64,000 nt of DNA, taken from positions 2,318,501-2,382,500 of the forward strand of contig NZ_CP067977.1 in assembly GCF_016656965.1 (NCBI RefSeq), given 5' to 3'. Shown here piece by piece: positions 1-64,000 of this stretch. The notes below the pieces were generated by a model, which saw nothing but the letters and a program-made list of their open reading frames with translations, did not search any database and had not been told where the DNA came from. Made by a program: the position numbers and the translations under genes. Source of the stretch: Brevundimonas vitisensis. GTDB taxonomy: Bacteria; Pseudomonadota; Alphaproteobacteria; Caulobacterales; Caulobacteraceae. Each line of letters starts with the position of its first letter. The first letter of the stretch is position 1.

Positions 1-343
1 TATCCAGGCCGTTCGGACGCTCCCACCGCGCCAGTTCCCGGCCCAAAGGATCGGGCAGGGTCGCCACCTCGGCCACGGCGGCGGCCACCGCCTCGATCCG
101 GGCGGGTGTCAGGGACAGCCGGTCGATCAGCGCTTCGCTGAGACCCGCCGCCCGGGCGCGGTCCACGTCACGCAGATTGGCCGCCAGAATGTCCGCGCTG
201 GCGGCCGTCAGGGCCTGAGCCGCTGCGATCAGGGCGTCGGTCCGGGCCTGGGCCGGGGCGTCGCGCAGCGCCTGGGCGGCCATCCGCGCGCGCCGACCCA
301 TGTCCAGCATCTGTGCGTGAATGTCGCTCATCCGCTCGGTCAT
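1..343 (-). CDS. proA: Gamma-glutamyl phosphate reductase, 5' part (C-terminus beyond the left edge)
   Basis: The visible N-terminal ~114 residues match the family opening: a short helical start, then an Ala-rich segment with the typical [13 protein letters not shown] and [16 protein letters not shown] stretches. ProA reduces glutamyl-5-phosphate, made by ProB, to glutamate semialdehyde in proline synthesis. The ATG at 343 overlaps the proB stop as ATGA, so the two are probably translationally coupled; a second in-frame ATG at 331 is a possible alternative start. The catalytic cysteine region lies outside the window. The assignment is firm because of sequence and gene order. Confidence 0.9.
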
Positions 344-1497
344 CCGTCCGTGTCCAGAACAAGGTCGTCGCGGTGCACCGCGACCTGGGGACCGCGATAG
401 CCAACGAGACCTTCCATGTCGCCGGTGTTCCGCCCCAGGATCAAGGCCATCTCCTCGGCCGGATAGGCGGCCAGGCCGACGCCGGCGCGCAGGCCCTCGG
501 CTGTTTTCAGGATCACGCTGTCACCCTTGTCGAACCGGCCCTCGACCGCCAGGATGCCCGAGGGCAGGAGGCTGCGGCCGGCCTTGAGCGCGGTCACTGC
601 CCCGGCGTCGAGGGTCAGCGAACCGGCCGGTTCCACACTGCCTGCGATCCAGGCCTTGTAGGCGTCCAGCGGCGTGCCGGGGGCGGGAACCAGGGTGGCG
701 CGGGCGCCGTCCGCCACCGCGCTCAGCGGTCGCTCGACCAAGCCGGACGCAATCAGGGTCGCGCAGCCTGCCGAGCGGGCGATGCGTGCGGCCAGCAGCT
801 TGGTCCGCATCCCGCCGGACCCTACTCCCGCCACGGCATTGGCCTCGCCCGCCATGGCCATGATCTCGGGCCCCAGGCTGTCGACAACGGGCAGGTGGGC
901 CGCCGCCGGGTCGCGCCGGGGATCGGCCGTATAGAGGCCGTCGACATCGCTGAGCAGGATCAGCAGGTCGGCGCGCGCCAGCTGCGCCGTGCGGGCCGCC
1001 AGCCGGTCGTTGTCGCCATACCGGATTTCCTCGGTCGCGACCGTGTCGTTCTCGTTGACCACCGGCACGGCTCCCAGCCTCAGCAGGGCCTCGACGGTCG
1101 AGCGGGCGTTCAGCCAGCGGCGGCGCCGCTCTGTATCCTCGCGGGTCAGAAGGACCTGTGCCGGGATCAGGTCGTGCGGGGCCAGGGCGGTCTCCCAGGC
1201 CTGCATCAACAGCGACTGGCCGGCGGCAGCCGCGGCCTGGGTTTCATCCAGACGGGCGCTTTTCTTCAGGCCCAACCGACCGCGCCCCAGGGCCACGGCA
1301 CCGGACGACACCACGATCACCTCGACCCCCCGCGTTCGCAGGGCGGCCACGTCGAGCGCCAGGGCCGAGAGCCAGCCCGTGGCCGGTCGCCCCTGGCTGA
1401 CCAGCAGGGCCGACCCGATCTTGACCACGACCCTGCGCGCTCCGGCCAGGGCCGCAGCGGCATCTAGGGGCAGTAATGTGGAGGCGGGTACGGTCAC
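340..1497 (-). CDS. proB: Glutamate 5-kinase
   Basis: 385 residues, normal for the two-domain form. The N-terminal amino-acid kinase domain (about 18-265) opens with a [15 protein letters not shown] phosphate-binding strand and contains the GGMRTK-type motif near the end of the domain. A C-terminal PUA domain (about 285-375) follows. The enzyme phosphorylates glutamate in the first, feedback-controlled step of proline synthesis. It overlaps proA by four bases. No Obg/CgtA gene, often found next to proBA in alphaproteobacteria, lies on the visible side. Confidence 0.96.
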
Positions 1498-1542
1498 GCT
1501 CCGACCATGCCCGCCCTGTTGCGGCGCAGCAAGGTGGGCGGA

Positions 1543-1574
1543 TGCCGCCCGAGCCCTTTCAGGCCCGGGCGGCA
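1543..1574 (-). terminator. Hairpin downstream of ahcY
   Basis: A 9-bp GC-rich stem (1543-1551 with 1566-1574) lies just past the ahcY stop. There is no clear U-tract on the minus strand, so this is either a weak intrinsic terminator or an mRNA 3'-end stabiliser. Confidence 0.45.
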
Positions 1575-1584
1575 GACGTCGGGA

Positions 1585-2976
1585 TCAATAGCGGTAGTGG
1601 TCCGGCTTGAACGGGCCTTCGGTCGGCACCGAGATATAGTCCGCCTGTTCCTTGCTGAGGGTCGTCAGCTTGGCACCCAGCTTGGCCAGGTGCAGCATGG
1701 CGACCTTCTCATCCAGGTGCTTGGGCAGGGTGTAGACCTTGTTCTCGTACTTGTCGGCATTGGTCCACAGTTCGATCTGGGCCAGCACCTGATTGGTGAA
1801 GGAGGCGCTCATCACGAACGAGGGGTGACCCGTGGCATTGCCCAGGTTCACCAGACGGCCTTCCGACAGCAGGATGATCTTGTTGCCGTTCGGGAATTCC
1901 ACGTGGTGGACCTGCGGCTTGATCTCGTCCCACTTGAAGTTCTTCAGGCCGGCGACCTGAATCTCGGAGTCGAAGTGGCCGATGTTGCAGACGATGGCGT
2001 TGTTCTTCATCGCCCGCATGTGATCGACGGTGATGACGTCCTTGTTGCCCGTGGCGGTGACGAAGATGTCGGCCTCGGGGGCCGCGTCTTCCAGCGTCAC
2101 GACCTCATAGCCTTCCATCGCGGCCTGCAGGGCGCAGATCGGGTCGATCTCGGTGACCTTAACGCGGGCGCCGCCCTGACGCAGCGAGGCGGCCGAGCCC
2201 TTGCCCACGTCGCCGTAGCCGCAAACGACCGCGACCTTGCCCGACAGCATGACGTCGGTGCCGCGACGGATCGCGTCGACCAGCGATTCACGGCAGCCGT
2301 AGAGGTTGTCGAACTTGGACTTGGTGACGCTGTCGTTGACGTTGATGCCTGGGAACGGCAACTCGCCCTTCTCGGCCATCTGATACAGGCGGTGAACGCC
2401 GGTGGTGGTTTCTTCAGAGACGCCGCCGATGGCATCACGGATGGCCGAGTAGAAGCCGGGCTTCTCCTTCAGGTACCGCTTCATGACCTTGTAGAGGGCC
2501 TCTTCCTCTTCGTTCTGAGGATTGTCGAGGACCGAGGCGTCCTGCTCGGCCTTGGGACCGAGCACGCACAGCAGGGTGGCGTCGCCGCCGTCGTCCAGGA
2601 TCAGGTTCGGATAGCCGCCGTCAGCCCATTCGAAGATCTTGTGGGCATAGTCCCAGTATTCTTCCAGCGTCTCGCCCTTGGTGGCGAACACCGGCGTGCC
2701 GTTGGCGGCGATGGCGGCGGCGGCGTGGTCCTGGGTCGAGAAGATGTTGCATGAGGCCCAGCGGACGTCGGCGCCCAGGGCTTCCAGCGTCTGGATCAGC
2801 ACGGCGGTCTGGATCGTCATGTGCAGCGACCCGGCGATCCGCGCGCCCTTCAGCGGCTTGTCCGAGCCGAATTCTTCGCGCAGCGCCATCAAGCCCGGCA
2901 TTTCGGTTTCGGCGATGGCGATCTCCTTGTTGCCGAAATCGGCCAGGGAAATGTCGCGAACGATATAGTCGGTCAT
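1585..2976 (-). CDS. ahcY: Adenosylhomocysteinase (SAH hydrolase)
   Basis: 463 residues from the ATG at 2976, which begins [11 protein letters not shown]; a longer frame to 3042 lacks family similarity. The enzyme splits S-adenosylhomocysteine into homocysteine and adenosine, removing the product that inhibits methyltransferases. The NAD-binding motif [10 protein letters not shown] and the C-terminal PDHYRY end are both present. It contains the ~40-residue insert after the N-terminal substrate domain that is usual in bacterial/plant forms. It is divergent from bioB, and an 18-bp palindrome lies about 75-92 bases upstream, a likely operator. Confidence 0.97.
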
Positions 2977-3050
2977 GAGGGCGGGTCTTTCAGCGTCGGA
3001 ATGAAGATTGCGGGCGCTATAGCCCGGCACGGCCTGCGGCACAACAATCG

Positions 3051-3068
3051 TATAAGGATATCCTTATA
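3051..3068. promoter_or_regulatory. Perfect 18-bp palindrome, probable operator of ahcY (SahR-like)
   Basis: The sequence TATAAGGATATCCTTATA is a perfect inverted repeat and the only AT-rich patch between ahcY and bioB. Its form resembles operators of ArsR-family regulators that control the SAM/SAH cycle in proteobacteria (SahR group). The position, 75-92 bases before the ahcY ATG and 84-101 before the bioB ATG, would let it act on either gene; ahcY is the likelier target. The regulator gene itself is not in the window. Confidence 0.6.
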
Positions 3069-3151
3069 TGATGGCCGGTGCCAAAGCGATGTTGAGCGCC
3101 CTTGGGGCAGCGGGGGCTTGCCCTTCGCCGCCGAGCGTCGCAGGAAGCGGC

Positions 3152-4147
3152 ATGACCCGTGACCTGACCCAACCCCGCCATGACTGGACCCTGGACGAAG
3201 TCGAGGCCCTGTTCGCTCGACCGTTCATGGAGCTGGTGTTCGACGCCGCGACGGTGCATCGGGCCTGGTTCGATCCGTCGCAGGTCCAGAAGTCGCAACT
3301 GCTTTCGATCAAGACCGGCGGCTGTGCGGAAAACTGCGGCTACTGCTCGCAGTCGGCCAGTTTCGACACCGGACTGAAGGCCGAGAAGCTGATGGACGCC
3401 TCGGCCGTGATCGCCGAGGCCATGGCGGCCAAGGCGGGCGGTGCCTCGCGCTTCTGCATGGGGGCGGCTTGGCGCGAACTAAAGGATCGCGATACGCCCA
3501 AGCTGGCCTCCATGATCGCGGGGGTTAAGGCCCTGGGTCTGGAAACCTGCGCCACCCTGGGCATGCTGACCGCCGACCAGGCGCGCCAGCTGAAGGCGGC
3601 GGGTCTCGATTATTACAACCACAACCTGGACACCGGGCCCGACTATTACGCCGAGGTGGTGACCACGCGGACCTATCAGGACCGTCTCGACACCCTGGCC
3701 CATGTTCGCGACGCGGGCATGAGCACCTGCTGCGGCGGCATTGTCGGCATGGGCGAGGCACGCCGCGACCGGGCGGGGCTGCTGCACGCCCTGGCGACCC
3801 TGCCGGTCCATCCCGACAGCCTGCCGGTCAATGCCCTGGTGCCGGTCACGGGAACGCCGCTGGGCGAGCGGGTGCTGAAGACGGGAGAGATCGATCCCAT
3901 CGAGTTCGTCCGCACCGTCGCCGTCGCCCGGATCGTCTGCCCACGCGCCATGGTGCGGCTGTCGGCGGGACGCGAGACCATGAGCGTGGAGATGCAGGCC
4001 CTGTGCTTCCTGGCCGGGGCCAACTCCATCTTCGTGGGCGGACGGTTGCTGACGACGCCCAATCCGGAACAGGACGAAGACGCGCGGCTGTTCGCGCTGC
4101 TGGACCTGCGCCCTCTGGAACCGGCGACGGTCGAGGCCGCCGCCTGA
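3152..4147 (+). CDS. bioB: Biotin synthase
   Basis: 331 residues from the ATG at 3152, which has AGGAAG just upstream; an upstream ATG at 3068 sits on the palindrome and adds an unrelated leader. A radical-SAM enzyme that inserts sulfur into dethiobiotin. The CxxxCxxC cluster motif appears as CAENCGYC near residue 60, followed by the usual SQS. The second cluster cysteines and the C-terminal TIM-barrel sequence are intact. It stands alone: no bioFDA genes are adjacent. It converges on dapD with four bases between stops. Confidence 0.96.
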
Positions 4148-4151
4148 TCAA

Positions 4152-5009
4152 TCAGTCGCGCAGCAGCTCGTTGACCCCGGTCTTGGCGCGGGTCTGGGCG
4201 TCGACGCGTTTGACGATGACGGCGCAATACAGGGACGGGCCACCGTTCGGATCGGGCAGGGCGCCGGGCACCACGACGGAATAGGCCGGGACCTCGCCGC
4301 GGAAGACCTCGCCGGTCGCCCGGTCCACGATCTTGGTCGATCCGGACAGATAGACGCCCATAGCCAGGACCGCGCCTTCGCGGACGATGACGCCCTCGGC
4401 CACCTCGGCACGGGCCCCGATGAAGCAGCCGTCCTCGATGATCGTCGGATTGGCCTGGAGCGGTTCCAGCACGCCGCCGATGCCGGCCCCACCCGAAAGG
4501 TGCACGTTCTTGCCGATCTGGGCGCAGGACCCCACGGTGGCCCAGGCATCGACCATGGAGCCTTCGTCCACATAGGCTCCGATGTTCACGAAGCTGGGCA
4601 TCAGCACCACATTGCGGCCGATGAAGGCTCCCTGACGGACGATGGCCCCCGGCACGGCGCGGAAGGCGGCCGTCTGGAACTCGGTCGGGGTCATGTCGCC
4701 GAACTTGTTGGGCACCTTGTCCCACCACGGGCCGACGCCCGGCGCATTCGAGGTGGCGGTCCGGTCGGCGGCACGCATCACCTGGTTGTCGTTCAGCCGG
4801 AAGGACAGCAGCACGGCCTTCTTCAGCCACTGATGCGTGGTCCAGAGACCGTCCGTCCCACGCGAGGCGACGCGCGCCTGACCCGAATCCAGCAGGTTCA
4901 GCGCATGCTCCACCGCCTCGCGGACTTCGCCGCGGCTGGTGGGTGACAAGGACGCGCGGTCTTCCCAAGCCGCGTCGATCACGGTTTCCAGTTGGGCAAG
5001 ATCGGTCAT
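4152..5009 (-). CDS. dapD: 2,3,4,5-tetrahydropyridine-2,6-dicarboxylate N-succinyltransferase
   Basis: 285 residues, normal for the family. DapD uses succinyl-CoA to succinylate tetrahydrodipicolinate in the lysine/diaminopimelate pathway. A helical N-terminal domain (about 1-100) is followed by a left-handed beta-helix of hexapeptide repeats (about 105-250) with the characteristic [11 protein letters not shown] and [10 protein letters not shown] stretches. The start overlaps the HAD phosphatase stop (ATGA), making this the third gene of an argB-HAD-dapD operon. Confidence 0.96.
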
Positions 5010-5671
5010 GCGGCGGCCTTCAGGGTCAGGGGGGTCAGAAATTCCAGCAGATCGGGGGCGACATGGTCGATCCAGGGACCGATCTCGTGACCATGGCCAT
5101 CGCCGACCAGAACAGTGGTCATGCCCATGGCCTTGGCCGGTTCCAGATTGCGCGGCGTATCCTCGAAGAAGATGGCGGTGTGAGGATCGATGTCATGGGC
5201 CGCGAGGAACCGGCGGAAGGTGGCCGGTGCCGGCTTGGGGACCAGGTCCATATCCTCGATGGCAAAGACGCCATCGAACCGGTCGGGGATGCCGATCCGA
5301 TCCAGGACGCGTGCCGCATGGCTGCGCGCGCCATTGGTCAGCACGAAGCGTCGGCCAGGAAGATCGGCGAGGACCGCATCCAGGCGGGGGTTCGGCTCCA
5401 GCCCGTCGAGGGGAACGTCGTGGACCTCGCGCAGGAAGCGTTCGGGATCGACGGCATAGTTGGCCATCAGCCCGGCCAGGGTCGTGCCGTATTCGTTCAG
5501 GAACTGCTTCTGCAGGACGCGTGCCTCCGGCCCGGGCAGGCCGACCGCATCGATCAGGAACAGATTGATCCGCTCCTGAACCAGCCCCATCACCCCCTGT
5601 TCCCGCGGGTAGAGGGTGTCGTCCATGTCGAAGATCCAGGACACGACGTGCGACAGGTCGGGCGCGCTCAT
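5006..5671 (-). CDS. HAD-superfamily pyrimidine 5'-nucleotidase-like phosphatase
   Basis: 221 residues with HAD motif I FDMDDTLY near residue 14, motif II LTNGA near 112, a conserved lysine in VPKPAPATF, and motif [11 protein letters not shown] near 170. Helical cap residues lie between motifs I and II. This fits the SDT1/YjjG-like pyrimidine nucleotidase subfamily, which dephosphorylates nucleotides or similar metabolites. It overlaps argB upstream and dapD downstream by four bases each, so it is co-translated with amino-acid genes although its substrate cannot be read from sequence. Confidence 0.88.
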
Positions 5672-6594
5672 GCCGCCTTCACCAGGGTTCCGGCCCCGTG
5701 CTCGGTGAACAGTTCGACCAGCATAGCGTGGGGGCGACGCCCGTCCAGGATGACCACAGCCTCGACGCCTGCGCGCACGGCGGCCATGGCCGTCTGCAGC
5801 TTGGGGATCATGCCGCCGGTGGCGACGCCGTCCTCGATCAAGCGCGAAGCCTCGCCGACCGTCATCTGGCGGATGATCTGGCCGTCGGCGCCGCGCACGC
5901 CCGGCACGTCGGTCAGCAGCAGCATCCGTTTGGCCCTCAGCTCTCCGGCCAGGGCACCGGCGACCGTGTCGGCATTGACGTTATAGGTCTGGCCGTCCTC
6001 AGCCACCCCGATCGGCGCGATGACCGGCACCCAGTCGGCGTCCGATTCCAGCAGGCGGGTCAGCAGCTTGGCATCGACCCGGGTCGGGTCGCCGACGAAG
6101 CCCAGATCGACCTCATGCTCAATCATGCTGTCGGGGTCACGCTTGGTGCGCTTGGTCTTTTCGACGGTCAGCAGGCCCGCATCCTTGCCGGACAGGCCGA
6201 TGCCGCGCACGTCGGCCTCCTTGCCCGCCACTGTGATCCAGTGGGCGATCTCTTTATTGACCGCGCCGGACAGGACCATCTCGGCCACCGCCATCGTGTC
6301 CCTGTCGGTGACACGCAGGCCGTCGACGAAGCTGGACTTCACCCCCGCCTTGTCCAGCATGGCGCTAATCTGGGGCCCGCCGCCGTGTACCACGACGGGA
6401 TTGACGCCCATCAGCTTCAGCAGCACCACATCGGCGGCAAACTGCCGCGCCACGGCGCTTTCGCCCATGGCATGGCCGCCGTATTTGATCACGACCGTCT
6501 CGCGATCATAGACCTGAATATAGGGCAGGGCTTCGGCCAGCGTCTTGGCGGTGTCCCAGCCGCGATCTTCGGATTGGCGTTCGTTCTCGTCCAT
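5668..6594 (-). CDS. argB: Acetylglutamate kinase
   Basis: 308 residues from the ATG at 6594 (MDENERQ...). The frame extends to 6636, and AGGAAG lies between the two candidate starts, so the start is not certain. An amino-acid kinase that phosphorylates N-acetylglutamate in arginine synthesis. The KYGGHAM phosphate-binding strand, VVHGGGPQI, and the [10 protein letters not shown] nucleotide-binding stretch are present. It is first in an overlapping argB-HAD-dapD operon, divergent from the M10 protease gene. Confidence 0.95.
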
Positions 6595-6768
6595 CGAGGC
6601 GCTGATAGCGATGAGGACGCTTCCTGTCACCGGCAAAGCCGATTGGGCCGCAGCGAACGACCCGTGATCACCGACCGTTGAACCCGCTGACGACGGTCAC
6701 GCTTGCCGTTTGCCGTGCGCCGGTTAGGGTGCTGGTATCGCGTAGTTCATTCTCGGTTGGGGTTCATC

Positions 6769-9700
6769 ATGTTCGACAGTTTCGCCGGCGCCCGCAGCGG
6801 CTCCTCCACCTCGGGCCGCTTCATCGAAGATGCAGACGCGCCGCTGAACACCGCCGTCTTCAACACGCCGACCGACACGACGGACTCTCTGTTCGGCGGG
6901 ATCTCGACCTATGGCCTGTGCGGCGGCTGCGGCCGCTTCCACGGCGCGACCGATGCCAATGGTGACACCCAGGGCGCGATCATCAATGCCGATGACCGGG
7001 GAACCCTGCAGCCAAACGGCAAGCCGTCCCTGGGTGTTGGCGAGGCCGGACAGCAGCTGACGCGCTCGGGGGCCAGCTGGTCGGCCCTGGGTCAGGCGAC
7101 CAATGTGACCTTCTCGTTCCGGGCCACCGCACCGGACACCATGCCCAATGGGACAGGCGATTTCAGCCAGTTCACGGCCACTCAGATCAACGCGACCTTG
7201 CTGGCGCTGGCCTCATGGTCTGACGTGGCCAACATCACCTTCACCCGTGTGAACGACGCCGGGAGCAACTATTCCAACAACGCCACCATGGTGTTCGGCA
7301 ACTATGCGACGGGCGCCGCCGGTGCTGCCGCCTTTGCCTATCTGCCGGGTTCCGCCACCAACGCGAACAACCGCAACGCTGGTGTCAACAACGGCGACGT
7401 CTGGATCAATAACTCGATCGACTACAACGCAACGCCGATCATGAATCAGTATGGCCAGCTGGTGCTGGTGCACGAAATCGGGCACGCGATCGGGTTCAGC
7501 CACCCCGCCGATTATAACGCCAGCGAAGGCGTTCAAATTCGCTACGGCACGGACGCCACCTATTTCGAAGACTCGCTGCAATACACGGTGATGAGCTACT
7601 TCGATGAAGGGTTCACCGGGGCGAACTATTCGATCGGTGCCCAGCGCTATGCCGCCGCGCCCCTGGTCGACGACATCGCGGGAGCCCAGCGTCTGTACGG
7701 GGCCAATATGACCACCCGGACCGGGGACACCGTCTATGGCTTCAACTCCAACGCAGGCCAGCCCTGGTACAGCGCCGCCTTCGAAACCAGCGTCCTGATC
7801 TTTGCGGTCTGGGATGCCGGCGGCACCGACACCTTTGATTTCTCCGGATACCTCAACAACCAGATCATCGACCTGCGCCAGGGGGCCTTCTCCAACGTGG
7901 GCGGCATGGTCGGCAACGTGGCCGTCGCCGTCGGCGTGACGATCGAGAACGCCATTGGCGGGTCCGGCGACGACGCCATCCGCGGCAACTCGGCCGACAA
8001 CAGCCTGCGCGGCAACGGCGGCAACGACACCATCGATGGCGGCCTGGGCACCGACACGGTGGTCTTTGCCGGCAACCGCTCGGCCTACACCATCACCTGG
8101 AATGGCCAGGTCGGCACGGTCGTCGGGCCCGACGGCACGGACACCATCACCAATGTCGAGTTCCTGCAGTTCGCGGACCAGCGGATCGCCGCTGCGCCCA
8201 CGGGCGGGCTGCTGGTCGCCGGGGATCTGACCAATGAGACGATCAACGGCAGTGCCTTTGCCGACACCATCGGCGGACTGGGTGGGAATGACACCATCAA
8301 TGGCCTGGCCGGGAATGACACGCTGAACGGCGGGTCGGGCAACGACATTCTGAACGGCGGCGACAACGACGACATCCTGATCGGTGGCCTAGGCAACGAC
8401 ACTCTGGTCGGTGGCAACGGAATCGATACTGCCGACTACACCGGTGCCGGGGCCGGCGTCACCGTCAGCCTGGCGACGGGAACCGCGACGGGCGGTGCGG
8501 GCACTGACACCCTCGCGACCATTGAGAACCTCACCGGTTCGGCCTTCAACGACCGTCTGGACGGCGACAACAACGCTAACGTCATCCGCGGCGGCGGCGG
8601 GGCAGACCTGATCAATGGCGGCGGCGGCAATGACACCCTCTACGCCGGAGCCGCGGTCGTGACGGCCGCCCCTGACGTGATCAAGGCTCAGACAACGCTC
8701 AACAACAGCACGACAACAGCTGTTTCTCTGACCGGAACGTTCGATCTTCAGGCGCGCGCCGGTGTTCAGGACGCCACCTCGATCCCGCACTCCACGGTCG
8801 TGGCAACGGCTCATGGCGGCCTCGAATATTATGCGGTGACGGTGACGGCGGGCGAAACGATCCGGCTCGACATTGACAATGCGAGCTTCGACAGCACCTT
8901 GCGGATCGTCACGGCCGACAATGTCGAGTTGGCGAACAATGATGATGCGGGGCAGGCCGGTGACGGAGGCGCTTCGACGGACTCCTACCTCACCTATACT
9001 TTCGCTACGGCGGGAACCTATTACATCCAGGTTGGCCGCTGGCAGTCCGGCGCGGATGCGACCCTGGTCAGCGCCCCGCCGGCCGCCGGTGCCACCTATA
9101 CGCTGCACGTCTCTTCCCCCAGCCAGACGCCCGTCGCTGAGGTCTTGCTCGGCTCGGTCATCAATGGCGATGACGGCAACGATACCGTCTATGGCAGCAC
9201 CGGCTTCGACGTGCTGTCGGGCAACGCGGGCGACGACACCATCTATGGCGGTGGCGGCGACGACCACCTGGGCGGCGGCATCGGCAACGATACCTTCTAT
9301 GTCGACTCTCAGTCCGACATCATCTTCGAGGGTGCCGGCGAAGGTCAGGATCGCGTCTTCTCGACGTCGAACTACTACCTCTATGCCAACGTCGAGGATC
9401 TGACGCTTCAAGCGGGCGCCGGGAACATCTTCGGCGTCGGCAACGGTCTGGCCAACGTCATCACCGGCAACGAGGGGGCCAACCTGCTGATCGCCGGTGC
9501 CGGAAACGACACGGTCAACGGCGGTTCGGGCAATGACACCCTGTATGGCCAGGACGGCAATGACACGCTGAACGGTGATGCGGGCATCGACTATCTGGAC
9601 GGCGGGATCGGCAACGACACGCTGAACGGCGGCGCCGATGCCGACAATCTCCAGGGCGGTGAGGGTGACGACACCCTGACCGGCGGCGACGGCTTCTTCA

Positions 9701-10872
9701 CCGACATCCTGGTCGGAGGAAACGGCAACGACACCCTGCGCGGGGACTCCGGCCTGGGCGACTACGACCGTATGGACGGTGGCGCCGGCAACGACAGCTT
9801 CTATGTCGACAGCGGCGACGATCTGACGACCGAAGCCTCCGGCGGCGGCACCGACACCGTCTATGCCGACATTCGCGTCGCCAACAGCGGCGTCTATCTG
9901 CAGGCCAATATCGAGAACCTGGTCCTGATCGGCACGACGGCCTTCGGTGTCGGCAACGATCTGAACAATACGGTCACGGGCAATGCTTCGGCCAACACGC
10001 TGCGGGGCGGCGCCGGCAACGACATCATCAACGGCGGGGCCGGAAACGACGTCCTCTACGGTGATGCCGGAAACGACACCTTCGTCTTCAACGCCCGTAC
10101 GGGCGGCGACGTGATCGTCGACTTCTCCTTGGCCAACGACCGGATCGATCTGTCGGCCTTTGCCCAGTTCACCAGCTTTGCGGCCCTGCAGACGACCTTC
10201 AGCCAGGTCGGTGCCGATGGCGCGATCAACCTCAGCAATGGGGACTTCATCGTTCTGAACGGCGTCACCATGGCCAATCTGACGGCCGCCAACTTCATCC
10301 TGCCGAGCCAGGCTGCAGCGGCGGCTCCCGCCCTGCCCGAAGGCAAGGCGGACGAGGGTCCGCTGGTCCTGCCGGGCGTGTCGGACGACGGCTTCATGCT
10401 GGACCTGGGCAAGGCGGATCCCGCCTCCGGTCCGCAGGTCCTGCCCGGACCGGCTTCGGCCGTGGCGGGCAAGGTCTCGCTGGACGGACCGCTGGTCCTG
10501 CCGGGGATCGTCGACGACAGTGCTGACGGCAAGGCGAACTGGGACGAAGCCCAGGTCCTGCCCGGACCGGTGGCGAACGCCAGCAAGTTCGACGTGGATG
10601 CGCCGCAGGTCCTGCCGGGCGTGGTCGATGACGGCTTCCTGCTGTCGGGCGACATCGTGTCGGGTGCCGGCAAGGCGGACTTCGACTTCGGCCCGCTGGT
10701 CCTGCCGGGCGTTCGCGACGGCGGCTTCGACCTGGCCGCGGCGCTGGGCGGCGGCGCGACGAACGGGACGGAGTCCCTGTTCAACGACCAGCTGGATCTG
10801 CAGGGCGTGATGGATCTGGGACGCGACAGCGCCACCACCCATCTGCGCGATCTGCACGATCCCTGGGCCTGA
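6769..10872 (+). CDS. Large secreted M10 (serralysin-family) metalloprotease with RTX repeats and PPC domain
   Basis: 1367 residues from the ATG at 6769 (MFDSFAGARSG); the frame is open back to 6703 but without similarity. Residues 235-246 hold the zinc site HEIGHAIGFSHP, with the Met-turn VMSYF near 275. A serralysin C-domain follows, then many GGxGxD calcium-binding nonapeptides at about 395-430, 485-560, 795-850, 895-1010 and 1065-1105. A PPC-like beta-sandwich (about 640-785) interrupts them. There is no Sec signal, as expected for type I secretion, but no type I exporter genes are adjacent. The tail from about 1181 is a Gly/Asp/Pro segment with six (Q/L)VLPG repeats, unusual after an RTX block. 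Probably an extracellular protease; the substrate is unknown. Confidence 0.9.
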   Translation: MFDSFAGARSGSSTSGRFIEDADAPLNTAVFNTPTDTTDSLFGGISTYGLCGGCGRFHGATDANGDTQGAIINADDRGTLQPNGKPSLGVGEAGQQLTRSGASWSALGQATNVTFSFRATAPDTMPNGTGDFSQFTATQINATLLALASWSDVANITFTRVNDAGSNYSNNATMVFGNYATGAAGAAAFAYLPGSATNANNRNAGVNNGDVWINNSIDYNATPIMNQYGQLVLVHEIGHAIGFSHPADYNASEGVQIRYGTDATYFEDSLQYTVMSYFDEGFTGANYSIGAQRYAAAPLVDDIAGAQRLYGANMTTRTGDTVYGFNSNAGQPWYSAAFETSVLIFAVWDAGGTDTFDFSGYLNNQIIDLRQGAFSNVGGMVGNVAVAVGVTIENAIGGSGDDAIRGNSADNSLRGNGGNDTIDGGLGTDTVVFAGNRSAYTITWNGQVGTVVGPDGTDTITNVEFLQFADQRIAAAPTGGLLVAGDLTNETINGSAFADTIGGLGGNDTINGLAGNDTLNGGSGNDILNGGDNDDILIGGLGNDTLVGGNGIDTADYTGAGAGVTVSLATGTATGGAGTDTLATIENLTGSAFNDRLDGDNNANVIRGGGGADLINGGGGNDTLYAGAAVVTAAPDVIKAQTTLNNSTTTAVSLTGTFDLQARAGVQDATSIPHSTVVATAHGGLEYYAVTVTAGETIRLDIDNASFDSTLRIVTADNVELANNDDAGQAGDGGASTDSYLTYTFATAGTYYIQVGRWQSGADATLVSAPPAAGATYTLHVSSPSQTPVAEVLLGSVINGDDGNDTVYGSTGFDVLSGNAGDDTIYGGGGDDHLGGGIGNDTFYVDSQSDIIFEGAGEGQDRVFSTSNYYLYANVEDLTLQAGAGNIFGVGNGLANVITGNEGANLLIAGAGNDTVNGGSGNDTLYGQDGNDTLNGDAGIDYLDGGIGNDTLNGGADADNLQGGEGDDTLTGGDGFFTDILVGGNGNDTLRGDSGLGDYDRMDGGAGNDSFYVDSGDDLTTEASGGGTDTVYADIRVANSGVYLQANIENLVLIGTTAFGVGNDLNNTVTGNASANTLRGGAGNDIINGGAGNDVLYGDAGNDTFVFNARTGGDVIVDFSLANDRIDLSAFAQFTSFAALQTTFSQVGADGAINLSNGDFIVLNGVTMANLTAANFILPSQAAAAAPALPEGKADEGPLVLPGVSDDGFMLDLGKADPASGPQVLPGPASAVAGKVSLDGPLVLPGIVDDSADGKANWDEAQVLPGPVANASKFDVDAPQVLPGVVDDGFLLSGDIVSGAGKADFDFGPLVLPGVRDGGFDLAAALGGGATNGTESLFNDQLDLQGVMDLGRDSATTHLRDLHDPWA
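10358..10710 (+). repeat. Six-fold VLPG coding repeat in the protease tail
   Basis: Six copies of a short motif, (G/A)(P/-)(L/Q)VLPG followed by V, P or I, start near 10358, 10429, 10485, 10545, 10600 and 10690. They are spaced 55-90 bases apart, with Gly/Lys/Ala/Asp-rich linkers. At the DNA level the shared core is close to GGTCCTGCC. They lie after the last RTX repeat, where serralysins normally have only a short secretion signal. Confidence 0.8.
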
Positions 10873-10895
10873 TAGGCCGGTTCCGATCTGATACT

Positions 10896-10922
10896 CCCCG
10901 AGGCGGTTTTCCCGCCTCGGGG
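10896..10922. terminator. Bidirectional intrinsic terminator between protease and FkbM gene
   Basis: An 11-bp perfect stem (10896-10906 with 10912-10922) with a TTTTC loop lies in the short space between the two convergent genes. It has no long U-tract on either side but is very stable. Confidence 0.65.
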
Positions 10923-10923
10923 T

Positions 10924-12345
10924 TCAGGTTTGAAGGGGCGAGGCGATAACGCCGCCGATGGGCGGTTGCCGGCTCATGACGACATCGCAGGCGGACAGGG
11001 TCGCCATTTCGCCAGCGTCGATCTCCAGCAGGGTCGCGTCATACTGGATACGCCAGAAGCGGAAGCCCTGACCGCTCAGCCAGGCGACGAAGGCATTCAG
11101 ATCGGCGCGTGCGCCCATCTGGACCACATCCCACTCCATACAAACGACAATGTCGGGCCGCTGCAGCAGCCGCTCGGCCCCGCGCAGGATCAGGGGCTCT
11201 GACCCCTCCGCGTCCATGCGGATCAGGCGGACGTCGCCGGTGACGACATCGTCCAGGCGCACCGCCTCGACTACGATCAGCTCGCTGTCCTGACCCAGGG
11301 CCCCTTCACGCGTCGACAGGGTGCCGCCGCCGGCATTGCGCCGAGAGGTGGCAAAGCTGAGGGTCGTCGCCCGGTCGGCCGCCGCCTTGGCGACGACTTT
11401 GACCCGGCCCGAATAGCCGTTGAAATGCACCGAGCGGCGGACCAGTTCGGCCAGATGAGGATTGGCCTCGAAGGTGACCAGGCTGCCCTCCGGTCCCATG
11501 CGTTGGGCCATGGCCACGGTGTAGACGCCGAAATTGGCGCCGACCTCAATCGCATGGTCCCCCGGCTGGACCAGGCCGCAGATGACCTGATGAATCCAGG
11601 CCTCCCAGTATCCCCGCGCGATCAGATGGGCCGCCACCGCCTCATCCATCGGATCGACATAGAGGAAATGTCCATCCGTCAGCCGGGTCAGCCCCAGGTC
11701 CGGACCGAGGGTGAAATAGCGCTGGGGCTCCGGAAGCGGAGGGGGAGGGGGTGGTGGAGGCGGGGGCGGGGCGGGGGCGGCTTCGGCCTCGATGCGTACC
11801 GGCTCGGGCTCAGGCGCTTCATGTGCCGGGGTAACAGCCTGCGGCGGCCGCCGGTGCAACAGGGGTTCGACCCGCAGGGCGCGCCGGTTGCGTGCAACCG
11901 CAGACACCCGCCGCTGAGGCTGCGGATCGTCCTGCGGCACCTCGCGAGGCAGGGAAACGCCCGCGCGCAGCAACCCACGCAGTTCGCGCCCGGCATCATC
12001 TTGGCCAGGGTCCAGCCGATGGGCGCGGCTATAGAATTGGGCCGCTTCGTCCAGCCGGTCCGTCAGCTTGAGCAGATGGCCCAGTTGCAGGTGGGTGTCG
12101 GCGACCTCCGGCGCACGGGCCAGGGCCTGGCGATAGGCGGCCTCGGCCCCCGCTCGATCCCCGCCTTCCTTCAGGGCATGACCCAGCTGCACCCAGAGGT
12201 CTGCCCGGCTGTCGTCCAGATCCAGCGAGGCGCGATAGGCACGGGCCGCACCGGCCCAATCGCCACGATCGCGGGCTGCGTCGCCCATGGTCGCCAGGCC
12301 GCCCGCCGACGGTTCGCCCCACACCCTGATTCCAAAGATTTCCAT
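10924..12345 (-). CDS. TPR - polyproline - FkbM methyltransferase fusion
   Basis: 473 residues. TPR-like helices occupy about 20-135. A charged, proline-rich linker with an unbroken run of 11 prolines comes near 195-210. An FkbM-type SAM methyltransferase domain follows (about 225-455) with motif I AIEVGANFGVY, an E/D-rich post-I strand FEANP and the RMDAEGSEP stretch. FkbM enzymes usually O-methylate sugars or lipids. It is the last gene of the kpsMET operon, so methylation of capsule sugars is a reasonable inference. It may start at the ATG at 12345 or a few codons later. Confidence 0.85.
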   Translation of the reverse strand: MEIFGIRVWGEPSAGGLATMGDAARDRGDWAGAARAYRASLDLDDSRADLWVQLGHALKEGGDRAGAEAAYRQALARAPEVADTHLQLGHLLKLTDRLDEAAQFYSRAHRLDPGQDDAGRELRGLLRAGVSLPREVPQDDPQPQRRVSAVARNRRALRVEPLLHRRPPQAVTPAHEAPEPEPVRIEAEAAPAPPPPPPPPPPPLPEPQRYFTLGPDLGLTRLTDGHFLYVDPMDEAVAAHLIARGYWEAWIHQVICGLVQPGDHAIEVGANFGVYTVAMAQRMGPEGSLVTFEANPHLAELVRRSVHFNGYSGRVKVVAKAAADRATTLSFATSRRNAGGGTLSTREGALGQDSELIVVEAVRLDDVVTGDVRLIRMDAEGSEPLILRGAERLLQRPDIVVCMEWDVVQMGARADLNAFVAWLSGQGFRFWRIQYDATLLEIDAGEMATLSACDVVMSRQPPIGGVIASPLQT

Positions 12346-12382
12346 CCTGCCTCGCTAAGGAGGTGTCGCCGCGAAAGCAATC

Positions 12383-13243
12383 TCAGCCGACCCGGTCCAC
12401 CCGCACCCCTTCGAACCCCAGCACGCCGTCGACCGCCGGCACGTCCAGCGCCAGTCGAAGCTCGGACGGCGCAGCATCCTCCCAGCGATGAGAGAGCTCG
12501 ACTTCGAACCGACCGGCCCGCCCCGGACGAAACGCGTGTGTGGCGAACCTGGCCTGATCGCCCCACTCCAGCCGCCACGACGCCTTTGCGGCCGACGCAT
12601 CCAGCCAGAACCGCAGCCGGATACGCCAGTCGCCGGGGGGAAGGCTGACGTAGGGTCCAAAGACCAGAATGCGCGCACGCCCGGTGATATCGAGCCGCTC
12701 CGGTACGCCCTGAACCACGCCGGATGTGGAGGTGTGGCGGAACAGGTCCCGCGCCCACTGCGCCGATGCGCCATGAAGGGGTGGTCCGTCGGCAAACAGC
12801 GATAAGGCCGTCCGTGCCGAGCCGGCATCGGTGGCTTCCGCTAGGTGCTCAGCGGCCGGAACCACCAGCCCGGGTACAATCTCGGTGGCCCCCCTCGTCT
12901 GGTCGGTGATCCACAGGGCGTCGCTGAGCGTCGAGGCCTCGGCCAGCAGACGGGACACGACCCACAGGCCCTGTTCCGGTGGCAGGTCATAGGCGCTCGC
13001 TGCCGCCTGCGCCGCCTGTCCCAGGTCCGGGGCCACGACGATCCAGCGGGCAGGCTCCAGATGCCTGGCATGGGCGATGTCCGAAACCAGCAGGATCGTC
13101 CCGTGCGCTATGGCCGACACGGGTTGCCCCGCATAGGGCAGGACGGACCAGTCTTCCCCGGCTGAGGCCAAAAGCCTTTCGTGCCAGGCCGCTGCGGCCT
13201 TACCCGGCAACAGCAGGATGCAGGCCGCAACCGTGGCCGTCAT
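12383..13243 (-). CDS. Unknown capsule-operon protein with C-terminal beta-sandwich
   Basis: 286 residues from the ATG at 13243, which overlaps the kpsT stop as ATGA; a longer frame upstream is not coding-like. The N-terminal half (about 1-150) has alternating alpha/beta hydrophobicity with ILLLPGK and TILLVSD strands. The C-terminal ~110 residues look like a carbohydrate-binding-type beta-sandwich, beginning near VFGPYVSLPPGDWRIRLRF. There is no signal peptide or membrane segment. It sits between the capsule ATPase and the FkbM methyltransferase, so a cytoplasmic role in capsule assembly or modification is likely, but I do not recognise the family. Confidence 0.8.
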   Translation of the reverse strand: MTATVAACILLLPGKAAAAWHERLLASAGEDWSVLPYAGQPVSAIAHGTILLVSDIAHARHLEPARWIVVAPDLGQAAQAAASAYDLPPEQGLWVVSRLLAEASTLSDALWITDQTRGATEIVPGLVVPAAEHLAEATDAGSARTALSLFADGPPLHGASAQWARDLFRHTSTSGVVQGVPERLDITGRARILVFGPYVSLPPGDWRIRLRFWLDASAAKASWRLEWGDQARFATHAFRPGRAGRFEVELSHRWEDAAPSELRLALDVPAVDGVLGFEGVRVDRVG

Positions 13244-13911
13244 GCCGCCCTCAGCCAGCTGTAGATCTCGATCGCCTCGTCGATGTCGGCGAACAGCTTG
13301 GCGCGGCCGCCCTCGATGATCAGGGCGCGGTCGCACTGTTCGGCGACCAGATGCATGTCGTGGGATGCCATGATGAAGGCGCGCTCTGCCCGGCGCTCGA
13401 AGAGGGCCTCGCGGCATTTCTGCTGGAAGCGGGCATCGCCTACGGCGACCAGTTCGTCGATCAGGTAGCAGTCGAACTCGATTGCCAGCGACAGGCCAAA
13501 GGCCAGTCGGGCCCGCATGCCGGAGGAATAGTGCTTCACCGGCTCCCGCAGTGCAGGGCCCAGTTCAGCAAAATCGTCTACCCGCGCCAGGGTCTCGGCA
13601 TAGGGTCGGTCATAGATGCGGGCGATGAAGCGGATGTTGTCCAGGCCCGACAGGCTGCCCTGAAATCCACCGCCGAAGCCGATGGGCCAGGACACGCTCA
13701 TGCGCCAGGTCACGACGCCCCGGCTTGGCGACAGGACCCCGCCGAGGATCTTGATCAGGGTGGACTTGCCCTGACCGTTTCGGCCCAGCAAGGCCAGTCG
13801 CCCGCCGTGTTCCAGGTCGAAATCGACATCGCTGAGAACCGGGGCCGTGGCTCCTCGCCAGGTCTTGCCCAGCCGACGCACCGACAGTCCCGGCAGGTCG
13901 GGCGGCGTCAT
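13240..13911 (-). CDS. kpsT: Capsular polysaccharide ABC exporter, ATP-binding protein (KpsT/CtrD type)
   Basis: 223 residues, normal for KpsT. Walker A is GRNGQGKST (about residue 42), the signature HYSSGMRARL (about 127) and Walker B CYLIDELVAVGD (about 147). The H-loop is SHDMH. The short, single-domain form without a C-terminal carbohydrate-binding extension fits group 2/3 capsule exporters rather than Wzt O-antigen exporters. It overlaps kpsE upstream and the unknown gene downstream by four bases each. Confidence 0.93.
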   Translation of the reverse strand: MTPPDLPGLSVRRLGKTWRGATAPVLSDVDFDLEHGGRLALLGRNGQGKSTLIKILGGVLSPSRGVVTWRMSVSWPIGFGGGFQGSLSGLDNIRFIARIYDRPYAETLARVDDFAELGPALREPVKHYSSGMRARLAFGLSLAIEFDCYLIDELVAVGDARFQQKCREALFERRAERAFIMASHDMHLVAEQCDRALIIEGGRAKLFADIDEAIEIYSWLRAA

Positions 13912-15074
13912 CCGTCCTGGCGGTGCTCGCGCACCCCCGCCCAGATCAGGCGACCCAGGGCATAGACCAGAAGCGAACTGAGCAGGACCGTCAGGATCGA
14001 CAGCCAGCGACGCGGCAACATGGCCTCGTCCGGTCGGCCAGGATCGACGATCCGTTCCAGATACAGCGTCTGACGCCGGGCCTCCTGACGCGCCTCGACC
14101 AGGGCCGCGGCCGCCTGGGTCAGCTGGCGGTCGGCGAACTCGCGTTCCAGAACCAGTTCCTCATAGGCTCCAACCCGGGGGGCCAGCGATCCGGCATCAC
14201 CCGCGATCTTCGCTCGCTCGGCGGCGATCTGGCGCTCATAGGCGCTGATGCGACTGTCCAGGCTGGGCAGTTGCGGGCTTTGCGGGGCCTCGGCGGCCAG
14301 TTGCGAGCGTTCGGCGCGCAGGCCGGCGACCGCCGCCAGAAGTTCGCCGATCAGGGCCGTGCTCTCGGCCGCGGCCCTTTGGGGGTCGATGAAGCGTTCG
14401 CGATTACGGAAGGACGTCAGTCGCGCCTGGACCGCCGCCAGCCGCGCCTGGGCCTCCAGTTGCGCGCGCTCGGCCTGGGCCACGGCATCGGCAGCTGCCC
14501 GTTCGTTCAGGCGGTTCACCAGGCGCTCGCCGCCCTGCAACAGAGCCTCGGCCATGCCCTGGGCATCCTGGGGGCGGAAGGCCTCGACCCGCAGCGTGCT
14601 GATCCCGGTGGTGGAGTCATAGCCGACCGTGACGAAACGCTGGAACGCCTTGTGCCGTCCCTCGAAACTGCGGCTTTCCCAGGGGCGCGGGTAGCGGGAA
14701 AAGACATCCACCCCGGGCCGACCCAGCAGGGCCGCCACATCATAGCGGGCCCCGAGCTCACGAAGACCGTCGCGTGACCGAATGTGCTCGTGAACGGCAA
14801 AGGCGTCGGTCTGGGCCTGGGCGACACCGATCCCGCCCAGAGCCACGCCCAGGGATGACGGCTGCATCTCGCTGGGCGCGCGCACTATGAAGCGGGCCTC
14901 GGAAACATAGCGCGGCGAGGCGATCAGGCCGAAGTAGAGCACCGCCAGCAAGGTCGGCACCCCTACGACGATCAGAAAGGGCCAAGGCAGCCGGCTGCGC
15001 CAGTCGCTGGTCGAACGGCCGCGGTCTTCCGCGTCGGGCGTGGGGCCCAGATAGGTCAGCCGGGGCTCGCTCAC
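13908..15074 (-). CDS. kpsE: Capsule export inner-membrane/periplasmic adaptor (KpsE/CtrB/BexC type)
   Basis: 388 residues with one membrane segment near 30-52, a long periplasmic region (about 60-350) rich in predicted coiled coil between roughly 170 and 320, and a second membrane segment near 360-380. The YVSEARFIVRAP stretch after the first helix is typical of PCP-3 family members. It links the KpsMT transporter to the outer-membrane export channel, probably the KpsD/Wza-type lipoprotein encoded at 45.1-46.2 kb. It overlaps kpsT by four bases and follows kpsM by 27. Confidence 0.92.
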   Translation of the reverse strand: MSEPRLTYLGPTPDAEDRGRSTSDWRSRLPWPFLIVVGVPTLLAVLYFGLIASPRYVSEARFIVRAPSEMQPSSLGVALGGIGVAQAQTDAFAVHEHIRSRDGLRELGARYDVAALLGRPGVDVFSRYPRPWESRSFEGRHKAFQRFVTVGYDSTTGISTLRVEAFRPQDAQGMAEALLQGGERLVNRLNERAAADAVAQAERAQLEAQARLAAVQARLTSFRNRERFIDPQRAAAESTALIGELLAAVAGLRAERSQLAAEAPQSPQLPSLDSRISAYERQIAAERAKIAGDAGSLAPRVGAYEELVLEREFADRQLTQAAAALVEARQEARRQTLYLERIVDPGRPDEAMLPRRWLSILTVLLSSLLVYALGRLIWAGVREHRQDG

Positions 15075-15101
15075 AGATACACGCTCACGACAGACTTTAT
15101 C

Positions 15102-15902
15102 CTATTCGGCATCGATGCGGTCCTTGGCCCCGTTCAGCAGCGCCAGACCCAGCAGGTTCAGGACTCCGCACCAGGTCAGGGCATAGACCGGATCGTAGTG
15201 CGTGGCCACGAACTCGCCGAACACCCCGCCCCGGATCATCTCGACCGGATGGGGCAGGGGGATCAGCAGGAACAGCTCGCGATACGCGGGGGGCAGCCAG
15301 TCGGCCATAAAGAATACGCCTGACAGCGGGATCAGCGCATAGGTCAGGAGGGGGACGATCCGCTCCATGACCTCGAAGCGGACGGCCAGACCGCTGAGGG
15401 TCAGGGCCAGGCCCATCCCCATCAGACCCAGAATGATCCAGCCGAAATACAGCAGAAGCCAGTCGTGTGGCAGGCTGACCTGTCCCAGGGTCATCAGGAT
15501 GGCATAGACAACGACGAAGGCGCCGGTCGCGCCCAGAAACTCCAGCAGATTGCGCGAAGCGTAAATGTGCAGGGCGGTCACGGCCCGATGGTGCAGCAGC
15601 CCGATATTGGATTGCAGCGCGGCCAGGCTGAAGCTGATCTGATGGCGGAACAGCAACAGTGCCATGTATCCGGTCATGACGAAGGGACCCAGCCGGACGC
15701 CGTGCTCATGGTCGGGGCGGATGATGGACCACAGCACCAATACACCCAGACAGAACAGCAAGGGTTCGCCGATCAGCCAGACGAAGCCCAGGCCCCGGCG
15801 GCCGTACCGGGTGATCAGTTCACGCATCATTAGCGCCCCGACAACGCGACTGTGGCGCGTCCACGGCGACAGAATGGCGAAGGCGAGGGGGCGGTCGGTC
15901 AC
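15102..15902 (-). CDS. kpsM: Capsular polysaccharide ABC exporter, permease (KpsM/CtrC type)
   Basis: 266 residues with about six hydrophobic membrane segments and the ABC-2 permease opening (MMRELITRYGRRGLGFVW). The C-terminal half carries the PLPHPVEMIRGG stretch typical of polysaccharide exporters. With KpsT it exports the lipid-linked polysaccharide across the inner membrane. It is first in the minus-strand operon and divergent from OmpA paralogue 1, with 212 bases between starts. Confidence 0.93.
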   Translation of the reverse strand: MTDRPLAFAILSPWTRHSRVVGALMMRELITRYGRRGLGFVWLIGEPLLFCLGVLVLWSIIRPDHEHGVRLGPFVMTGYMALLLFRHQISFSLAALQSNIGLLHHRAVTALHIYASRNLLEFLGATGAFVVVYAILMTLGQVSLPHDWLLLYFGWIILGLMGMGLALTLSGLAVRFEVMERIVPLLTYALIPLSGVFFMADWLPPAYRELFLLIPLPHPVEMIRGGVFGEFVATHYDPVYALTWCGVLNLLGLALLNGAKDRIDAE

Positions 15903-16114
15903 GTTTTGACGATAGCGACCGCGCGGAGGCAGGCAAGCGTCGCTTGGGGTGTGTCCGCCGGCAGGCCGCCCTGTATCCCCGAAAACACGGTTTGGCGTGC
16001 CTTCCTCGCCGGGCAGTGTTTGCTACTCGACCTCGTACAGCGAGGCTGATATGTGACGTTCGAGGCGGCGTGTCCGTCGCATTTTGAACATAGAGCTGCG
16101 GAGGGCACTTTTTC

Positions 16115-17281
16115 ATGCGTGCTAAGAACTTCATTCTGGCCTCGGGAGCTGCTGCGGCGCTTCTGATGGCTGCCGGTGCCGCTGCTGCGGAACCGAACGG
16201 CTGGTACGGCGCGATCGACGCTGGCTGGCATGGTGTTGACGACGTCAAGGTCGCCGACGCTGGCTTCAGCGATCTGTGGGAACTGGAAGTCGAAGACGGC
16301 TGGGCCGCTTTCGGACGTCTGGGCTATCGCTTCGACCAGAACTGGCGCGTCGAACTCGAAGGCGGCTATCGCTCGGGTGAAGTGGGCATCTTCACGCGCA
16401 CCCCGACGGGCGCTGGATCCTCGATCTGCTCGCCGGCCACGACCGGCCCGTGCGACACCCCGGAAGGTGACGTCGAATCCTATTCGCTGATGACCAATGT
16501 CATCTACGACTTCGGCGATGCCTCCTGGAGCCTGCGTCCCTTCATCGGCCTGGGTGCCGGTGTGGCCCGCGTGAACACGGACATCGTGGGTTCGCTCGCC
16601 GGCGTTCGCGCCGTCGGCTTCCGCGCTGACGACAGCTCGACCGAACTGGCTGCTCAGGCCATCGCCGGCCTGGGCTGGGCGATCTCGGACCGCGCTCACC
16701 TGGACCTGACCTATCGCTACTTCATGACGGACCTGGAGTTCGACAGCTCGACCACGTCGGTTGTCTATCCGTTCGGCACCTTCGAAGGCGACTATAACGA
16801 GAGCCACGCGATCACGCTGGGCCTGCGCTACGCGTTCGGAGCCGACGCTCCGCCGCCGCCGCCTCCCCCGCCGCCGCCGCCGCCCCCGCCGCCTCCTCCG
16901 CCCCCGCCGCCGCCTCCGCCGCCCCCGCCGCCCCCGGCTCCGGTCCAGGCGCGTCAGTTCGTGGTGTACTTCGACTGGGATCGTTCGGACCTGACGGCCG
17001 AAGCCCGCTCGATCATCACCCAGGCGGCCAACTACGCCAAGTCGGGCCGTCCGACCCGTATCCTGGTCGTCGGCCACGCCGACACCTCGGGTTCGGCCGC
17101 CTATAACGTCGGCCTGTCCAACCGCCGCGCCCGCACCGTTGCGGACGCCCTGGTGGCCCAACAGGTCAACGGCGGCGTGATCTCGCTGGACGCCAAGGGT
17201 GAAACCGCCCTGGCCCGTCCGACGGCTGACGGCGTGCGTGAGCCGCTGAACCGTCGTGCGACCATCGACATCAACTTCTAA
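16115..17281 (+). CDS. OmpA-family outer-membrane protein, paralogue 1
   Basis: 388 residues: a signal peptide cut after about AAA(A) at residue 25, an eight-stranded OmpA-like barrel (about 26-245), a run of 29 prolines (246-274), then an OmpA C-terminal peptidoglycan-binding domain with the VVGHADTSGSAAYN and SNRRART motifs. It anchors the outer membrane to peptidoglycan. From codon 275 onward it is identical in protein to paralogue 2 at 56599-57765, while the barrels are clearly diverged. Its upstream region lacks the EcfG-type promoter seen before paralogue 2. Divergent neighbour: capsule permease kpsM. Confidence 0.95.
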   Translation: MRAKNFILASGAAAALLMAAGAAAAEPNGWYGAIDAGWHGVDDVKVADAGFSDLWELEVEDGWAAFGRLGYRFDQNWRVELEGGYRSGEVGIFTRTPTGAGSSICSPATTGPCDTPEGDVESYSLMTNVIYDFGDASWSLRPFIGLGAGVARVNTDIVGSLAGVRAVGFRADDSSTELAAQAIAGLGWAISDRAHLDLTYRYFMTDLEFDSSTTSVVYPFGTFEGDYNESHAITLGLRYAFGADAPPPPPPPPPPPPPPPPPPPPPPPPPPPPPAPVQARQFVVYFDWDRSDLTAEARSIITQAANYAKSGRPTRILVVGHADTSGSAAYNVGLSNRRARTVADALVAQQVNGGVISLDAKGETALARPTADGVREPLNRRATIDINF

Positions 17282-17295
17282 GACCCTTCGGAGAC

Positions 17296-17340
17296 GGGCC
17301 CGGTCACAAGCCGGGCCCTGATCCCGGGCTTCGGCCCGAA
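17296..17340 (+). other. Two hairpins in the OmpA-1 3' UTR
   Basis: An 8-9 bp stem (17296-17303 with 17311-17318) is followed by a short stem closed by a TTCG tetraloop (about 17325-17338). With the terminator, three hairpins follow the stop codon in a row. The first stem stays paired in copy 2 although two of its bases differ, which suggests selection on RNA structure. Confidence 0.6.
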
Positions 17341-17368
17341 GGTCGGCGAAGTCGTCGAAACAAACATC

Positions 17369-17401
17369 AGCGCCGATCCGGGAAACCGGGTCGGCGCTTT
17401 T
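17369..17401 (+). terminator. Intrinsic terminator of OmpA paralogue 1
   Basis: A 13-bp stem (17369-17381 with 17386-17398) closed by a GAAA tetraloop, followed by a short T run. The same element ends paralogue 2. Confidence 0.9.
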
Positions 17402-17573
17402 GCTGTGGGGCGTGGTCGGAAAGCAGAGCCGCTACGGGAGAGTGTGGAAGGCCGACGCCGTCGCCAGGGTCACAATCGATCCTCACGTCAGGCAAGGCTG
17501 TGCCGACGGGCCGGGCTTGAATGCTGACGCGGATGGCTGCGCCGCTGCGCAACCTCTATGGATCCGGCTTCCG

Positions 17574-17771
17574 CTAGCTCAGACTGGCCTGGATCACGCT
17601 GGGACCGGCAGTACCGCGTTCCCTTATGGCCTCTCCGACGCCGATCACCAGCGAGGCCGTCAGGACGGCGGAGACCAGAGCAATACCGGCCAACCGAAGG
17701 CCGTGTATCAAGTCGCGATGATCTGGACCCACTGCCGCTCCCCCGAGATTCGACAGAAGGACAGTCACCAC
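17574..17771 (-). CDS. Possible small single-span membrane protein
   Basis: A 65-residue frame with a GTG start and no obvious ribosome binding site. It holds one convincing hydrophobic segment (about residues 26-47, rich in Leu, Val, Ala) followed by an Arg/Glu turn. No family is recognised. It could be a true small membrane protein or a chance frame in GC-rich DNA. Confidence 0.25.
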   Translation of the reverse strand: MVTVLLSNLGGAAVGPDHRDLIHGLRLAGIALVSAVLTASLVIGVGEAIRERGTAGPSVIQASLS

Positions 17772-17802
17772 GAGATGAGCGGCATCGCAAGTCGCTGTTC
17801 AC

Positions 17803-17834
17803 TAAAAAACGGGCGGCACCGAAATGCCGCCCGT
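17803..17834 (-). terminator. Intrinsic terminator of the OmpA-type lipoprotein gene
   Basis: A perfect 10-bp stem (17809-17818 with 17825-17834) followed on the minus strand by a run of T (17803-17808). Well placed 24 bases past the stop. Confidence 0.9.
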
Positions 17835-17857
17835 CATTCATTCAGGCTTGTAGGCGC

Positions 17858-18532
17858 TTAGCCGCGGAACGGACGGATGGTGATCTCCACCCGGCGGTTC
17901 TGGGCCTTGCCCGAGGCCGTGGCGTTGGACGCGACCGGCTCGGCCTCGCCGCGCCCTTCGACGTACAGACGGTCGGCCAGAACATTGCGCTGTACCAGAT
18001 AGGACGCAACCGAGGACGCCCGACGCCGCGACAGGTCCAGGTTGTAGGCGTCCGCGCCGTCGGAATCGGCGTGGCCGATGATGTCGATGGTCGACTGATC
18101 GTACTGGTTCAGGACCGCGGCCACATCGTCGAGCACGGCGTAGAAGCCGCCTTCGATGTTGGACTGGTTGCTGGCGAAGGTCACATCCGACGGCATGCGA
18201 AGCACCAGGACGTCGCCCTGACGCGCCACGCCAACGCCGGTGCCGGACAGTTCGGCTTCCAGGGCGCGCTGCTGGCGATCCATGTAGTTGCCCACCGCAC
18301 CACCGGCCAGGGCTCCGATGCCAGCCCCGATCAGGGCGTTCTTGCGGCCTTCTTCGCTGTTGGAGGTGTTGGTCAGATAACCGAGGATCGCCCCGCCCAC
18401 GGCGCCGGCGATCACACCGGTGCCGGTGTTGTTGCGACGCGGGGTCGAGCTGTAGGGGTCGGTCGTGGTGCAGGCGGCCGTGGCCAGCAGGGTGATGACG
18501 CCGGCACTGGCGACGAAAATCTTGGCGCGCAT
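17858..18532 (-). CDS. OmpA-family lipoprotein with glycine-zipper segment (YiaD-like)
   Basis: 224 residues. The signal peptide ends in a plausible lipobox before the cysteine in ATAACTTT (about residue 21). Two Gly-rich zipper helices follow (about 40-85, with GAVGGAILGYL and GAGIGALAGGAVGNYM). The OmpA-like peptidoglycan-binding domain occupies about 110-220, with IIGHADSDGADAYN and SRRRASSV. It probably sits in the outer membrane and binds peptidoglycan. It is preceded by a GGAAC-N16-CGTT promoter, which points to general stress control, and has its own terminator. Confidence 0.92.
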   Translation of the reverse strand: MRAKIFVASAGVITLLATAACTTTDPYSSTPRRNNTGTGVIAGAVGGAILGYLTNTSNSEEGRKNALIGAGIGALAGGAVGNYMDRQQRALEAELSGTGVGVARQGDVLVLRMPSDVTFASNQSNIEGGFYAVLDDVAAVLNQYDQSTIDIIGHADSDGADAYNLDLSRRRASSVASYLVQRNVLADRLYVEGRGEAEPVASNATASGKAQNRRVEITIRPFRG

Positions 18533-18568
18533 GGATATATCCTTCTGATCCGAATGGGTCGGCGCGAA

Positions 18569-18593
18569 AACGCCAGTCTACGGTGAAGGTTCC
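18569..18593 (-). promoter_or_regulatory. EcfG/SigT-type promoter of the OmpA lipoprotein gene
   Basis: On the minus strand GGAAC (18593-18589), 16 bases, then CGTT (18572-18569). This is an exact match to the published alphaproteobacterial general-stress consensus, GGAAC-N16/17-CGTT. The predicted start of transcription leaves a leader of about 30 bases before the ATG at 18532. Confidence 0.75.
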
Positions 18594-18682
18594 TAGCTGT
18601 ATCTGAGATGAACGACGCGGGTTTGCCAAGATCGGGGCCCACAACGTAAAAGCCGACCCTGATCAAGCCAAAGGCCAAGTCC

Positions 18683-19654
18683 GTGAATCCTGTCCCGTCA
18701 TCCGTTCCTGCTTCTTCAGGTCGCGCCATCGAGCCGGTTTCGATGCGGCTGTATGACGAGGATTTTCAGGGCTTCAGCGACGCCCTCGGGTCGTCATTCC
18801 GGCGCTACGGCTTTGCGGTGGTCGCCGATCATGGGCTGGATGAAGCCGTCATCGAGGCTGCCATCGACGATGCCAAGGCCTTCTTCGCCCTGCCCGAGGC
18901 CGTCAAGCGGGCCTATCATGTGCCGGGGATCGGTGGGGCACGTGGCCTGACGCCCTTCGGGATCGAGGCGGCCAAGGATGCCGCGGCCGTCGATCTGAAG
19001 GAGTTCTGGCACGTCGGGCGCGAACTCCCGGCTGGCCATCCCTACCGCCAGTATATGCGCGACAATGTGTGGCCCACCGAGATCGAGGGCTTCCGCACCC
19101 ACCTCTACGGCATGTTCCAGGCGATGGATGACCTAGGGCGCAAGCTGCTGCGGGCCATCGCGCGGGCATTGGGGCTGTCCGACGACTGGTTCGAGGACAA
19201 GGTCGATATGGGCAACAGCGTCCTGCGGATGCTGCACTATCCGCCGGTTCCGGCTGATGCCCCCGGTGTCCGGGCCGGCGCGCATGAGGACATCAATGTC
19301 ATCACCCTTCTGCTCGGCGCGGAGGAGGCGGGGCTGCAGCTGAAGGATGCCGATGGGCGCTGGCTGGATATCGCTCCGCCGCCGGGCGCATTGGTGGTCA
19401 ATATCGGCGACATGCTGCAGCGGCTGACCAATCATGTCCTGCCGTCGACGACGCACCGCGTGGTCAATCCGGCGCCGGAACGGCGCGGTTTCGCGCGCTA
19501 TTCGACGCCCTTCTTCCTGCACTTCAATCCGGATTTCGAGATCGCGACCCTGCCGTCGACGATCACGCCCGACCGGCCGGACCGCTATGCCGGGCAGTCG
19601 ATCACGGCGGAGGAGTTCCTGTTGCAGCGGCTGCGGGAAATCCGCCTGCTCTAG
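18683..19654 (+). CDS. 2-oxoglutarate/Fe(II) oxygenase, isopenicillin-N-synthase-like
   Basis: 323 residues. An N-terminal DIOX_N domain (about 15-130) precedes a double-stranded beta-helix domain with the iron-binding HED (HxD) near residue 198, the distal His in TTHRVVNP near 258, and the co-substrate RYS motif near 272. Such enzymes hydroxylate or oxidise small molecules; bacterial homologues near housekeeping genes have mostly unknown substrates. Start chosen at 18683. It converges on the VWA protein with four bases between stops. Confidence 0.9.
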   Translation: MNPVPSSVPASSGRAIEPVSMRLYDEDFQGFSDALGSSFRRYGFAVVADHGLDEAVIEAAIDDAKAFFALPEAVKRAYHVPGIGGARGLTPFGIEAAKDAAAVDLKEFWHVGRELPAGHPYRQYMRDNVWPTEIEGFRTHLYGMFQAMDDLGRKLLRAIARALGLSDDWFEDKVDMGNSVLRMLHYPPVPADAPGVRAGAHEDINVITLLLGAEEAGLQLKDADGRWLDIAPPPGALVVNIGDMLQRLTNHVLPSTTHRVVNPAPERRGFARYSTPFFLHFNPDFEIATLPSTITPDRPDRYAGQSITAEEFLLQRLREIRLL

Positions 19655-19658
19655 ACGC

Positions 19659-21494
19659 CTACTTCGAGATCCGCAGCCGGGTGATGTCGCGGCCGATGGC
19701 CTGGAAGGCGGCGGACAGGTCGGTGCCGCTGTTGGGCATATAGACGTGATTGGCCGAGGTCGCGCACTCGTTGACGATCGCCCGCGCGCGCGGGTCGTCG
19801 ACCACCTGGAACCCGACCGTATAGACGATGACGCCTGATCCCTTCATGGAGGCGCACAGGGCCAGGGTCTGGTCGAAGGGGTGGCCGTTCGGCGCATTGC
19901 AGTTGATCTGCACCTCGCGCGAGCCGGAGCCATTGGTCGAGTCCTGGGCGATGACGCCGTTGCAATAGCCGCTGTTGTATTCGCCGTCCGTCATGATGAC
20001 GACAGCCTTTAGGACCTCAAGCGGGTTGTAGGGACCGGCCGCATTGGACGGCCACAGGGACGCGAAGTTCGGGGAGACCGTGTACCAGCCCCAGCCCACC
20101 CCGATGTGACCGGCTGTGGAGCCCGATGCGGTCAGGCCATTGATACGGCTCTTGATCGTGGTGCGGTTGCTGCTGAGCGGCAGGATGGTGTTGGGCAGGC
20201 ACGGGTTGCTGGACGACGGATAGTTGCGGCCCAGTCGCGCCGAGCCCGGAGAAGCGTCGGTATAGGCATTGGTGCCGTGCCGCTCGGTCACGCAGGTGCT
20301 GATCTGCTGGGTCACCAGGGTGCCGTAGGGGTTGAAGAAGGCGTAGTAGGTGCAGCCGGCCTGGGCGCACCACGACCGGCCGCCGCTGGAGTAGTTGTCC
20401 CAGTTGGCCCCGTTCACGCCGATCGAATAGGTATTGGTCGTGACGTCACTGACCCGATAGGTCCGGTCGTTGATCTGGGTCATGCCGCTGACATTGGTGA
20501 TGCGGACATATTGGTTGTTGGACAGGCCGTGGCTGTTGGCTGTGACCACTACCGAGCAGTCGTCGACCTGACATTTCCGGATCGTGCCGCCCGAGCTGTA
20601 GTTGTTCCAGTTGGAGCTCGAGACGCCGGACAGGGTGAATGTGTTTGTCGCTCGGTTCGAGACCACATAGGCGCGGTTATTGACCTGGGTCATGCCGCTG
20701 ACGCCGTTGATCCAGACGACGTCACCGTTCTGGAAGCCGTGGTTGTTGGAGGTGATACGGGCGGGGTTGTTGCGGGTAATGTTGCTGATCGACTTCGACG
20801 AGCCCGTCGACCAGGAGGCTCCGGTGATATTGGCCGAGCCGATGATGGAGCCGCGGGCGTTGGTGGCATAGGAGTCGACGTTGACGGCCATCGAATAGGG
20901 CACCACCGACACCTTGGAATAATAGGGTGACTGCTGGTCCTGAACCACGATGTCGACCAGGTCTGAGGCGGCGGCGCGCAGATCGATGATCTTCTGGCCC
21001 TGCATCGAGCCGGTGGTGTCGAGCACCAGAGCGACCTCGACGTTCTTGGACGACCGGTTGACCTCCGAATGGGCCCCGACCGGGATATACTCGTCCATGA
21101 ACTGCCCGTAGGGCGGCAGGAAGATGTGGGCGACCAGGGTCTTCACATCGACTTTGGCGTCGGCGATGACGACGTCGTTTTCATCCAGACTGAAGCGGGT
21201 GTCGCCGGTGCGCAGCGTGATCTGGGGGTAGGCCTTCAGGTTCGCTTCGAGCGAGGCCATGCCGACCCGGTTGATGTCGACGTCCTCGGTATAGGATGAT
21301 CGGGCCGCAGCCAGGGTGGCGGCGTCCAGGGCGTCCTGAAGATTGACGCGCACGGTTGAGGCCCGGTGGATGTCCACGCCGCCCACCGTCATCAGGATTA
21401 ATACGGGCAGGCTCAGGGCAAACATCATGGCGATGTTGCCGCGAGTGTCGCGCGCAAAGCGCCGCGCCGCATGGGTCCAGGTCAACAGGCTCAT
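19659..21494 (-). CDS. TadG-like pilus-assembly/VWA protein with two inserted tandem repeats
   Basis: 611 residues from the ATG at 21494 (MSLLTWTH). Residues about 10-45 are a TadE/TadG-type N-terminus (DTRGNIAMMFALSLPVL, one membrane helix). A von Willebrand A domain starts near 150 with the MIDAS motif DTTGSMQG and ends near the C-terminus (VIMTDGEYNSG, YTVGFQV). Two ~70-residue tandem repeats (about 233-372, each ending in NNYSSGG or DNYSSGG) are inserted inside the VWA fold. Their HGFxNGDxVxIxxVSGMTQxN pattern resembles domains often labelled FCCH-like in phage tail proteins. No other tad genes are nearby. Confidence 0.88.
   Translation of the reverse strand: MSLLTWTHAARRFARDTRGNIAMMFALSLPVLILMTVGGVDIHRASTVRVNLQDALDAATLAAARSSYTEDVDINRVGMASLEANLKAYPQITLRTGDTRFSLDENDVVIADAKVDVKTLVAHIFLPPYGQFMDEYIPVGAHSEVNRSSKNVEVALVLDTTGSMQGQKIIDLRAAASDLVDIVVQDQQSPYYSKVSVVPYSMAVNVDSYATNARGSIIGSANITGASWSTGSSKSISNITRNNPARITSNNHGFQNGDVVWINGVSGMTQVNNRAYVVSNRATNTFTLSGVSSSNWNNYSSGGTIRKCQVDDCSVVVTANSHGLSNNQYVRITNVSGMTQINDRTYRVSDVTTNTYSIGVNGANWDNYSSGGRSWCAQAGCTYYAFFNPYGTLVTQQISTCVTERHGTNAYTDASPGSARLGRNYPSSSNPCLPNTILPLSSNRTTIKSRINGLTASGSTAGHIGVGWGWYTVSPNFASLWPSNAAGPYNPLEVLKAVVIMTDGEYNSGYCNGVIAQDSTNGSGSREVQINCNAPNGHPFDQTLALCASMKGSGVIVYTVGFQVVDDPRARAIVNECATSANHVYMPNSGTDLSAAFQAIGRDITRLRISK
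20380..20800 (-). repeat. Two tandem ~70-codon repeats inside the VWA domain
   Basis: Two copies share HG(F/L), SGMTQ(V/I)N(N/D)R, and W(N/D)NYSSGG. They interrupt the von Willebrand A fold between its second and third core strands. Confidence 0.8.
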
Positions 21495-21599
21495 ACCGAT
21501 CCGCTCATCCCGACGCCGGGCGCAACTGTGCCGACATCTCATGCCGGCATGATGGCGTGGGCCGGTTAAGGGATCGGCCAAGACGCAGGGTTAACGGAA

Positions 21600-21632
21600 C
21601 CTCGCCCCCCTCCGCATGGGCGGGGGGCGAGG
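21600..21632 (-). terminator. Hairpin downstream of the M2 peptidase gene
   Basis: An 11-bp perfect GC stem (21600-21610 with 21622-21632), eight bases past the stop, without a strong U-tract. Confidence 0.6.
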
Positions 21633-21639
21633 TAGCGCG

Positions 21640-23523
21640 TCACCAGCCGCAGGCCTTGCCGCGGTTCTGTTCGGTCAGCCAGGTGTTCAGCGGCGCGAAG
21701 TAGTCGGCGACGGCCGAGGCGTCATTGCCGTTCTCACCGGTGAAGGCGGCCATGGCTTCGGGCCAGGGGCGGGACTGGCCCATCTCCATCATGGCATTGA
21801 AGCGCTGGCCGACCTCGGTGTTGCCGTAGATCGAGCAGCGGTGCAGCGGCCCGGTCCAGCCGGCCTGTTTGCAGGCCGCGCGATGGAACTGGAACTGATA
21901 GATGTGGGCCAGGAAGTAGCGGGTGTAGGGCGTGTTTCCGGGGATATGATACTTGGCCCCCGGATCGAAGGCGTCGGCCGGACGCGGTCCGGGCGGGGTC
22001 AGGCCCTGGTATTTCAGCATATTGGCCGTCCAGGCCTGATTATACTCAGCCGGGCCGGTCTTGCCGCTGAACACATCCCAGCGCCAGCGATCGACCATCA
22101 CGCTGAACGGCAGGAAGGCAATCTTGTCCAGCGCCATCTTCAGCAGGAAGGGGATGTCCTCAGCATCGCCCGGCACGGTCTCCAGAAGCCCGATCTGGTT
22201 CAGATAGGTCGGGGTCAGGGCCGACAGGCCGATGAAGTCGCCGATCGCCTCGTGGAAGCCGTCGTTCGCCCCGTTCTTGAACAGGAAGGGCTGGTCCTTG
22301 TAGGCGCGCTGATAGACGTTGTGGCCCAGCTCGTGATGGACGGTATAGAAGTCGTCGCCATTCACCTGGGTGCACATCTTGATGCGCACATCCTCCAGAT
22401 TGTCGAGGTTCCAGGCCGAGGCGTGGCAGACGACCTCGCGGCCTTCGGGGCGGGTGATCTGGCTGCGCTCCCAGAAGGTCTCGGGCAGGGGATCCAGGCC
22501 GATCGAGGTGTAGAAGCCCTCACCGGTGCGGACCATTTTTTCGGCATCATAGCCGCCCTGGACCAACAGGTCGGTCAGGTCATAGCTGCTGTCGCCGCCC
22601 GTCTTGGGGGCCACGACGTCATAGATGTTGCCCCACTGCTGCGACCACATATTGCCCAGCAGGTCGGCGCGGATCGGTCCGGTCGCGGGCTGGACGGCGT
22701 CGCCATAACGCTCGTTCAGTCGGCTGCGCACATAGCAGTGCAGGTTCTCGTAGAAGGGCTTGACCTGTTCCCACAGGCGATCGGTCTCGGCGGCGAAGGC
22801 GTCGGGGGTCATGTCATAGCCCGAGCGCCACATGGCCCCGGTGTCGGCAAAGCCCAGCTCGCGAGCCCCTTCGTTGGCGATTTCGACCATGCGCGCATAG
22901 TCGGAGGCCATGACCGGCGAGACGGTGCGCCAGCCTTCGTACAGGGCCTTGGTCTCGGCCGGATTGCGGCTCTCGGCGATCAGGCCGACGGCGTCATCCA
23001 GGGTGATCTGGCGACCCTGATAGTCGAACTTGCCGGTGGCATAGGTGGAATCCAGCCGCGTGGTGATCTGGGCCAGTTCGTCGGCGCCGCCCGGACGGTT
23101 CGGGGCCGGCAGGGTGATGCCCTGACGCAGCAGGTTCAGCTTGCGCCGAACGTCGGCGGGCACCTGGACATCGTTGAAGCGGGCGGCCTCATTGGCCAGC
23201 TTGACCTGAAGCTCGGTGTATTGGGCGTTGGCCTTGGACTCCAGCCACATGGTGTCGTGGGTGATATAGGTGGCGCGCACCCACTGGACCCGGCCGACAT
23301 ATTCGCTGAGCGCGCTCAGATCGGCTTCGGCCTTGGCGACGAAGGCGGTGGCTCCTTCAGCCGTGGCGGCAAAGGTCTGGTCGGTGGCGACGGGCATGGC
23401 ACCCAGCTCCGACGCGGGGGGCGGCGTCTCGGCCATCGGGGTATCGTCGCGGAACAGGGCGCAGCCGGCCAGACCCAGGGTCAGGGCGCAGACAGCAGTG
23501 GCAGTCATCAGGGGGCGTTTCAT
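21640..23523 (-). CDS. M2-family peptidyl-dipeptidase (ACE-like), lipoprotein
   Basis: 627 residues with a lipoprotein signal peptide (LGLAGC, Cys about residue 21). The zinc motif HHELGHN lies near residue 390, and the third ligand Glu in GFHEAIGDF about 24 residues later, exactly as in angiotensin-converting-enzyme relatives. It removes C-terminal dipeptides from peptides, probably in the periplasm or at the outer membrane. It is not obviously in an operon; mtgA lies upstream on the same strand after about 95 bases. Confidence 0.94.
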   Translation of the reverse strand: MKRPLMTATAVCALTLGLAGCALFRDDTPMAETPPPASELGAMPVATDQTFAATAEGATAFVAKAEADLSALSEYVGRVQWVRATYITHDTMWLESKANAQYTELQVKLANEAARFNDVQVPADVRRKLNLLRQGITLPAPNRPGGADELAQITTRLDSTYATGKFDYQGRQITLDDAVGLIAESRNPAETKALYEGWRTVSPVMASDYARMVEIANEGARELGFADTGAMWRSGYDMTPDAFAAETDRLWEQVKPFYENLHCYVRSRLNERYGDAVQPATGPIRADLLGNMWSQQWGNIYDVVAPKTGGDSSYDLTDLLVQGGYDAEKMVRTGEGFYTSIGLDPLPETFWERSQITRPEGREVVCHASAWNLDNLEDVRIKMCTQVNGDDFYTVHHELGHNVYQRAYKDQPFLFKNGANDGFHEAIGDFIGLSALTPTYLNQIGLLETVPGDAEDIPFLLKMALDKIAFLPFSVMVDRWRWDVFSGKTGPAEYNQAWTANMLKYQGLTPPGPRPADAFDPGAKYHIPGNTPYTRYFLAHIYQFQFHRAACKQAGWTGPLHRCSIYGNTEVGQRFNAMMEMGQSRPWPEAMAAFTGENGNDASAVADYFAPLNTWLTEQNRGKACGW

Positions 23524-23618
23524 CAGGGTCTCCTGTACGCAGGCCGGGCGATGCGCCCCGGACCTCGTTCGTGGGCCGCACAGGATGTGACGGCGAAGCG
23601 TCCGTCAAGCGCCGCGGT

Positions 23619-24317
23619 TCAGTCCAGGACGCAGGCGGCCAGGCCGTCGTTGCGCACTGTGCCCATGGCGGCCTGGATGCGTGCCGCGCGGCGGCGGACA
23701 TAGGGGCCGGGCGAGGCGGCCTTATAGCGGCGCGGACTGGGCAGGATGGCTGCCAGCCGGGCCGCCTCGCGCGCGGTCAGCTCGTCGGCGTCCTTGCCGT
23801 ACCAGTGGCGGGCGGCGGCCTGGGCCCCATAGACGCCGGGGGCCCATTCGGCGACGTTCAAATAGACCTCCATGATCCGGCGCTTGGACCAGGTCGCCTC
23901 GATCAGGACGGTATAGCCCGCCTCCAGCCCCTTGCGGATCCAGTCGCGGCCGGGCCACAGGAAGACGTTCTTGGCGGTCTGCTGGCTGATGGTCGAACCG
24001 CCCCGGACGCGACCGCCGGAGGCATTGGTCCGCAGAGCCTTTTCGATCGCCTTCATGTCGAAGCCCGAATGGGCACAGAAGTTGGCATCCTCTGCCGCGA
24101 TGGCGGCCTCGACCAGTCGGGGGGAGATGTCGTCCAGCCCTCGCCAGCGATAGAACAGCCCGTTGCCGCTCAAGGCCCGACTGGTCATCAGCAGGGTCAG
24201 CGGCGGCGGGACCACGGCATGGATCAGGACGCCGCCGATCGGCAGCAACGCCAGGACCAGCAGTCCGATCAGGATCGGCCGGCCGCGCTTTCGGATGGTG
24301 TCGGACGCCCCCGTCAT
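23619..24317 (-). CDS. mtgA: Monofunctional biosynthetic peptidoglycan transglycosylase
   Basis: 232 residues from the ATG at 24317 (MTGASDTI); the longer frame is unsupported. One N-terminal membrane helix (about 13-35) precedes a GT51 domain with the catalytic EDANFCAHSGFD motif near 72, the GGSTISQQTAKNVFLWPGR stretch near 105 and EVYLNVAEWAPGVYG near 150. It polymerises lipid II into glycan strands without a transpeptidase domain. Confidence 0.95.
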   Translation of the reverse strand: MTGASDTIRKRGRPILIGLLVLALLPIGGVLIHAVVPPPLTLLMTSRALSGNGLFYRWRGLDDISPRLVEAAIAAEDANFCAHSGFDMKAIEKALRTNASGGRVRGGSTISQQTAKNVFLWPGRDWIRKGLEAGYTVLIEATWSKRRIMEVYLNVAEWAPGVYGAQAAARHWYGKDADELTAREAARLAAILPSPRRYKAASPGPYVRRRAARIQAAMGTVRNDGLAACVLD

Positions 24318-24354
24318 GGATGGATGATGGCCCCCTGGACCGGGCGGAGCAAGA

Positions 24355-25332
24355 TCAGACCGAGACGACCCCGGCCGCTCCATCCTCATCGGCCCAGGCG
24401 ATGCGGGTCGCATCGGGGCTGAGGGCCAGGGCGGCGATGGCCGGGCCCTTGTCCGCCTTGACGAAGTTGAGACCCTGGCCCGCCGGATCGGCCAGCCAGA
24501 CGCGGCCGTCGTTCAGACCGGCCGTCAGGACGCCGTGGTCCGGGCGGGCCGCGACCAGGGCGACCAGGCTTCCCTCGTCATAGCCGATCTCGGTCGCCTC
24601 GCGGCCCATGGGACCGTTCGCCCCGATGAAGGGCCACAGGACGGCACCCTGGGCCCCAGACGTCGCCAGCAGGGCTCCGTTGGACAGGAAGGCCATGGCG
24701 CGGATCTTGGACGGATAGCCGCCCATGCGCAGGTTTTTGCCGTCCTTCAGCCGCCAGCCGTGCAGCTGGGCATCCTGCATGATGGTGATGACGAAGGCCC
24801 CGTCCGGTGAGAAGCCGACGCCGGTGTGCGATCCAGCCCAGGCCAGCATCACGGGACGCTGCTGGGCGATGCGCGCATACCAAAGAGCGGCCCCGCCATA
24901 GGTAGAGGCCGCCAGCCGTCGCCCCTTGGGCTCGAAGGCGACGCCGGACACGGTGCGCTCATGGCTGAAGTCGCGGCGGAAGGCGGGATCGGCGGCATCC
25001 AGCACCGACACGACCTTGCCCGCCGAAAAGGCGATCAGGCCAGAGGCGGGCGAGGCATCCACGGAATCGATCCAGCGTCCGCCGACATCGGCCAGAACCA
25101 CGATCTCGTCCGAGCGGGACCAGACCAGTTTCCCGTCGTCGCCGCCGGTGACGATCCCTCGGCCGGACGGGTGCACGCATGCGCACAGCACGGCACCATC
25201 ATGAACCTGGGCCACTGCGCCGCCCTCGAACCGGACCGTGCCGTCGCCAAGGGCGAAGACCGCGCCATCGGCGTCGAACAGGGCAGCGGTGATCTGGGCA
25301 TCGAATGAAATCTGCATGGGGGCGGTCGTCAC
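24355..25332 (-). CDS. WD40-repeat protein of unknown role
   Basis: About 325 residues from a GTG at 25332 that overlaps the SDR stop as GTGA; an ATG at 25317 would shorten it by five. Seven or so beta-propeller blades are suggested by repeated patterns such as GVAFEPKGRRLA, GVGFSPDGAFVI and ALALSPDATRIAWADEDG. There is no signal peptide, so it is cytoplasmic and probably a protein-interaction scaffold. It is the last gene of the metal operon by spacing, but its function is unknown. Confidence 0.8.
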   Translation of the reverse strand: MTTAPMQISFDAQITAALFDADGAVFALGDGTVRFEGGAVAQVHDGAVLCACVHPSGRGIVTGGDDGKLVWSRSDEIVVLADVGGRWIDSVDASPASGLIAFSAGKVVSVLDAADPAFRRDFSHERTVSGVAFEPKGRRLAASTYGGAALWYARIAQQRPVMLAWAGSHTGVGFSPDGAFVITIMQDAQLHGWRLKDGKNLRMGGYPSKIRAMAFLSNGALLATSGAQGAVLWPFIGANGPMGREATEIGYDEGSLVALVAARPDHGVLTAGLNDGRVWLADPAGQGLNFVKADKGPAIAALALSPDATRIAWADEDGAAGVVSV

Positions 25333-26021
25333 CAGGCGATCTCGCGACCGGTGTAGTCGATAAAGCGATGAGCCTGTGCCCCGGCATTGGCGGCCAACTG
25401 GTCGGCGATGCCCGCCACACTGGTCGCCACGTCGATGTCGGCGCCGGAGCCGCCCATGTCGGTCCGGACCCAGCCGGGGTGGATCGACAGGACCGTGATC
25501 CCAAAGGGCCGGGCGGCCGTCAGCCACAGGGACCGGGCCAGGCTGTTCTGGGCTGCCTTGGAGGCGCGATAGACCTCCATCCCGCCGCTCTCGTTCTCGG
25601 CGATGGAGCCCATGATGCTGGACATGAAGGCCAGGGTGCCGGTCTGCTCGCGGACATGGCCGAGCAGGGCGTGTGCCAGCCGAACGGGGCCGAAGACATT
25701 GGCCTGCATCACCTGGTTCAGGGTGTCGGCATCGGCGCTGACGACGCTCTTGGGACCAGAGACCCCCGCATTGATGAAGGCGATATCGAGCGGTGCCGAC
25801 AACTGGGCGACCAGGCGCGCGATGTCGGCGTCGGAGGTCACGTCGATCTGATGAAGCGTCAGGCGCTCGGCACCAGGAAGGGCCTTCAGTCCGGCTTCAT
25901 CCTCGGGCTTGCGCACTGTGGCGATGACGTCGAAGCCGCGAGCTAGGTGTTCGGCGACGAGGCCGAGGCCCAGGCCGCGCGACGCGCCGACGATCAGAAT
26001 GGTCTGCGGAGCGGCGGTCAT
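25329..26021 (-). CDS. Short-chain dehydrogenase/reductase
   Basis: 230 residues from the ATG at 26021, which overlaps the GTPase stop (ATGA). The nucleotide site is GASRGLGLG (about residue 14), NAG lies near 85, the catalytic Ser in MSSIMGS near 132 and YRASK near 150. Classical SDR, likely NADP-linked given the Arg in the glycine motif. The substrate is unknown. It is positioned between a metallochaperone-type GTPase and the WD40 protein in one overlapping transcription unit. Confidence 0.88.
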
Positions 26022-27130
26022 GCCGCACACCCCTCGAACCCGGCCTTAAGTGCCGCTTCGTCCAGGTCGCGGCCGATGAAGACGGCGCGGCTCCAGCGGC
26101 GTTCCTTGACGCCCCAGTCGCGTTGCAGCTCGCCCTCGAGGATCATGTGGACGGCCTGGAAGACCAGGCGGCGGTCCTCGCCCTGGACGTCGATAATGCC
26201 CTTGGCGCGCAGGATGTTCTGACCCTGCTCGCCCAGCAGGCGGTCCAGCCAGGCGGTGAATTTGGCCCCGTTCATCGGTCGGTCCAGCGACAGGGAGATA
26301 CCACGGATGTCGTCGCCATGGTCATGGCCGCGCGCGCCGGAAACACCGTCCACTGAGTCCACTCGGTCCACATGGGGGTGGTGATGGCCGTGGTGGTGAT
26401 CGTGGTCGTGATCGTGGTCATGGCCGTGGCCGCAGTGTTCGTCGTGGACGTGGCCGGCCTCTCCGTGCGGCGGATTGGCGAACTCGGGATTGATGTCCAG
26501 GATCCGCTCCAGATCGAACCCGCCCAGGCCCAGCACCTGATCCAGCGGGACATTGGCGCGCATCGCGCGGGTGATGGGGGCCAGGGGGTTCAGCTTGCGC
26601 AGGCGCTGTTCGACCGCGACCAGTTCACCCTCTGACGCCAGATCGGTCTTGTTCAGGATGATGCGGTCGGCGAAGGCGACCTGTTCGCGCGCCTCCTTGG
26701 AGTCGTCCAGCCGGGCCATGACGTGTTTGGCGTCGACCAGGGCGGTGACGCTGTCCAGCCGGGTCTTGGCCTTGACGTCCTCGTCGACGAAAAAGGTCTG
26801 GGCCACCGGGCCGGGGTCGGCCAGGCCGGTGGTTTCCACGATGATGGCGTCGAAGGCGGGCTTGCCCGGGCGCTGGCGCTTCATCAGGCCGGCGACGACG
26901 CGGATCAGGTCGCCGCGCACCGTGCAGCAGACGCAGCCGTTGTTCATCTCGAACACATCTTCATCGGCGCCGACGACCAGGTCGTTGTCGATGCCGATCT
27001 CGCCGAACTCATTGACGATGACGGCGTAACGCTTGCCGTGATCCTCGGTCAGGATGCGGTTCAGCAGGGTGGTCTTTCCGGCGCCGAGATAGCCGGTGAG
27101 CACGGTGACGGGAGTGCGGGTGTCGGTCAT
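26018..27130 (-). CDS. COG0523 (CobW/ZigA/YjiA family) metal-chaperone GTPase
   Basis: 370 residues from the ATG at 27130 (an upstream ATG at 27139 is also possible). Walker A is GYLGAGKTT, followed by the CxCC metal site in NNGCVCCTV near residue 66, ETTGLADP and the NKTD guanine motif near 160. A histidine-rich loop (about 230-260, alternating H and D) precedes the C-terminal CobW domain. Such proteins deliver zinc or related metals, often under zinc limitation. The neighbour CDF exporter and the Zur-like box upstream support a zinc role. Confidence 0.92.
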
Positions 27131-27199
27131 GGGCCTCATCTAGGGGGTGCCGAGAGCGAGTGCCAGTGGGCGTGCCAGTGAGCGAGGGATGAGACAGGC

Positions 27200-28150
27200 T
27201 CAGCAGTCCGGGCAGTCGGGCATGACGTCGGTTTCGAGCTGAAGCGTCGTGTGGCCGATCCTGAAGCGGGATCGGGCCAGGGCCTGGGCTTCGGCCAGCA
27301 GGGTCTTGGGGTCGGCGCGGTCGTGGACCAGATGGGCGGTCAGGGCGGTCTGGGTCGTGGACAGACCCCAGACGTGCAGGTCGTGGACAGCCTGGACGCC
27401 GGGCAGGGCCAGGAAGGCGGCCCGGACCTGGGCCACATCGACGCCGCGCGGGGCTGCGTCCATGGCCAGGCTGACGGAATCCTTCAGCAGGCCCCAGGTG
27501 CCCAGCAGGATGACGACGACGATGACCAGGCTGACCAGCGGATCCAGCACCGTCCATCCGCTCAGCATGACCAGGCCGCCGACGAGGACCACGCCGATCG
27601 AGACGGCGGCGTCCGCCATCATGTGCAGATAGGCCCCGCGGGCGTTCAGGTCGCTGTGCTGGTCGCGCATGAACAGCAGGGCCGTGCCCAGGTTGATGAC
27701 GAAGCCGATCCCGGCCACGGCCATGACGATGCCGGAAGCCACCGGGGCAGGGTCTGCCAGGCGCCGCGCCGCTTCAAAGGCGATGGCCCCGCAGGCGAAG
27801 ATCAGCAGCAGGGCATTGAACAGGGCGGCCAGCACCGTCGCCTTGCCATAGCCATAGGTGTTCTGGCTGCCGGACGCCCGGCGGGCCAGCCAGGCCGCGC
27901 CGCCCGCCATGGCCAGGCCCAGGACATCGGACAGGTTATGGCCCGCGTCGGCCATGAGGGCGGTCGAACCGCTGATGATGCCAGCCCCGAACTCGATCGC
28001 CACGAACGCCAGATTGACGCTCAAGCCCAGGGCATAGCGCCAGTCGCCCGTATCCACCGGTCCGTGATGATGACCCGCATGGCCGTGGCCGTGGTCATGG
28101 TCGTGGTGATGATGGCCGTGGTGGTGTTCGTGCGCGTGATCGTGGGCCAT
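27200..28150 (-). CDS. Cation diffusion facilitator (zinc/cobalt exporter, CzcD/ZitB type)
   Basis: 316 residues starting with a His-rich N-terminus (about 1-32). Six membrane helices carry the metal-site motifs DAGHNLSD (about 68) and HMMADA (about 175), and a His-rich or basic C-terminal cytoplasmic domain follows. It exports divalent metal in exchange for protons. It lies 9 bases after the membrane protein gene and 69 bases before the GTPase gene, in the same orientation. Confidence 0.95.
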   Translation of the reverse strand: MAHDHAHEHHHGHHHHDHDHGHGHAGHHHGPVDTGDWRYALGLSVNLAFVAIEFGAGIISGSTALMADAGHNLSDVLGLAMAGGAAWLARRASGSQNTYGYGKATVLAALFNALLLIFACGAIAFEAARRLADPAPVASGIVMAVAGIGFVINLGTALLFMRDQHSDLNARGAYLHMMADAAVSIGVVLVGGLVMLSGWTVLDPLVSLVIVVVILLGTWGLLKDSVSLAMDAAPRGVDVAQVRAAFLALPGVQAVHDLHVWGLSTTQTALTAHLVHDRADPKTLLAEAQALARSRFRIGHTTLQLETDVMPDCPDC

Positions 28151-28159
28151 CGCGAGACC

Positions 28160-28816
28160 CTAGTGCTGGTGCAGGGCGACGAGAAGGCCCAGGGCGATCA
28201 GGGCCAGGCCCAGGACGGCCCCTTCATAGCGGGCCCATCGCTCCAGCCGCAGGACCGAGGCCCCTGCCCGGGCCAGGGTGGTGAAAGTCGCCATGCCCAG
28301 AACCGTGCCGGCGGCGAAGGCCAGGGTCAGGCCCGCCAGGACGGCCAGCCCTTCGGAGGCCGAGGACAGATAGAGGGGCAGCAGCACCTCTCCGGGCGAA
28401 ACCGCCATCATGACGATCAGTCCCCAGACGGCGGCGGCATCGGTGACCGCGGGTGTGGGCAGGTCGATCGGCGGCCCTCCGGCCGTCACAGGCCGCCGGA
28501 TCATTGACCGACCCAGATAGAAGATGCCGAACAAGAACAGCAGTCCGGCCGACAGATGCGGCAGAACCCCTTCTATCCAGCGATCCAGCGCCAGACCCGC
28601 GGCCACGATCAATGTGCCCACGACGGCTGTGGCAGCGATGTGGGCCAGCCCTGCGGCCGCAACCGCGCCCAAGGTCCGCGCCAGGTTCCACCGCTGGGCG
28701 CGTCCGACCAGAACGAATGGCAGCCAATGGGTCGGAAGTGCCGCATGCAGAAAGGCCACGCCGAACCCGCCCGCCAGAAGCGAAGCCAGCACAGTCGGGG
28801 CGAGATCGGGAGACAT
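28160..28816 (-). CDS. Polytopic membrane protein, NicO/UreH-like, putative metal transporter
   Basis: 218 residues with about six membrane helices. The first carries FLHAALPTHWLPFVLVG, a His-containing motif typical of nickel/cobalt-efflux and UreH-like families, and the protein ends in HQH. It is first in a unit with a CDF exporter and a metal-chaperone GTPase, and a Zur-like inverted repeat sits 17 bases before its ATG. A transition-metal transporter is likely; the metal cannot be read from sequence. Confidence 0.75.
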   Translation of the reverse strand: MSPDLAPTVLASLLAGGFGVAFLHAALPTHWLPFVLVGRAQRWNLARTLGAVAAAGLAHIAATAVVGTLIVAAGLALDRWIEGVLPHLSAGLLFLFGIFYLGRSMIRRPVTAGGPPIDLPTPAVTDAAAVWGLIVMMAVSPGEVLLPLYLSSASEGLAVLAGLTLAFAAGTVLGMATFTTLARAGASVLRLERWARYEGAVLGLALIALGLLVALHQH

Positions 28817-28832
28817 GGCGCGCCCTATAGCC

Positions 28833-28847
28833 TGTTACTTTATAACG
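28833..28847 (-). promoter_or_regulatory. Zur-like inverted repeat before the metal operon
   Basis: TGTTACTTTATAACG contains GTTA and TAAC arms in an AT-rich core, 17 bases before the first ATG of the metal operon. It resembles alphaproteobacterial Zur operators (GTTAT...ATAAC) but the match is partial. Confidence 0.4.
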
Positions 28848-28862
28848 GTCGAGGGGGTGCGG

Positions 28863-29360
28863 TCAGGCAGGTGGGGCCTCCAGAAGAAATAATGTTCCCA
28901 CGGCCGTGGCATTGGTCAGCGCATGAATGGCGACGCCAATCCAGAAGCCGGTCATGCCCTTTCTGCGCCGGGCCCAATGGATCTGAATGAGCGCCAGCAG
29001 GATGAACAGCGGCACGACCGACAGGGAGGCGGGGGCCAGGCCGTGCAGAGCACCGAATCCCAGGCCGGTCAGGACCGCCGCGATGCCGCCGGGCAGGCGC
29101 AGGACGAAGGCCAGGACCCAGACGATGAACAGCACCATCAACTGTTCGACCAACGGGGCGACGGCAATGGCGACGAGGGCGACCACCAGGTCGGCTTGAT
29201 CCAGCAGGCCCGAAAAGCCTTCGTATCCGGCCTCGCCCCAGATCAGCACCACGGCGATCCCGACCAGGGTAATCGAGGCCCGCGCGGCGATGAATCCATA
29301 GAGGATGGTACGCCCCCAACGGGTCGAGGCACCGGTAAGATCGCTCAGAAACCGCTGCAT
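28863..29360 (-). CDS. CPBP-like (Abi/CAAX-protease-like) membrane protein
   Basis: 165 residues from the ATG at 29360, which has AAAGG upstream; an ATG at 29393 would add 11 residues. Four to five membrane helices. Motif 3 (HALTN) and motif 2 (GFGALHG) of CPBP proteases are present, but motif 1 (EExxxR) is reduced to a single Glu in LVEQLMVL. It may be a divergent intramembrane protease or a non-catalytic relative. Divergent from rplU. Confidence 0.7.
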   Translation of the reverse strand: MQRFLSDLTGASTRWGRTILYGFIAARASITLVGIAVVLIWGEAGYEGFSGLLDQADLVVALVAIAVAPLVEQLMVLFIVWVLAFVLRLPGGIAAVLTGLGFGALHGLAPASLSVVPLFILLALIQIHWARRRKGMTGFWIGVAIHALTNATAVGTLFLLEAPPA

Positions 29361-29413
29361 GCGCGCCTTTCGCGTTGACTCAACAGGCCCCATCCGTATA
29401 TGTCGCCGCTCTT

Positions 29414-29450
29414 CGCCCGCCGGGGTTTCCTTGCGGGCGCAATCTTTTTT
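29414..29450 (+). promoter_or_regulatory. Attenuator-like hairpin and T-tract in the rplU leader
   Basis: A 7-bp stem (29414-29420 with 29433-29439) is followed by a run of six to seven T (29444-29450), about 40 bases before the rplU ATG. It looks like an intrinsic terminator inside the leader. Confidence 0.55.
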
Positions 29451-29488
29451 GCGTTCACGCGCTTTAGCGTTCACTTCGAGGCCTGCCC

Positions 29489-30061
29489 ATGTACGCGGTG
29501 ATCAAGACCGGCGGCAAACAATACCGGGTTCAACCGGGTGACGTCATTGTCGTCGAGAAACTCGACGGCGATGCCGGCTCCGACGTGACCTTCGGCGACA
29601 TCCTGATGCTGGGTGGCGACAACGGCGTGACCGTTGGCGCGCCCCTGATCGCTGGTGCCTCAGTGGCCGCCACGCTGATCGAGACCCGTCAGGGTGAGAA
29701 GATCAAGATCTTCAAGAAGATCCGTCGTCAGGGCTATCGCCGGACCGGCGGTCACCGTCAGATGGAATCGGTCCTGCGGATCGTCGGCATCGACGGTGCC
29801 GGCGAGAACGCCAAGTGGGACGGCGAGACCTCGCTGATGACCAAGGCCGAGATGAATGCTCGCGCCCGTGGCCTGGCCCCCCGCGTTGAGCAGGAAGAAG
29901 CCCCGGCCAAGCCCGCCAAGAAGGCCCCGGTCGCCAAGGCCGATGCGCCCGCCGAAACCGTCGCCGACGACACGGCCGAAAAGCCCGTCGCCAAGAAGGC
30001 TCCGGCCAAGAAGGCTGCGCCCAAGGCCAAGGCTGACGACGCCAGCACCGACGAAGCCTAA
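29489..30061 (+). CDS. rplU: 50S ribosomal protein L21 with long C-terminal extension
   Basis: 190 residues against about 103 in most bacteria. Residues 1-103 are a normal L21 (MYAVIKTGGKQYRV, KIKIFKKIRRQGYRRTGGHRQ). From about 130 on, a low-complexity Ala/Lys/Pro tail with acidic patches follows; similar tails are known in alphaproteobacteria. It binds 23S rRNA in the large subunit and is paired with rpmA, 104 bases downstream. Confidence 0.97.
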   Translation: MYAVIKTGGKQYRVQPGDVIVVEKLDGDAGSDVTFGDILMLGGDNGVTVGAPLIAGASVAATLIETRQGEKIKIFKKIRRQGYRRTGGHRQMESVLRIVGIDGAGENAKWDGETSLMTKAEMNARARGLAPRVEQEEAPAKPAKKAPVAKADAPAETVADDTAEKPVAKKAPAKKAAPKAKADDASTDEA

Positions 30062-30165
30062 GACCCGTTCGCGCCGATCCTTTCGGGGGCGGCACAGAGT
30101 ATAAAGATCAGATCGCGCTGATCCGGCCTTGAGGGCCTCCGGCGCCGAAGAGAAGAGAGTTCGTT

Positions 30166-30447
<282 letters not shown>

Positions 30448-30518
30448 CGCGAACCGACCACAGACCGGATCGCGCAAGGCTCGAAACAGCCGCGATCCGG
30501 ACCGAGGGAAATATTCCG

Positions 30519-30550
30519 CGGGGAGTCTGGATCACCAGGCTCCCCGTTTT
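30519..30550 (+). terminator. Intrinsic terminator of rplU-rpmA
   Basis: A 12-bp stem with one G.T pair (30519-30530 with 30535-30546), loop ATCA, then TTTT. Confidence 0.9.
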
Positions 30551-30618
30551 CGTTCCCCGCCTCGATCGTCCGCCCGAGCCCTCCTGAAAAGGTGGCGGAC
30601 AGAAACGAGGTTCGCCCC

Positions 30619-31152
30619 ATGTGCGTGATCGAAACCCCTGCTGTCGTCGAGACGCGGCGGCTGATGCTGAGAAGCCCCGAACCACGGGACGCGGCGCGCC
30701 TGGCGGATCTGGCCAATGACCGCGACGTGGCCCGGATGACGCTGCGGATGCCGCATCCCTATGGGCTGCCCGACGCCGAATCGTTTGTGCTGCAGGTCGC
30801 CTCACAGGACCCGCGCCGGGCCTCCACCTTTGTCATCGCCCATGAGGACCACGGGCCGGTGGGGGTGATCGGTCTGTTCGAGGACGGCGATCCGGCGCCC
30901 GAGGTGGGCTATTGGATCGGTCGGCCGTTCTGGGGGCGCGGCTATGCGACCGAGGCGTTGGAGGGCGCGCTGGTCTGGGCCAGCCGCCGCTGGCGCAGGC
31001 GGGCGCTGGTCGCCGGGCATTTCAGCGACAACCCCGCTTCTGGCCGCGTGCTGGAGAAGGCAGGCTTTCTGTATACGGGCGAGGTTCGGCGGGGTTTCAG
31101 CCGGGCCCGGGGCAGCGACGTCGATACGCGCCGGATGGTCTGGCTGGCCTGA
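30619..31152 (+). CDS. GNAT N-acetyltransferase (RimJ/RimL type)
   Basis: 177 residues from the ATG at 30619. The Acetyltransf_3 layout is clear: ETRRLMLRSP opening, PEVGYWIGRPFWGRGYATEAL acetyl-CoA site near residue 100, and SxRVLEKAGFLYTGEVRR at the end. Members acetylate ribosomal N-termini or small amines, so the substrate is open. It converges back-to-back on the small membrane protein gene (stops adjacent). Confidence 0.9.
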   Translation: MCVIETPAVVETRRLMLRSPEPRDAARLADLANDRDVARMTLRMPHPYGLPDAESFVLQVASQDPRRASTFVIAHEDHGPVGVIGLFEDGDPAPEVGYWIGRPFWGRGYATEALEGALVWASRRWRRRALVAGHFSDNPASGRVLEKAGFLYTGEVRRGFSRARGSDVDTRRMVWLA

Positions 31153-31350
31153 TCAGCCGCCAGCCAGAGCGGGACCGAAGGCGACGACGGCCGCGACGAC
31201 GCCGCCAGCCAGCATGACGGCCGCGCCCGCCATGAAGGCCATGACCGTGCGGGCCTTGCGTCGACGAAGGCCACCGGATCGCAGAGACCGGATGATGACG
31301 AAGGGTCGGCGGTCGAAAGCCTCCGATCCGACGATATTGTGCTGGGACAT
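31153..31350 (-). CDS. Small membrane protein, unknown
   Basis: 65 residues from the ATG at 31350 (MSQHNIVGS). A basic stretch (about 20-33) is followed by one strong hydrophobic helix (about 34-58, VMAFMAGAAVMLAGGVVAAVV). There is no known family and the ribosome binding site is weak. Codon pattern and placement suggest a real gene, though a chance frame cannot be excluded. Confidence 0.5.
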   Translation of the reverse strand: MSQHNIVGSEAFDRRPFVIIRSLRSGGLRRRKARTVMAFMAGAAVMLAGGVVAAVVAFGPALAGG

Positions 31351-31486
31351 TAACGCGCTCCCCACGATGCTCAGAACGAGAACCGACGACAGGCCCCCGT
31401 CATGAGGCCAAAGGATGGCGAACCTTGTTTGCTGTCGGCTCGTGCTCAGCCGGTGCGAGCACATTGGCGTGAGGCAGGCGGCCGCC

Positions 31487-32020
31487 TTACCCGCAGTAGA
31501 TCAGTCGGCCGCTGTAGGCGCGGTAGTAACCGCTCGCCGGATCATACGATCGATAGGTGGCGCGGCACCAATCGATACGGCGGGCGTCGCGCCCCCCGCT
31601 GTAGGCACCATGGCCGCCATAGGAATACCCACCACCAGGATAGACCATATCCGGTCGGCCATAGGCTCCGTAATAGGTCGAGCCCCCGCGCGCGCTTTCG
31701 CCCTGCGCATAGCCGTAACCCCGACGACGGGTGTTGTAGCCATAGCTGCGGCCGTAGCCGTCGTTGCGATAGCCATAGGATGTGCGGTGACGCTGGTCGC
31801 GCCAGGCGGCCCCGCAGTCGTCTCGGTTGGCATCCCAGAAGGCGTCGCAGCGATAGTCGCCGGGTCGGTCATACTGAGCCGCAACGTTCCAGCCGGAACG
31901 GTCCTGGCCATAGCCGTGGTAGCCCTGTCCTTGGTTGTAATGGCCATAGGCGTGCTGGGCGGCGGCGGGCGCGGCGACCAGCATCAAGCCGGCGGCAAGG
32001 GTCATGACGGCAGTGCGCAT
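31487..32020 (-). CDS. BA14K-like secreted protein, Gly/Tyr-rich
   Basis: 177 residues from the ATG at 32020, with a clean signal peptide (cut after about residue 21, APAAAQ). The middle is rich in Gly, Tyr, Arg and His (GYGYRNDGYGRSYGYN type). The last ~30 residues, WCRATYRSYDPASGYYRAYSG, match the BA14K signature of alphaproteobacterial lectin-like envelope proteins. Probably periplasmic or surface-exposed. Confidence 0.85.
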   Translation of the reverse strand: MRTAVMTLAAGLMLVAAPAAAQHAYGHYNQGQGYHGYGQDRSGWNVAAQYDRPGDYRCDAFWDANRDDCGAAWRDQRHRTSYGYRNDGYGRSYGYNTRRRGYGYAQGESARGGSTYYGAYGRPDMVYPGGGYSYGGHGAYSGGRDARRIDWCRATYRSYDPASGYYRAYSGRLIYCG

Positions 32021-32076
32021 GGTTAACTCCGTTATTCGAGCGGACTGGATCACGAGATGAGCCCCAGCGCCAGACC

Positions 32077-32583
32077 TTACAGCGTCACGGAGATGGCCCG
32101 GCCGCCGCGGGTCTCCACGCGGCGCATCAGTACAACCCGATCTCCACCCGCCGAAACCGGCGCGATGATGAACCAGCTGCCGTCGGGCAGGCCGGTGAAG
32201 GCGAAGCGGCCGTTCTCGCACGGCACGGATCGCACATAGGAGCGGTAGTCGGCGTTCGGGTCCGCCACGGTCCGGGCGCGCACGACCGACTCAGGGGCGT
32301 TGGCCTGATCGATCGAGCCATAGAGGGTCAGGAATCGCTGGCGCGTATAGGGGGTGTCCGGGGTCAGGCCGACCGAGCCGGAGCATCCGTAGGCCTGGTT
32401 GTCATGGCGGTAGGCGATGCGGCCGTTGATCGATCCCTGTCCCTGGCGGGCGGACCAGGCGAAGTCGGCCACGTTGAAGGCGCTGCTGGGCGCGCGATAG
32501 GCGCTGGGCCCCGGCACGGGCGCACAGGCGGCAGCCCCGGCGGCCAGGAACAGGGCGGACAGAAGGGCGGGACGCATCGACAT
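32077..32583 (-). CDS. Lipoprotein of unknown function
   Basis: 168 residues from the ATG at 32583. The signal peptide ends with a possible lipobox (GAAAC, Cys about 20). The mature part is beta-rich with one conserved-looking stretch, GRFAFTGLPDGSWFI, as seen in carboxypeptidase-regulatory/SpaA-like folds. No enzymatic motif. It is divergent from the thioesterase gene. Confidence 0.75.
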   Translation of the reverse strand: MSMRPALLSALFLAAGAAACAPVPGPSAYRAPSSAFNVADFAWSARQGQGSINGRIAYRHDNQAYGCSGSVGLTPDTPYTRQRFLTLYGSIDQANAPESVVRARTVADPNADYRSYVRSVPCENGRFAFTGLPDGSWFIIAPVSAGGDRVVLMRRVETRGGRAISVTL

Positions 32584-32619
32584 GGGACGTTTCCTGACAG
32601 GACCGTTGAAGGCGGCCGG

Positions 32620-32639
32620 TTGGGGAGCTTGTTCCCCAA
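32620..32639. promoter_or_regulatory. Inverted repeat between divergent lipoprotein and thioesterase genes
   Basis: A 7-bp perfect inverted repeat (TTGGGGA with TCCCCAA, 6-base loop) lies about midway between the two starts. It could be an operator or a short hairpin; no known family match. Confidence 0.3.
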
Positions 32640-32718
32640 CGCCCATTGCATGGTCAAGGTTGCGAGCCGGGGGGCGCTGGGCGACAAGCCGTCCCACATC
32701 GGCAGGCGAGGCGCATAA

Positions 32719-33114
32719 GTGACGGATCTAGGAGTACCCGAAGGCGAACTGGTGGGACGTGTCATCGCCATGCCGGCGGACACCAATCCAGAGGGCGACA
32801 TCTTCGGCGGCTGGCTGCTGGCTCAGATGGACATCGCCGGGGCCACACCGGCCTTTGCCCTGGCGCAAGGCCGCTGCGCCACCGTGGCGGTGGACGCCAT
32901 GGTGTTCCATCAGCCGGTATCGGTCGGCGATGAGGTGTCCATCTATGCCCGGGTCGTGCGGGCCGGGCGGACCTCCATCCGCGTCCATGTCGAGGCTTGG
33001 AAAAGGCCCCGCTACGCCGAGCATGTGATCCGTGTGACCGAAGGTGTCTTCACCTATGTGGCGATCGGCCCGGATGGGAAGCCGCGCCCGCTGCCCGGGC
33101 AGGCTGCCGCCTGA
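32719..33114 (+). CDS. Acyl-CoA thioesterase, YciA type
   Basis: 131 residues, single hotdog domain, GTG start at 32719. The active-site helix begins NPEGDIFGGWLLAQMD (about residues 23-38), as in YciA. RVxxEAWKRPRY and FTYVAIGPDGKPRP follow. It hydrolyses acyl-CoA esters in the cytoplasm. It lies upstream of the threonine deaminase gene after about 90 bases. Confidence 0.92.
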   Translation: MTDLGVPEGELVGRVIAMPADTNPEGDIFGGWLLAQMDIAGATPAFALAQGRCATVAVDAMVFHQPVSVGDEVSIYARVVRAGRTSIRVHVEAWKRPRYAEHVIRVTEGVFTYVAIGPDGKPRPLPGQAAA

Positions 33115-33205
33115 CGCCGCTGTCCCTGCTGATGTTGCGCGCCCACGGCGGCTGCGCCACAAGGCCGCAACGACCGCACACAAGGTCGATGTTCAGGAGC
33201 AGGGA

Positions 33206-34423
33206 ATGTCCGTCACCGTCGCCGACATCAAGGCCGCACAGGAGCGCATCGCCGGGGCGGTGGATCGCACGCCGACCCGCCACTCACGCCGCCTGTCGCA
33301 GCTGACCGGGGCGGAGGTCTGGGTCAAGTTCGACAATCTGCACTTCACCGGCTCGTTCAAGGAGCGCGGTGCGCTGAACCGGCTGCTGCTGCTGAGCCCC
33401 GAGGAGCGCAAGCGCGGGGTGGTGGCGGCCTCGGCCGGCAACCATGCCCAGGCCCTGGCCTATCACGGTGGGCGGTTGGGTGTGCCGGTGACGATCGTGA
33501 TGCCCGAGGGCACGCCCTTCGTGAAGATCGACGGAACGCGCGCCCATGGGGCCGAGGTGGTGATCCATGGCCTGGACTTCACTGCCTCGACCGCCGAGGC
33601 GCACCGTCTGCGCGACGAAAAGGGCTATGTCTTCGTGTCGGCCTTCGATGACGAAGGGATTGTGGCGGGCCAGGGCGTCTGTGCGCTGGAACTGATGGCT
33701 GATGCGCCGGATCTGGATGCGCTCATCATTCCGATCGGCGGCGGGGGCCTGATTGCCGGCTGTGCCATCGCGGCCAAGGCCGCGCGGCCCGACATAAGGA
33801 TCTTCGGCGTCGAGGCGGCGATGTATCCGTCCTTCAGCGCCAGGCGGCGGGGCGAGACACCCAAATGCGGCGGGGCCACCATCGCCGAGGGCATCGCCAT
33901 CAAGGCGGTCGGCGACATTCCCTTTGCCCTGGCCGAGCCGCTGATCGAGGACGTCCTGGTCTGTCAGGAAGAGGATTTCGAAAAGGCGGTCGCCTTCTAT
34001 GCCACCCTGGAAAAGACCGTGGCCGAAGGTGCAGGGGCTGGAGGTCTGGCCGCGCTGCTGGCCTATCCCGAGCGGTTCAAGGGGATGAAGGTCGGGCTGG
34101 TGCTGTGCGGCGGCAATATCGATGCGCGCATGCTGGCCGTGGTGCTTAACCGCGAGATGGTGCGCGAGCGGCGGCTGATCGTCTATCGCATCCTGGGGGA
34201 CGACCGGCCGGGCATGCTGTCGGCCATGGCGGCGGTGATCGGCGGCCTGGGCGGCAACATCATCGATGTCGTCCACAATCGGCTGGCGCTGGACGTTCCG
34301 GCCAAGGGCGCAGAGTTCGACATCATGGTCGAAACGCGCGATAGCGCCCATGCCGACGAGATCGGTCGGGCATTGAGGGACAAGGGTTATGCGCTTCGGA
34401 TGGGTCAGGACTTCGCAAGCTAG
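33206..34423 (+). CDS. Threonine ammonia-lyase (threonine deaminase) with ACT domain
   Basis: 405 residues from the ATG at 33206 (CAGGAG upstream); the frame runs back to 33044 without similarity. PLP lysine motif SFKERGALN near residue 55, SAGNHAQ near 82, and the glycine loop PIGGGGLIAG near 180. A C-terminal ACT domain (about 325-400) binds an amino-acid effector. It converts threonine to 2-oxobutyrate. The last 35 bases overlap the start of the FKBP gene. Confidence 0.93.
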   Translation: MSVTVADIKAAQERIAGAVDRTPTRHSRRLSQLTGAEVWVKFDNLHFTGSFKERGALNRLLLLSPEERKRGVVAASAGNHAQALAYHGGRLGVPVTIVMPEGTPFVKIDGTRAHGAEVVIHGLDFTASTAEAHRLRDEKGYVFVSAFDDEGIVAGQGVCALELMADAPDLDALIIPIGGGGLIAGCAIAAKAARPDIRIFGVEAAMYPSFSARRRGETPKCGGATIAEGIAIKAVGDIPFALAEPLIEDVLVCQEEDFEKAVAFYATLEKTVAEGAGAGGLAALLAYPERFKGMKVGLVLCGGNIDARMLAVVLNREMVRERRLIVYRILGDDRPGMLSAMAAVIGGLGGNIIDVVHNRLALDVPAKGAEFDIMVETRDSAHADEIGRALRDKGYALRMGQDFAS

Positions 34424-34937
34424 GGCCGTCGCGGTCGCGATCGGCCTGGTCAGCCTGGCCGCCTGCGGCGCAGGGGCTGAGGACAATGCGGCCGAGCTGA
34501 AAAAGGCCGAGGAGGCCGCCGCCTTCTTCATGAAGAAGAATGCGGGTGAACAGGGCGTCGTCACCCTGCCGTCCGGGCTGCAGTACAAGATCCTGTCGTC
34601 CGGCCCGGCTGGATCGCCCCGGCCCGACGGCAACGACCTGGTCCGCGTGGATTATGAAGGAGCGCTGGTCGACGGCACGGTGTTCGACAGTTCCTACACG
34701 CGCGGCGCGCCGATGGTGACCACGCCCGAACAGGTCATTCCCGGCTGGAACGAAGGCCTGCAGCAGATGCGGGTCGGGGACGAGTGGCTGTTCTATGTGC
34801 CGCCCAAGCTGGGCTATGGCGAACGCGGTGCGCCGCCGACCATTCCGGCCAATGCGGTGCTGGTGTTCCGGGTCAAGATGCTAGACGTCGCCCCGGCTCC
34901 CGGCGGCTCGATGGGCGTGGGGATGGCGCGGGGGTAG
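34389..34937 (+). CDS. FKBP-type peptidyl-prolyl isomerase, lipoprotein (Mip/FklB-like)
   Basis: 182 residues. The N-terminus is a lipoprotein signal (VSLAACG, Cys about 26) encoded inside the 3' end of the threonine deaminase gene. A short helical stretch is followed by the FKBP fold (about 75-170) with VDYEGALVDGTVFDSSY, VIPGWNEGLQQM and PPKLGYGERGAP. It assists folding of envelope proteins. The overlap is 35 bases, in a different frame. Confidence 0.92.
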   Translation: MRFGWVRTSQARAVAVAIGLVSLAACGAGAEDNAAELKKAEEAAAFFMKKNAGEQGVVTLPSGLQYKILSSGPAGSPRPDGNDLVRVDYEGALVDGTVFDSSYTRGAPMVTTPEQVIPGWNEGLQQMRVGDEWLFYVPPKLGYGERGAPPTIPANAVLVFRVKMLDVAPAPGGSMGVGMARG

Positions 34938-35231
34938 GGGCGAGGTTCAATCGACACTCGCAACTGATCCGTAATTCCGGGGCTTGGCGCAGCCAAGAAC
35001 CCGGAACCCAGGGGTGTGTCGCAGGCGCTCAGATCGGGTCTGGCATTCGGCATGTCCGCCTGGGTTTGGCTGTGCCGCCCTTCGGGTCGGTTTCGCTCTG
35101 CGAGCGCCCCGGAATGACGGTGGGTCATAACCCCTGTGAACCTGAGACTTAGCGGGCGAGACCCGGTCGCCCCCTCCGTCTCGTCGCTGCACGCCGATCC
35201 ACCTCCCCATCTGTGATGGGGAGGAGACGCA
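34938..35231. other. Intergenic stretch between FKBP and nrdB genes
   Basis: About 290 bases with no recognisable gene. It ends in a short C-rich element of a type common between Caulobacterales genes (CTCCGTCTCGTCGCTGC, then the hairpin at 35202-35224). Confidence 0.5.
35202..35224 (-). terminator. Hairpin downstream of nrdB
   Basis: A perfect 9-bp stem (35202-35210 with 35216-35224) eight bases past the nrdB stop; no U-tract. Possibly part of a dispersed intergenic repeat. Confidence 0.5.
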
Positions 35232-36281
35232 CTAGCCCGCGACCATGCTCATGTCGCGGCGGGCCATCAATTTGTCGAACTCGCCCCAGACGCCGTCGGC
35301 GCCGTGCCATGAGCCCTGGGTTGCCGCCTTGGAGTATTCGGTCGCGCGGGCCTCGAAGAAGTTGGCGTGTTCAACTCCGCTGAGCAGCGACTGCAGCCAG
35401 GGCAGGGGGTTTTCCTTGACGCCATACACCTCGGGCAGGTGCAGTTGGCGCAGGCGCCAGTCGGCGATGAAGCGGATGTACTGCTTGATGTCGTCGGGCG
35501 TCATGCCGCTGACCTCGCCGGCCTCGAAGGCCAGGTCGATGAACTTGTCTTCCAGCCCGACCACGGTGCGGCAGCATTCGACGATATCGTCGGCGACGGA
35601 CGGGGTGACGCAGCCCGTTTCCTTGTTGAAGGCGTGGTACAGCTTGATGATGCCGTCGCAGTGCAGGCTCTCGTCGCGCACCGACCAGGACACAATCTGG
35701 CCCATGCCCTTCATCTTGTTCTGACGCGGGAAGTTCATCAGCATGGCGAAGCTGGCGAACAGCTGCAGCCCCTCTGTGAAGCCGCCGAACATGGCCAGGG
35801 TCCGCGCGATATCGGCGTCGGTGTCCACCCCGAAACGGCCCATGTAGTCGTGCTTGTCCCGCATGGCCTCGTATTCCATGAAGGCCCCGAACTCGCTCTC
35901 GGGCATGCCGATGGTTTCCAGCAGCAGGGCATAGGCCGCGATGTGGATCGTCTCCATGTTGGCGAAGGACGACAGCATCATCTTCACCTCGGTCGGTTTG
36001 AACACCCGACCGTATTTTTCCATGTAGTTGTCGGCGACCTCGATGTCCGACTGGGTGAAGAAGCGGAAGATCTGCGTCAGCAGATTGCGCTCCTTGTCAT
36101 TCAGGTTTGCCGCCCAGTCCTTGCAGTCCTCGCCCAGCGGCACCTCTTCGGGCATCCAGTGGACCTGCTGCTGCTTTTTCCACATGTCGAACGCCCACGG
36201 ATAGCGGAACGGCTTGTAGGCGGCCGACGGGGTCAGCAGGCCGGGACGCTCGGCGCGGATGATGGGCGTGTGAATGGTCAT
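35232..36281 (-). CDS. nrdB: Class I ribonucleotide reductase, small subunit
   Basis: 349 residues from the ATG at 36281 (MTIHTPI). The di-iron ligands are visible: Asp in QSDIEVADN, EXXH in METIH, and EXXH in RDESLH. A tyrosine four residues after the first His (ETIHIAAY) matches the radical Tyr122 of E. coli R2. The long C-terminal tail for NrdA binding is present. It lies 5.4 kb from nrdA and in opposite orientation. An NrdR-like box lies upstream. Confidence 0.95.
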   Translation of the reverse strand: MTIHTPIIRAERPGLLTPSAAYKPFRYPWAFDMWKKQQQVHWMPEEVPLGEDCKDWAANLNDKERNLLTQIFRFFTQSDIEVADNYMEKYGRVFKPTEVKMMLSSFANMETIHIAAYALLLETIGMPESEFGAFMEYEAMRDKHDYMGRFGVDTDADIARTLAMFGGFTEGLQLFASFAMLMNFPRQNKMKGMGQIVSWSVRDESLHCDGIIKLYHAFNKETGCVTPSVADDIVECCRTVVGLEDKFIDLAFEAGEVSGMTPDDIKQYIRFIADWRLRQLHLPEVYGVKENPLPWLQSLLSGVEHANFFEARATEYSKAATQGSWHGADGVWGEFDKLMARRDMSMVAG

Positions 36282-36388
36282 GGGGCGGGCCTCGGCGACG
36301 AATCCGGTGAACAGCACCGATCATGGCGGGAAACCTCGTCCCCGAACAAGCGAAATTGCCGCCTATGTTGCGATCACAGTGTCGCGGC

Positions 36389-36404
36389 CCACCACATCTA
36401 GTGT
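36389..36404 (-). promoter_or_regulatory. NrdR-like box before nrdB
   Basis: On the minus strand, ACACTAGATGTGGTGG agrees with 11 of 16 positions of the NrdR consensus ACACAATATATTGTGT, by hand count. It lies 108-123 bases before the ATG. A weak partner (about 8 of 16) sits at 36358-36373, 31 bases centre to centre, the usual NrdR spacing. Confidence 0.5.
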
Positions 36405-36443
36405 TGGGTTAATGGGTTCTGGGGAGAAGCCTGGGGACGGCTT

Positions 36444-37577
36444 CTAGTTGTCCACCGCCGCCCGGATGCGGCTCAGCAGGTCAAACCGGGCCCGGCTGCG
36501 GTCGGGGCCGATGGCGGTGGGCCAGGCGGACAGGACGACGACGACCATGCGCCGGCTCGGGTCGACGTGGATCCATTGGCCAAAGATGCCGCTGGCCTCG
36601 AACTGGTCCGGTTCGCGCGTCCACCACTGATAGCCGTAGCCGCGACCGGGGGTGCCAATGTCGGCCTGCTTTCGGGTTGCCTCGCCAAACCATCCCTCAG
36701 GCACGATGCGGGTTCCGCCGACAACACCGTCCTCCAGTGCCATCAGGCCGACACGGCCCCAATCGCGCAAGGTTGCCGAGACGCAGCAGCCACCGATCTC
36801 GCGACCCTGGGCATCCATGGCCCAGGCCGCGTCCTGCTCCATGCCCGCGCGGCTCCAGATGGTTTCGGCCAGATACTGCGAAAGCGGACGGCCGGTGGCG
36901 CGGGCGACCAGCACGCCGACCAGATTGGTTTCACCGGTCGAATAATGCCAGCGGGTGCCGGGCTCGGCGACGCGGGCGCGTCCACGCATATAGCTGACGG
37001 TTGCGTCCAGCCCGGGCTCGGGCGGGGTGGTCAGCATGCGGGCGACGTCGGAGTTCGGGTCGGCGTAGTCCTCGTTCCACTGGACCCCCGAGGTCATGGT
37101 CAACAGCTGGCGCAGGGTTACCCCCTCATAGCCGCCGCCGGCCATCTCCGGGATGTAGTCCGTGATGGGATCGTCCAGGCTTTCGATATAGCCGTCGCGG
37201 ATCGCGGCCCCCACCAGAGTCGAAGTCAGCGACTTGGTCATCGAGAACGAAACCCAGGGGTCGGCCGCCGTCATGCCCAGGCCATAGCGTTCCAGCCGGA
37301 TCTGGCCGTCCTGAATGACCAGTACGCCCGCCACGCGCTCGGCCTGCATGTGGGCTTCGATGTCGAGGTCCAGGGGTGTGCCGACCGGCAGGGCGCGGAC
37401 CGGACCGTCGCCGCGTGAGACCGGGCCATGAGCCTGGATCGCCGTCATGTTGCGGAACTGGGCCTCGCGACGCTCGGGGCTCCAGAACAGCAGGCCGGTG
37501 TCCTGGGCAGGGGCCGGTCCGGCAATACCGGTCAGGACCAGCGCCGCCAAGGCGGTGCAGGTGGCGCGTATTGTCAT
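36444..37577 (-). CDS. Serine hydrolase, class C beta-lactamase fold, secreted
   Basis: 377 residues from the ATG at 37577 with a signal peptide (cut after about 24, PAPAQ). Catalytic SxxK is SMTK near residue 114, and the second motif YST near 223 replaces the YSN of AmpC. The layout resembles 6-aminohexanoate-dimer hydrolase and esterase relatives rather than true beta-lactamases. Periplasmic; the substrate is unknown. Confidence 0.88.
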   Translation of the reverse strand: MTIRATCTALAALVLTGIAGPAPAQDTGLLFWSPERREAQFRNMTAIQAHGPVSRGDGPVRALPVGTPLDLDIEAHMQAERVAGVLVIQDGQIRLERYGLGMTAADPWVSFSMTKSLTSTLVGAAIRDGYIESLDDPITDYIPEMAGGGYEGVTLRQLLTMTSGVQWNEDYADPNSDVARMLTTPPEPGLDATVSYMRGRARVAEPGTRWHYSTGETNLVGVLVARATGRPLSQYLAETIWSRAGMEQDAAWAMDAQGREIGGCCVSATLRDWGRVGLMALEDGVVGGTRIVPEGWFGEATRKQADIGTPGRGYGYQWWTREPDQFEASGIFGQWIHVDPSRRMVVVVLSAWPTAIGPDRSRARFDLLSRIRAAVDN

Positions 37578-37643
37578 GAAAGGGCTCCCGAACATCGGCT
37601 GATCCATAGGCCAGGCGGCCGCGTCTCGCCAGATGAAGGCGCG

Positions 37644-37669
37644 GGAACCTGCTGCCGGATGCGCCCGTT
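37644..37669 (+). promoter_or_regulatory. EcfG/SigT-type promoter of the nucleotidyltransferase-phosphoesterase pair
   Basis: GGAAC (37644-37648), 17 bases, CGTT (37666-37669), an exact match to the general-stress consensus. The predicted leader before the ATG at 37701 is about 25 bases, with AGGAC as the ribosome site. Confidence 0.7.
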
Positions 37670-37700
37670 TCAAGCCCCTGTTCACCCACCAGGACGATCC

Positions 37701-38480
37701 ATGTCAGACACCGCCGCCGGTCCCAGTTTCCATCCGCCCGAGGAGGCGGTGGCCTTCTATGAGGAATCGCTGCGGCTGCTGAAGGAAAGCGGCATCCCCT
37801 TTCTGCTGTCAGGGACCTATGCCGTTACGGCCTATACCGGCATCCGCAGACCGACCAAGGATCTGGATGTCTTCTGCAAGCCGGGGGACTATCCCCGCAT
37901 CCTCGCCTTCTTCCAGGCGCGCGGCTATCGCACCGACGTCGAGGATGAGCGCTGGATCGCCAAGGTCTGGAAGGACGACAAGCATTTCTTCGACGTGATC
38001 TTTGCCATGTCGAACGGCACGATCGCGGTGAACGATGCCTGGTTCGGACCCGATACCATCGAAGTCTATGGCCATGAGGTGTCGATCACGCCGCCGACGG
38101 CCCTGATCCTGTCGAAGGTCTTCATCCAGGACCGCTATCGCTATGACGGGGCCGACGTGAACCACGTCATCCTGAAACAGGCCGAGGCCATCGACTGGAA
38201 GTCCCTGCTGGACCAGATGGACCTGTATTGGGAGGTGCTGATGTCGCACCTGCTGAACTTCCGGTTCGCCTATCCGACCGAGCGGGACAACATCCCGGCC
38301 TGGCTGATGCACGAACTGACCGAGCGGCTGCGGGCCCAGGTCGACCTGCCCGCGCCCCGGGTGAAGGTGTGCCGGGGTCGGCTATTCAGCCCCCGCGATT
38401 ATATCTCTGACGTGGCCGAGTGGGGCTTTGGCGACGTCGTGGGCAAGGGGCTGGAGGAACGCCATGACCCGGTGCACTGA
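37701..38480 (+). CDS. Nucleotidyltransferase-fold protein
   Basis: 259 residues from the ATG at 37701 with AGGAC upstream. It begins with a helix and the signature GTYAVTAYTGIRRPTKDLDVF (about 36-56), which places a Gly-Thr and the metal-binding D-x-D of the polymerase-beta-like nucleotidyltransferase fold. A third acidic strand (KHFFDVIF) follows near 95. The C-terminal half is helical. Relatives include AbiEii/MNT-like proteins, but no antitoxin partner is present. It is probably co-transcribed with the metallophosphoesterase 78 bases downstream under a stress promoter. Confidence 0.8.
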   Translation: MSDTAAGPSFHPPEEAVAFYEESLRLLKESGIPFLLSGTYAVTAYTGIRRPTKDLDVFCKPGDYPRILAFFQARGYRTDVEDERWIAKVWKDDKHFFDVIFAMSNGTIAVNDAWFGPDTIEVYGHEVSITPPTALILSKVFIQDRYRYDGADVNHVILKQAEAIDWKSLLDQMDLYWEVLMSHLLNFRFAYPTERDNIPAWLMHELTERLRAQVDLPAPRVKVCRGRLFSPRDYISDVAEWGFGDVVGKGLEERHDPVH

Positions 38481-38494
38481 CTTGAGGGCGCCAT

Positions 38495-38529
38495 GCGCGC
38501 GACGCGGTCGCTTGCGGCTCGAGCGCGCT
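38495..38529. repeat. Dispersed intergenic element, copy A
   Basis: GC-rich element with the shared core CGCGGTCGCTTGCGGCTCGA and a flanking GCGCGC. Related copies lie at 43574-43608 and 62916-62948, each shortly after a stop codon. Confidence 0.5.
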
Positions 38530-38558
38530 AAGGTCGGGTTCGTGGTGGGAGGGACCTC

Positions 38559-39326
38559 GTGACCGATACGACCGCACAGACCCCGCAGCCGGGCATGGAT
38601 GCCGGACCCGCCAAACGCCTGCGCGTGGCGGCGGTCGGGGACCTTCATGTCAACGACACGACCAAGGGCAGCTATCGCGCCCTGTTCGAGCAGGTCTCGG
38701 ACGACGCTGATGTGCTGTGCCTCTGCGGCGACCTGACCAACTATGGCAAGACGGCCGAAGTCCAGAACCTGCTGGCCGACCTCAAGGCCTGCACCATTCC
38801 GATGGTGGGGGTCCTGGGCAATCACGAGCATGAATGCGGCCAGCCTGAGCAGGTTACCCAGATGTTGTGCGATGCCGGCGTCAAGATGCTGACCGGACAG
38901 GCCTATGAGATCGAGGGCGTCGGTTTCGCCGGCGGCAAGGGCTTCATCGGCGGGTTCGGCCGCTACATGCTGAGCTCCTTCGGCGAGTCCTCGATCAAGG
39001 CTTTTGTGCAAGAGGCGGTGGAGGATGCGAACGGCATCGAGAACTCCATCCGTATGCTGAGGACCGAGCGGTCCGTCGTCCTGCTTCATTATTCGCCGGT
39101 GGTGGATACGGTGGTGGGCGAACCGCCGGAGATCCACGCCTTCCTGGGGTCGTCACGCCTGGCCGAGACCATCGACCGGTACGACAACATCAGCCTGGTG
39201 GTGCACGGCCACGCCCATCGCGGGGCACCGGAAGGTCGGACGAACAAGGGCACGCCGGTCTATAACGTCGCCCTGCCGGTGCTGCGGACCCTGGGCGAGA
39301 CGCCCTATCGCGTGTTCGAGGTCTGA
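38559..39326 (+). CDS. Calcineurin-like metallophosphoesterase
   Basis: 255 residues with a GTG start at 38559 preceded by GGGAGGGA. All metal-site motifs are present: GDLHVND near residue 28, CGDLTNYG near 55, GNHEHE near 87, and GHAHRG near 215. No signal peptide, so it is cytoplasmic. It follows the nucleotidyltransferase gene in the same orientation, so opposing addition and removal of a phosphate or nucleotide group is an attractive but unproven idea. Confidence 0.9.
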   Translation: MTDTTAQTPQPGMDAGPAKRLRVAAVGDLHVNDTTKGSYRALFEQVSDDADVLCLCGDLTNYGKTAEVQNLLADLKACTIPMVGVLGNHEHECGQPEQVTQMLCDAGVKMLTGQAYEIEGVGFAGGKGFIGGFGRYMLSSFGESSIKAFVQEAVEDANGIENSIRMLRTERSVVLLHYSPVVDTVVGEPPEIHAFLGSSRLAETIDRYDNISLVVHGHAHRGAPEGRTNKGTPVYNVALPVLRTLGETPYRVFEV

Positions 39327-39670
39327 CGCTCGCGGCGGGGCTGGAACCGGCGCCAGACGACCCAGGCCGCCCAGGCCGCAGCGATGCCGAGGATGTCGGC
39401 GACGAAGTCCCACCAGCTGGCGTCGCGCCCTATCTGGCCCTGGATCAGTTCGACCGCGCCGCCGATGGCGATGGCGGCGACCACCGTCCACAGTCGCGGC
39501 AGGCGGCGCATCATGACCGCCAGGCTCCACAGGATCAGGCCGAAGCCGACGAAGTGTGCCGCCTTGTCCCAGATCAGGCCGCTGGTCTGCGCCTGCGGGG
39601 CCGGGCCCAGCATCAGGACGAGCATGACCGTCAGGACGGCGGCCCCGACGAGGCGAAGGAACAGGCGCAT
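39305..39670 (-). CDS. VanZ-like small membrane protein
   Basis: 121 residues from the ATG at 39670, with four hydrophobic helices. DKAAHFVGFGLILW near 36 and the WWDFVADILG stretch near 88 match the VanZ-like family, whose role is unclear. Its 3' end overlaps the convergent metallophosphoesterase gene by 22 bases. Confidence 0.8.
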   Translation of the reverse strand: MRLFLRLVGAAVLTVMLVLMLGPAPQAQTSGLIWDKAAHFVGFGLILWSLAVMMRRLPRLWTVVAAIAIGGAVELIQGQIGRDASWWDFVADILGIAAAWAAWVVWRRFQPRRERQTSNTR

Positions 39671-39704
39671 GGGCAAGGGGTCTCGGTGAGCGGCTGTCTG
39701 CCTA

Positions 39705-40283
39705 TCAGCCCGCCAGCAGGACCCACAGCCCCGTTGCGGCGAAACCGGCGGCGGCGGCGATGCGGATCCACTTGAGCGGCAGTCGCGCGGCGGCAGCCTC
39801 GCCCAGCAGGACCGCTGGCCCGTTGACGAGCATCATGCCCAGGGTCGATCCGGCCACGACGACGACGATGTCCTGGAACCGGGCGGCCAGCATGGCGGTG
39901 GCGACTTGGGTCTTGTCTCCCATTTCGATCAGGAAGAAGGCGGCGGTCGTCGTCCAGAAGACCCCGGCGAATGACTTTTCCGTCGTGTCGGGCGTCTCGT
40001 CGAACCGGTCTGGGATCAGAGCCCAGACACCGAAGCCAATGAAGGCGATGCCGACGACCCAGCGTACCCAGTCGCCGTCCATGAAGCGGGCCAGCACCGA
40101 TCCGGCCAGGGCCGCAACGGCATGGTTGGCCAGGGTCGCGGCCAGTATGCCCAGGATGATGGGCGTCGGTCGCCGCCAGGCTGCCGCCAGGACGATGGCC
40201 AGCAGCATGGTCTTGTCCCCGATCTCGGCGATCGAGACGAGGCCGGTGGAAATGAAGAAGGCGTCCCAGGGGAAGTGGGGCAT
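39705..40283 (-). CDS. GDT1/TMEM165 (UPF0016) family manganese/calcium exporter
   Basis: 192 residues with six membrane helices in two repeats. Each repeat carries the signature E-x-G-D-K: AEIGDKTM near residue 20 and IEMGDKTQ near 118. Bacterial members (MneA) export Mn2+. The leader before it is unusually long and contains strong hairpins. Confidence 0.92.
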   Translation of the reverse strand: MPHFPWDAFFISTGLVSIAEIGDKTMLLAIVLAAAWRRPTPIILGILAATLANHAVAALAGSVLARFMDGDWVRWVVGIAFIGFGVWALIPDRFDETPDTTEKSFAGVFWTTTAAFFLIEMGDKTQVATAMLAARFQDIVVVVAGSTLGMMLVNGPAVLLGEAAAARLPLKWIRIAAAAGFAATGLWVLLAG

Positions 40284-40634
40284 TGCAGCATCGTTGCGCG
40301 GGACGTCGGCGGACAGACCAAAGGCATCGCAGCCGGGCCCCGCGTTGAAGCACCCTGCGACGCCAGCGGTCTTGCCTTGAAAGTGGTCCTAAGGCGCGCC
40401 TCGCGGAGGCTTGCGGCGTGAGGACCGAAAGCTCGGCCTTCGCGCCATTCCGCAGCAATGCGGAACGCTTAGGTCACTGACAGACCGCGCCATCCTCTCC
40501 GGGTGAGAGGAAGTGTGTTGACGCGGACCCCGCTGATCGGTGCGGGTGGCTACTCCCCGATGACGGGGCGCTCTTTAGGGCGAGGCCTTGCGGACTGGCA
40601 AGCGAGATCGACTCGCATCGCAGGGACGATGGAG
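40284..40634. other. 350-base non-coding stretch with strong hairpins
   Basis: No gene is seen. Two hairpins stand out: 40385-40426 (6-bp outer stem GGTCCT/AGGACC with an inner GC-rich stem) and 40448-40465 (perfect 7-bp TTCCGCA/TGCGGAA). On the minus strand these lie in the possible leader of the GDT1 gene; the second could also end the PAP2 transcript. Confidence 0.5.
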
Positions 40635-41390
40635 TCAGGCCGGGGTGCCGGGCGACGGCTCATCCTGGAGGGGAGCGTGGTGGACGATCTGACGGCGTTC
40701 AACCGCATAGGCCACCAGCCAGAGCGCCATGGCCCACGCCGCCCCGACGCTCCAGCCTGCCAGCACGTCGGTGGCCCAATGGGCCCCCAGATAGACGCGC
40801 GTCAGCCCCACCAGCAGCGTCAGCAGGATGGCGATGCCCAGCACATAGGCCTTCATGTGCCGACGCGGAAAGGCGCGGGTCAGCATGACGCCGATCGACA
40901 GATAGAAGACCGCCGACAGCAGGGCATGGCCGGAGGGAAAGCTGGCATTGATCGTGTCGACGGCCTGATAGACCGACGGAGGGCGGTCGCGCTCGAAGAT
41001 CGCCTTGAGCCCTTCGCTCAGCGCCACACCACCCGCCAGGCCCACGACCAGCAACAGGGCCGACAGCCGCTTGCGCTGAAGGATCAGGAAGACGATCACC
41101 GCCGTCGCGAACAATCCCAGGACCGCTATGCCGCCCAGGGACGTGAGATCGGCCGCCGCCTCTTCGAGCCACCAGGGCCCCCAGGCGTCGGACGGGGCGG
41201 CGTGAGGCCGCAGTGCTGACAGGACGGCCTCGTCAAAGGCCTGGCCATCGGCCTCGGTCATGTCGTCGGCCAATTCGACGAAGGTCATGACGCCCGCCGC
41301 GATCACCAGCAAGGCGGTCAGGGCGGCGATTTCAGTACGGGCGATCCGCAGGGCGCGGCGCAGAAACGCGGGAACTTGTGCACGGGTCAT
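40635..41390 (-). CDS. PAP2-family phosphatase
   Basis: 251 residues from the ATG at 41390. Six membrane helices and the three PAP2 motifs: KAIFERDRPP (KxxxxxxRP), PSGH near 165, and TRVYLGAHWATDV (SRxxxxxHxxxD with Thr for Ser). It dephosphorylates lipid phosphates such as phosphatidic acid or undecaprenyl diphosphate at the membrane. An EcfG-type promoter ends nine bases before the ATG, so transcription may start at or next to the start codon. Confidence 0.9.
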   Translation of the reverse strand: MTRAQVPAFLRRALRIARTEIAALTALLVIAAGVMTFVELADDMTEADGQAFDEAVLSALRPHAAPSDAWGPWWLEEAAADLTSLGGIAVLGLFATAVIVFLILQRKRLSALLLVVGLAGGVALSEGLKAIFERDRPPSVYQAVDTINASFPSGHALLSAVFYLSIGVMLTRAFPRRHMKAYVLGIAILLTLLVGLTRVYLGAHWATDVLAGWSVGAAWAMALWLVAYAVERRQIVHHAPLQDEPSPGTPA

Positions 41391-41398
41391 CGTCCGCC

Positions 41399-41423
41399 AA
41401 CGGCCAAGCTGGCTCCGCGTTCC
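41399..41423 (-). promoter_or_regulatory. EcfG/SigT-type promoter of the PAP2 gene
   Basis: On the minus strand GGAAC (41423-41419), 16 bases, CGTT (41402-41399). The usual start of transcription would be within a few bases of the ATG at 41390, implying a leaderless or nearly leaderless mRNA. Confidence 0.65.
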
Positions 41424-41562
41424 GTTCACGGCTTCGTGATCACGAGAGTTGGGTGGCCGTCACGCCCGCGTCTTGGGCCATCCACAGGCTCATCCCCCGT
41501 CTTGATCGTGATTCGCGCACAAAGTGATCGTCAAGCCCGTTGACCGATCGTTAGCCATCTGC

Positions 41563-41578
41563 GCCCCATATGTGGGCC
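41563..41578 (+). promoter_or_regulatory. NrdR box 1 before nrdA
   Basis: GCCCCATATGTGGGCC, an imperfect palindrome, is the weaker of the two boxes (about 8 of 16 consensus positions). Its centre is 31 bases from that of box 2, the spacing typical of NrdR. Confidence 0.5.
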
Positions 41579-41593
41579 ACGGGGGCGCTTCGG

Positions 41594-41609
41594 CCACAAG
41601 ATGATGTGT
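41594..41609 (+). promoter_or_regulatory. NrdR box 2 before nrdA
   Basis: CCACAAGATGATGTGT agrees with about 12 of 16 positions of the NrdR consensus ACACAATATATTGTGT, by hand count. It lies 50-65 bases before the ATG. Confidence 0.65.
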
Positions 41610-41658
41610 CGGGGCGTTGGCAACTCACTCATTGATTTAGTTCAGGGCGAAGACGGTA

Positions 41659-43554
41659 ATGGCTGGTGTCGAAGCGTTGAAGACGGCGGAATTCCAGGCG
41701 GTTGCGTCCGGGACGGTCTCCGACCGACCCCAGCTGAAGGTCGTGCCGTCCATCGTTTTGGACCGGTCGCGCGACGAGCTGCTGACCGCCTTCGGCAAAA
41801 AGACGCTGGAAGACCGCTATCTCCTTCCGGGCGAAAGCTATCAGGACATGTTCGCCCGGGTCGCCACCGCCTACGCCGACGATGAAGCGGTGAATCCGGG
41901 CCATGCCCAGCGCGTCTATGACTATATGTCCAAGCTGTGGTTCATGCCCTCGACGCCGGTGCTGTCGAACGGCGGGGCCGATCGCGGTCTGCCGATCAGC
42001 TGTTTCCTGAATGCCGTCGGCGACAGCCTGGACGGCATCCAATCGGTCTGGAACGAGAACGTTTCACTGGCCTCCAACGGCGGCGGCATCGGCACCTATT
42101 GGGGCAGCGTCCGGTCGATCGGCGAGAAGGTCAAGGGCGCAGGCCAGACCAGCGGCATCATCCCCTTCATCCGCGTGATGGACAGCCTGACGCTGGCGAT
42201 CAGCCAGGGCAGCCTGCGGCGCGGCTCCGCGGCCGTCTACCTGGACGTGCATCACCCCGAGATCGAGGAGTTTCTGGAAATCCGGAAGCCCTCGGGCGAC
42301 TTCAACCGCAAGTCCCTGAACCTGCACCACGGCATCAACATCACCGACGAGTTCATGGAGGCGGTGAAGGCGGGCACGACCTTCGGCCTGCGTTCGCCCA
42401 AGAACCAGGAAGTGCTGAAGACGGTCGATGCGCGCAGCCTGTGGCAGAAGATCCTGGAAATCCGGCTGCAGACCGGAGAGCCCTATCTGATCTTCTCGGA
42501 CACGGTGAACCGGCAGATGCCGCAGCACCAGCGGGACCTGGGCCTGAAGGTGAAGCAGTCGAACCTGTGCAGCGAGATCATGCTGCACACCGGCCGTGAC
42601 CACCTGGGCATCGACCGCACGGCCGTCTGCTGCCTGTCGTCGGTCAATGCCGAAATGTTCCTGGAATGGCGCGAGGAGCCGCGCTTCGTCGAGGACCTGA
42701 TGCGGTTCCTGGACAATGTGCTGGAAGACTTCATCACCCGCGCCCCGCCGTCGATGTCGGCGGCCGTCTATTCCGCACGCCGCGAGCGGTCGGTGGGCCT
42801 GGGCCTGATGGGCTTCCACTCCTTCCTCCAGGCCCAGGGCGTGGCTTTTGAATCGGCCATGGCCAAGTCGTGGAACATGCGGCTGTTCAAACACCTGCGC
42901 CGCGAGGCCGACAAGGCCAGCCGCCTGCTGGCCGAGGAAAAGGGCCCGTGCGAGGATGCGGCCGAGCGTGGCGTGATGGAGCGGTTCAGCCACAAGCTGG
43001 CCATCGCCCCGACCGCCTCCATCAGCATCATCTGCGGTGGTACCAGCGCGGGGATCGAGCCGATCCCGGCCAATATCTATACCCACAAGACCCTGTCGGG
43101 CTCGTTCGCCGTCAAGAACCCCTTCCTGGAGCGACTGCTGGAAGAGAAGGGGCTGAACACCGACGCGACCTGGTCCTCCATTCTGGAGAAAGAGGGCTCG
43201 GTCCAGCACCTGGACAGCCTGACCGAGGACGAAAAGGCGATCTACAAGACCGCCTTCGAACTGGATCAGCGCTGGGTGGTCGAACTGGCCGCCGACCGGA
43301 CGCCGGAAATCTGTCAGGCGCAGTCGATCAACCTGTTCATCCCCGGCGATGTGAACAAGTGGGACCTGCACATGCTGCACTGGACGGCGTGGGAGCGGGG
43401 CGTGAAGTCGCTGTATTACCTGCGCTCCAAGTCGGTTCAGCGCGCCGCCTTCGCCGGCAGCGAGGACAAGGCAGAGACCGAGGTCGATCCGAACCAGCCC
43501 GACCTGTTCAGCGCTGCCCGCACCGACTACGACGAGTGCCTGGCCTGCCAGTAG
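41659..43554 (+). CDS. nrdA: Class I ribonucleotide reductase, large subunit
   Basis: 631 residues. Catalytic-domain motifs include PSTPVLSNGG, NLCSEI, and the C-terminal redox pair CLAC near the end (YDECLACQ). The N-terminus (about 1-50) lacks the ATP-cone found in E. coli NrdA, so overall-activity control by dATP at this subunit is absent. It reduces ribonucleotides together with NrdB, encoded 5.4 kb away on the other strand. Two NrdR-type boxes with 31-base spacing lie before it. Confidence 0.96.
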   Translation: MAGVEALKTAEFQAVASGTVSDRPQLKVVPSIVLDRSRDELLTAFGKKTLEDRYLLPGESYQDMFARVATAYADDEAVNPGHAQRVYDYMSKLWFMPSTPVLSNGGADRGLPISCFLNAVGDSLDGIQSVWNENVSLASNGGGIGTYWGSVRSIGEKVKGAGQTSGIIPFIRVMDSLTLAISQGSLRRGSAAVYLDVHHPEIEEFLEIRKPSGDFNRKSLNLHHGINITDEFMEAVKAGTTFGLRSPKNQEVLKTVDARSLWQKILEIRLQTGEPYLIFSDTVNRQMPQHQRDLGLKVKQSNLCSEIMLHTGRDHLGIDRTAVCCLSSVNAEMFLEWREEPRFVEDLMRFLDNVLEDFITRAPPSMSAAVYSARRERSVGLGLMGFHSFLQAQGVAFESAMAKSWNMRLFKHLRREADKASRLLAEEKGPCEDAAERGVMERFSHKLAIAPTASISIICGGTSAGIEPIPANIYTHKTLSGSFAVKNPFLERLLEEKGLNTDATWSSILEKEGSVQHLDSLTEDEKAIYKTAFELDQRWVVELAADRTPEICQAQSINLFIPGDVNKWDLHMLHWTAWERGVKSLYYLRSKSVQRAAFAGSEDKAETEVDPNQPDLFSAARTDYDECLACQ

Positions 43555-43573
43555 ACTCGAAGTAGGGCGCTAT

Positions 43574-43608
43574 CGCTCGCCGCGCGGCGGCTCGCTGCTT
43601 GAGCGCGT
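43574..43608. repeat. Dispersed intergenic element, copy B
   Basis: Shares CGCGCGG, GGCTCGC and GCTTGAGCGCG blocks with copies A and C; starts 20 bases after the nrdA stop. Confidence 0.5.
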
Positions 43609-43721
43609 TCAATGGGGCGTTGGGGTGCGGGTAGAAGCTGACCCGCTCACCTCTGGGCTCACTCTTCACCCGTGCTCACCCCGACGCTTGAGCGGCGGGG
43701 CGGCGTCCCCATATCGGGGGC

Positions 43722-44723
43722 ATGATCCCGCTTTCCATACTCGACCTCGCGCCGGTGCCCGAAGGGTCCGACGTGTCCCAGGCCTTGGCCAATACCATCG
43801 ACCTGGCCCGCCATGCCGAGCGGCTGGGCTATCACCGCTACTGGCTGGCCGAACATCACAACATGCCGGGGATCGCCAGCGCCGCGACCTCGGTGGTGAT
43901 CGGGGCGGTGGCCGCCGCGACCCGGACGATAAGGGTCGGGGCAGGGGGCGTCATGCTGCCCAACCACGCCCCCTATGTGATCGCCGAGCAGTTCGGCACC
44001 CTGGCGGCTCTGCATCCTGGGCGCATCGACCTGGGCCTGGGCCGCGCACCGGGATCCGACATGGCGACCAGCCGGGCTCTGCGCCGGACGCTGCAGGGCG
44101 ATGTCGATGCCTTTCCGCAGGATGTGCAGGAACTGATGCACTGGTTCGGTCCGGCACAGGACGGCCAGCGCATCGCCGCCCATCCGGGGCAGGGCCAGGA
44201 CGTGCCGATCTGGATCCTGGGGTCGTCAACCTATGGCGCGCAACTGGCCGCACATCTGGGCCTGCCCTATGCCTTCGCCAGCCATTTTGCGCCGGGCGAC
44301 CTGCACCGCGCGCTGGAGGTTTATCGCCGGACCTTCCGGCCGTCCGAGCAGTTGGCCAAGCCGCATGTGATGCTGGGCTTCAACGTCTTCGCTGCCGAAA
44401 CGGACGAGGCAGCGCAGGTGTTGTTCACCTCGGTCCAGCAGGCCTTTGTGAACCTGAGATCGGGTCGTCCCGGCAAGCTGCCGCCGCCCGTAGCCGGCTA
44501 TGCAGAAGGCCTGAGCTCGGGCGAGCGGGCCATGATCGATCAAGCCCTGGCCTGTTCGGCCGTGGGCTCACCCGCGACCGTGCGCCGTCAGGTTCAGGCC
44601 TTTGTCGAGGCTACGGGGGCAGACGAAATGATGATCACGAGCCAGATCTGGGATCCGGCCGCCCGCGTCCGCTCGCTGGAGCTGCTGGCCGGGGCGATGG
44701 CGGACGCGCCCGTCGCGGCCTGA
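43722..44723 (+). CDS. Luciferase-like (LLM) flavin-dependent oxidoreductase
   Basis: 333 residues. It opens [12 protein letters not shown] and has the [19 protein letters not shown] stretch typical of the YhbW/LuxA-like group, then [12 protein letters not shown] near 110. A TIM-barrel monooxygenase using reduced flavin. The substrate is unknown. Its last 88 bases overlap, in antisense, the 3' end of a small capsule-operon gene. Confidence 0.9.
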
Positions 44724-45087
44724 CTTTCGGCGCCGTCAGGTCGAGGGCGGCTAGCAGGACGGCATCGTCGATCTCGCCCGCAGCGCGTCGCTCGCGCAGG
44801 GTGCGACACAGGCCCAGGCTCCGTGCGGCATTGGCCAGGTCGGCGTCAGCCGCGTCGGCTCCCAGCCGGTCCAGCGTGCCATAGCGCCAGCCCTTTTCCG
44901 GCGGACGCTCCAACACCAGCTGAAATCGGTCCGACGGGGTCAGGTCGGAGCCCAGGAAGGTCCATGCCTTGGCGCGCGGGCCGCGCCGGTAATGCCCCGG
45001 CGTCGTCGGCAGGCCGTGGGCGGCATAGACCCGCAAGGCCGCTGCCTCGATCGCCGCCAGCCGCTGGTCCACGGACGGGTCGCTCAC
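44635..45087 (-). CDS. Unknown protein at the end of the second capsule operon
   Basis: About 150 residues from a GTG at 45087, seven bases after the export-lipoprotein stop. The core (about 5-115) is well-formed alpha/beta sequence with [27 protein letters not shown]. The last ~30 residues are basic and proline-rich and lie opposite the end of the LLM gene, so the natural stop might differ. No family is recognised; placement suggests a link to capsule synthesis. Confidence 0.6.
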
Positions 45088-45094
45088 CGCCGCT

Positions 45095-46228
45095 TCAATC
45101 GTTGGACAGGGTGCTGGTGACCGAGACGTCATAGACGACGCGGGTGATGCTCTGGACGAACTCGAAGAATTTTCGGGCCTCGGCGGAATCGGAGCGAGGC
45201 ACATACAGGACGTCGTCGGGCTGGATCAGGAACCTCCCGGCAGCGAAGAAGCCGTCCGGCTCGGCCAGGTCCAGGCGATAGACCACCGGCACGCCGCGGG
45301 GCGTCGGAGCCTGGGTCAGGCCCAGGGCCTGGGCCACCTCGGGCCGCTCGAAGCGGAAGACCATGACGGCACGGGCATTGGCGGACTGGGGATCCAGACC
45401 GCCGGCCCGGCCAAGCGCCCCGGCCAGGGTCAGCTCGCCCGCGCCCATGTCGGTCTCGGACACCGAGCCCAACGCCCCGAAGGCGGCATAGCGCCGGGGA
45501 CGATGAACAAGATTGACCTGATCGCCAGGGGCCAGGCGGATGTTCTGTCCGAACTCGCTGTTCAGGGCGGACAGGGGGGCTGACCAGCTGTCGCCGCCGC
45601 GGCGCACCACGACCGTAACGTCCTCGGAGGGGCGCGAGGCCCCGCCTGCCGCTGCGATCACGTCCAGCACGCGGTTGCCGTTGACGTTCAGCGACGTCCG
45701 GCCCGGATTGCGAACTTCGCCCAGGACGGTGACGCCGTTGGACGGATTGGAGGCGATGGACACCACCACCTGGGGCGCGGCGACCTTGCCCACCAGGGAC
45801 CGACGCACGGCCTCGGCGGCCTGGGGCGCGGTCAGGCCGACGACACGGACCGAGCCAGCAAACGGCACAGCGATGCCGCCCGATCGGTCCACCGTCACCG
45901 GCGGCAGGGTCTGGTTGCCGGACTGAACCGAGGCACCATTGCCGCGCGGTCCGAACAGGGTGCCGCTGGGCTCGAAGATGGCCACGGTCAAGGTGTCGCC
46001 GATGCCGATGACGTCGACCGGGGCGTCGCTGTCGGCACCGGCCAGGCTGGTCCCGGCCGGGGCGGAGACCAGGCGGATCCGCTCGGCCACGGCGGCATCC
46101 AGATCGACCAGGACATAGCCGGACTGATCCGCGCTGGCCACGGAACGGCCGGACGGTCCGTCGCGGGGCAGGGTCTGGCAGCCGGCCAGGGCGGCGACGA
46201 TCAGCAGGGACAGGACCGCTCGGGTCAT
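45095..46228 (-). CDS. Outer-membrane polysaccharide export lipoprotein (Wza/KpsD/CtrA type)
   Basis: 377 residues with a lipoprotein signal (VAALAGC, Cys about 17). The Poly_export domain comes near 75-180 (VIGIGDTLTVAIFEPSG). Two SLBB domains follow (VLGEVRNPGRTSLNVNG near 170; a second near 255-330 ending in QPDDVLYVPRS). It forms the outer-membrane exit channel for capsule. Overlaps the upstream glycosyltransferase stop by four bases. It probably works with KpsE and KpsMT encoded at 13-16 kb. Confidence 0.93.
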   Translation of the reverse strand: MTRAVLSLLIVAALAGCQTLPRDGPSGRSVASADQSGYVLVDLDAAVAERIRLVSAPAGTSLAGADSDAPVDVIGIGDTLTVAIFEPSGTLFGPRGNGASVQSGNQTLPPVTVDRSGGIAVPFAGSVRVVGLTAPQAAEAVRRSLVGKVAAPQVVVSIASNPSNGVTVLGEVRNPGRTSLNVNGNRVLDVIAAAGGASRPSEDVTVVVRRGGDSWSAPLSALNSEFGQNIRLAPGDQVNLVHRPRRYAAFGALGSVSETDMGAGELTLAGALGRAGGLDPQSANARAVMVFRFERPEVAQALGLTQAPTPRGVPVVYRLDLAEPDGFFAAGRFLIQPDDVLYVPRSDSAEARKFFEFVQSITRVVYDVSVTSTLSND

Positions 46229-47508
46229 GGACGCACACTCCGCAGAACATCCTGCTTACCGGCAAGGGGCAGGTTTGCGAAGGCCGCTACCTGTTCGAAA
46301 TGGGCCGGCCAGGTTGGCGCCTTGAACGACGGGCCAGGGGCCAGGGTTGCGACCGGGGTTGCGGTGGCCTGGGCAATGGCGGCCATCCAACCCAGACCGT
46401 CCAGTGGATCAATCAGCTGCGCGCCCGCCACCAGCTCGCGATGGACGGGGATGTCCGAAGCGATCAGGGGCACGCCCATGGCCATGGCCTCGACCGCTGG
46501 AAGGTCGAAGCCCTCCTCCGACGACGGGGCCAGGACGGCCCTTGCGCCGCGCATCAGCCGGGCCAGGGCCGCATCGGGCAGGTCGGCCGCCTGATGCACC
46601 AGCCCTTGCAGATTGGGCGAGCGCTCCAGATGGTCCATGACCGCCTCATTCTCCCAGCCCTGCCGGCCGATCAAAACCAGACGCGGCGTGGCCGGACCCA
46701 TGCGCTCTTCCAGCCGTCGCCAAAGGGTCAGAAGGAAGGCCAGATTCTTGCGGGCTTCCAGCGTCCCGACATGGACGAAATAGGGCGGTTCGGCGGGAGT
46801 CCAGCCCGGCGTCAGGAACCGGGACTCCAGACCCAGGGGCGCGGCCAGAACCGGCGGCGTGGCGATGTCCTCGCGCGCGGCAAAGGCCGACAGCTGCTCG
46901 CCGGTATGGGCCGAGTTGACTACGATCCGGTCGGCGTGGCGCAGGGCAACCCGCATCCGCGTGCGATGGCGGGTGGCCTCGCCCGGACGGCAGAACTCGG
47001 GGTGAGTGATCGGGATCAGGTCGTGGATCAGGATCAGAGGGGCGACCCCCGCCGCCGTCAGTTCGCTGAGGACGCGGGCGCTGTTCAGGCCGGTGTGGCC
47101 AACGTTCACATACAGATCCCCGCGTCGCAGTCGGGGCAGGGGACGACCTCGCAGCAGGCCCTGCAGCACCTGTCGCCCATGATCGGGAGCGGCGGGATCG
47201 AGGCCGATCAGGCTGCGTCCCCGCTGGGTAGCACCAAGGGCCTGGACCAGCCGGATTTCGGCCTCGGCCGGGGCTTCGTCCGCAGAGCCCGACCAGCGCG
47301 CCCGAAGCTGGGCCACCGTCTGGGCGAACCAGCGCGGGTCCAGCGCCCCCAGTTGGTCCCGCACGATCCGGACCGGGGTCAGGGTGATGCCCGAAAGCGA
47401 GACCAGCCATTCGGCATAGGCCAGGCAGACCCGGTCCACCCCCGTCGGCGCGCGCCGCCCGCCCCGATGGAGCAGCCGCGTCGCGTCGAACAGGACCCGC
47501 TGCGTCAT
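46225..47508 (-). CDS. Family 4 glycosyltransferase (GT-B fold)
   Basis: 427 residues. The C-terminal Glycos_transf_1 domain (about 235-400) has HVGTLEARKNL and the E-x7-E type motif in EEGFDLPAVEAMAMG. The N-terminal domain carries HDLIPITHP. Likely adds a sugar to the capsule repeat or its primer in the cytoplasm. It overlaps both neighbours by four bases. Confidence 0.9.
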   Translation of the reverse strand: MTQRVLFDATRLLHRGGRRAPTGVDRVCLAYAEWLVSLSGITLTPVRIVRDQLGALDPRWFAQTVAQLRARWSGSADEAPAEAEIRLVQALGATQRGRSLIGLDPAAPDHGRQVLQGLLRGRPLPRLRRGDLYVNVGHTGLNSARVLSELTAAGVAPLILIHDLIPITHPEFCRPGEATRHRTRMRVALRHADRIVVNSAHTGEQLSAFAAREDIATPPVLAAPLGLESRFLTPGWTPAEPPYFVHVGTLEARKNLAFLLTLWRRLEERMGPATPRLVLIGRQGWENEAVMDHLERSPNLQGLVHQAADLPDAALARLMRGARAVLAPSSEEGFDLPAVEAMAMGVPLIASDIPVHRELVAGAQLIDPLDGLGWMAAIAQATATPVATLAPGPSFKAPTWPAHFEQVAAFANLPLAGKQDVLRSVRP

Positions 47509-48821
47509 CTCACCCCGACGCGGCCATAGAGATCGGCCAGTCGCGCCTGATAGGCCTCGGGCGTGAACTTGGCCGCCTGGATGCGGCCGCGTGCCGAGAG
47601 ATCGGCCGCCAGATCGTCGTCGGCGGCCAGGGCGCGGAAATGGCGGGTCAGGCCGGTGACGTCATAGGGATCGACCATCAGGGCTGCGTCGCCCGCCACC
47701 TCGGGCAGGGAGGCGGCCGTCGAGGTGATGACCGGGGTGCCCAGGCTCATGGACTCCAGCACCGGCAGGCCGAACCCTTCGTACAGCGACGGAAACACGG
47801 TGCCGCGCGCGCCGCGGATCAGATCCACCAGCAGGGAGAAGGGCAGAAAGTCCCACAGCAGCAGCTTCTTCTTGCGGACCGCCTTGTCGCGCCGCGCCTG
47901 ATGCATCAGGGCCGTCTCTTCCTCGTCCAGCCAGGCCCGGCCGCCCACAACGATCAGAGGCTGGCTGACGCCCGAGGCCAGATAGGCCTCGACGATCCGG
48001 GCCAGGTTCTTCTTGGGTTCGATCGCGCCGAAATAGAGGAAGTAGCCCTTCCACGGCACCTTGAAGACATTCTCGATCGTGGCGGCGACCTCGGTATCGT
48101 CCTTGGCCAGAAGGCGCGGGGGGATGCCGACCGACTGATAGGTATTGGTCACCCGGTGCTCGGGCACGCCCAGCAGGCGGATCACGTCCTGGCGCGTCGC
48201 CTCGGACACCACGGCGATGTGGTCGGCCTTCTTCGCGATCTTGCGGCACAGGCGCAGGAACATGCGCTTGTTGTCCAAGGTGGTGTGCGGCAGGCGCAGC
48301 GGGATCATGTCGTGGATCGTATAGACATTGGCCATGCCCCGTGCCCGCAGGGGCATGGCGGTGGTCCAGTGCATGACGTCCGGTCTCGACACGGTCGGGT
48401 GACCCCGGAAACCGACCGGGGTGAAGACCTTGGACTGGCCGAAGGCTCCGCCCGCCAGGCCATAAATGCGCGGCGAACTCCAGAAGGCGCTGACCGGCGG
48501 GCGTCCGCCGCCGCGTGCCGGCCAGATGATCTCGTCGGTGGGGGCCACGGCCCGGGCCGGTCGGCCGAACCGACCGGTGTGATGCTCCCACGCCCGGCGC
48601 CAAGGCCGGACATTGGGCGAATAGGCGTCGGTGAGAGCGATCTCGTTCAGCAGCTCACGCCGGTTGAAGGTGGCGGCGGGACCGTAAAGGACCTGGGTCT
48701 CCATCCCCATGGCATTGAGGTTGGACAGCAGGTTGCGCCCATAGGTGGCGATGCCGGAGCCCTTCTTGAGGGCCAGGTTCATGCCGTCGATGCAGACGGT
48801 GGTCTTAGAAGAGCCAGTCAT
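47505..48821 (-). CDS. Family 4 glycosyltransferase (GT-B fold)
   Basis: 438 residues. The N-terminal part has DGMNLALKKGSGIATYGRNL (glycine-rich acceptor loop) and YTIHDMIPLRLPH. The C-terminal part has YFGAIEPKKNL and the E-x7-E motif in YEGFGLPVLESMSLG. Related to the following glycosyltransferase gene in architecture. It shares one base with the kdsD stop (TGATG), so it is tightly coupled to Kdo precursor supply. Confidence 0.9.
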   Translation of the reverse strand: MTGSSKTTVCIDGMNLALKKGSGIATYGRNLLSNLNAMGMETQVLYGPAATFNRRELLNEIALTDAYSPNVRPWRRAWEHHTGRFGRPARAVAPTDEIIWPARGGGRPPVSAFWSSPRIYGLAGGAFGQSKVFTPVGFRGHPTVSRPDVMHWTTAMPLRARGMANVYTIHDMIPLRLPHTTLDNKRMFLRLCRKIAKKADHIAVVSEATRQDVIRLLGVPEHRVTNTYQSVGIPPRLLAKDDTEVAATIENVFKVPWKGYFLYFGAIEPKKNLARIVEAYLASGVSQPLIVVGGRAWLDEEETALMHQARRDKAVRKKKLLLWDFLPFSLLVDLIRGARGTVFPSLYEGFGLPVLESMSLGTPVITSTAASLPEVAGDAALMVDPYDVTGLTRHFRALAADDDLAADLSARGRIQAAKFTPEAYQARLADLYGRVGVR

Positions 48822-49807
48822 CAGGCCACATACCCCGCCTGCATCAGCTCGGCGATGTGGATGATGGCGGCGGGCCGTCCCTCGACCACCACGAACAGGG
48901 TCGAGATGCGGTTTTGGGTCAGGATGTCGACCGCATCGCTCATGCGGGCATCCGGGCCGACGACCTTCGGGTCCCGGCTCATGATGTCGGCGGCCGTCAA
49001 TGCGGTAATGTCCCGCGCGAAGGCCCGGCGCACATCGCCGTCGGTGATGACGCCGGCCAGGGTGCCGTCGTCCGAAAGAACGGCGACCGCGCCCTTCCGT
49101 CCCTCCGTGATGGCCGAGACGACCTCGGCGAAGGTCGCGGCATGGCCGACGGTGGGGGCGGGCGCATGGGCATCGCCCATCCAGTCGCCGACGCTCTGCA
49201 AGCTCATGCCCAGCTTGCCGCCGGGGTGGTGCAGACCAAAGGCTTCGCGGCTGAAGCCGCGCCGGTCCATCAGCACCATGGCCAGGGCATCGCCGAGCGC
49301 CAGGGTCATCAGGGTCGAGGTGGTGGGGGCCAGACCCTCGGGACAGGCCTCGGCCACCTGGGGCATGGCCAGGACCACCTGGGCGTTGCGGCCGAGGAAG
49401 CTGGACGGCCGCTGCGTCAGGCCGATGACGGGAATACCCTCGCGCTGGCAGAAGATCAGCGGGTCACGCAGTTCCCGGCTCTCGCCCGAGTTGGAGATGG
49501 CCAGAAGCGTCGTGTCATGGCGCAGCATGCCCAGGTCGCCATGGCTCATTTCCGCCGGATGGACGAAAAAGGCATTGGTCCCGGTGGAGGCCAGGGTGGC
49601 GGCGATCTTGCCGCCGATATGGCCGGACTTGCCCATGCCGGTCACCACGACATAGCCGGGGCGACCCATGATGATGTCGCAGGCCCGGGCGAGGCTGTCG
49701 TCGATCGTGCCTTCCAGAGCCTGCAGGGCCTGGATGTTCAGCCGGATCACCGCACGGGCGCGCTCGATCATAGCGGACGGCGAGGCGGCAAGGGTGTCGG
49801 CGGTCAT
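48821..49807 (-). CDS. kdsD: D-arabinose-5-phosphate isomerase (KpsF/KdsD/GutQ family)
   Basis: 328 residues. The SIS sugar-isomerase domain (about 40-180) has VVTGMGKSGHIGGK and AISNSGESRE. Two CBS domains follow (about 205-325; GVITDGDVRRA in the first). It converts ribulose-5-P to arabinose-5-P, the first step to Kdo. As the first gene of the capsule operon it probably serves as the capsule-dedicated isomerase (KpsF), though it could also supply LPS Kdo. Confidence 0.93.
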   Translation of the reverse strand: MTADTLAASPSAMIERARAVIRLNIQALQALEGTIDDSLARACDIIMGRPGYVVVTGMGKSGHIGGKIAATLASTGTNAFFVHPAEMSHGDLGMLRHDTTLLAISNSGESRELRDPLIFCQREGIPVIGLTQRPSSFLGRNAQVVLAMPQVAEACPEGLAPTTSTLMTLALGDALAMVLMDRRGFSREAFGLHHPGGKLGMSLQSVGDWMGDAHAPAPTVGHAATFAEVVSAITEGRKGAVAVLSDDGTLAGVITDGDVRRAFARDITALTAADIMSRDPKVVGPDARMSDAVDILTQNRISTLFVVVEGRPAAIIHIAELMQAGYVA

Positions 49808-49996
49808 TCACAGCTTCCAGGGCGCCCTTGCGCGGGCATTTATGGAGTGGCGAATTGCAGCATCCGGACCGGTTTCACAATGGCGAGACGAACGCCGTGT
49901 ATCGGGTGCGATCGATAAATCGGGCCGCCTGCCCAACCTTTGCCGGACTGAAGCGTTAGCGCCGACGGGGCAAACAACAACGACCATTGGAACCGT

Positions 49997-50776
49997 ATGA
50001 CCGTCCACGCCGGAAGCCTGACCCATATCCTGCCACCGCCGCCGATCGAGACCTTGCGGCGTCCGGCGCTGTTTCTGGATATGGACGGTGTGTTGGCTCC
50101 GCTGGCCCCGCATCCCGACGACGTGGTGCCGGTGGCGCGACGGACGGCGGTGCTCAAACAGCTGATCCAGCGACTGGACGGCCGGGTAGCGATCGTCAGT
50201 GGACGGACGTTGGCGGAGATCGACAGGATCAGCGATGGGGCGGCCCAAGCTGCCTCGGGCGTGCATGGACTGGAGCGACGCGGCGCCGACGGGGTTTCGG
50301 TGCGGGACGAAGCCGATCCGGCGGTGAAACAGGCCGTGGCGGCCTTCAACGCCTTCGCAGCCGAACGGCCGGGCGTTGTCGTAGAGGACAAGGGCGTGGC
50401 CGCCGGACTGCATTACCGCAGGGCACCCGACCAAGGTGGTGCGGCTCAGGCCTTGGCCAGTGAGATCGCCGACCGGACGGGACTGGTGCTGCAGCCGGGC
50501 TCGATGGTGCTGGAGTTGAAGACGCCCGGCACCGACAAGGGCACGGCGGTGACGGCCTTCATGGATCAGCCGCCGTTCAAGGGGGCATTCCCCATCATGG
50601 TCGGCGACGACCTGACCGACGAGCATGGCTTTGCTGCGGCGACGGCGTTGGGTGGGTTCGGCGTCCTGGTCGGCCCGCCGCGCGAGACGGCGGCACGCTA
50701 CGGCCTGGCCGATGTCGACGCCGTCCTGGATTGGCTGGAGGCCGTGGCGGCGTCCGTTTCGGAGACCCCTGCATGA
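49997..50776 (+). CDS. otsB: Trehalose-6-phosphate phosphatase
   Basis: 259 residues of the HAD type: FLDMDGVLAPL near residue 26, IVSGRTLAEI near 64, and the metal-site VGDDLTDEHGF near 200. It releases trehalose from trehalose-6-phosphate. First of the otsB-GH15-otsA operon; its stop overlaps the GH15 start (ATGA). Confidence 0.95.
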   Translation: MTVHAGSLTHILPPPPIETLRRPALFLDMDGVLAPLAPHPDDVVPVARRTAVLKQLIQRLDGRVAIVSGRTLAEIDRISDGAAQAASGVHGLERRGADGVSVRDEADPAVKQAVAAFNAFAAERPGVVVEDKGVAAGLHYRRAPDQGGAAQALASEIADRTGLVLQPGSMVLELKTPGTDKGTAVTAFMDQPPFKGAFPIMVGDDLTDEHGFAAATALGGFGVLVGPPRETAARYGLADVDAVLDWLEAVAASVSETPA

Positions 50777-52557
50777 CCCAGACACTGGATCTGTTCCCCA
50801 TCGGCAACTGCGCTGTCAGCGCGCTGATCGACCGGACTGGCCGCTTCGTCTGGGCCTGCGCCCCGCGCGTGGACGGCGATCCGGTCTTTTCGGCTCTGAT
50901 GGACGGCGATACCCCGGAACACGGATTCTGGGCCATCGAGCTGGAGGGGCTCTCCAATGTCGATCAGGCCTATATCCGCAACACGCCCGTGCTGCGGACC
51001 GTTCTGACGGCCGAAGACGGAGCATCGATCGAGATCATCGACTTCGCGCCGCGCCATGCCAAGAATTCGCGGACCTATCGGCCTCTGGCGTTCAGCCGGA
51101 TCGTGCGTCCCCTGGCCGGAGCGCCACGGATCCGGGTTCGCCTGCGTCCTGCCGCAGACTGGGGCGCGCGCCGGGCCCCGACCACGGCGGGATCCAACCA
51201 CATCCGCTATGTTTGTCCCGAGGTCACCTTCCGGCTAACGACCGACTGTCCGGTGTCGCATGTCACAAGCGAGCGGACCTTCCGGCTGGAGCGGCCCCTG
51301 GCCTTCTTCTTTGGACCGGACGAGGGTTACGATCAGGCGGTCGGGGCGGGGGTCCAGGCGGCCCTGGATCGCACGGTCGACTACTGGCAGCAGTGGGTGC
51401 GGACCCTCTATCTGCCGCTTGATTGGCAAGAGGCGGTGATCCGGGCGGCCATCACCCTGAAACTGTGTGCCTATGAGGAGACGGGGGCCATCGTCGCGGC
51501 CATGACGACCTCGGTGCCCGAATTCCCCGAGAGCGGTCGCAACTGGGACTATCGCTACTGCTGGATCCGGGACGCCTATTACACGGTGCGGGCTCTGAAC
51601 CGGCTGGGCGCGGTCGATATCCTGGAGAACTACCTCGTCTATCTGCGCAATCTCGTGGACGACTCGGCGGGCGGCCATGTTCAGCCCGTCTATGGCGTGG
51701 GTCTGGAGGAGGACATCGACGAGCGGATCGTGACGTCAGTCGCCGGCTATCGCGGGATGAAGCCGGTCCGGGTGGGAAATCAGGCGCGCGAGCATCTGCA
51801 GCACGACGTCTATGGCCAGATCGTGCTGCCGCTGGTTCAGGCCTTCTATGACCACCGGCTGCTGCGCCCCGGATCCATCGAGGATTTCCATGCCCTGGAG
51901 AAGGTCGGAGACCGGGCCTTTGCCATGCACGACCAGGTCGATGCCGGCCTGTGGGAGTTCCGCACGATCGCGCGCGTGCACACCTATTCATCCGTGATGT
52001 GCTGGGCGGCCTGCGACCGGCTGGCCAAGGCGGCGGACCACATCGGCCTGGGACACCGGGCCGAGTTCTGGCGGGAGCGGGCTGCAATCATCCGTGCCCG
52101 GATCGAGAAGGAGGCCTTCTTGCCAGAAGAAGGGCGTTTCGCGGCCAGCTTCGGGGGGCAGGAGCTGGACGCCTCGCTGCTGCAGCTCACCGACCTGGGC
52201 TTTCTGGACGTCCGCGATCCCCGCCAGGTCGCGACATTCGATGCGGTGGAGCGCGACCTGAAGAAGGGAGCCTATCTGTTCCGCTATATCGAGGCGGATG
52301 ACTTCGGCGAGCCGGAGACGGCGTTCAACTTCTGTACCTTCTGGTTCATCGAAGCCCTGGCGCTGAACGGGCGAACCGAAGAGGCGAGGGTGATCTTCGA
52401 GGACATGCTGAGCCGCCGGACGTCGGCGGGCCTGCTGAGCGAGGACATCTCGATCGAGGACGGCCAACTGTGGGGCAACTATCCCCAGACCTACTCGCTG
52501 GTCGGGATCATCAACTGTGCTGTGCTGCTCAGCCGGTCCTGGACGGATGCGCGCTAG
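50773..52557 (+). CDS. GH15 family glycoside hydrolase (trehalase/glucoamylase type)
   Basis: 594 residues from the ATG at 50773. The N-terminal beta-sandwich (about 1-215) is followed by an (alpha/alpha)6 barrel with NWDYRYCWIRDAYY near 257, the acid-base region DAGLWEFRTIARVHTY near 392, and NYPQTYSLVGIIN at the end. Bacterial GH15 members with this layout include trehalases. Lying between otsB and otsA, coupled to otsB, it could degrade the trehalose made by its neighbours or act on a related glucoside. Confidence 0.9.
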   Translation: MTQTLDLFPIGNCAVSALIDRTGRFVWACAPRVDGDPVFSALMDGDTPEHGFWAIELEGLSNVDQAYIRNTPVLRTVLTAEDGASIEIIDFAPRHAKNSRTYRPLAFSRIVRPLAGAPRIRVRLRPAADWGARRAPTTAGSNHIRYVCPEVTFRLTTDCPVSHVTSERTFRLERPLAFFFGPDEGYDQAVGAGVQAALDRTVDYWQQWVRTLYLPLDWQEAVIRAAITLKLCAYEETGAIVAAMTTSVPEFPESGRNWDYRYCWIRDAYYTVRALNRLGAVDILENYLVYLRNLVDDSAGGHVQPVYGVGLEEDIDERIVTSVAGYRGMKPVRVGNQAREHLQHDVYGQIVLPLVQAFYDHRLLRPGSIEDFHALEKVGDRAFAMHDQVDAGLWEFRTIARVHTYSSVMCWAACDRLAKAADHIGLGHRAEFWRERAAIIRARIEKEAFLPEEGRFAASFGGQELDASLLQLTDLGFLDVRDPRQVATFDAVERDLKKGAYLFRYIEADDFGEPETAFNFCTFWFIEALALNGRTEEARVIFEDMLSRRTSAGLLSEDISIEDGQLWGNYPQTYSLVGIINCAVLLSRSWTDAR

Positions 52558-52611
52558 GGCGGTTCACGAAAGCGTTATGCCACCTTTTTGCCATCAAGGC
52601 GTTGCGACGGC

Positions 52612-54042
52612 ATGAGCCGTCTTATCGTCGTATCGAACCGTGTCTCCGCCCCCAAGGATCCTGCTGCCGGCTCTGCCGGTGGGCTGGCCATGGCCCTGTC
52701 CGCAGCCCTGCGGACCTATGATGGATTATGGTTCGGCTGGTCCGGCGAGACGATCGAGACCTTCACCGGCGAAGCCAAGATCGAGGACCGGGCGGGCGTC
52801 ACGGTGGCGCTGGTCGATCTGGAGCCGCAGGACGTCGACGAATATTACAACGGCTATGCCAACAAGACGCTTTGGCCGCTGTTTCATCATCGACTGGACC
52901 TGACAGCCTATGAGCGGTCCTACGGCGAAGGGTATGAGCGGGTGAACCAGCGGTTCGCCGAGGTTCTGGCCCCCATGCTGGAACCGGACGACATCATCTG
53001 GGTGCACGACTACCACCTGATCCCGATGGCGCGCGATCTGCGCCGGCTGGGCGTGACCAATCGGATCGGCTTTTTCCTGCATACGCCGTGGCCGGTGCGT
53101 CAGCTTCTGGTGACCCTGCCGCATCATCGCCGACTGGTGGAATCGCTGTTCGCCTATGACCTGATCGGTTTCCAGACCGAGGAATGGCTGGATCTGTTCC
53201 GCGACTACGTCATCTCCGAAGCCCGCGGCGAGCTGGCGGGGGACAATGGGCTGGAGGCCTTTGGCCGCAAGGTCTGTGTCGGGGTCTATCCGATCGGCAT
53301 CGATGTCGAAGACTTCATGGGCGCGCGAGATTCACCTGCGGGTCTGCGGACCTATGACCGGATGGCTGCCTCGTCTGCCTTCCGCTCGATGATGGTCGGG
53401 GTTGACCGGCTGGACTACTCCAAGGGTCTGGAAGAGCGGATGCTGGGCTACGAGCAGTTCCTGCATGACAATGCGGAACTGCGCGGCGATGTCTTCCTGG
53501 TCCAGGTGACGCCGATCAGCCGCGATGACGTGGACACCTATCAGGACATCCGCGCGCGGCTGGATGCCCTGGCGGGCCGGATCAACGGCGAATATGCCGA
53601 CATGGACTGGCAACCGATCCGCTATCTGAACCGGGGCTATCGACGCGATCAGCTGGCGGGCATCTATCGCGCCGCACGTGTGGGGCTGGTGACGCCGCTG
53701 CGTGACGGCATGAATCTGGTGGCCAAGGAATATGTCGCCGCTCAGAACCCGGACGATCCGGGCGTTCTGATCCTGTCGCGCTTTGCCGGCGCGGCGGAAC
53801 AGATGGGCGAGGCGCTGCTGGTCAATCCGTTCAGCCGCGAAGAACTGTCGGACGCCATCAAGACGGCCCTGACCATGCCGCGTGAGGAACGCATCCGCAA
53901 ATGGACTGCCCTGATGAAGGTGGTGCGCGATACTGACGTGGCCATCTGGCGCGACGACTTCGTGCAGGCGTTGCGGTCGATAGAGGTTGCAGACGACGGC
54001 GACCGCCCGCTCCACCATCAACCGCGCGCAGACGCGGCCTGA
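52612..54042 (+). CDS. otsA: Trehalose-6-phosphate synthase
   Basis: 476 residues from the ATG at 52612 (MSRLIVVSNRVS), a GT20 enzyme. Motifs include SAGGLAMAL for the UDP-glucose loop, WVHDYHLIPMARDLR near 125, GVDRLDYSKGLEER near 262, and LRDGMNLVAKEYVAAQ near 360. It joins UDP-glucose and glucose-6-P. The intergenic distance from GH15 is 54 bases. Confidence 0.96.
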   Translation: MSRLIVVSNRVSAPKDPAAGSAGGLAMALSAALRTYDGLWFGWSGETIETFTGEAKIEDRAGVTVALVDLEPQDVDEYYNGYANKTLWPLFHHRLDLTAYERSYGEGYERVNQRFAEVLAPMLEPDDIIWVHDYHLIPMARDLRRLGVTNRIGFFLHTPWPVRQLLVTLPHHRRLVESLFAYDLIGFQTEEWLDLFRDYVISEARGELAGDNGLEAFGRKVCVGVYPIGIDVEDFMGARDSPAGLRTYDRMAASSAFRSMMVGVDRLDYSKGLEERMLGYEQFLHDNAELRGDVFLVQVTPISRDDVDTYQDIRARLDALAGRINGEYADMDWQPIRYLNRGYRRDQLAGIYRAARVGLVTPLRDGMNLVAKEYVAAQNPDDPGVLILSRFAGAAEQMGEALLVNPFSREELSDAIKTALTMPREERIRKWTALMKVVRDTDVAIWRDDFVQALRSIEVADDGDRPLHHQPRADAA

Positions 54043-54049
54043 GCCAAGG

Positions 54050-54078
54050 GGCCCGTTCCATCATCCATGGAACGGGCC
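54050..54078. terminator. Bidirectional terminator between otsA and the thiolase gene
   Basis: An 11-bp perfect stem (54050-54060 with 54068-54078), 7-base loop, between convergent genes. Confidence 0.65.
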
Positions 54079-54084
54079 TGAACT

Positions 54085-55287
54085 TTAGAAGATTTCGAAC
54101 AGTCCGGCCGCACCCATACCGCCGCCGACGCACATGGTGACCACGCCGTATTTGGCACCGCGCCGCTTGCCCTCGATCAGGACATGGCCAGCCATCCGTG
54201 CACCGCTCATGCCGTAGGGGTGACCGATCGAGATGGCCCCGCCCGACACGTTCAGCCGGTCCATCGGAATACCCAGGGTGTCGGCGCAATAGAGCACCTG
54301 GACCGCAAAGGCCTCGTTCAGCTCCCAGATGCCGATGTCGTCGACCGTCAGGCCGTGACGCTTCAGAAGTTTGGGCACGGCATAGACGGGGCCGATGCCC
54401 ATTTCGTCGGGCTCGCAGCCGGCCACGGCCATGCCGCGATAGGCACCCAGCGGCTGCAAGCCGCGCTTCACCGCCTCGCCGGCCTCCATGATGACCGATG
54501 CGGATGCCCCGTCCGACAGCTGGGACGCATTGCCGGCGGTGATGAACTCCCCCTGCTGGATCTCCTCGCCGCCGCCGAAAACGGGCTTCAGCGACTGCAG
54601 GCCCTCCAGTGTCGTTTCGGGGCGGTTGCCCTCGTCCTTGGACAGGGTGATTTCCTTGGAGGAGGTCTGCCCCGTCGCCTTGTCCGCCACCAGCATGGTC
54701 GTGGTCATCGGCACGATCTCGGCATCCAGACGGCCTTCAGCCTGGGCCTGGGCCGTACGCTGCTGCGATTGCAGCGCGTATTCGTCCTGGCGGTCCCGCG
54801 AAATGCCATAGCGACGCGCCACCACCTCGGCGGTTTCCAGCATGGACATATAGATATGAGGCGACAGCTGCAGCAGCGCCTCATCCTTCATGCGGTACAG
54901 GTTCATATGCTGGTTCTGGACCAGGGAAATGGACTCCAGGCCGCCGCCGACCGCCATCTTCTGTTGATCGAAAACCACCTGTTTGGCGGCGGTGGCGATG
55001 CCCATCAGGCCGGAAGCGCACTGACGGTCCAGGCTCATGCCCGGCACCGATGCGGGCAGGCCGGCGGCCAGGGCGATCTGGCGAGCGACATTGGTGCCGG
55101 TTGCGCCCTGTTGCAGAGCCGCGCCCATGACCACGTCCTCGATCTCGGCAGGGTCGACGCCTGCGCGGGCGACCGCGTGCCGGACGGCATGGGCCCCCAG
55201 TTGCTGGGCAGCAGTATCGTTGAAGGCTCCGCGATAGGCGCGCCCGATCGGGGTGCGAGCAGTGGAGACGATGACGGCTTCACGCAT
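54085..55287 (-). CDS. Acetyl-CoA C-acyltransferase (thiolase)
   Basis: 400 residues. The nucleophile region is LDRQCASGL near residue 90, the His motif [12 protein letters not shown] near 350, and the second Cys [12 protein letters not shown] near 380. It could act in beta-oxidation or in acetoacetyl-CoA synthesis. The SDR downstream of the thiolase promoter region, encoded upstream on the same strand, resembles fatty-acid multifunctional-enzyme dehydrogenases, which favours the first role. Confidence 0.92.
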
Positions 55288-55426
55288 GGTATCCTCCTTG
55301 GGGGCTGTCGGGCCTCTGCCCGACTTCAGCCTGGTTTTCTCTGGATCGGTCTAGGCTGCTGCCGCAGGGTAAAGACAAGAGCCCGGCGCACGTCGCCGAA
55401 GGTGGCAAGCCCCGCAGCCGGCAACA

Positions 55427-56341
55427 TCAGCTGCCGCTGAAGCTCTTGGCCTTGGTGAGTTCGACCATGCCCTGGGCTGCGCCCATTTCCGGGATGATCT
55501 CTCCGGTTCGGTCCGAAATGGCGTCGATGCGGGCTGCGACCTGTTCGGGCGCGTCCGGTCCGGTGATGAACTCGCCCTGGGTCAGGGTGACATAGGCGCG
55601 CTCGAACCCGCCGGCACCGGCCGCCAGGATGCAGCGGCTGGGCGCGTTCTCGCTGACCAGATACAGAAGGCCGGGCGTCACCATGTCGGGACCCAGCAGT
55701 TCCAGCGGCAGAGCAGCCCCCAGGTCCTCGGTCATGCGGGTGTGCGCGGTGGGAGCCAGGCAGTTGACGCGGACGTCGTTCTTGGCCCCCTCGATCGACA
55801 GGGTCTGCATCAGGCCGACCAGGGCCATCTTGGCCGCGCCGTAATTCGACTGGCCGAAATTGCCATACAGTCCAGAAGAAGACGTGGTCATCACGATCCG
55901 GCCGTAGTTCTGGGCCCGCATGATGTCCCAGACCGCCTTGGTGCAGTTGACCGCGCCCATCAGGTGGACATCGACGACGAAGCGGAAGTCATCCAGCGAC
56001 ATCTTGGCGAAGGTCTTGTCGCGCAGCACCCCGGCATTGTTCACCAGAATGTCGATCCGGCCCCATTTGGCCATGACCTCGGCCACCATGGCCTCGACGG
56101 CAGCAAAATCAGTCACGGACGCGCCATTGGCCATGGCTTCGCCGCCGGCGCCCTCGATCTCGGCTACGACCTGCTGGGCCGGGGTGGCGGACGATCCCTC
56201 TCCATCGCGGGCAACCCCAAGGTCATTGACCACGACCTTTGCCCCGCGTGCTGCCAGCGCCAGCGCGTGCTCACGGCCAAGGCCGCCCCCGGCGCCCGTC
56301 ACGATCGCCACCCGTCCGTCGAACCGCATCGTCATCTTCAT
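55427..56341 (-). CDS. SDR dehydrogenase, 17-beta-HSD4/multifunctional-enzyme type
   Basis: 304 residues. TGAGGGLGREHA near residue 16, NNAGVLRDKTF near 100, and the catalytic YGAAK near 168, with the longer C-terminal region of the 3-hydroxyacyl-CoA dehydrogenase part of peroxisomal MFE-2. It probably oxidises a 3-hydroxyacyl-CoA, and lies upstream of a thiolase gene on the same strand (139 bases apart). Confidence 0.88.
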   Translation of the reverse strand: MKMTMRFDGRVAIVTGAGGGLGREHALALAARGAKVVVNDLGVARDGEGSSATPAQQVVAEIEGAGGEAMANGASVTDFAAVEAMVAEVMAKWGRIDILVNNAGVLRDKTFAKMSLDDFRFVVDVHLMGAVNCTKAVWDIMRAQNYGRIVMTTSSSGLYGNFGQSNYGAAKMALVGLMQTLSIEGAKNDVRVNCLAPTAHTRMTEDLGAALPLELLGPDMVTPGLLYLVSENAPSRCILAAGAGGFERAYVTLTQGEFITGPDAPEQVAARIDAISDRTGEIIPEMGAAQGMVELTKAKSFSGS

Positions 56342-56508
56342 GTCTCCCTTGGACTTCCATTGCTCCTAGAGCCTGGCTGGAAAAAGGGGAATCCTTGGAC
56401 CGGCGGAAAACAGATCGATCGAATGGGCGTTGGTAGGGGGTAAGTTGGCCCGCCCCCGCAGATCGTGTTGAAATGGCGCCACAGTTGCCACAATCCGGTT
56501 GGATGAGC

Positions 56509-56533
56509 GGAACCGCACAGAGGGCAGGCCGTT
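56509..56533 (+). promoter_or_regulatory. EcfG/SigT-type promoter of OmpA paralogue 2
   Basis: GGAAC (56509-56513), 16 bases, CGTT (56530-56533), an exact general-stress consensus. The ATG is at 56599, giving a leader near 60 bases. Confidence 0.7.
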
Positions 56534-56598
56534 CGGGCATTCGACGGCTGAGCGCAAGCTTTGCCATCTGGGCATTTCAACTGAGTAATGAGGATACG

Positions 56599-57765
56599 AT
56601 GAAGCTGAAACTTCTCGCCAGCGTCGCGACCGTGGGCCTGTTGGCCGCCGGCGCCGCCGCGGCTGAACCGAACGGCTGGTACGGCGCTGTCGATGCCGGC
56701 TGGCACACCGTCAACGACGTGACCTTCGACAGCGAAGGCACCGGTGGTGCCAGCTGGGAAGTCGAAGTCGAGGACGGCTGGGCCGCCTTCGCCCGCCTGG
56801 GCTACCGGTTCAACCCGAACTGGCGCGCCGAACTCGAGGGCGGTTACCGCTCGGGCGAGCTGGGCAACTTCCAGCGCACGGCCCCGTCGGCGGCCAACAT
56901 CTGTGCCCCGATCGCGACCGGTGCCTGCGATGTGCCGGACGGTGACATGGAAGTCGCCTCGCTGATGGCCAATGTCATCTATGACTTCGGCGATGCCTCC
57001 TGGACCCTGCGTCCCTTCATCGGCCTGGGTGTCGGTGTGGCCCGCGTGAACACCGACTTCGTCGGCACGCTCAGCAACGCCGGTGCTGCCCGCACGACCA
57101 GCATTGCCGCCGACGACAGCTCGACCGAGCTGGCCGGTCAGGCCATCGCCGGTCTGGCCTGGGCGATCAGCGATCGCGCCAACGTCGACCTGACCTACCG
57201 CTACTTCGCCACGACGGCCGATTTCGACACCTTCACGTCGAACGCCGGTCTGGCCCAGGGCAACTTCGACGGTGACTATAACGAAAGCCACGCGGTGACG
57301 CTGGGCCTGCGTTATGCCTTCGGTGCGGCTGACGCCCCGCCGCCGCCGCCCCCGCCGCCGCCGCCGCCCCCGCCGCCTCCTCCGCCCCCGCCGCCTCCTC
57401 CGCCGCCGCCGCCGCCTCCGGCTCCGGTCCAGGCGCGTCAGTTCGTGGTGTACTTCGACTGGGATCGCTCGGACCTGACGGCCGAAGCCCGCTCGATCAT
57501 CACCCAGGCGGCCAACTACGCCAAGTCGGGCCGTCCGACCCGTATCCTGGTCGTCGGCCACGCCGACACCTCGGGTTCGGCCGCCTATAACGTCGGCCTG
57601 TCCAACCGCCGCGCCCGCACCGTTGCGGACGCCCTGGTGGCCCAACAGGTCAACGGCGGCGTGATCTCGCTGGACGCCAAGGGTGAAACCGCCCTGGCCC
57701 GTCCGACGGCTGACGGCGTGCGTGAGCCGCTGAACCGTCGTGCGACCATCGACATCAACTTCTAA
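56599..57765 (+). CDS. OmpA-family outer-membrane protein, paralogue 2
   Basis: 388 residues from the ATG at 56599, the same length as paralogue 1. Signal peptide (cut after about residue 23), eight-stranded barrel (about 24-246), 28 prolines (247-274), and an OmpA C-terminal domain identical in protein to that of paralogue 1. The barrel loops differ. It is preceded by an EcfG-type promoter, so the two paralogues are probably expressed under different conditions. The capsule gene kpsS follows 220 bases downstream. Confidence 0.95.
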   Translation: MKLKLLASVATVGLLAAGAAAAEPNGWYGAVDAGWHTVNDVTFDSEGTGGASWEVEVEDGWAAFARLGYRFNPNWRAELEGGYRSGELGNFQRTAPSAANICAPIATGACDVPDGDMEVASLMANVIYDFGDASWTLRPFIGLGVGVARVNTDFVGTLSNAGAARTTSIAADDSSTELAGQAIAGLAWAISDRANVDLTYRYFATTADFDTFTSNAGLAQGNFDGDYNESHAVTLGLRYAFGAADAPPPPPPPPPPPPPPPPPPPPPPPPPPPPAPVQARQFVVYFDWDRSDLTAEARSIITQAANYAKSGRPTRILVVGHADTSGSAAYNVGLSNRRARTVADALVAQQVNGGVISLDAKGETALARPTADGVREPLNRRATIDINF

Positions 57766-57894
57766 GACCCTTCGGAGACGGGCCTGGTCACAAACCGGGC
57801 CCTGATCCCGGGCTTCGGCCCAAAGGTCGGCGAAGTTGTCGAAACAAACATCAGCGCCGATCCGGGAAACCGGGTCGGCGCTTTTGCTGTGGGG
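57421..57894 (+). repeat. 474-bp near-identical direct repeat, copy 2
   Basis: Partner of 16937-17410, in the same orientation and 40,484 bases apart, with five substitutions and no gaps by eye. Confidence 0.92.
57853..57885 (+). terminator. Intrinsic terminator of OmpA paralogue 2
   Basis: Same 13-bp stem with GAAA loop as in copy 1 (57853-57865 with 57870-57882), followed by T. Confidence 0.9.
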
Positions 57895-57901
57895 GGGGGG
57901 G
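57891..57901. repeat. Run of 11 G between OmpA-2 terminator and kpsS
   Basis: An uninterrupted G11 tract. Copy 1 of the repeat has only four G at the same place. It lies 84 bases before the kpsS start. Confidence 0.85.
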
Positions 57902-57984
57902 CGGGCCACACGGCGCGAGCGCACGGTCGACGCCAAGTCGAAATCGTGTATCGATGATGGGCTAGTGCTGAGGCGTTTTCCGTT

Positions 57985-59262
57985 TTGCTGACCCGTCCCG
58001 ATCCGATCGACGCGCGGACCTCCGCACCGGACGCGCCAGCGGAGTCCGCCGCTCCGGGTCTAAACACCGGGCCCCTTGCGGGTCGCCGTTTCCTGATGGT
58101 GTCGCTGCCGTTCGGGCCTTTCGGACGCCTGTTCTGCGCGGCTCTGAGAGAAAGGGGCGCTCAGGTCGACCACCTGGTTGTGAATGCGGGCGATGTCATC
58201 AGTCGCCGGGGGCCAGGGGCCGTCGTCTACCGCGGCCCGGTGGAGCAGTGGCCGTTTCGCCTCTCGAGCATGGCCGGCGCCTATACCGACATCGTGGTCT
58301 TTGGCGAGAGCGGTCCGTATAACGCAGCCGTACTCAGGCCCGTCAGGCCGCTGCCCGTCCGGGTCTGGGTGCTGGAGAACGGCTATTTCCGGCCCGACTG
58401 GGTGACGCTGGAGCGGGATGGGGTCAACGGATCCAGCGCTCTGCCACGCGATCCAGCCGCCTATGCCGACACCCCGTCACTCAAGCCATTTCATGCGGTG
58501 GGACGGGTCACGCCCTCGCTCGTGGCTCAGATTAGTCTTTATTATCTGGTGGAGTTGCTGGGGCGACCCTTCTTCCCCGTTCATCGCCCGGCGTTTGCCG
58601 TCCAGCCCTGGCGTCAGTGCCTGGCCCACATCTGGCGCTATGGGACCCAGGCCGTGACCTATGCGCCCCGATTGCGGGCCGTGCGGCGGGCCATCGGACG
58701 CGGTCCCTATGTCGCGGTCTGTCTGCAACGCGAGGGCGACAGCCAGCTGACGCGCCATTCCGACCTGACCGACAATCGTGCCTTTCTGGATCGGGTCATC
58801 GCCAGTTTTGCTGCCCATGCTCCCCGAAGCCTGCGGCTGATCGTCAAGAACCATCCTCTGGACCCCGGCGTCCTGGACATGGGCCGGATCACGCGGGGCG
58901 TGGCGCGGGTTCATGGGGTCGCGAACCGCGTGGACTATGTCGACGCCGGCCTCCTGGCCGAGCTGTGCAGGGGCTCCAGGGGGTTGATTGTGAACAACTC
59001 GACCGCCGCCCTGTCGGCGCTCGGCTGGGGCGTTCCGGTCAAGGCGCTGGGGCGCGCCCTGTTCGATATCGATGGCCTGACGGATCCCCGCCCGCTCGAT
59101 GCCTTCTGGCACGATCCGATCCAGCCGGACCCCGACCTGTTCGAACGCTTCCGCGCCCATGTCATCGCGCGGACCCAGATCAACGGCAATTTTCACGCGC
59201 CGGCCTGGCGCGCCCGAACGGCGCAGAGCCTGGCGGATGCCCTGGTCGAGCGGGCGGACTGA
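57985..59262 (+). CDS. kpsS: Capsule polysaccharide Kdo-linker transferase (KpsS type)
   Basis: 425 residues. Family marks are LENGYFRPDWVTLERDGVNG (about 130-149), CLQREGDSQLTRHS near 248, KNHPLDPG near 288 and the NNSTAALSALGWGVPV region near 335. KpsS adds the first Kdo to lyso-phosphatidylglycerol, the lipid anchor of ABC-exported capsules. It stands apart from the other capsule genes; its usual partner kpsC is not in the window. Start chosen at 57985; another may lie near the GRRFLMVSLPFG strand. Confidence 0.9.
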   Translation: MLTRPDPIDARTSAPDAPAESAAPGLNTGPLAGRRFLMVSLPFGPFGRLFCAALRERGAQVDHLVVNAGDVISRRGPGAVVYRGPVEQWPFRLSSMAGAYTDIVVFGESGPYNAAVLRPVRPLPVRVWVLENGYFRPDWVTLERDGVNGSSALPRDPAAYADTPSLKPFHAVGRVTPSLVAQISLYYLVELLGRPFFPVHRPAFAVQPWRQCLAHIWRYGTQAVTYAPRLRAVRRAIGRGPYVAVCLQREGDSQLTRHSDLTDNRAFLDRVIASFAAHAPRSLRLIVKNHPLDPGVLDMGRITRGVARVHGVANRVDYVDAGLLAELCRGSRGLIVNNSTAALSALGWGVPVKALGRALFDIDGLTDPRPLDAFWHDPIQPDPDLFERFRAHVIARTQINGNFHAPAWRARTAQSLADALVERAD

Positions 59263-59317
59263 AACCTGCGGGCTCTGTGCGTCGTATGATCTGCAGACGC
59301 CGCACCCGAGGATCGCC

Positions 59318-59965
59318 ATGACCCGCACTCGCCTGATGATCGCCGCCCTGTTCGCCGCCGCCGCCTGCGGTCAGGGAGAGGCCGTCAGCCGCCCCGCCGC
59401 AGTGGGGGCCGAGGCCGCTTCGGTCCAGGACAGCGGTCGTCGCGAAACGGCCGTCTTCGCGGGAGGATGCTTCTGGTCGGTAGAGGCCAATTTCGAGGCC
59501 ATGCCGGGCGTCGTCTCGGCCGTTTCGGGATTTGCGGGCGGGCGCACCAGCAATCCGACCTATGATCAGGTGGTCCGCGGTGGCACGGGCCACCTGGAAG
59601 CGGTGCAGGTCACCTATGACCCGGCGCGCATCAGTTACCGCCAGCTGGTCGACCGGTTCTGGCGCACGATCGACCCGACAGATGCGGCAGGTCAGTTCTG
59701 CGATCGCGGCGCGCCCTATGGGACGGCTGTATTCGCAACGACGGCTCAGGCCCCGGCGGCCAATGCCTCTCGCGCCGCCGCCGCCGCCGTGATCGGCCCT
59801 GCGCGATTTGTCACACCCGTTCGGGCCGCCGCCCGCTTCTGGCCAGCCGAAAGTTACCATCAGGATTTTGCCCGGCGGAATCCGGCCCGATATGGCGGTT
59901 ATTCGCGTTTCTGCGGCCGTGGCGCGCGGCTGAGGGCCGTCTGGGGTGCACAAGCGGGGGCCTGA
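59318..59965 (+). CDS. msrA: Peptide methionine sulfoxide reductase A, exported lipoprotein
   Basis: 215 residues from the ATG at 59318. A signal peptide with a lipobox (AAAACGQ) precedes the MsrA fold: active-site GGCFWSVEANF near residue 49, SGFAGG near 70, and the GHLEAVQVTYDP stretch. A cysteine near the end (SRFCGRG) may serve in recycling. Export suggests repair of oxidised envelope proteins. Confidence 0.92.
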   Translation: MTRTRLMIAALFAAAACGQGEAVSRPAAVGAEAASVQDSGRRETAVFAGGCFWSVEANFEAMPGVVSAVSGFAGGRTSNPTYDQVVRGGTGHLEAVQVTYDPARISYRQLVDRFWRTIDPTDAAGQFCDRGAPYGTAVFATTAQAPAANASRAAAAAVIGPARFVTPVRAAARFWPAESYHQDFARRNPARYGGYSRFCGRGARLRAVWGAQAGA

Positions 59966-60011
59966 AAACACCGGTGTGGCTCTTTGGTCACCCCCTGTGG
60001 TCGTCACATCT

Positions 60012-60029
60012 CTGTCATACGACTGTCGT
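60012..60029 (+). promoter_or_regulatory. Pho box before the TonB-dependent receptor gene
   Basis: CTGTCATACGACTGTCGT: two direct repeats of the PhoB half-site CTGTCAT separated by four bases, 13 of 14 half-site positions matched. It lies 93 bases before the ATG. A weaker half-site (TCGTCAC) lies 11 bases further upstream in phase. Confidence 0.7.
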
Positions 60030-60121
60030 CCCAGCTTGAGGATGCGGGCCTAGAGGGGGCGACATTACGGCAGGTCTGTCGCCTGTCGCCTGGGGCCATT
60101 GGCCTTACCATCTGGGGATAG

Positions 60122-62788
60122 ATGACCATGATGAACCGCAAACGCGTGTTCTGGGCGACCACCGCCCTCGTGACCGGCCTGCTCGTAGCCGGTGCTGCTT
60201 CCGCCCAATCGACCGGCACCGTCGCGTCTGAAGCGACCGACGTCGATGAACTGGTCGTCACCGGCGTCCGTGGCCCGCGCGAAGTCGGCGGCGCCGTCGC
60301 TCAGACGGTCGACAAGACCCGCTCGACCATCACGCAAGAGCTGATCGCCCGTCAGAACCCCGGCCAGACCATCCTGCAGTCGCTGAACCTGGTCCCCGGC
60401 CTGAACTTCACCAACTCGGACCCGTACGGCAACTCGGGCGGTAACCTGCGTCTGCGTGGCTTCGACGGCAACCGCGTCGGTCTGGCCTTCGACGGCGTGC
60501 CGCTGAACGACACCGGCAACTACGCCACCTACAGCAACCAGCAGCTGGACCCGGAACTGATCGAGCGCGCCTCGGTCAACCAGGGCACGACCGACAACGA
60601 CAGCCCGACGGCTGCGGCCATCGGCGGCATCATCAACTACATCAGCTCCATCCCGTACGAAGAAGCCGGTGTTTCGACCACGGCCTCGATCGGCGAGTTC
60701 AACTATCACCGCGTGTTCCTGCGGGCCGACACGGGTGCCTTCGGCCCCTGGGGCACGACGGCCTATGCGACGATTTCGAACACCCGCTACGACAAGTTCA
60801 AGGGCCCGGGCGAACTGGAAAAGAGCCAGTTCAACGCTCGCCTGTACCAGAACCTGGGTGACGGCAACTTCGCCTCCATCTCGGCGCACTGGAACCGCAA
60901 CCGCAACGATTTCTACAACAACTTCGTGAACCTGGCCCAGTTCAACGCTGGCGGCTATCTCGAGAATGACATCGCCTGCTTCCGTCCTGCCGGCGTCAAC
61001 GGCTCGGTGCAGAACGAAAGCACCGGTTCGGTCCGCATCCTGTCGGACGGCAGCTCGGCCACCGGCAGCTGCACCAACTATCACGGCCTGCGGATCAATC
61101 CGTCGGACACCGGCAACATCCGCGGTAACTTCAGCTATGGCCTGACCGACAGCTTCCGCATCACGATCGACCCCTCGTTCCAGTATGTGATGGCCAACGG
61201 CGGCGGCTTCACCCTGGTGCAGGAGCGTGACGACCGTCTGGACCGCAACAGCGCCAACAACTCCACCGCCTGTCTGGCCGGCAACAACCTGAACGGCGGC
61301 GTGGACCTGAACGGCGACGGTGACAGCTGCGACAACGTCGGCCTGTACACTCCGTCGAACACCAACACCCGTCGTTACGGCGTGCTGGCCTCGGCGATCT
61401 GGGACGTCACCGACAACCACCGCCTGACCTTCTCCTACACCAACGACTATGGACGTCACCGCCAGACGGGCGAGGCCACGCGCTTCAACCAAGGCTCGGA
61501 GCCGTTCGAAGTGTACGGCGGCAAGGAAGGCTGGGGCGACGAAACCCGCCGCGTCTTCGGCACCGACGGCTCCTTCTACCGCTCGCGTGACCGTTTCTCG
61601 GAAGCGATCCTGAACCAGTTCTCGATCGACTACCGTGGCCGTTTCTTCAACGATGCCCTGACCATCCTGGTCGGTGCCCGTGCGCCCTTCTTCGCGCGGA
61701 ACCTGAACCAGTTCTGCTACACCCAGAACGGCACCTCGACGGTCCTGTGCACGACTCAGCCCGTCGCCACGACCCTGGCCAACGGCAACGTCCAGTTCGC
61801 CGGCAACACCAACCAGTATGTCGCCCCGTACTCGCAGCGCTTCGAGTATGACGACATCCTGCCCAGCTTCCAGGTCGGCTACGACTTCGGCGAAAGCAGC
61901 GTCTACGCCAGCTACTCCGAGCAGATCGCCGTGCCGCGGACAGACAACCTCTACACCGCCTTCCGCAACCCCACGGCGACCACGCTCCAGCCGATCGCCT
62001 TCAACGACGTCGAGCCCGAGTTCACCAAGAACTACGAAGTCGGCTATCGCTACACGACCTCTTCGGTCGTGGCTTCGGCGGCTATCTTCCAGAACGACTA
62101 CAGCAACCGCGTGGTCTCGACCCTGGACAATGATCCGACCTCGGAAACCTTCAACACCACCATCGATCGCAACATCGGTGAAGTGTCGTCCTACGGTGCC
62201 GAAGGTTCGATCGGCTGGTCGGTGACCGACGCCATCTCGCTGTACGCCTCGGCCACCTATCTGAATGCCGAGCTGCAGGAAGACCAAATCGTCGGTTCGT
62301 TCACCTGCCCGGCGGGCGGCGTGACGACCCCGGGTGCCAACGGCTTCGGCTGCACGCCCAACCAGCGTTCGCCCCTGATCATCCCGACGGCCGGCAAGAA
62401 GGTCGTCGAGACTCCGGAATGGATGGCCACCGTTCGCGGTGACTGGCTGGTCACCGAGAACCTCTCGGTCGGTCTGCAAGCCAAGTGGGTCGACGAGCGC
62501 TTCACCACCGACGTGAACGACGAACTGGTGCCGTCCTACACGGTCGTCGATTTCGACGCCCGCTATGACCTGACGGACGTGTTCGGCGTCAAGAACGCCT
62601 ATGTGCAGGTGAACGTGTCGAACCTGTTCGACGAGGAATACCCGATCAACATCTCGTCGGGCACCAACGCTCTGCCGATCGCCGATGTGAACCCCAATGC
62701 GGGCGTCAACTCGCGCTCGGGCTCGCCGCGGACCTTCGGCATCGGCGCCCCGCGCACGGCCGTGATCACCCTGGGCACGCGCTTCTAA
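60122..62788 (+). CDS. TonB-dependent outer-membrane receptor
   Basis: 888 residues. Signal peptide to about 29, TonB-box-like DELVVTGVRG near 42-51, plug domain about 60-180 (VPGLNFTNSD, LRLRGFDGNRV), then a 22-stranded barrel ending in an aromatic residue (TLGTRF). No N-terminal signalling domain, so no sigma/anti-sigma partner is expected. The substrate is unknown; the Pho box before it points to uptake of a phosphorus compound or to phosphate-starvation control. Confidence 0.94.
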   Translation: MTMMNRKRVFWATTALVTGLLVAGAASAQSTGTVASEATDVDELVVTGVRGPREVGGAVAQTVDKTRSTITQELIARQNPGQTILQSLNLVPGLNFTNSDPYGNSGGNLRLRGFDGNRVGLAFDGVPLNDTGNYATYSNQQLDPELIERASVNQGTTDNDSPTAAAIGGIINYISSIPYEEAGVSTTASIGEFNYHRVFLRADTGAFGPWGTTAYATISNTRYDKFKGPGELEKSQFNARLYQNLGDGNFASISAHWNRNRNDFYNNFVNLAQFNAGGYLENDIACFRPAGVNGSVQNESTGSVRILSDGSSATGSCTNYHGLRINPSDTGNIRGNFSYGLTDSFRITIDPSFQYVMANGGGFTLVQERDDRLDRNSANNSTACLAGNNLNGGVDLNGDGDSCDNVGLYTPSNTNTRRYGVLASAIWDVTDNHRLTFSYTNDYGRHRQTGEATRFNQGSEPFEVYGGKEGWGDETRRVFGTDGSFYRSRDRFSEAILNQFSIDYRGRFFNDALTILVGARAPFFARNLNQFCYTQNGTSTVLCTTQPVATTLANGNVQFAGNTNQYVAPYSQRFEYDDILPSFQVGYDFGESSVYASYSEQIAVPRTDNLYTAFRNPTATTLQPIAFNDVEPEFTKNYEVGYRYTTSSVVASAAIFQNDYSNRVVSTLDNDPTSETFNTTIDRNIGEVSSYGAEGSIGWSVTDAISLYASATYLNAELQEDQIVGSFTCPAGGVTTPGANGFGCTPNQRSPLIIPTAGKKVVETPEWMATVRGDWLVTENLSVGLQAKWVDERFTTDVNDELVPSYTVVDFDARYDLTDVFGVKNAYVQVNVSNLFDEEYPINISSGTNALPIADVNPNAGVNSRSGSPRTFGIGAPRTAVITLGTRF

Positions 62789-62818
62789 ATCCAGAAGCGC
62801 ACCGCTCTAAATCTGATG

Positions 62819-62847
62819 AAGGCGGCTCCGAAAGGGGCCGCCTTTTT
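62819..62847 (+). terminator. Intrinsic terminator of the TonB receptor gene
   Basis: An 11-bp stem with one G.T pair and a GAAA loop (62819-62829 with 62834-62844), then a T run. Confidence 0.92.
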
Positions 62848-62915
62848 CTTGTTCTGGGGCTACCACTGGGCGCGCGGCACCTCGCGACTGGAGCCCATAT
62901 TTGTGGGGGCGTCTG

Positions 62916-62948
62916 TGCTTGCCGCGCGGTCGCTCGCGGCTTGATCGA
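62916..62948. repeat. Dispersed intergenic element, copy C
   Basis: Shares GCCGCGCGG, CGCTCGCGGCTTGA with copies A and B; lies after the receptor terminator. Confidence 0.5.
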
Positions 62949-63038
62949 TGGCCATGGTTGTCGGCACTGCCGTTGAACTGACACCGACGCATGTCTATGT
63001 GGCGCGGCTTGCCTCTTGGCCGATCAGGACCGCCGCCG

Positions 63039-64000
63039 ATGACGACCGTTTCCGCCTCCATCGCCACCGCGCCGATCCCGGCGGAGTGGGCCCCGCACCG
63101 GGCGATGTGGGTCGGCTGGCCCAGCCACGCCGATCTTTGGGAGGACAACCTGGAACCGGCGCAGGCCGAGGTCGAGGCCCTGGTCCGCGCCCTGGCCGGG
63201 CCCGGCCGGGAGCAGGTGCGCCTGATGGTCGGTCATCCCGAGGCCCTGGCCGAGGCCAAGGCGCGGTTCGCGGGCGTAGCTGGGGTGACCGTCGTCGATG
63301 GACGCTTTGGCGACATCTGGCTGAGAGACACCGGCCCCATCTTTGGTGAGGGATCGGCCAATGCCGCCGCCTTCCGCTTCAACGGCTGGGGCGGGAAGTA
63401 TGAGCTGGAGCATGACGATACCGTCGCCGATCAGATCGGTGCGGCTTCCGGTGTTACGCTGACCCGCCACGATGTGGTGCTGGAGGGCGGGGCCCTGGAT
63501 CACGATGGGCGCGGCACCATCCTGACCACGCGGCAATGCCTGCTGAACCCCAATCGCAATCCCGGCTGGACGCAGGATCTGGCCGAGGCGGCGCTCGCAA
63601 AAGCCCTGGGGGCGCGCAAGGTGCTGTGGCTGGGCGACGGCCTGCTGAACGACCACACCGATGGCCATGTCGACAACCTGGCCCGGTTCGTGGCGCCGGG
63701 GGTGGTGGCCTGTCCGGTAGCCTGGGGGCGCGGTGATCCCAACGACGATGTCTATGACGCGGTAGCCCAGGCCCTGTCCCAGATGACCGACGCCGACGGC
63801 AACCCGATCACCGTGCTGCGCCTGCCGTCACCCGGTTTCGTCGGTGACGAGGACGAGAAGCCCGTGCCGGCCAGCCACATGAATTTCCTGATCGCCAATG
63901 GCGCGGTGATCGTGCCGACCTATGGCGACGCGCGGGCCGCCGACCTGGCATGCCAGGGCCTGGCCACCGTATTCCCCGATCGCAAGATCATCCCCCTGCC
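63039..64000 (+). CDS. aguA: Agmatine deiminase, 5' part (3' end beyond the window)
   Basis: About 320 residues are visible from the ATG at 63039, with AGGA upstream. Family motifs: PIPAEWAPHRAMWVGWPS at the start, DIWLRDTGP near 88, EGGALDHDG near 150, and the active-site His in NDHTDGHVDN near 206. It converts agmatine to N-carbamoylputrescine. The catalytic cysteine near the C-terminus is outside the window. Whether aguB follows cannot be seen. Confidence 0.93.
   Translation, partial: MTTVSASIATAPIPAEWAPHRAMWVGWPSHADLWEDNLEPAQAEVEALVRALAGPGREQVRLMVGHPEALAEAKARFAGVAGVTVVDGRFGDIWLRDTGPIFGEGSANAAAFRFNGWGGKYELEHDDTVADQIGAASGVTLTRHDVVLEGGALDHDGRGTILTTRQCLLNPNRNPGWTQDLAEAALAKALGARKVLWLGDGLLNDHTDGHVDNLARFVAPGVVACPVAWGRGDPNDDVYDAVAQALSQMTDADGNPITVLRLPSPGFVGDEDEKPVPASHMNFLIANGAVIVPTYGDARAADLACQGLATVFPDRKIIPL

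Follow-up and report, generated by a model that had tools for sequence, protein, structure and literature searches.

Evidence for recurrent gene conversion between two old ompA loci across the genus Brevundimonas

Two genes of the OmpA family, hereafter A and B, lie in the 64,000-nucleotide stretch of the Brevundimonas vitisensis genome that we analysed (the window; Table 1). Most of their barrel is as divergent between A and B as it is between species, while their 3' halves are not, and this raises the question of how such a pair came about. In A, an A-type signal peptide is followed by a barrel, a polyproline linker and an OmpA peptidoglycan-binding domain; B has the same order, with a B-type signal peptide (MKLKLLASVA...). 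The barrel domain (PF13505) scores above the Pfam cut-off in both products, and PF00691 matches residues 285-379 of each (63.6 bits in A and 63.5 bits in B), from which peptidoglycan binding is predicted. The OmpA domain is the part that anchors the outer membrane to peptidoglycan. Scores against the NCBI equivalog "porin OmpA" (NF008071) are 51.8 and 67.9 bits, for a cut-off of 277. On these profile matches, A and B are members of the OmpA family that fall outside that equivalog. Searching the whole genome (a single contig of 2,976,716 bases) for the shared block returned two matches, A and B only, with 40 of the 82 first-look candidates scored. As an earlier note on this DNA had stated, the copies are direct repeats about 40.5 kb apart (both on the + strand, at an offset of 40484).

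Table 1. Features of the window, with positions counted from its first base.
Feature	Position	Strand	Details
ompA copy A	16115-17281	+	388 aa; translation; PF13505 and PF00691
ompA copy B	56599-57765	+	388 aa; translation; PF13505 and PF00691
Probable recent conversion tract, A	16853-17410	+	Polyproline codons, C-terminal domain, stop, 3' tail with terminator-like hairpin
Probable recent conversion tract, B	57337-57894	+	Counterpart of 16853-17410, offset 40484
Terminator-like hairpin and T run 3' of A	17370-17402	+	Found by eye; twin at 57854-57886
Putative second, short conversion patch, barrel of A	16486-16582	+	5 differences in 97
Barrel patch in B	56961-57057	+	Counterpart of 16486-16582, offset 40475
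Downstream flank of A (M)	17858-19654		OmpA/glycine-zipper gene 17858-18532 (-), 2OG-Fe(II) oxygenase 18683-19654 (+); Pfam
nrdB	35406-36218	-	PF00268, 254.9 bits; only match of the family in the genome
nrdA	41659-43554	+	PF02867/PF00317; only match in the genome at E<=1e-200
Upstream flank of B (U)	54085-56341	-	Short-chain dehydrogenase and acyl-CoA thiolase; profile matches
Downstream flank of B (N)	57985-62788	+	Capsule-synthesis-family gene, peptide methionine sulfoxide reductase, TonB-dependent receptor; Pfam

The near-identity that had been noticed by eye between 16937-17410 and 57421-57894 is borne out by alignment: the 474 aligned positions, which include the non-coding tail, hold five mismatches and no gap. 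One of these mismatches (16984) is coding and synonymous, and the remaining four (17301, 17310, 17338 and 17353) are in the 3' non-coding tail. Similarity between A and B ends at once beyond 17410, just 3' of the terminator-like hairpin. On the 5' side of 16937, at the same offset, only 16864, 16912, 16924 and 16933 are mismatched back to 16853. Judging from the alignment, the tract probably starts there, where the polyproline codons begin, and the earlier start at 16937 was conservative. The full tract contains 9 mismatches in 558 positions, and the longest exact run between A and B is 316 bp. At the mismatch rate of the barrel (133/666), the probability of observing five or fewer differences in 474 positions is 3e-38.

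The earlier note had also proposed that synonymous divergence be compared across the polyproline boundary. Between A and B, 1 of 76 fourfold-degenerate sites differs in the C-terminal part (last 345 bases), whereas the mature barrel has 25 differences at 81 such sites (Fisher 1.4e-7). When A is compared with the closest other A gene, 18 of 73 fourfold sites differ in the C-terminal part and 26 of 78 in the barrel.

Upstream of the polyproline tract the two genes had been described as clearly different, which is correct for most of the barrel and incorrect for one short patch (16486-16582), where they are near-identical. Only 1 of the 18 fourfold sites in this patch differs, versus 24 of 63 in the rest of the barrel. 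Identity between A and B reaches 0.94 over 16490-16579, while neither copy exceeds 0.81 against any of the other 72 barrels in 90-column windows. We read this patch as a separate short conversion event. Once it is excluded, the A-B barrel identity is 0.701, the best other-species value being 0.696, and the two barrels still pair in the tree (support 0.987). We find little support in the barrel sequences for a recent exchange between A and B outside the patch. A structural model of A (the one kept out of five, built with 17 sequences) shows barrel-like strands with a mean pLDDT of 70.9, the five models ranging from 42.0 to 70.9. Differences between the two barrels affect 26 of 59 non-strand residues versus 42 of 159 strand residues (Fisher 0.014). 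They thus appear somewhat denser outside the strands, a modest effect in a model of moderate confidence.

Is the window an isolated case? The protein encoded by A has a match at E<=1e-10 in 97 of 101 genomes of the genus (its own included), and a DNA search of 131 genomes of the genus gave a match at E<=1e-100 in 76, those among them assembled as a single contig having mostly two. At E<=1e-30, a match was found in 49 of 60 family genomes, 6 of which belong to the genus; other genera commonly have one full-length match, and some have two. A second collection of relatives added 56 loci, mostly from Brevundimonas and some from Caulobacterales or Alphaproteobacteria MAGs. We handled 47 genomes, including that of the window. 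One copy was fetched from two of them (G100 and G073) and two copies were sought in the other 45, of which 37 were parsed for both copies. The frame search left out G028, G085, G075, G108, G118 and G122, and G087 and G111 were left out for want of a GWYG motif. The analysis covered one genome per species, and no within-strain conversion event was seen among them.

Within-genome barrel identity is at least 0.94 in 25 of the 37 genomes and below 0.90 in the other 12; in 29, identity over the C-terminal 345 bases is 0.95 or more. As the earlier note had suggested, we aligned both loci among relatives, and pairs are homogenised in many genomes: 24 of 37 within-genome barrel pairs and 25 of 37 C-terminal pairs are mutual nearest neighbours (the window being among both), and the tree places the two paralogues as sisters in 28 and 27 genomes, respectively. 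The same note held that conversion would not be needed if other species showed the same identity pattern by vertical descent, with equally low divergence in the barrels. This condition does not refute conversion: homogenised pairs do occur elsewhere, but across the 37 genomes copies are mostly most like their own paralogue, barrels included.

Judging from these sequences, conversion between A and B is not constant across the genus. The paralogue is not the mutual nearest neighbour for 13 of 37 barrels and 12 of 37 C-terminal parts; two of the latter (G097 and G106) are slices that were off register in this comparison, and the others stand. All 12 genomes with barrels below 0.90 have a C-terminal part more alike than the barrel, and the opposite is found in several of the other 25, for example G091 (0.961 for the barrel vs 0.927), G130, G020 and G008. 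The window's pattern is one of several in the genus: conversion spared most of the barrel but not the C-terminal domain in the window, G101, G036 and G001. Cross-species pairing is real, for example for the C-terminal parts of G020 and G091 and for the B barrels of G039 and G105. Some barrels are nearest to genes of other species (B of G101 to A of G008, 0.886; B of G105 to B of G039, 0.985). Barrel escape together with closeness to another species' gene suggests import in some species; for the window's barrel, no source species was found among the 36 other genomes.

Both the 5' ends and the neighbourhoods of the genes distinguish the two loci. In rows with a full start (some starts are internal Met codons), signal peptides of A are of the type MRVKSLILASS... 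or MKTFVLASS..., and those of B of the type MKLKLLASVA... Over the 150 bases that precede the mature part, each of the first five 30-column bins shows at least 9 differences in all 37 pairs. Of 46 B loci, 33 have the short-chain dehydrogenase gene and 37 the thiolase gene in the 4 kb upstream, where no A locus has either (the A/B labels of G085 had been swapped before these counts, on account of its upstream genes). Only a further upstream gene, of OtsA type, is found at B in G069, G043, G087 and G075, and none of the three in G049 and G111. The upstream side of A is variable among genomes. In the window it carries genes resembling Kps/Bex-type polysaccharide export, with matches below curated cut-offs and hits in the loci of two other genomes. 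Given the two signal-peptide types at two loci and the upstream genes common to B loci, the pair stems from an old duplication common to the genus, not from repeated new duplications.

In strongly homogenised pairs, identity starts in the last signal-peptide codons, and 3' of the stop codon it ends at differing distances, from 0 to about 2 kb. With such tract ends, promoters and signal peptides stay distinct and the mature protein is often common to both copies. A breakpoint always located in the polyproline codons is ruled out, as similarity rises before the linker in G101, G001 and G121. We compared whole loci in 13 chosen genomes. For example, the copies share 1159 bp at 100% in G043, 1221 bp at 99.9% in G049, and a single block of 3187 bp at 99.94% in G060, which includes the neighbouring capsule-family gene.

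The earlier note had left a choice between gene conversion and a chimeric duplication with its breakpoint in the proline repeat. A recent duplication of this kind, by which the 3' half of ompA was copied next to another barrel to make B (or A), would account for the sharp stop of identity at both tract edges. Yet both loci, told apart by their signal peptides, occur genus-wide, and the genes upstream of B are the same in most genomes examined. We thus rejected chimeric duplication, which is very improbable given the presence of the loci across the genus, and retained conversion, with the polyproline codons as its 5' boundary. The idea that the C-terminal domains are kept alike without exchange, by strong purifying selection or codon constraint, has even less to recommend it. 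Identity to genes of other species is indeed higher for the window's C-terminal part (0.884) than for its barrel (0.71). However, constraint alone cannot account for the 3' identity, and was rejected, because the fourfold sites that are nearly all alike within the genome differ widely from those of the closest other A gene. In addition, the non-coding tail, in which A and B agree at 125 of 130 positions, is visibly different in the other species compared (a selection).

Just as slight is the chance that the 3' halves of both copies were replaced by horizontal import from outside. The barrels nearest to genes of other species lend this idea some plausibility, but it would require two events with identical edges and an identical source, and no gene in the 36 other genomes compared exceeds 0.884 identity to the C-terminal parts of A and B. 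We therefore hold, with high confidence, that A and B undergo recurrent gene conversion, that is, concerted evolution, across the genus. As for the donor locus in the window, the tails of other species (a selection of genomes) were too different to tell.

The downstream flanks point to a second outcome of recombination. In many relatives, M genes adjoin one or the other copy. The arrangement with M after A and N after B is seen in 31 of the 41 genomes scored, including that of the window, and the reverse is found in 10. Flank states were scored by hand in 41 of the 46 genomes of the tree (G025, G028, G100, G015 and G111 were omitted). The comparison spanned 4 kb around each copy, extended to at most 20 kb in a few genomes, and ignored the capsule-family gene N1, which is found on both flanks or on exchanged flanks in G053, G060, G079, G118 and G092. 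On the tree, built with iqtree from nrdA and two flank genes, four changes are needed to account for flank exchange, and the midpoint root has the common state. The sister genomes G122 and G085 (bootstrap 95) differ in flank state; within the clade of G092, G079, G060 and G118 (99), G092 differs from the other three. Copies are inverted on one contig in 10 genomes (5 exchanged and 5 not) and direct on one contig in 22 scored genomes (4 exchanged, all in one clade); the one other exchanged genome has its copies on separate contigs.

A crossover between inverted copies inverts the intervening segment and gives exactly the flank exchange seen. The exchanged downstream flanks thus suggest inversion by crossover within ompA where the copies are inverted; the four exchanged genomes with direct copies mean that further rearrangement must be assumed. 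By inspection, copy orientation shows no clear relation to the degree of homogenisation. Inverted copies are 99.4-99.9% alike over 1.2-3.2 kb in G053, G060, G079 and G092, and only 91-92% alike over the block in G085 and G118. We put forward tentatively, as an idea more doubtful than probable, that the ompA pair serves, in some members of the genus, as a joint for recurrent recombination: conversion would keep inverted copies alike over these lengths, crossover would repeatedly flip an arc of about 0.6-1.1 Mb (G122 vs G085; G092 vs G079, G060 and G118), and barrel escape, as in the window, would yield two surface variants on one common anchor domain. The placement of Caulobacter OmpA2 reportedly depends on the chromosomal position of its gene, to which we give no weight here.

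In the window, the copies are direct, and the earlier note had warned that recombination between them could delete or duplicate everything in between, nrdA and nrdB included. Both genes are indeed located there, each with one match in the genome, and the single-contig assembly shows no trace of a deletion or duplication of the interval. A crossover between direct copies would delete nrdA and nrdB, which should be lethal, so that only non-crossover outcomes would persist.

Our results can be put together as follows, starting from what the sequences display directly: the identity pattern of A and B, the contrast at synonymous sites and the pattern across the genus. A and B would be two old ompA loci that exchange sequence by homologous recombination, probably of the RecA type, and non-crossover events (gene conversion) would repeatedly replace the mature-protein part at one locus by a copy of that at the other. 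In most species, the outcome would be genes that are alike, with distinct promoters, signal peptides and surroundings. In the window's species, the last fixed event would have spanned the polyproline codons to the terminator, and another about 97 bp of barrel. Most of the barrel may by now be too diverged for easy conversion, which would block longer tracts. In relatives with inverted copies, crossovers in the same block would have inverted the segment between them, as their downstream flanks suggest.

Gene conversion of this kind is known from other outer-membrane proteins. In Helicobacter pylori homA/homB, as described in PMC2795765, sequences of the 3' segment group by strain, a case of concerted evolution ascribed to gene conversion, and the 5' segment is divergent; that source cites the same kind of pattern for babA/babB. 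The likeness to A and B lies in two outer-membrane protein loci with homogenised 3' segments and divergent 5' segments. According to the same source, however, the H. pylori pairs encode host-adherence proteins and the pattern is found within one species, whereas here it concerns OmpA with a polyproline linker, across species of a genus. Unlike what is described there for homA/homB, the tract of A and B reaches the terminator, and relatives show flank exchange. Long-lasting concerted evolution in prokaryotes, with paralogues closer within than between species, synonymous sites included, is treated in PMC6053082, according to which genes for outer membrane proteins are frequently involved over the short term. 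A and B likewise show greater similarity within than between species, at synonymous sites too. On the other hand, 22 of the 26 genes of that study encode parts of stable complexes, and OmpA, porin and Caulobacter do not occur in its main text (PMC6053082). Caulobacter, of the same family, has two OmpA homologues, of which OmpA2 is abundant and required for outer-membrane stability (PMC12164514). By contrast with the present pair, only OmpA2 is called highly abundant and conversion is not discussed in the parts of that source drawn on here (PMC12164514); the kinship to A and B is one of family, not of established orthology. A limited search of the open-licence literature, by title and start of abstract, found no description of the Brevundimonas ompA pair. 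We thus consider the process to be gene conversion of a known kind (cf. homA/homB), of which this pair is a new, well-supported instance, the flank exchange being its less usual part.

The pair provides a genus-wide record of two outcomes of recombination in one outer-membrane gene pair, namely conversion that acts on the mature protein but leaves the regulatory ends separate, and an exchange of flanks. One practical consequence is that ompA is a poor species marker in this genus; another is that draft assemblies of the genus often break at ompA, at least 25 matches beginning within 100 bases of the first base of a contig. For the bacteria themselves, two promoters for one mature product would place an abundant protein under two separate controls and, where the barrel escapes conversion, the pair would present two surface variants on one anchor.

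The ompA repeat is a break point of draft assemblies, as at least 25 of the protein A matches listed in our search of the genus begin within 100 bases of the first base of a contig. One relative (G011, contig C42, 196715-197995) has a tail-to-tail pair of barrels, one A-type and one B-type, with 10 bases between them, which is probably an assembly fault at this repeat. In another genome (G028, L090-L092) the A match of the protein search is interrupted by stop codons, and a run of unknown residues lies around ompA; its frames were not parsed, and it was left out of flank-state scoring.

Additional OmpA matches occur in relatives. The protein matches listed include at least seven in G057 (L182-L184), at about 53-64% identity to A, several of which are arranged as tandem pairs, and the DNA search detected a third OmpA paralogue in G044 (L037) and G113 (L175), whose C-terminal part is 83% identical to the query in DNA sequence.

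In the window itself, a profile match predicts RTX-like calcium-binding repeats in the metalloprotease.

Metalloprotease and export-like genes in the window
Feature	Position	Remark
Serralysin-type metalloprotease, large	6703-10872	NF035945 score slightly above cut-off
Kps/Bex-type polysaccharide export-like genes	13908-15902	Close to the metalloprotease gene

The capsule-family gene N1 adjoins both ompA copies in G060, G079 and G118. It falls within the homogenised stretch in G060 (L070, L071; 99.94% over 3187 bp) and G079 (L074, L075; 99.4% over 1792 bp), and the stretch is 92% alike between copies in G118 (L169, L170).

Finally, the copy B barrels of G039 (L065) and G105 (L179) are 0.985 alike across species, whereas the identity between A and B inside each of the two genomes is 0.86-0.87. 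The copy B barrel therefore looks like an allele common to both species.
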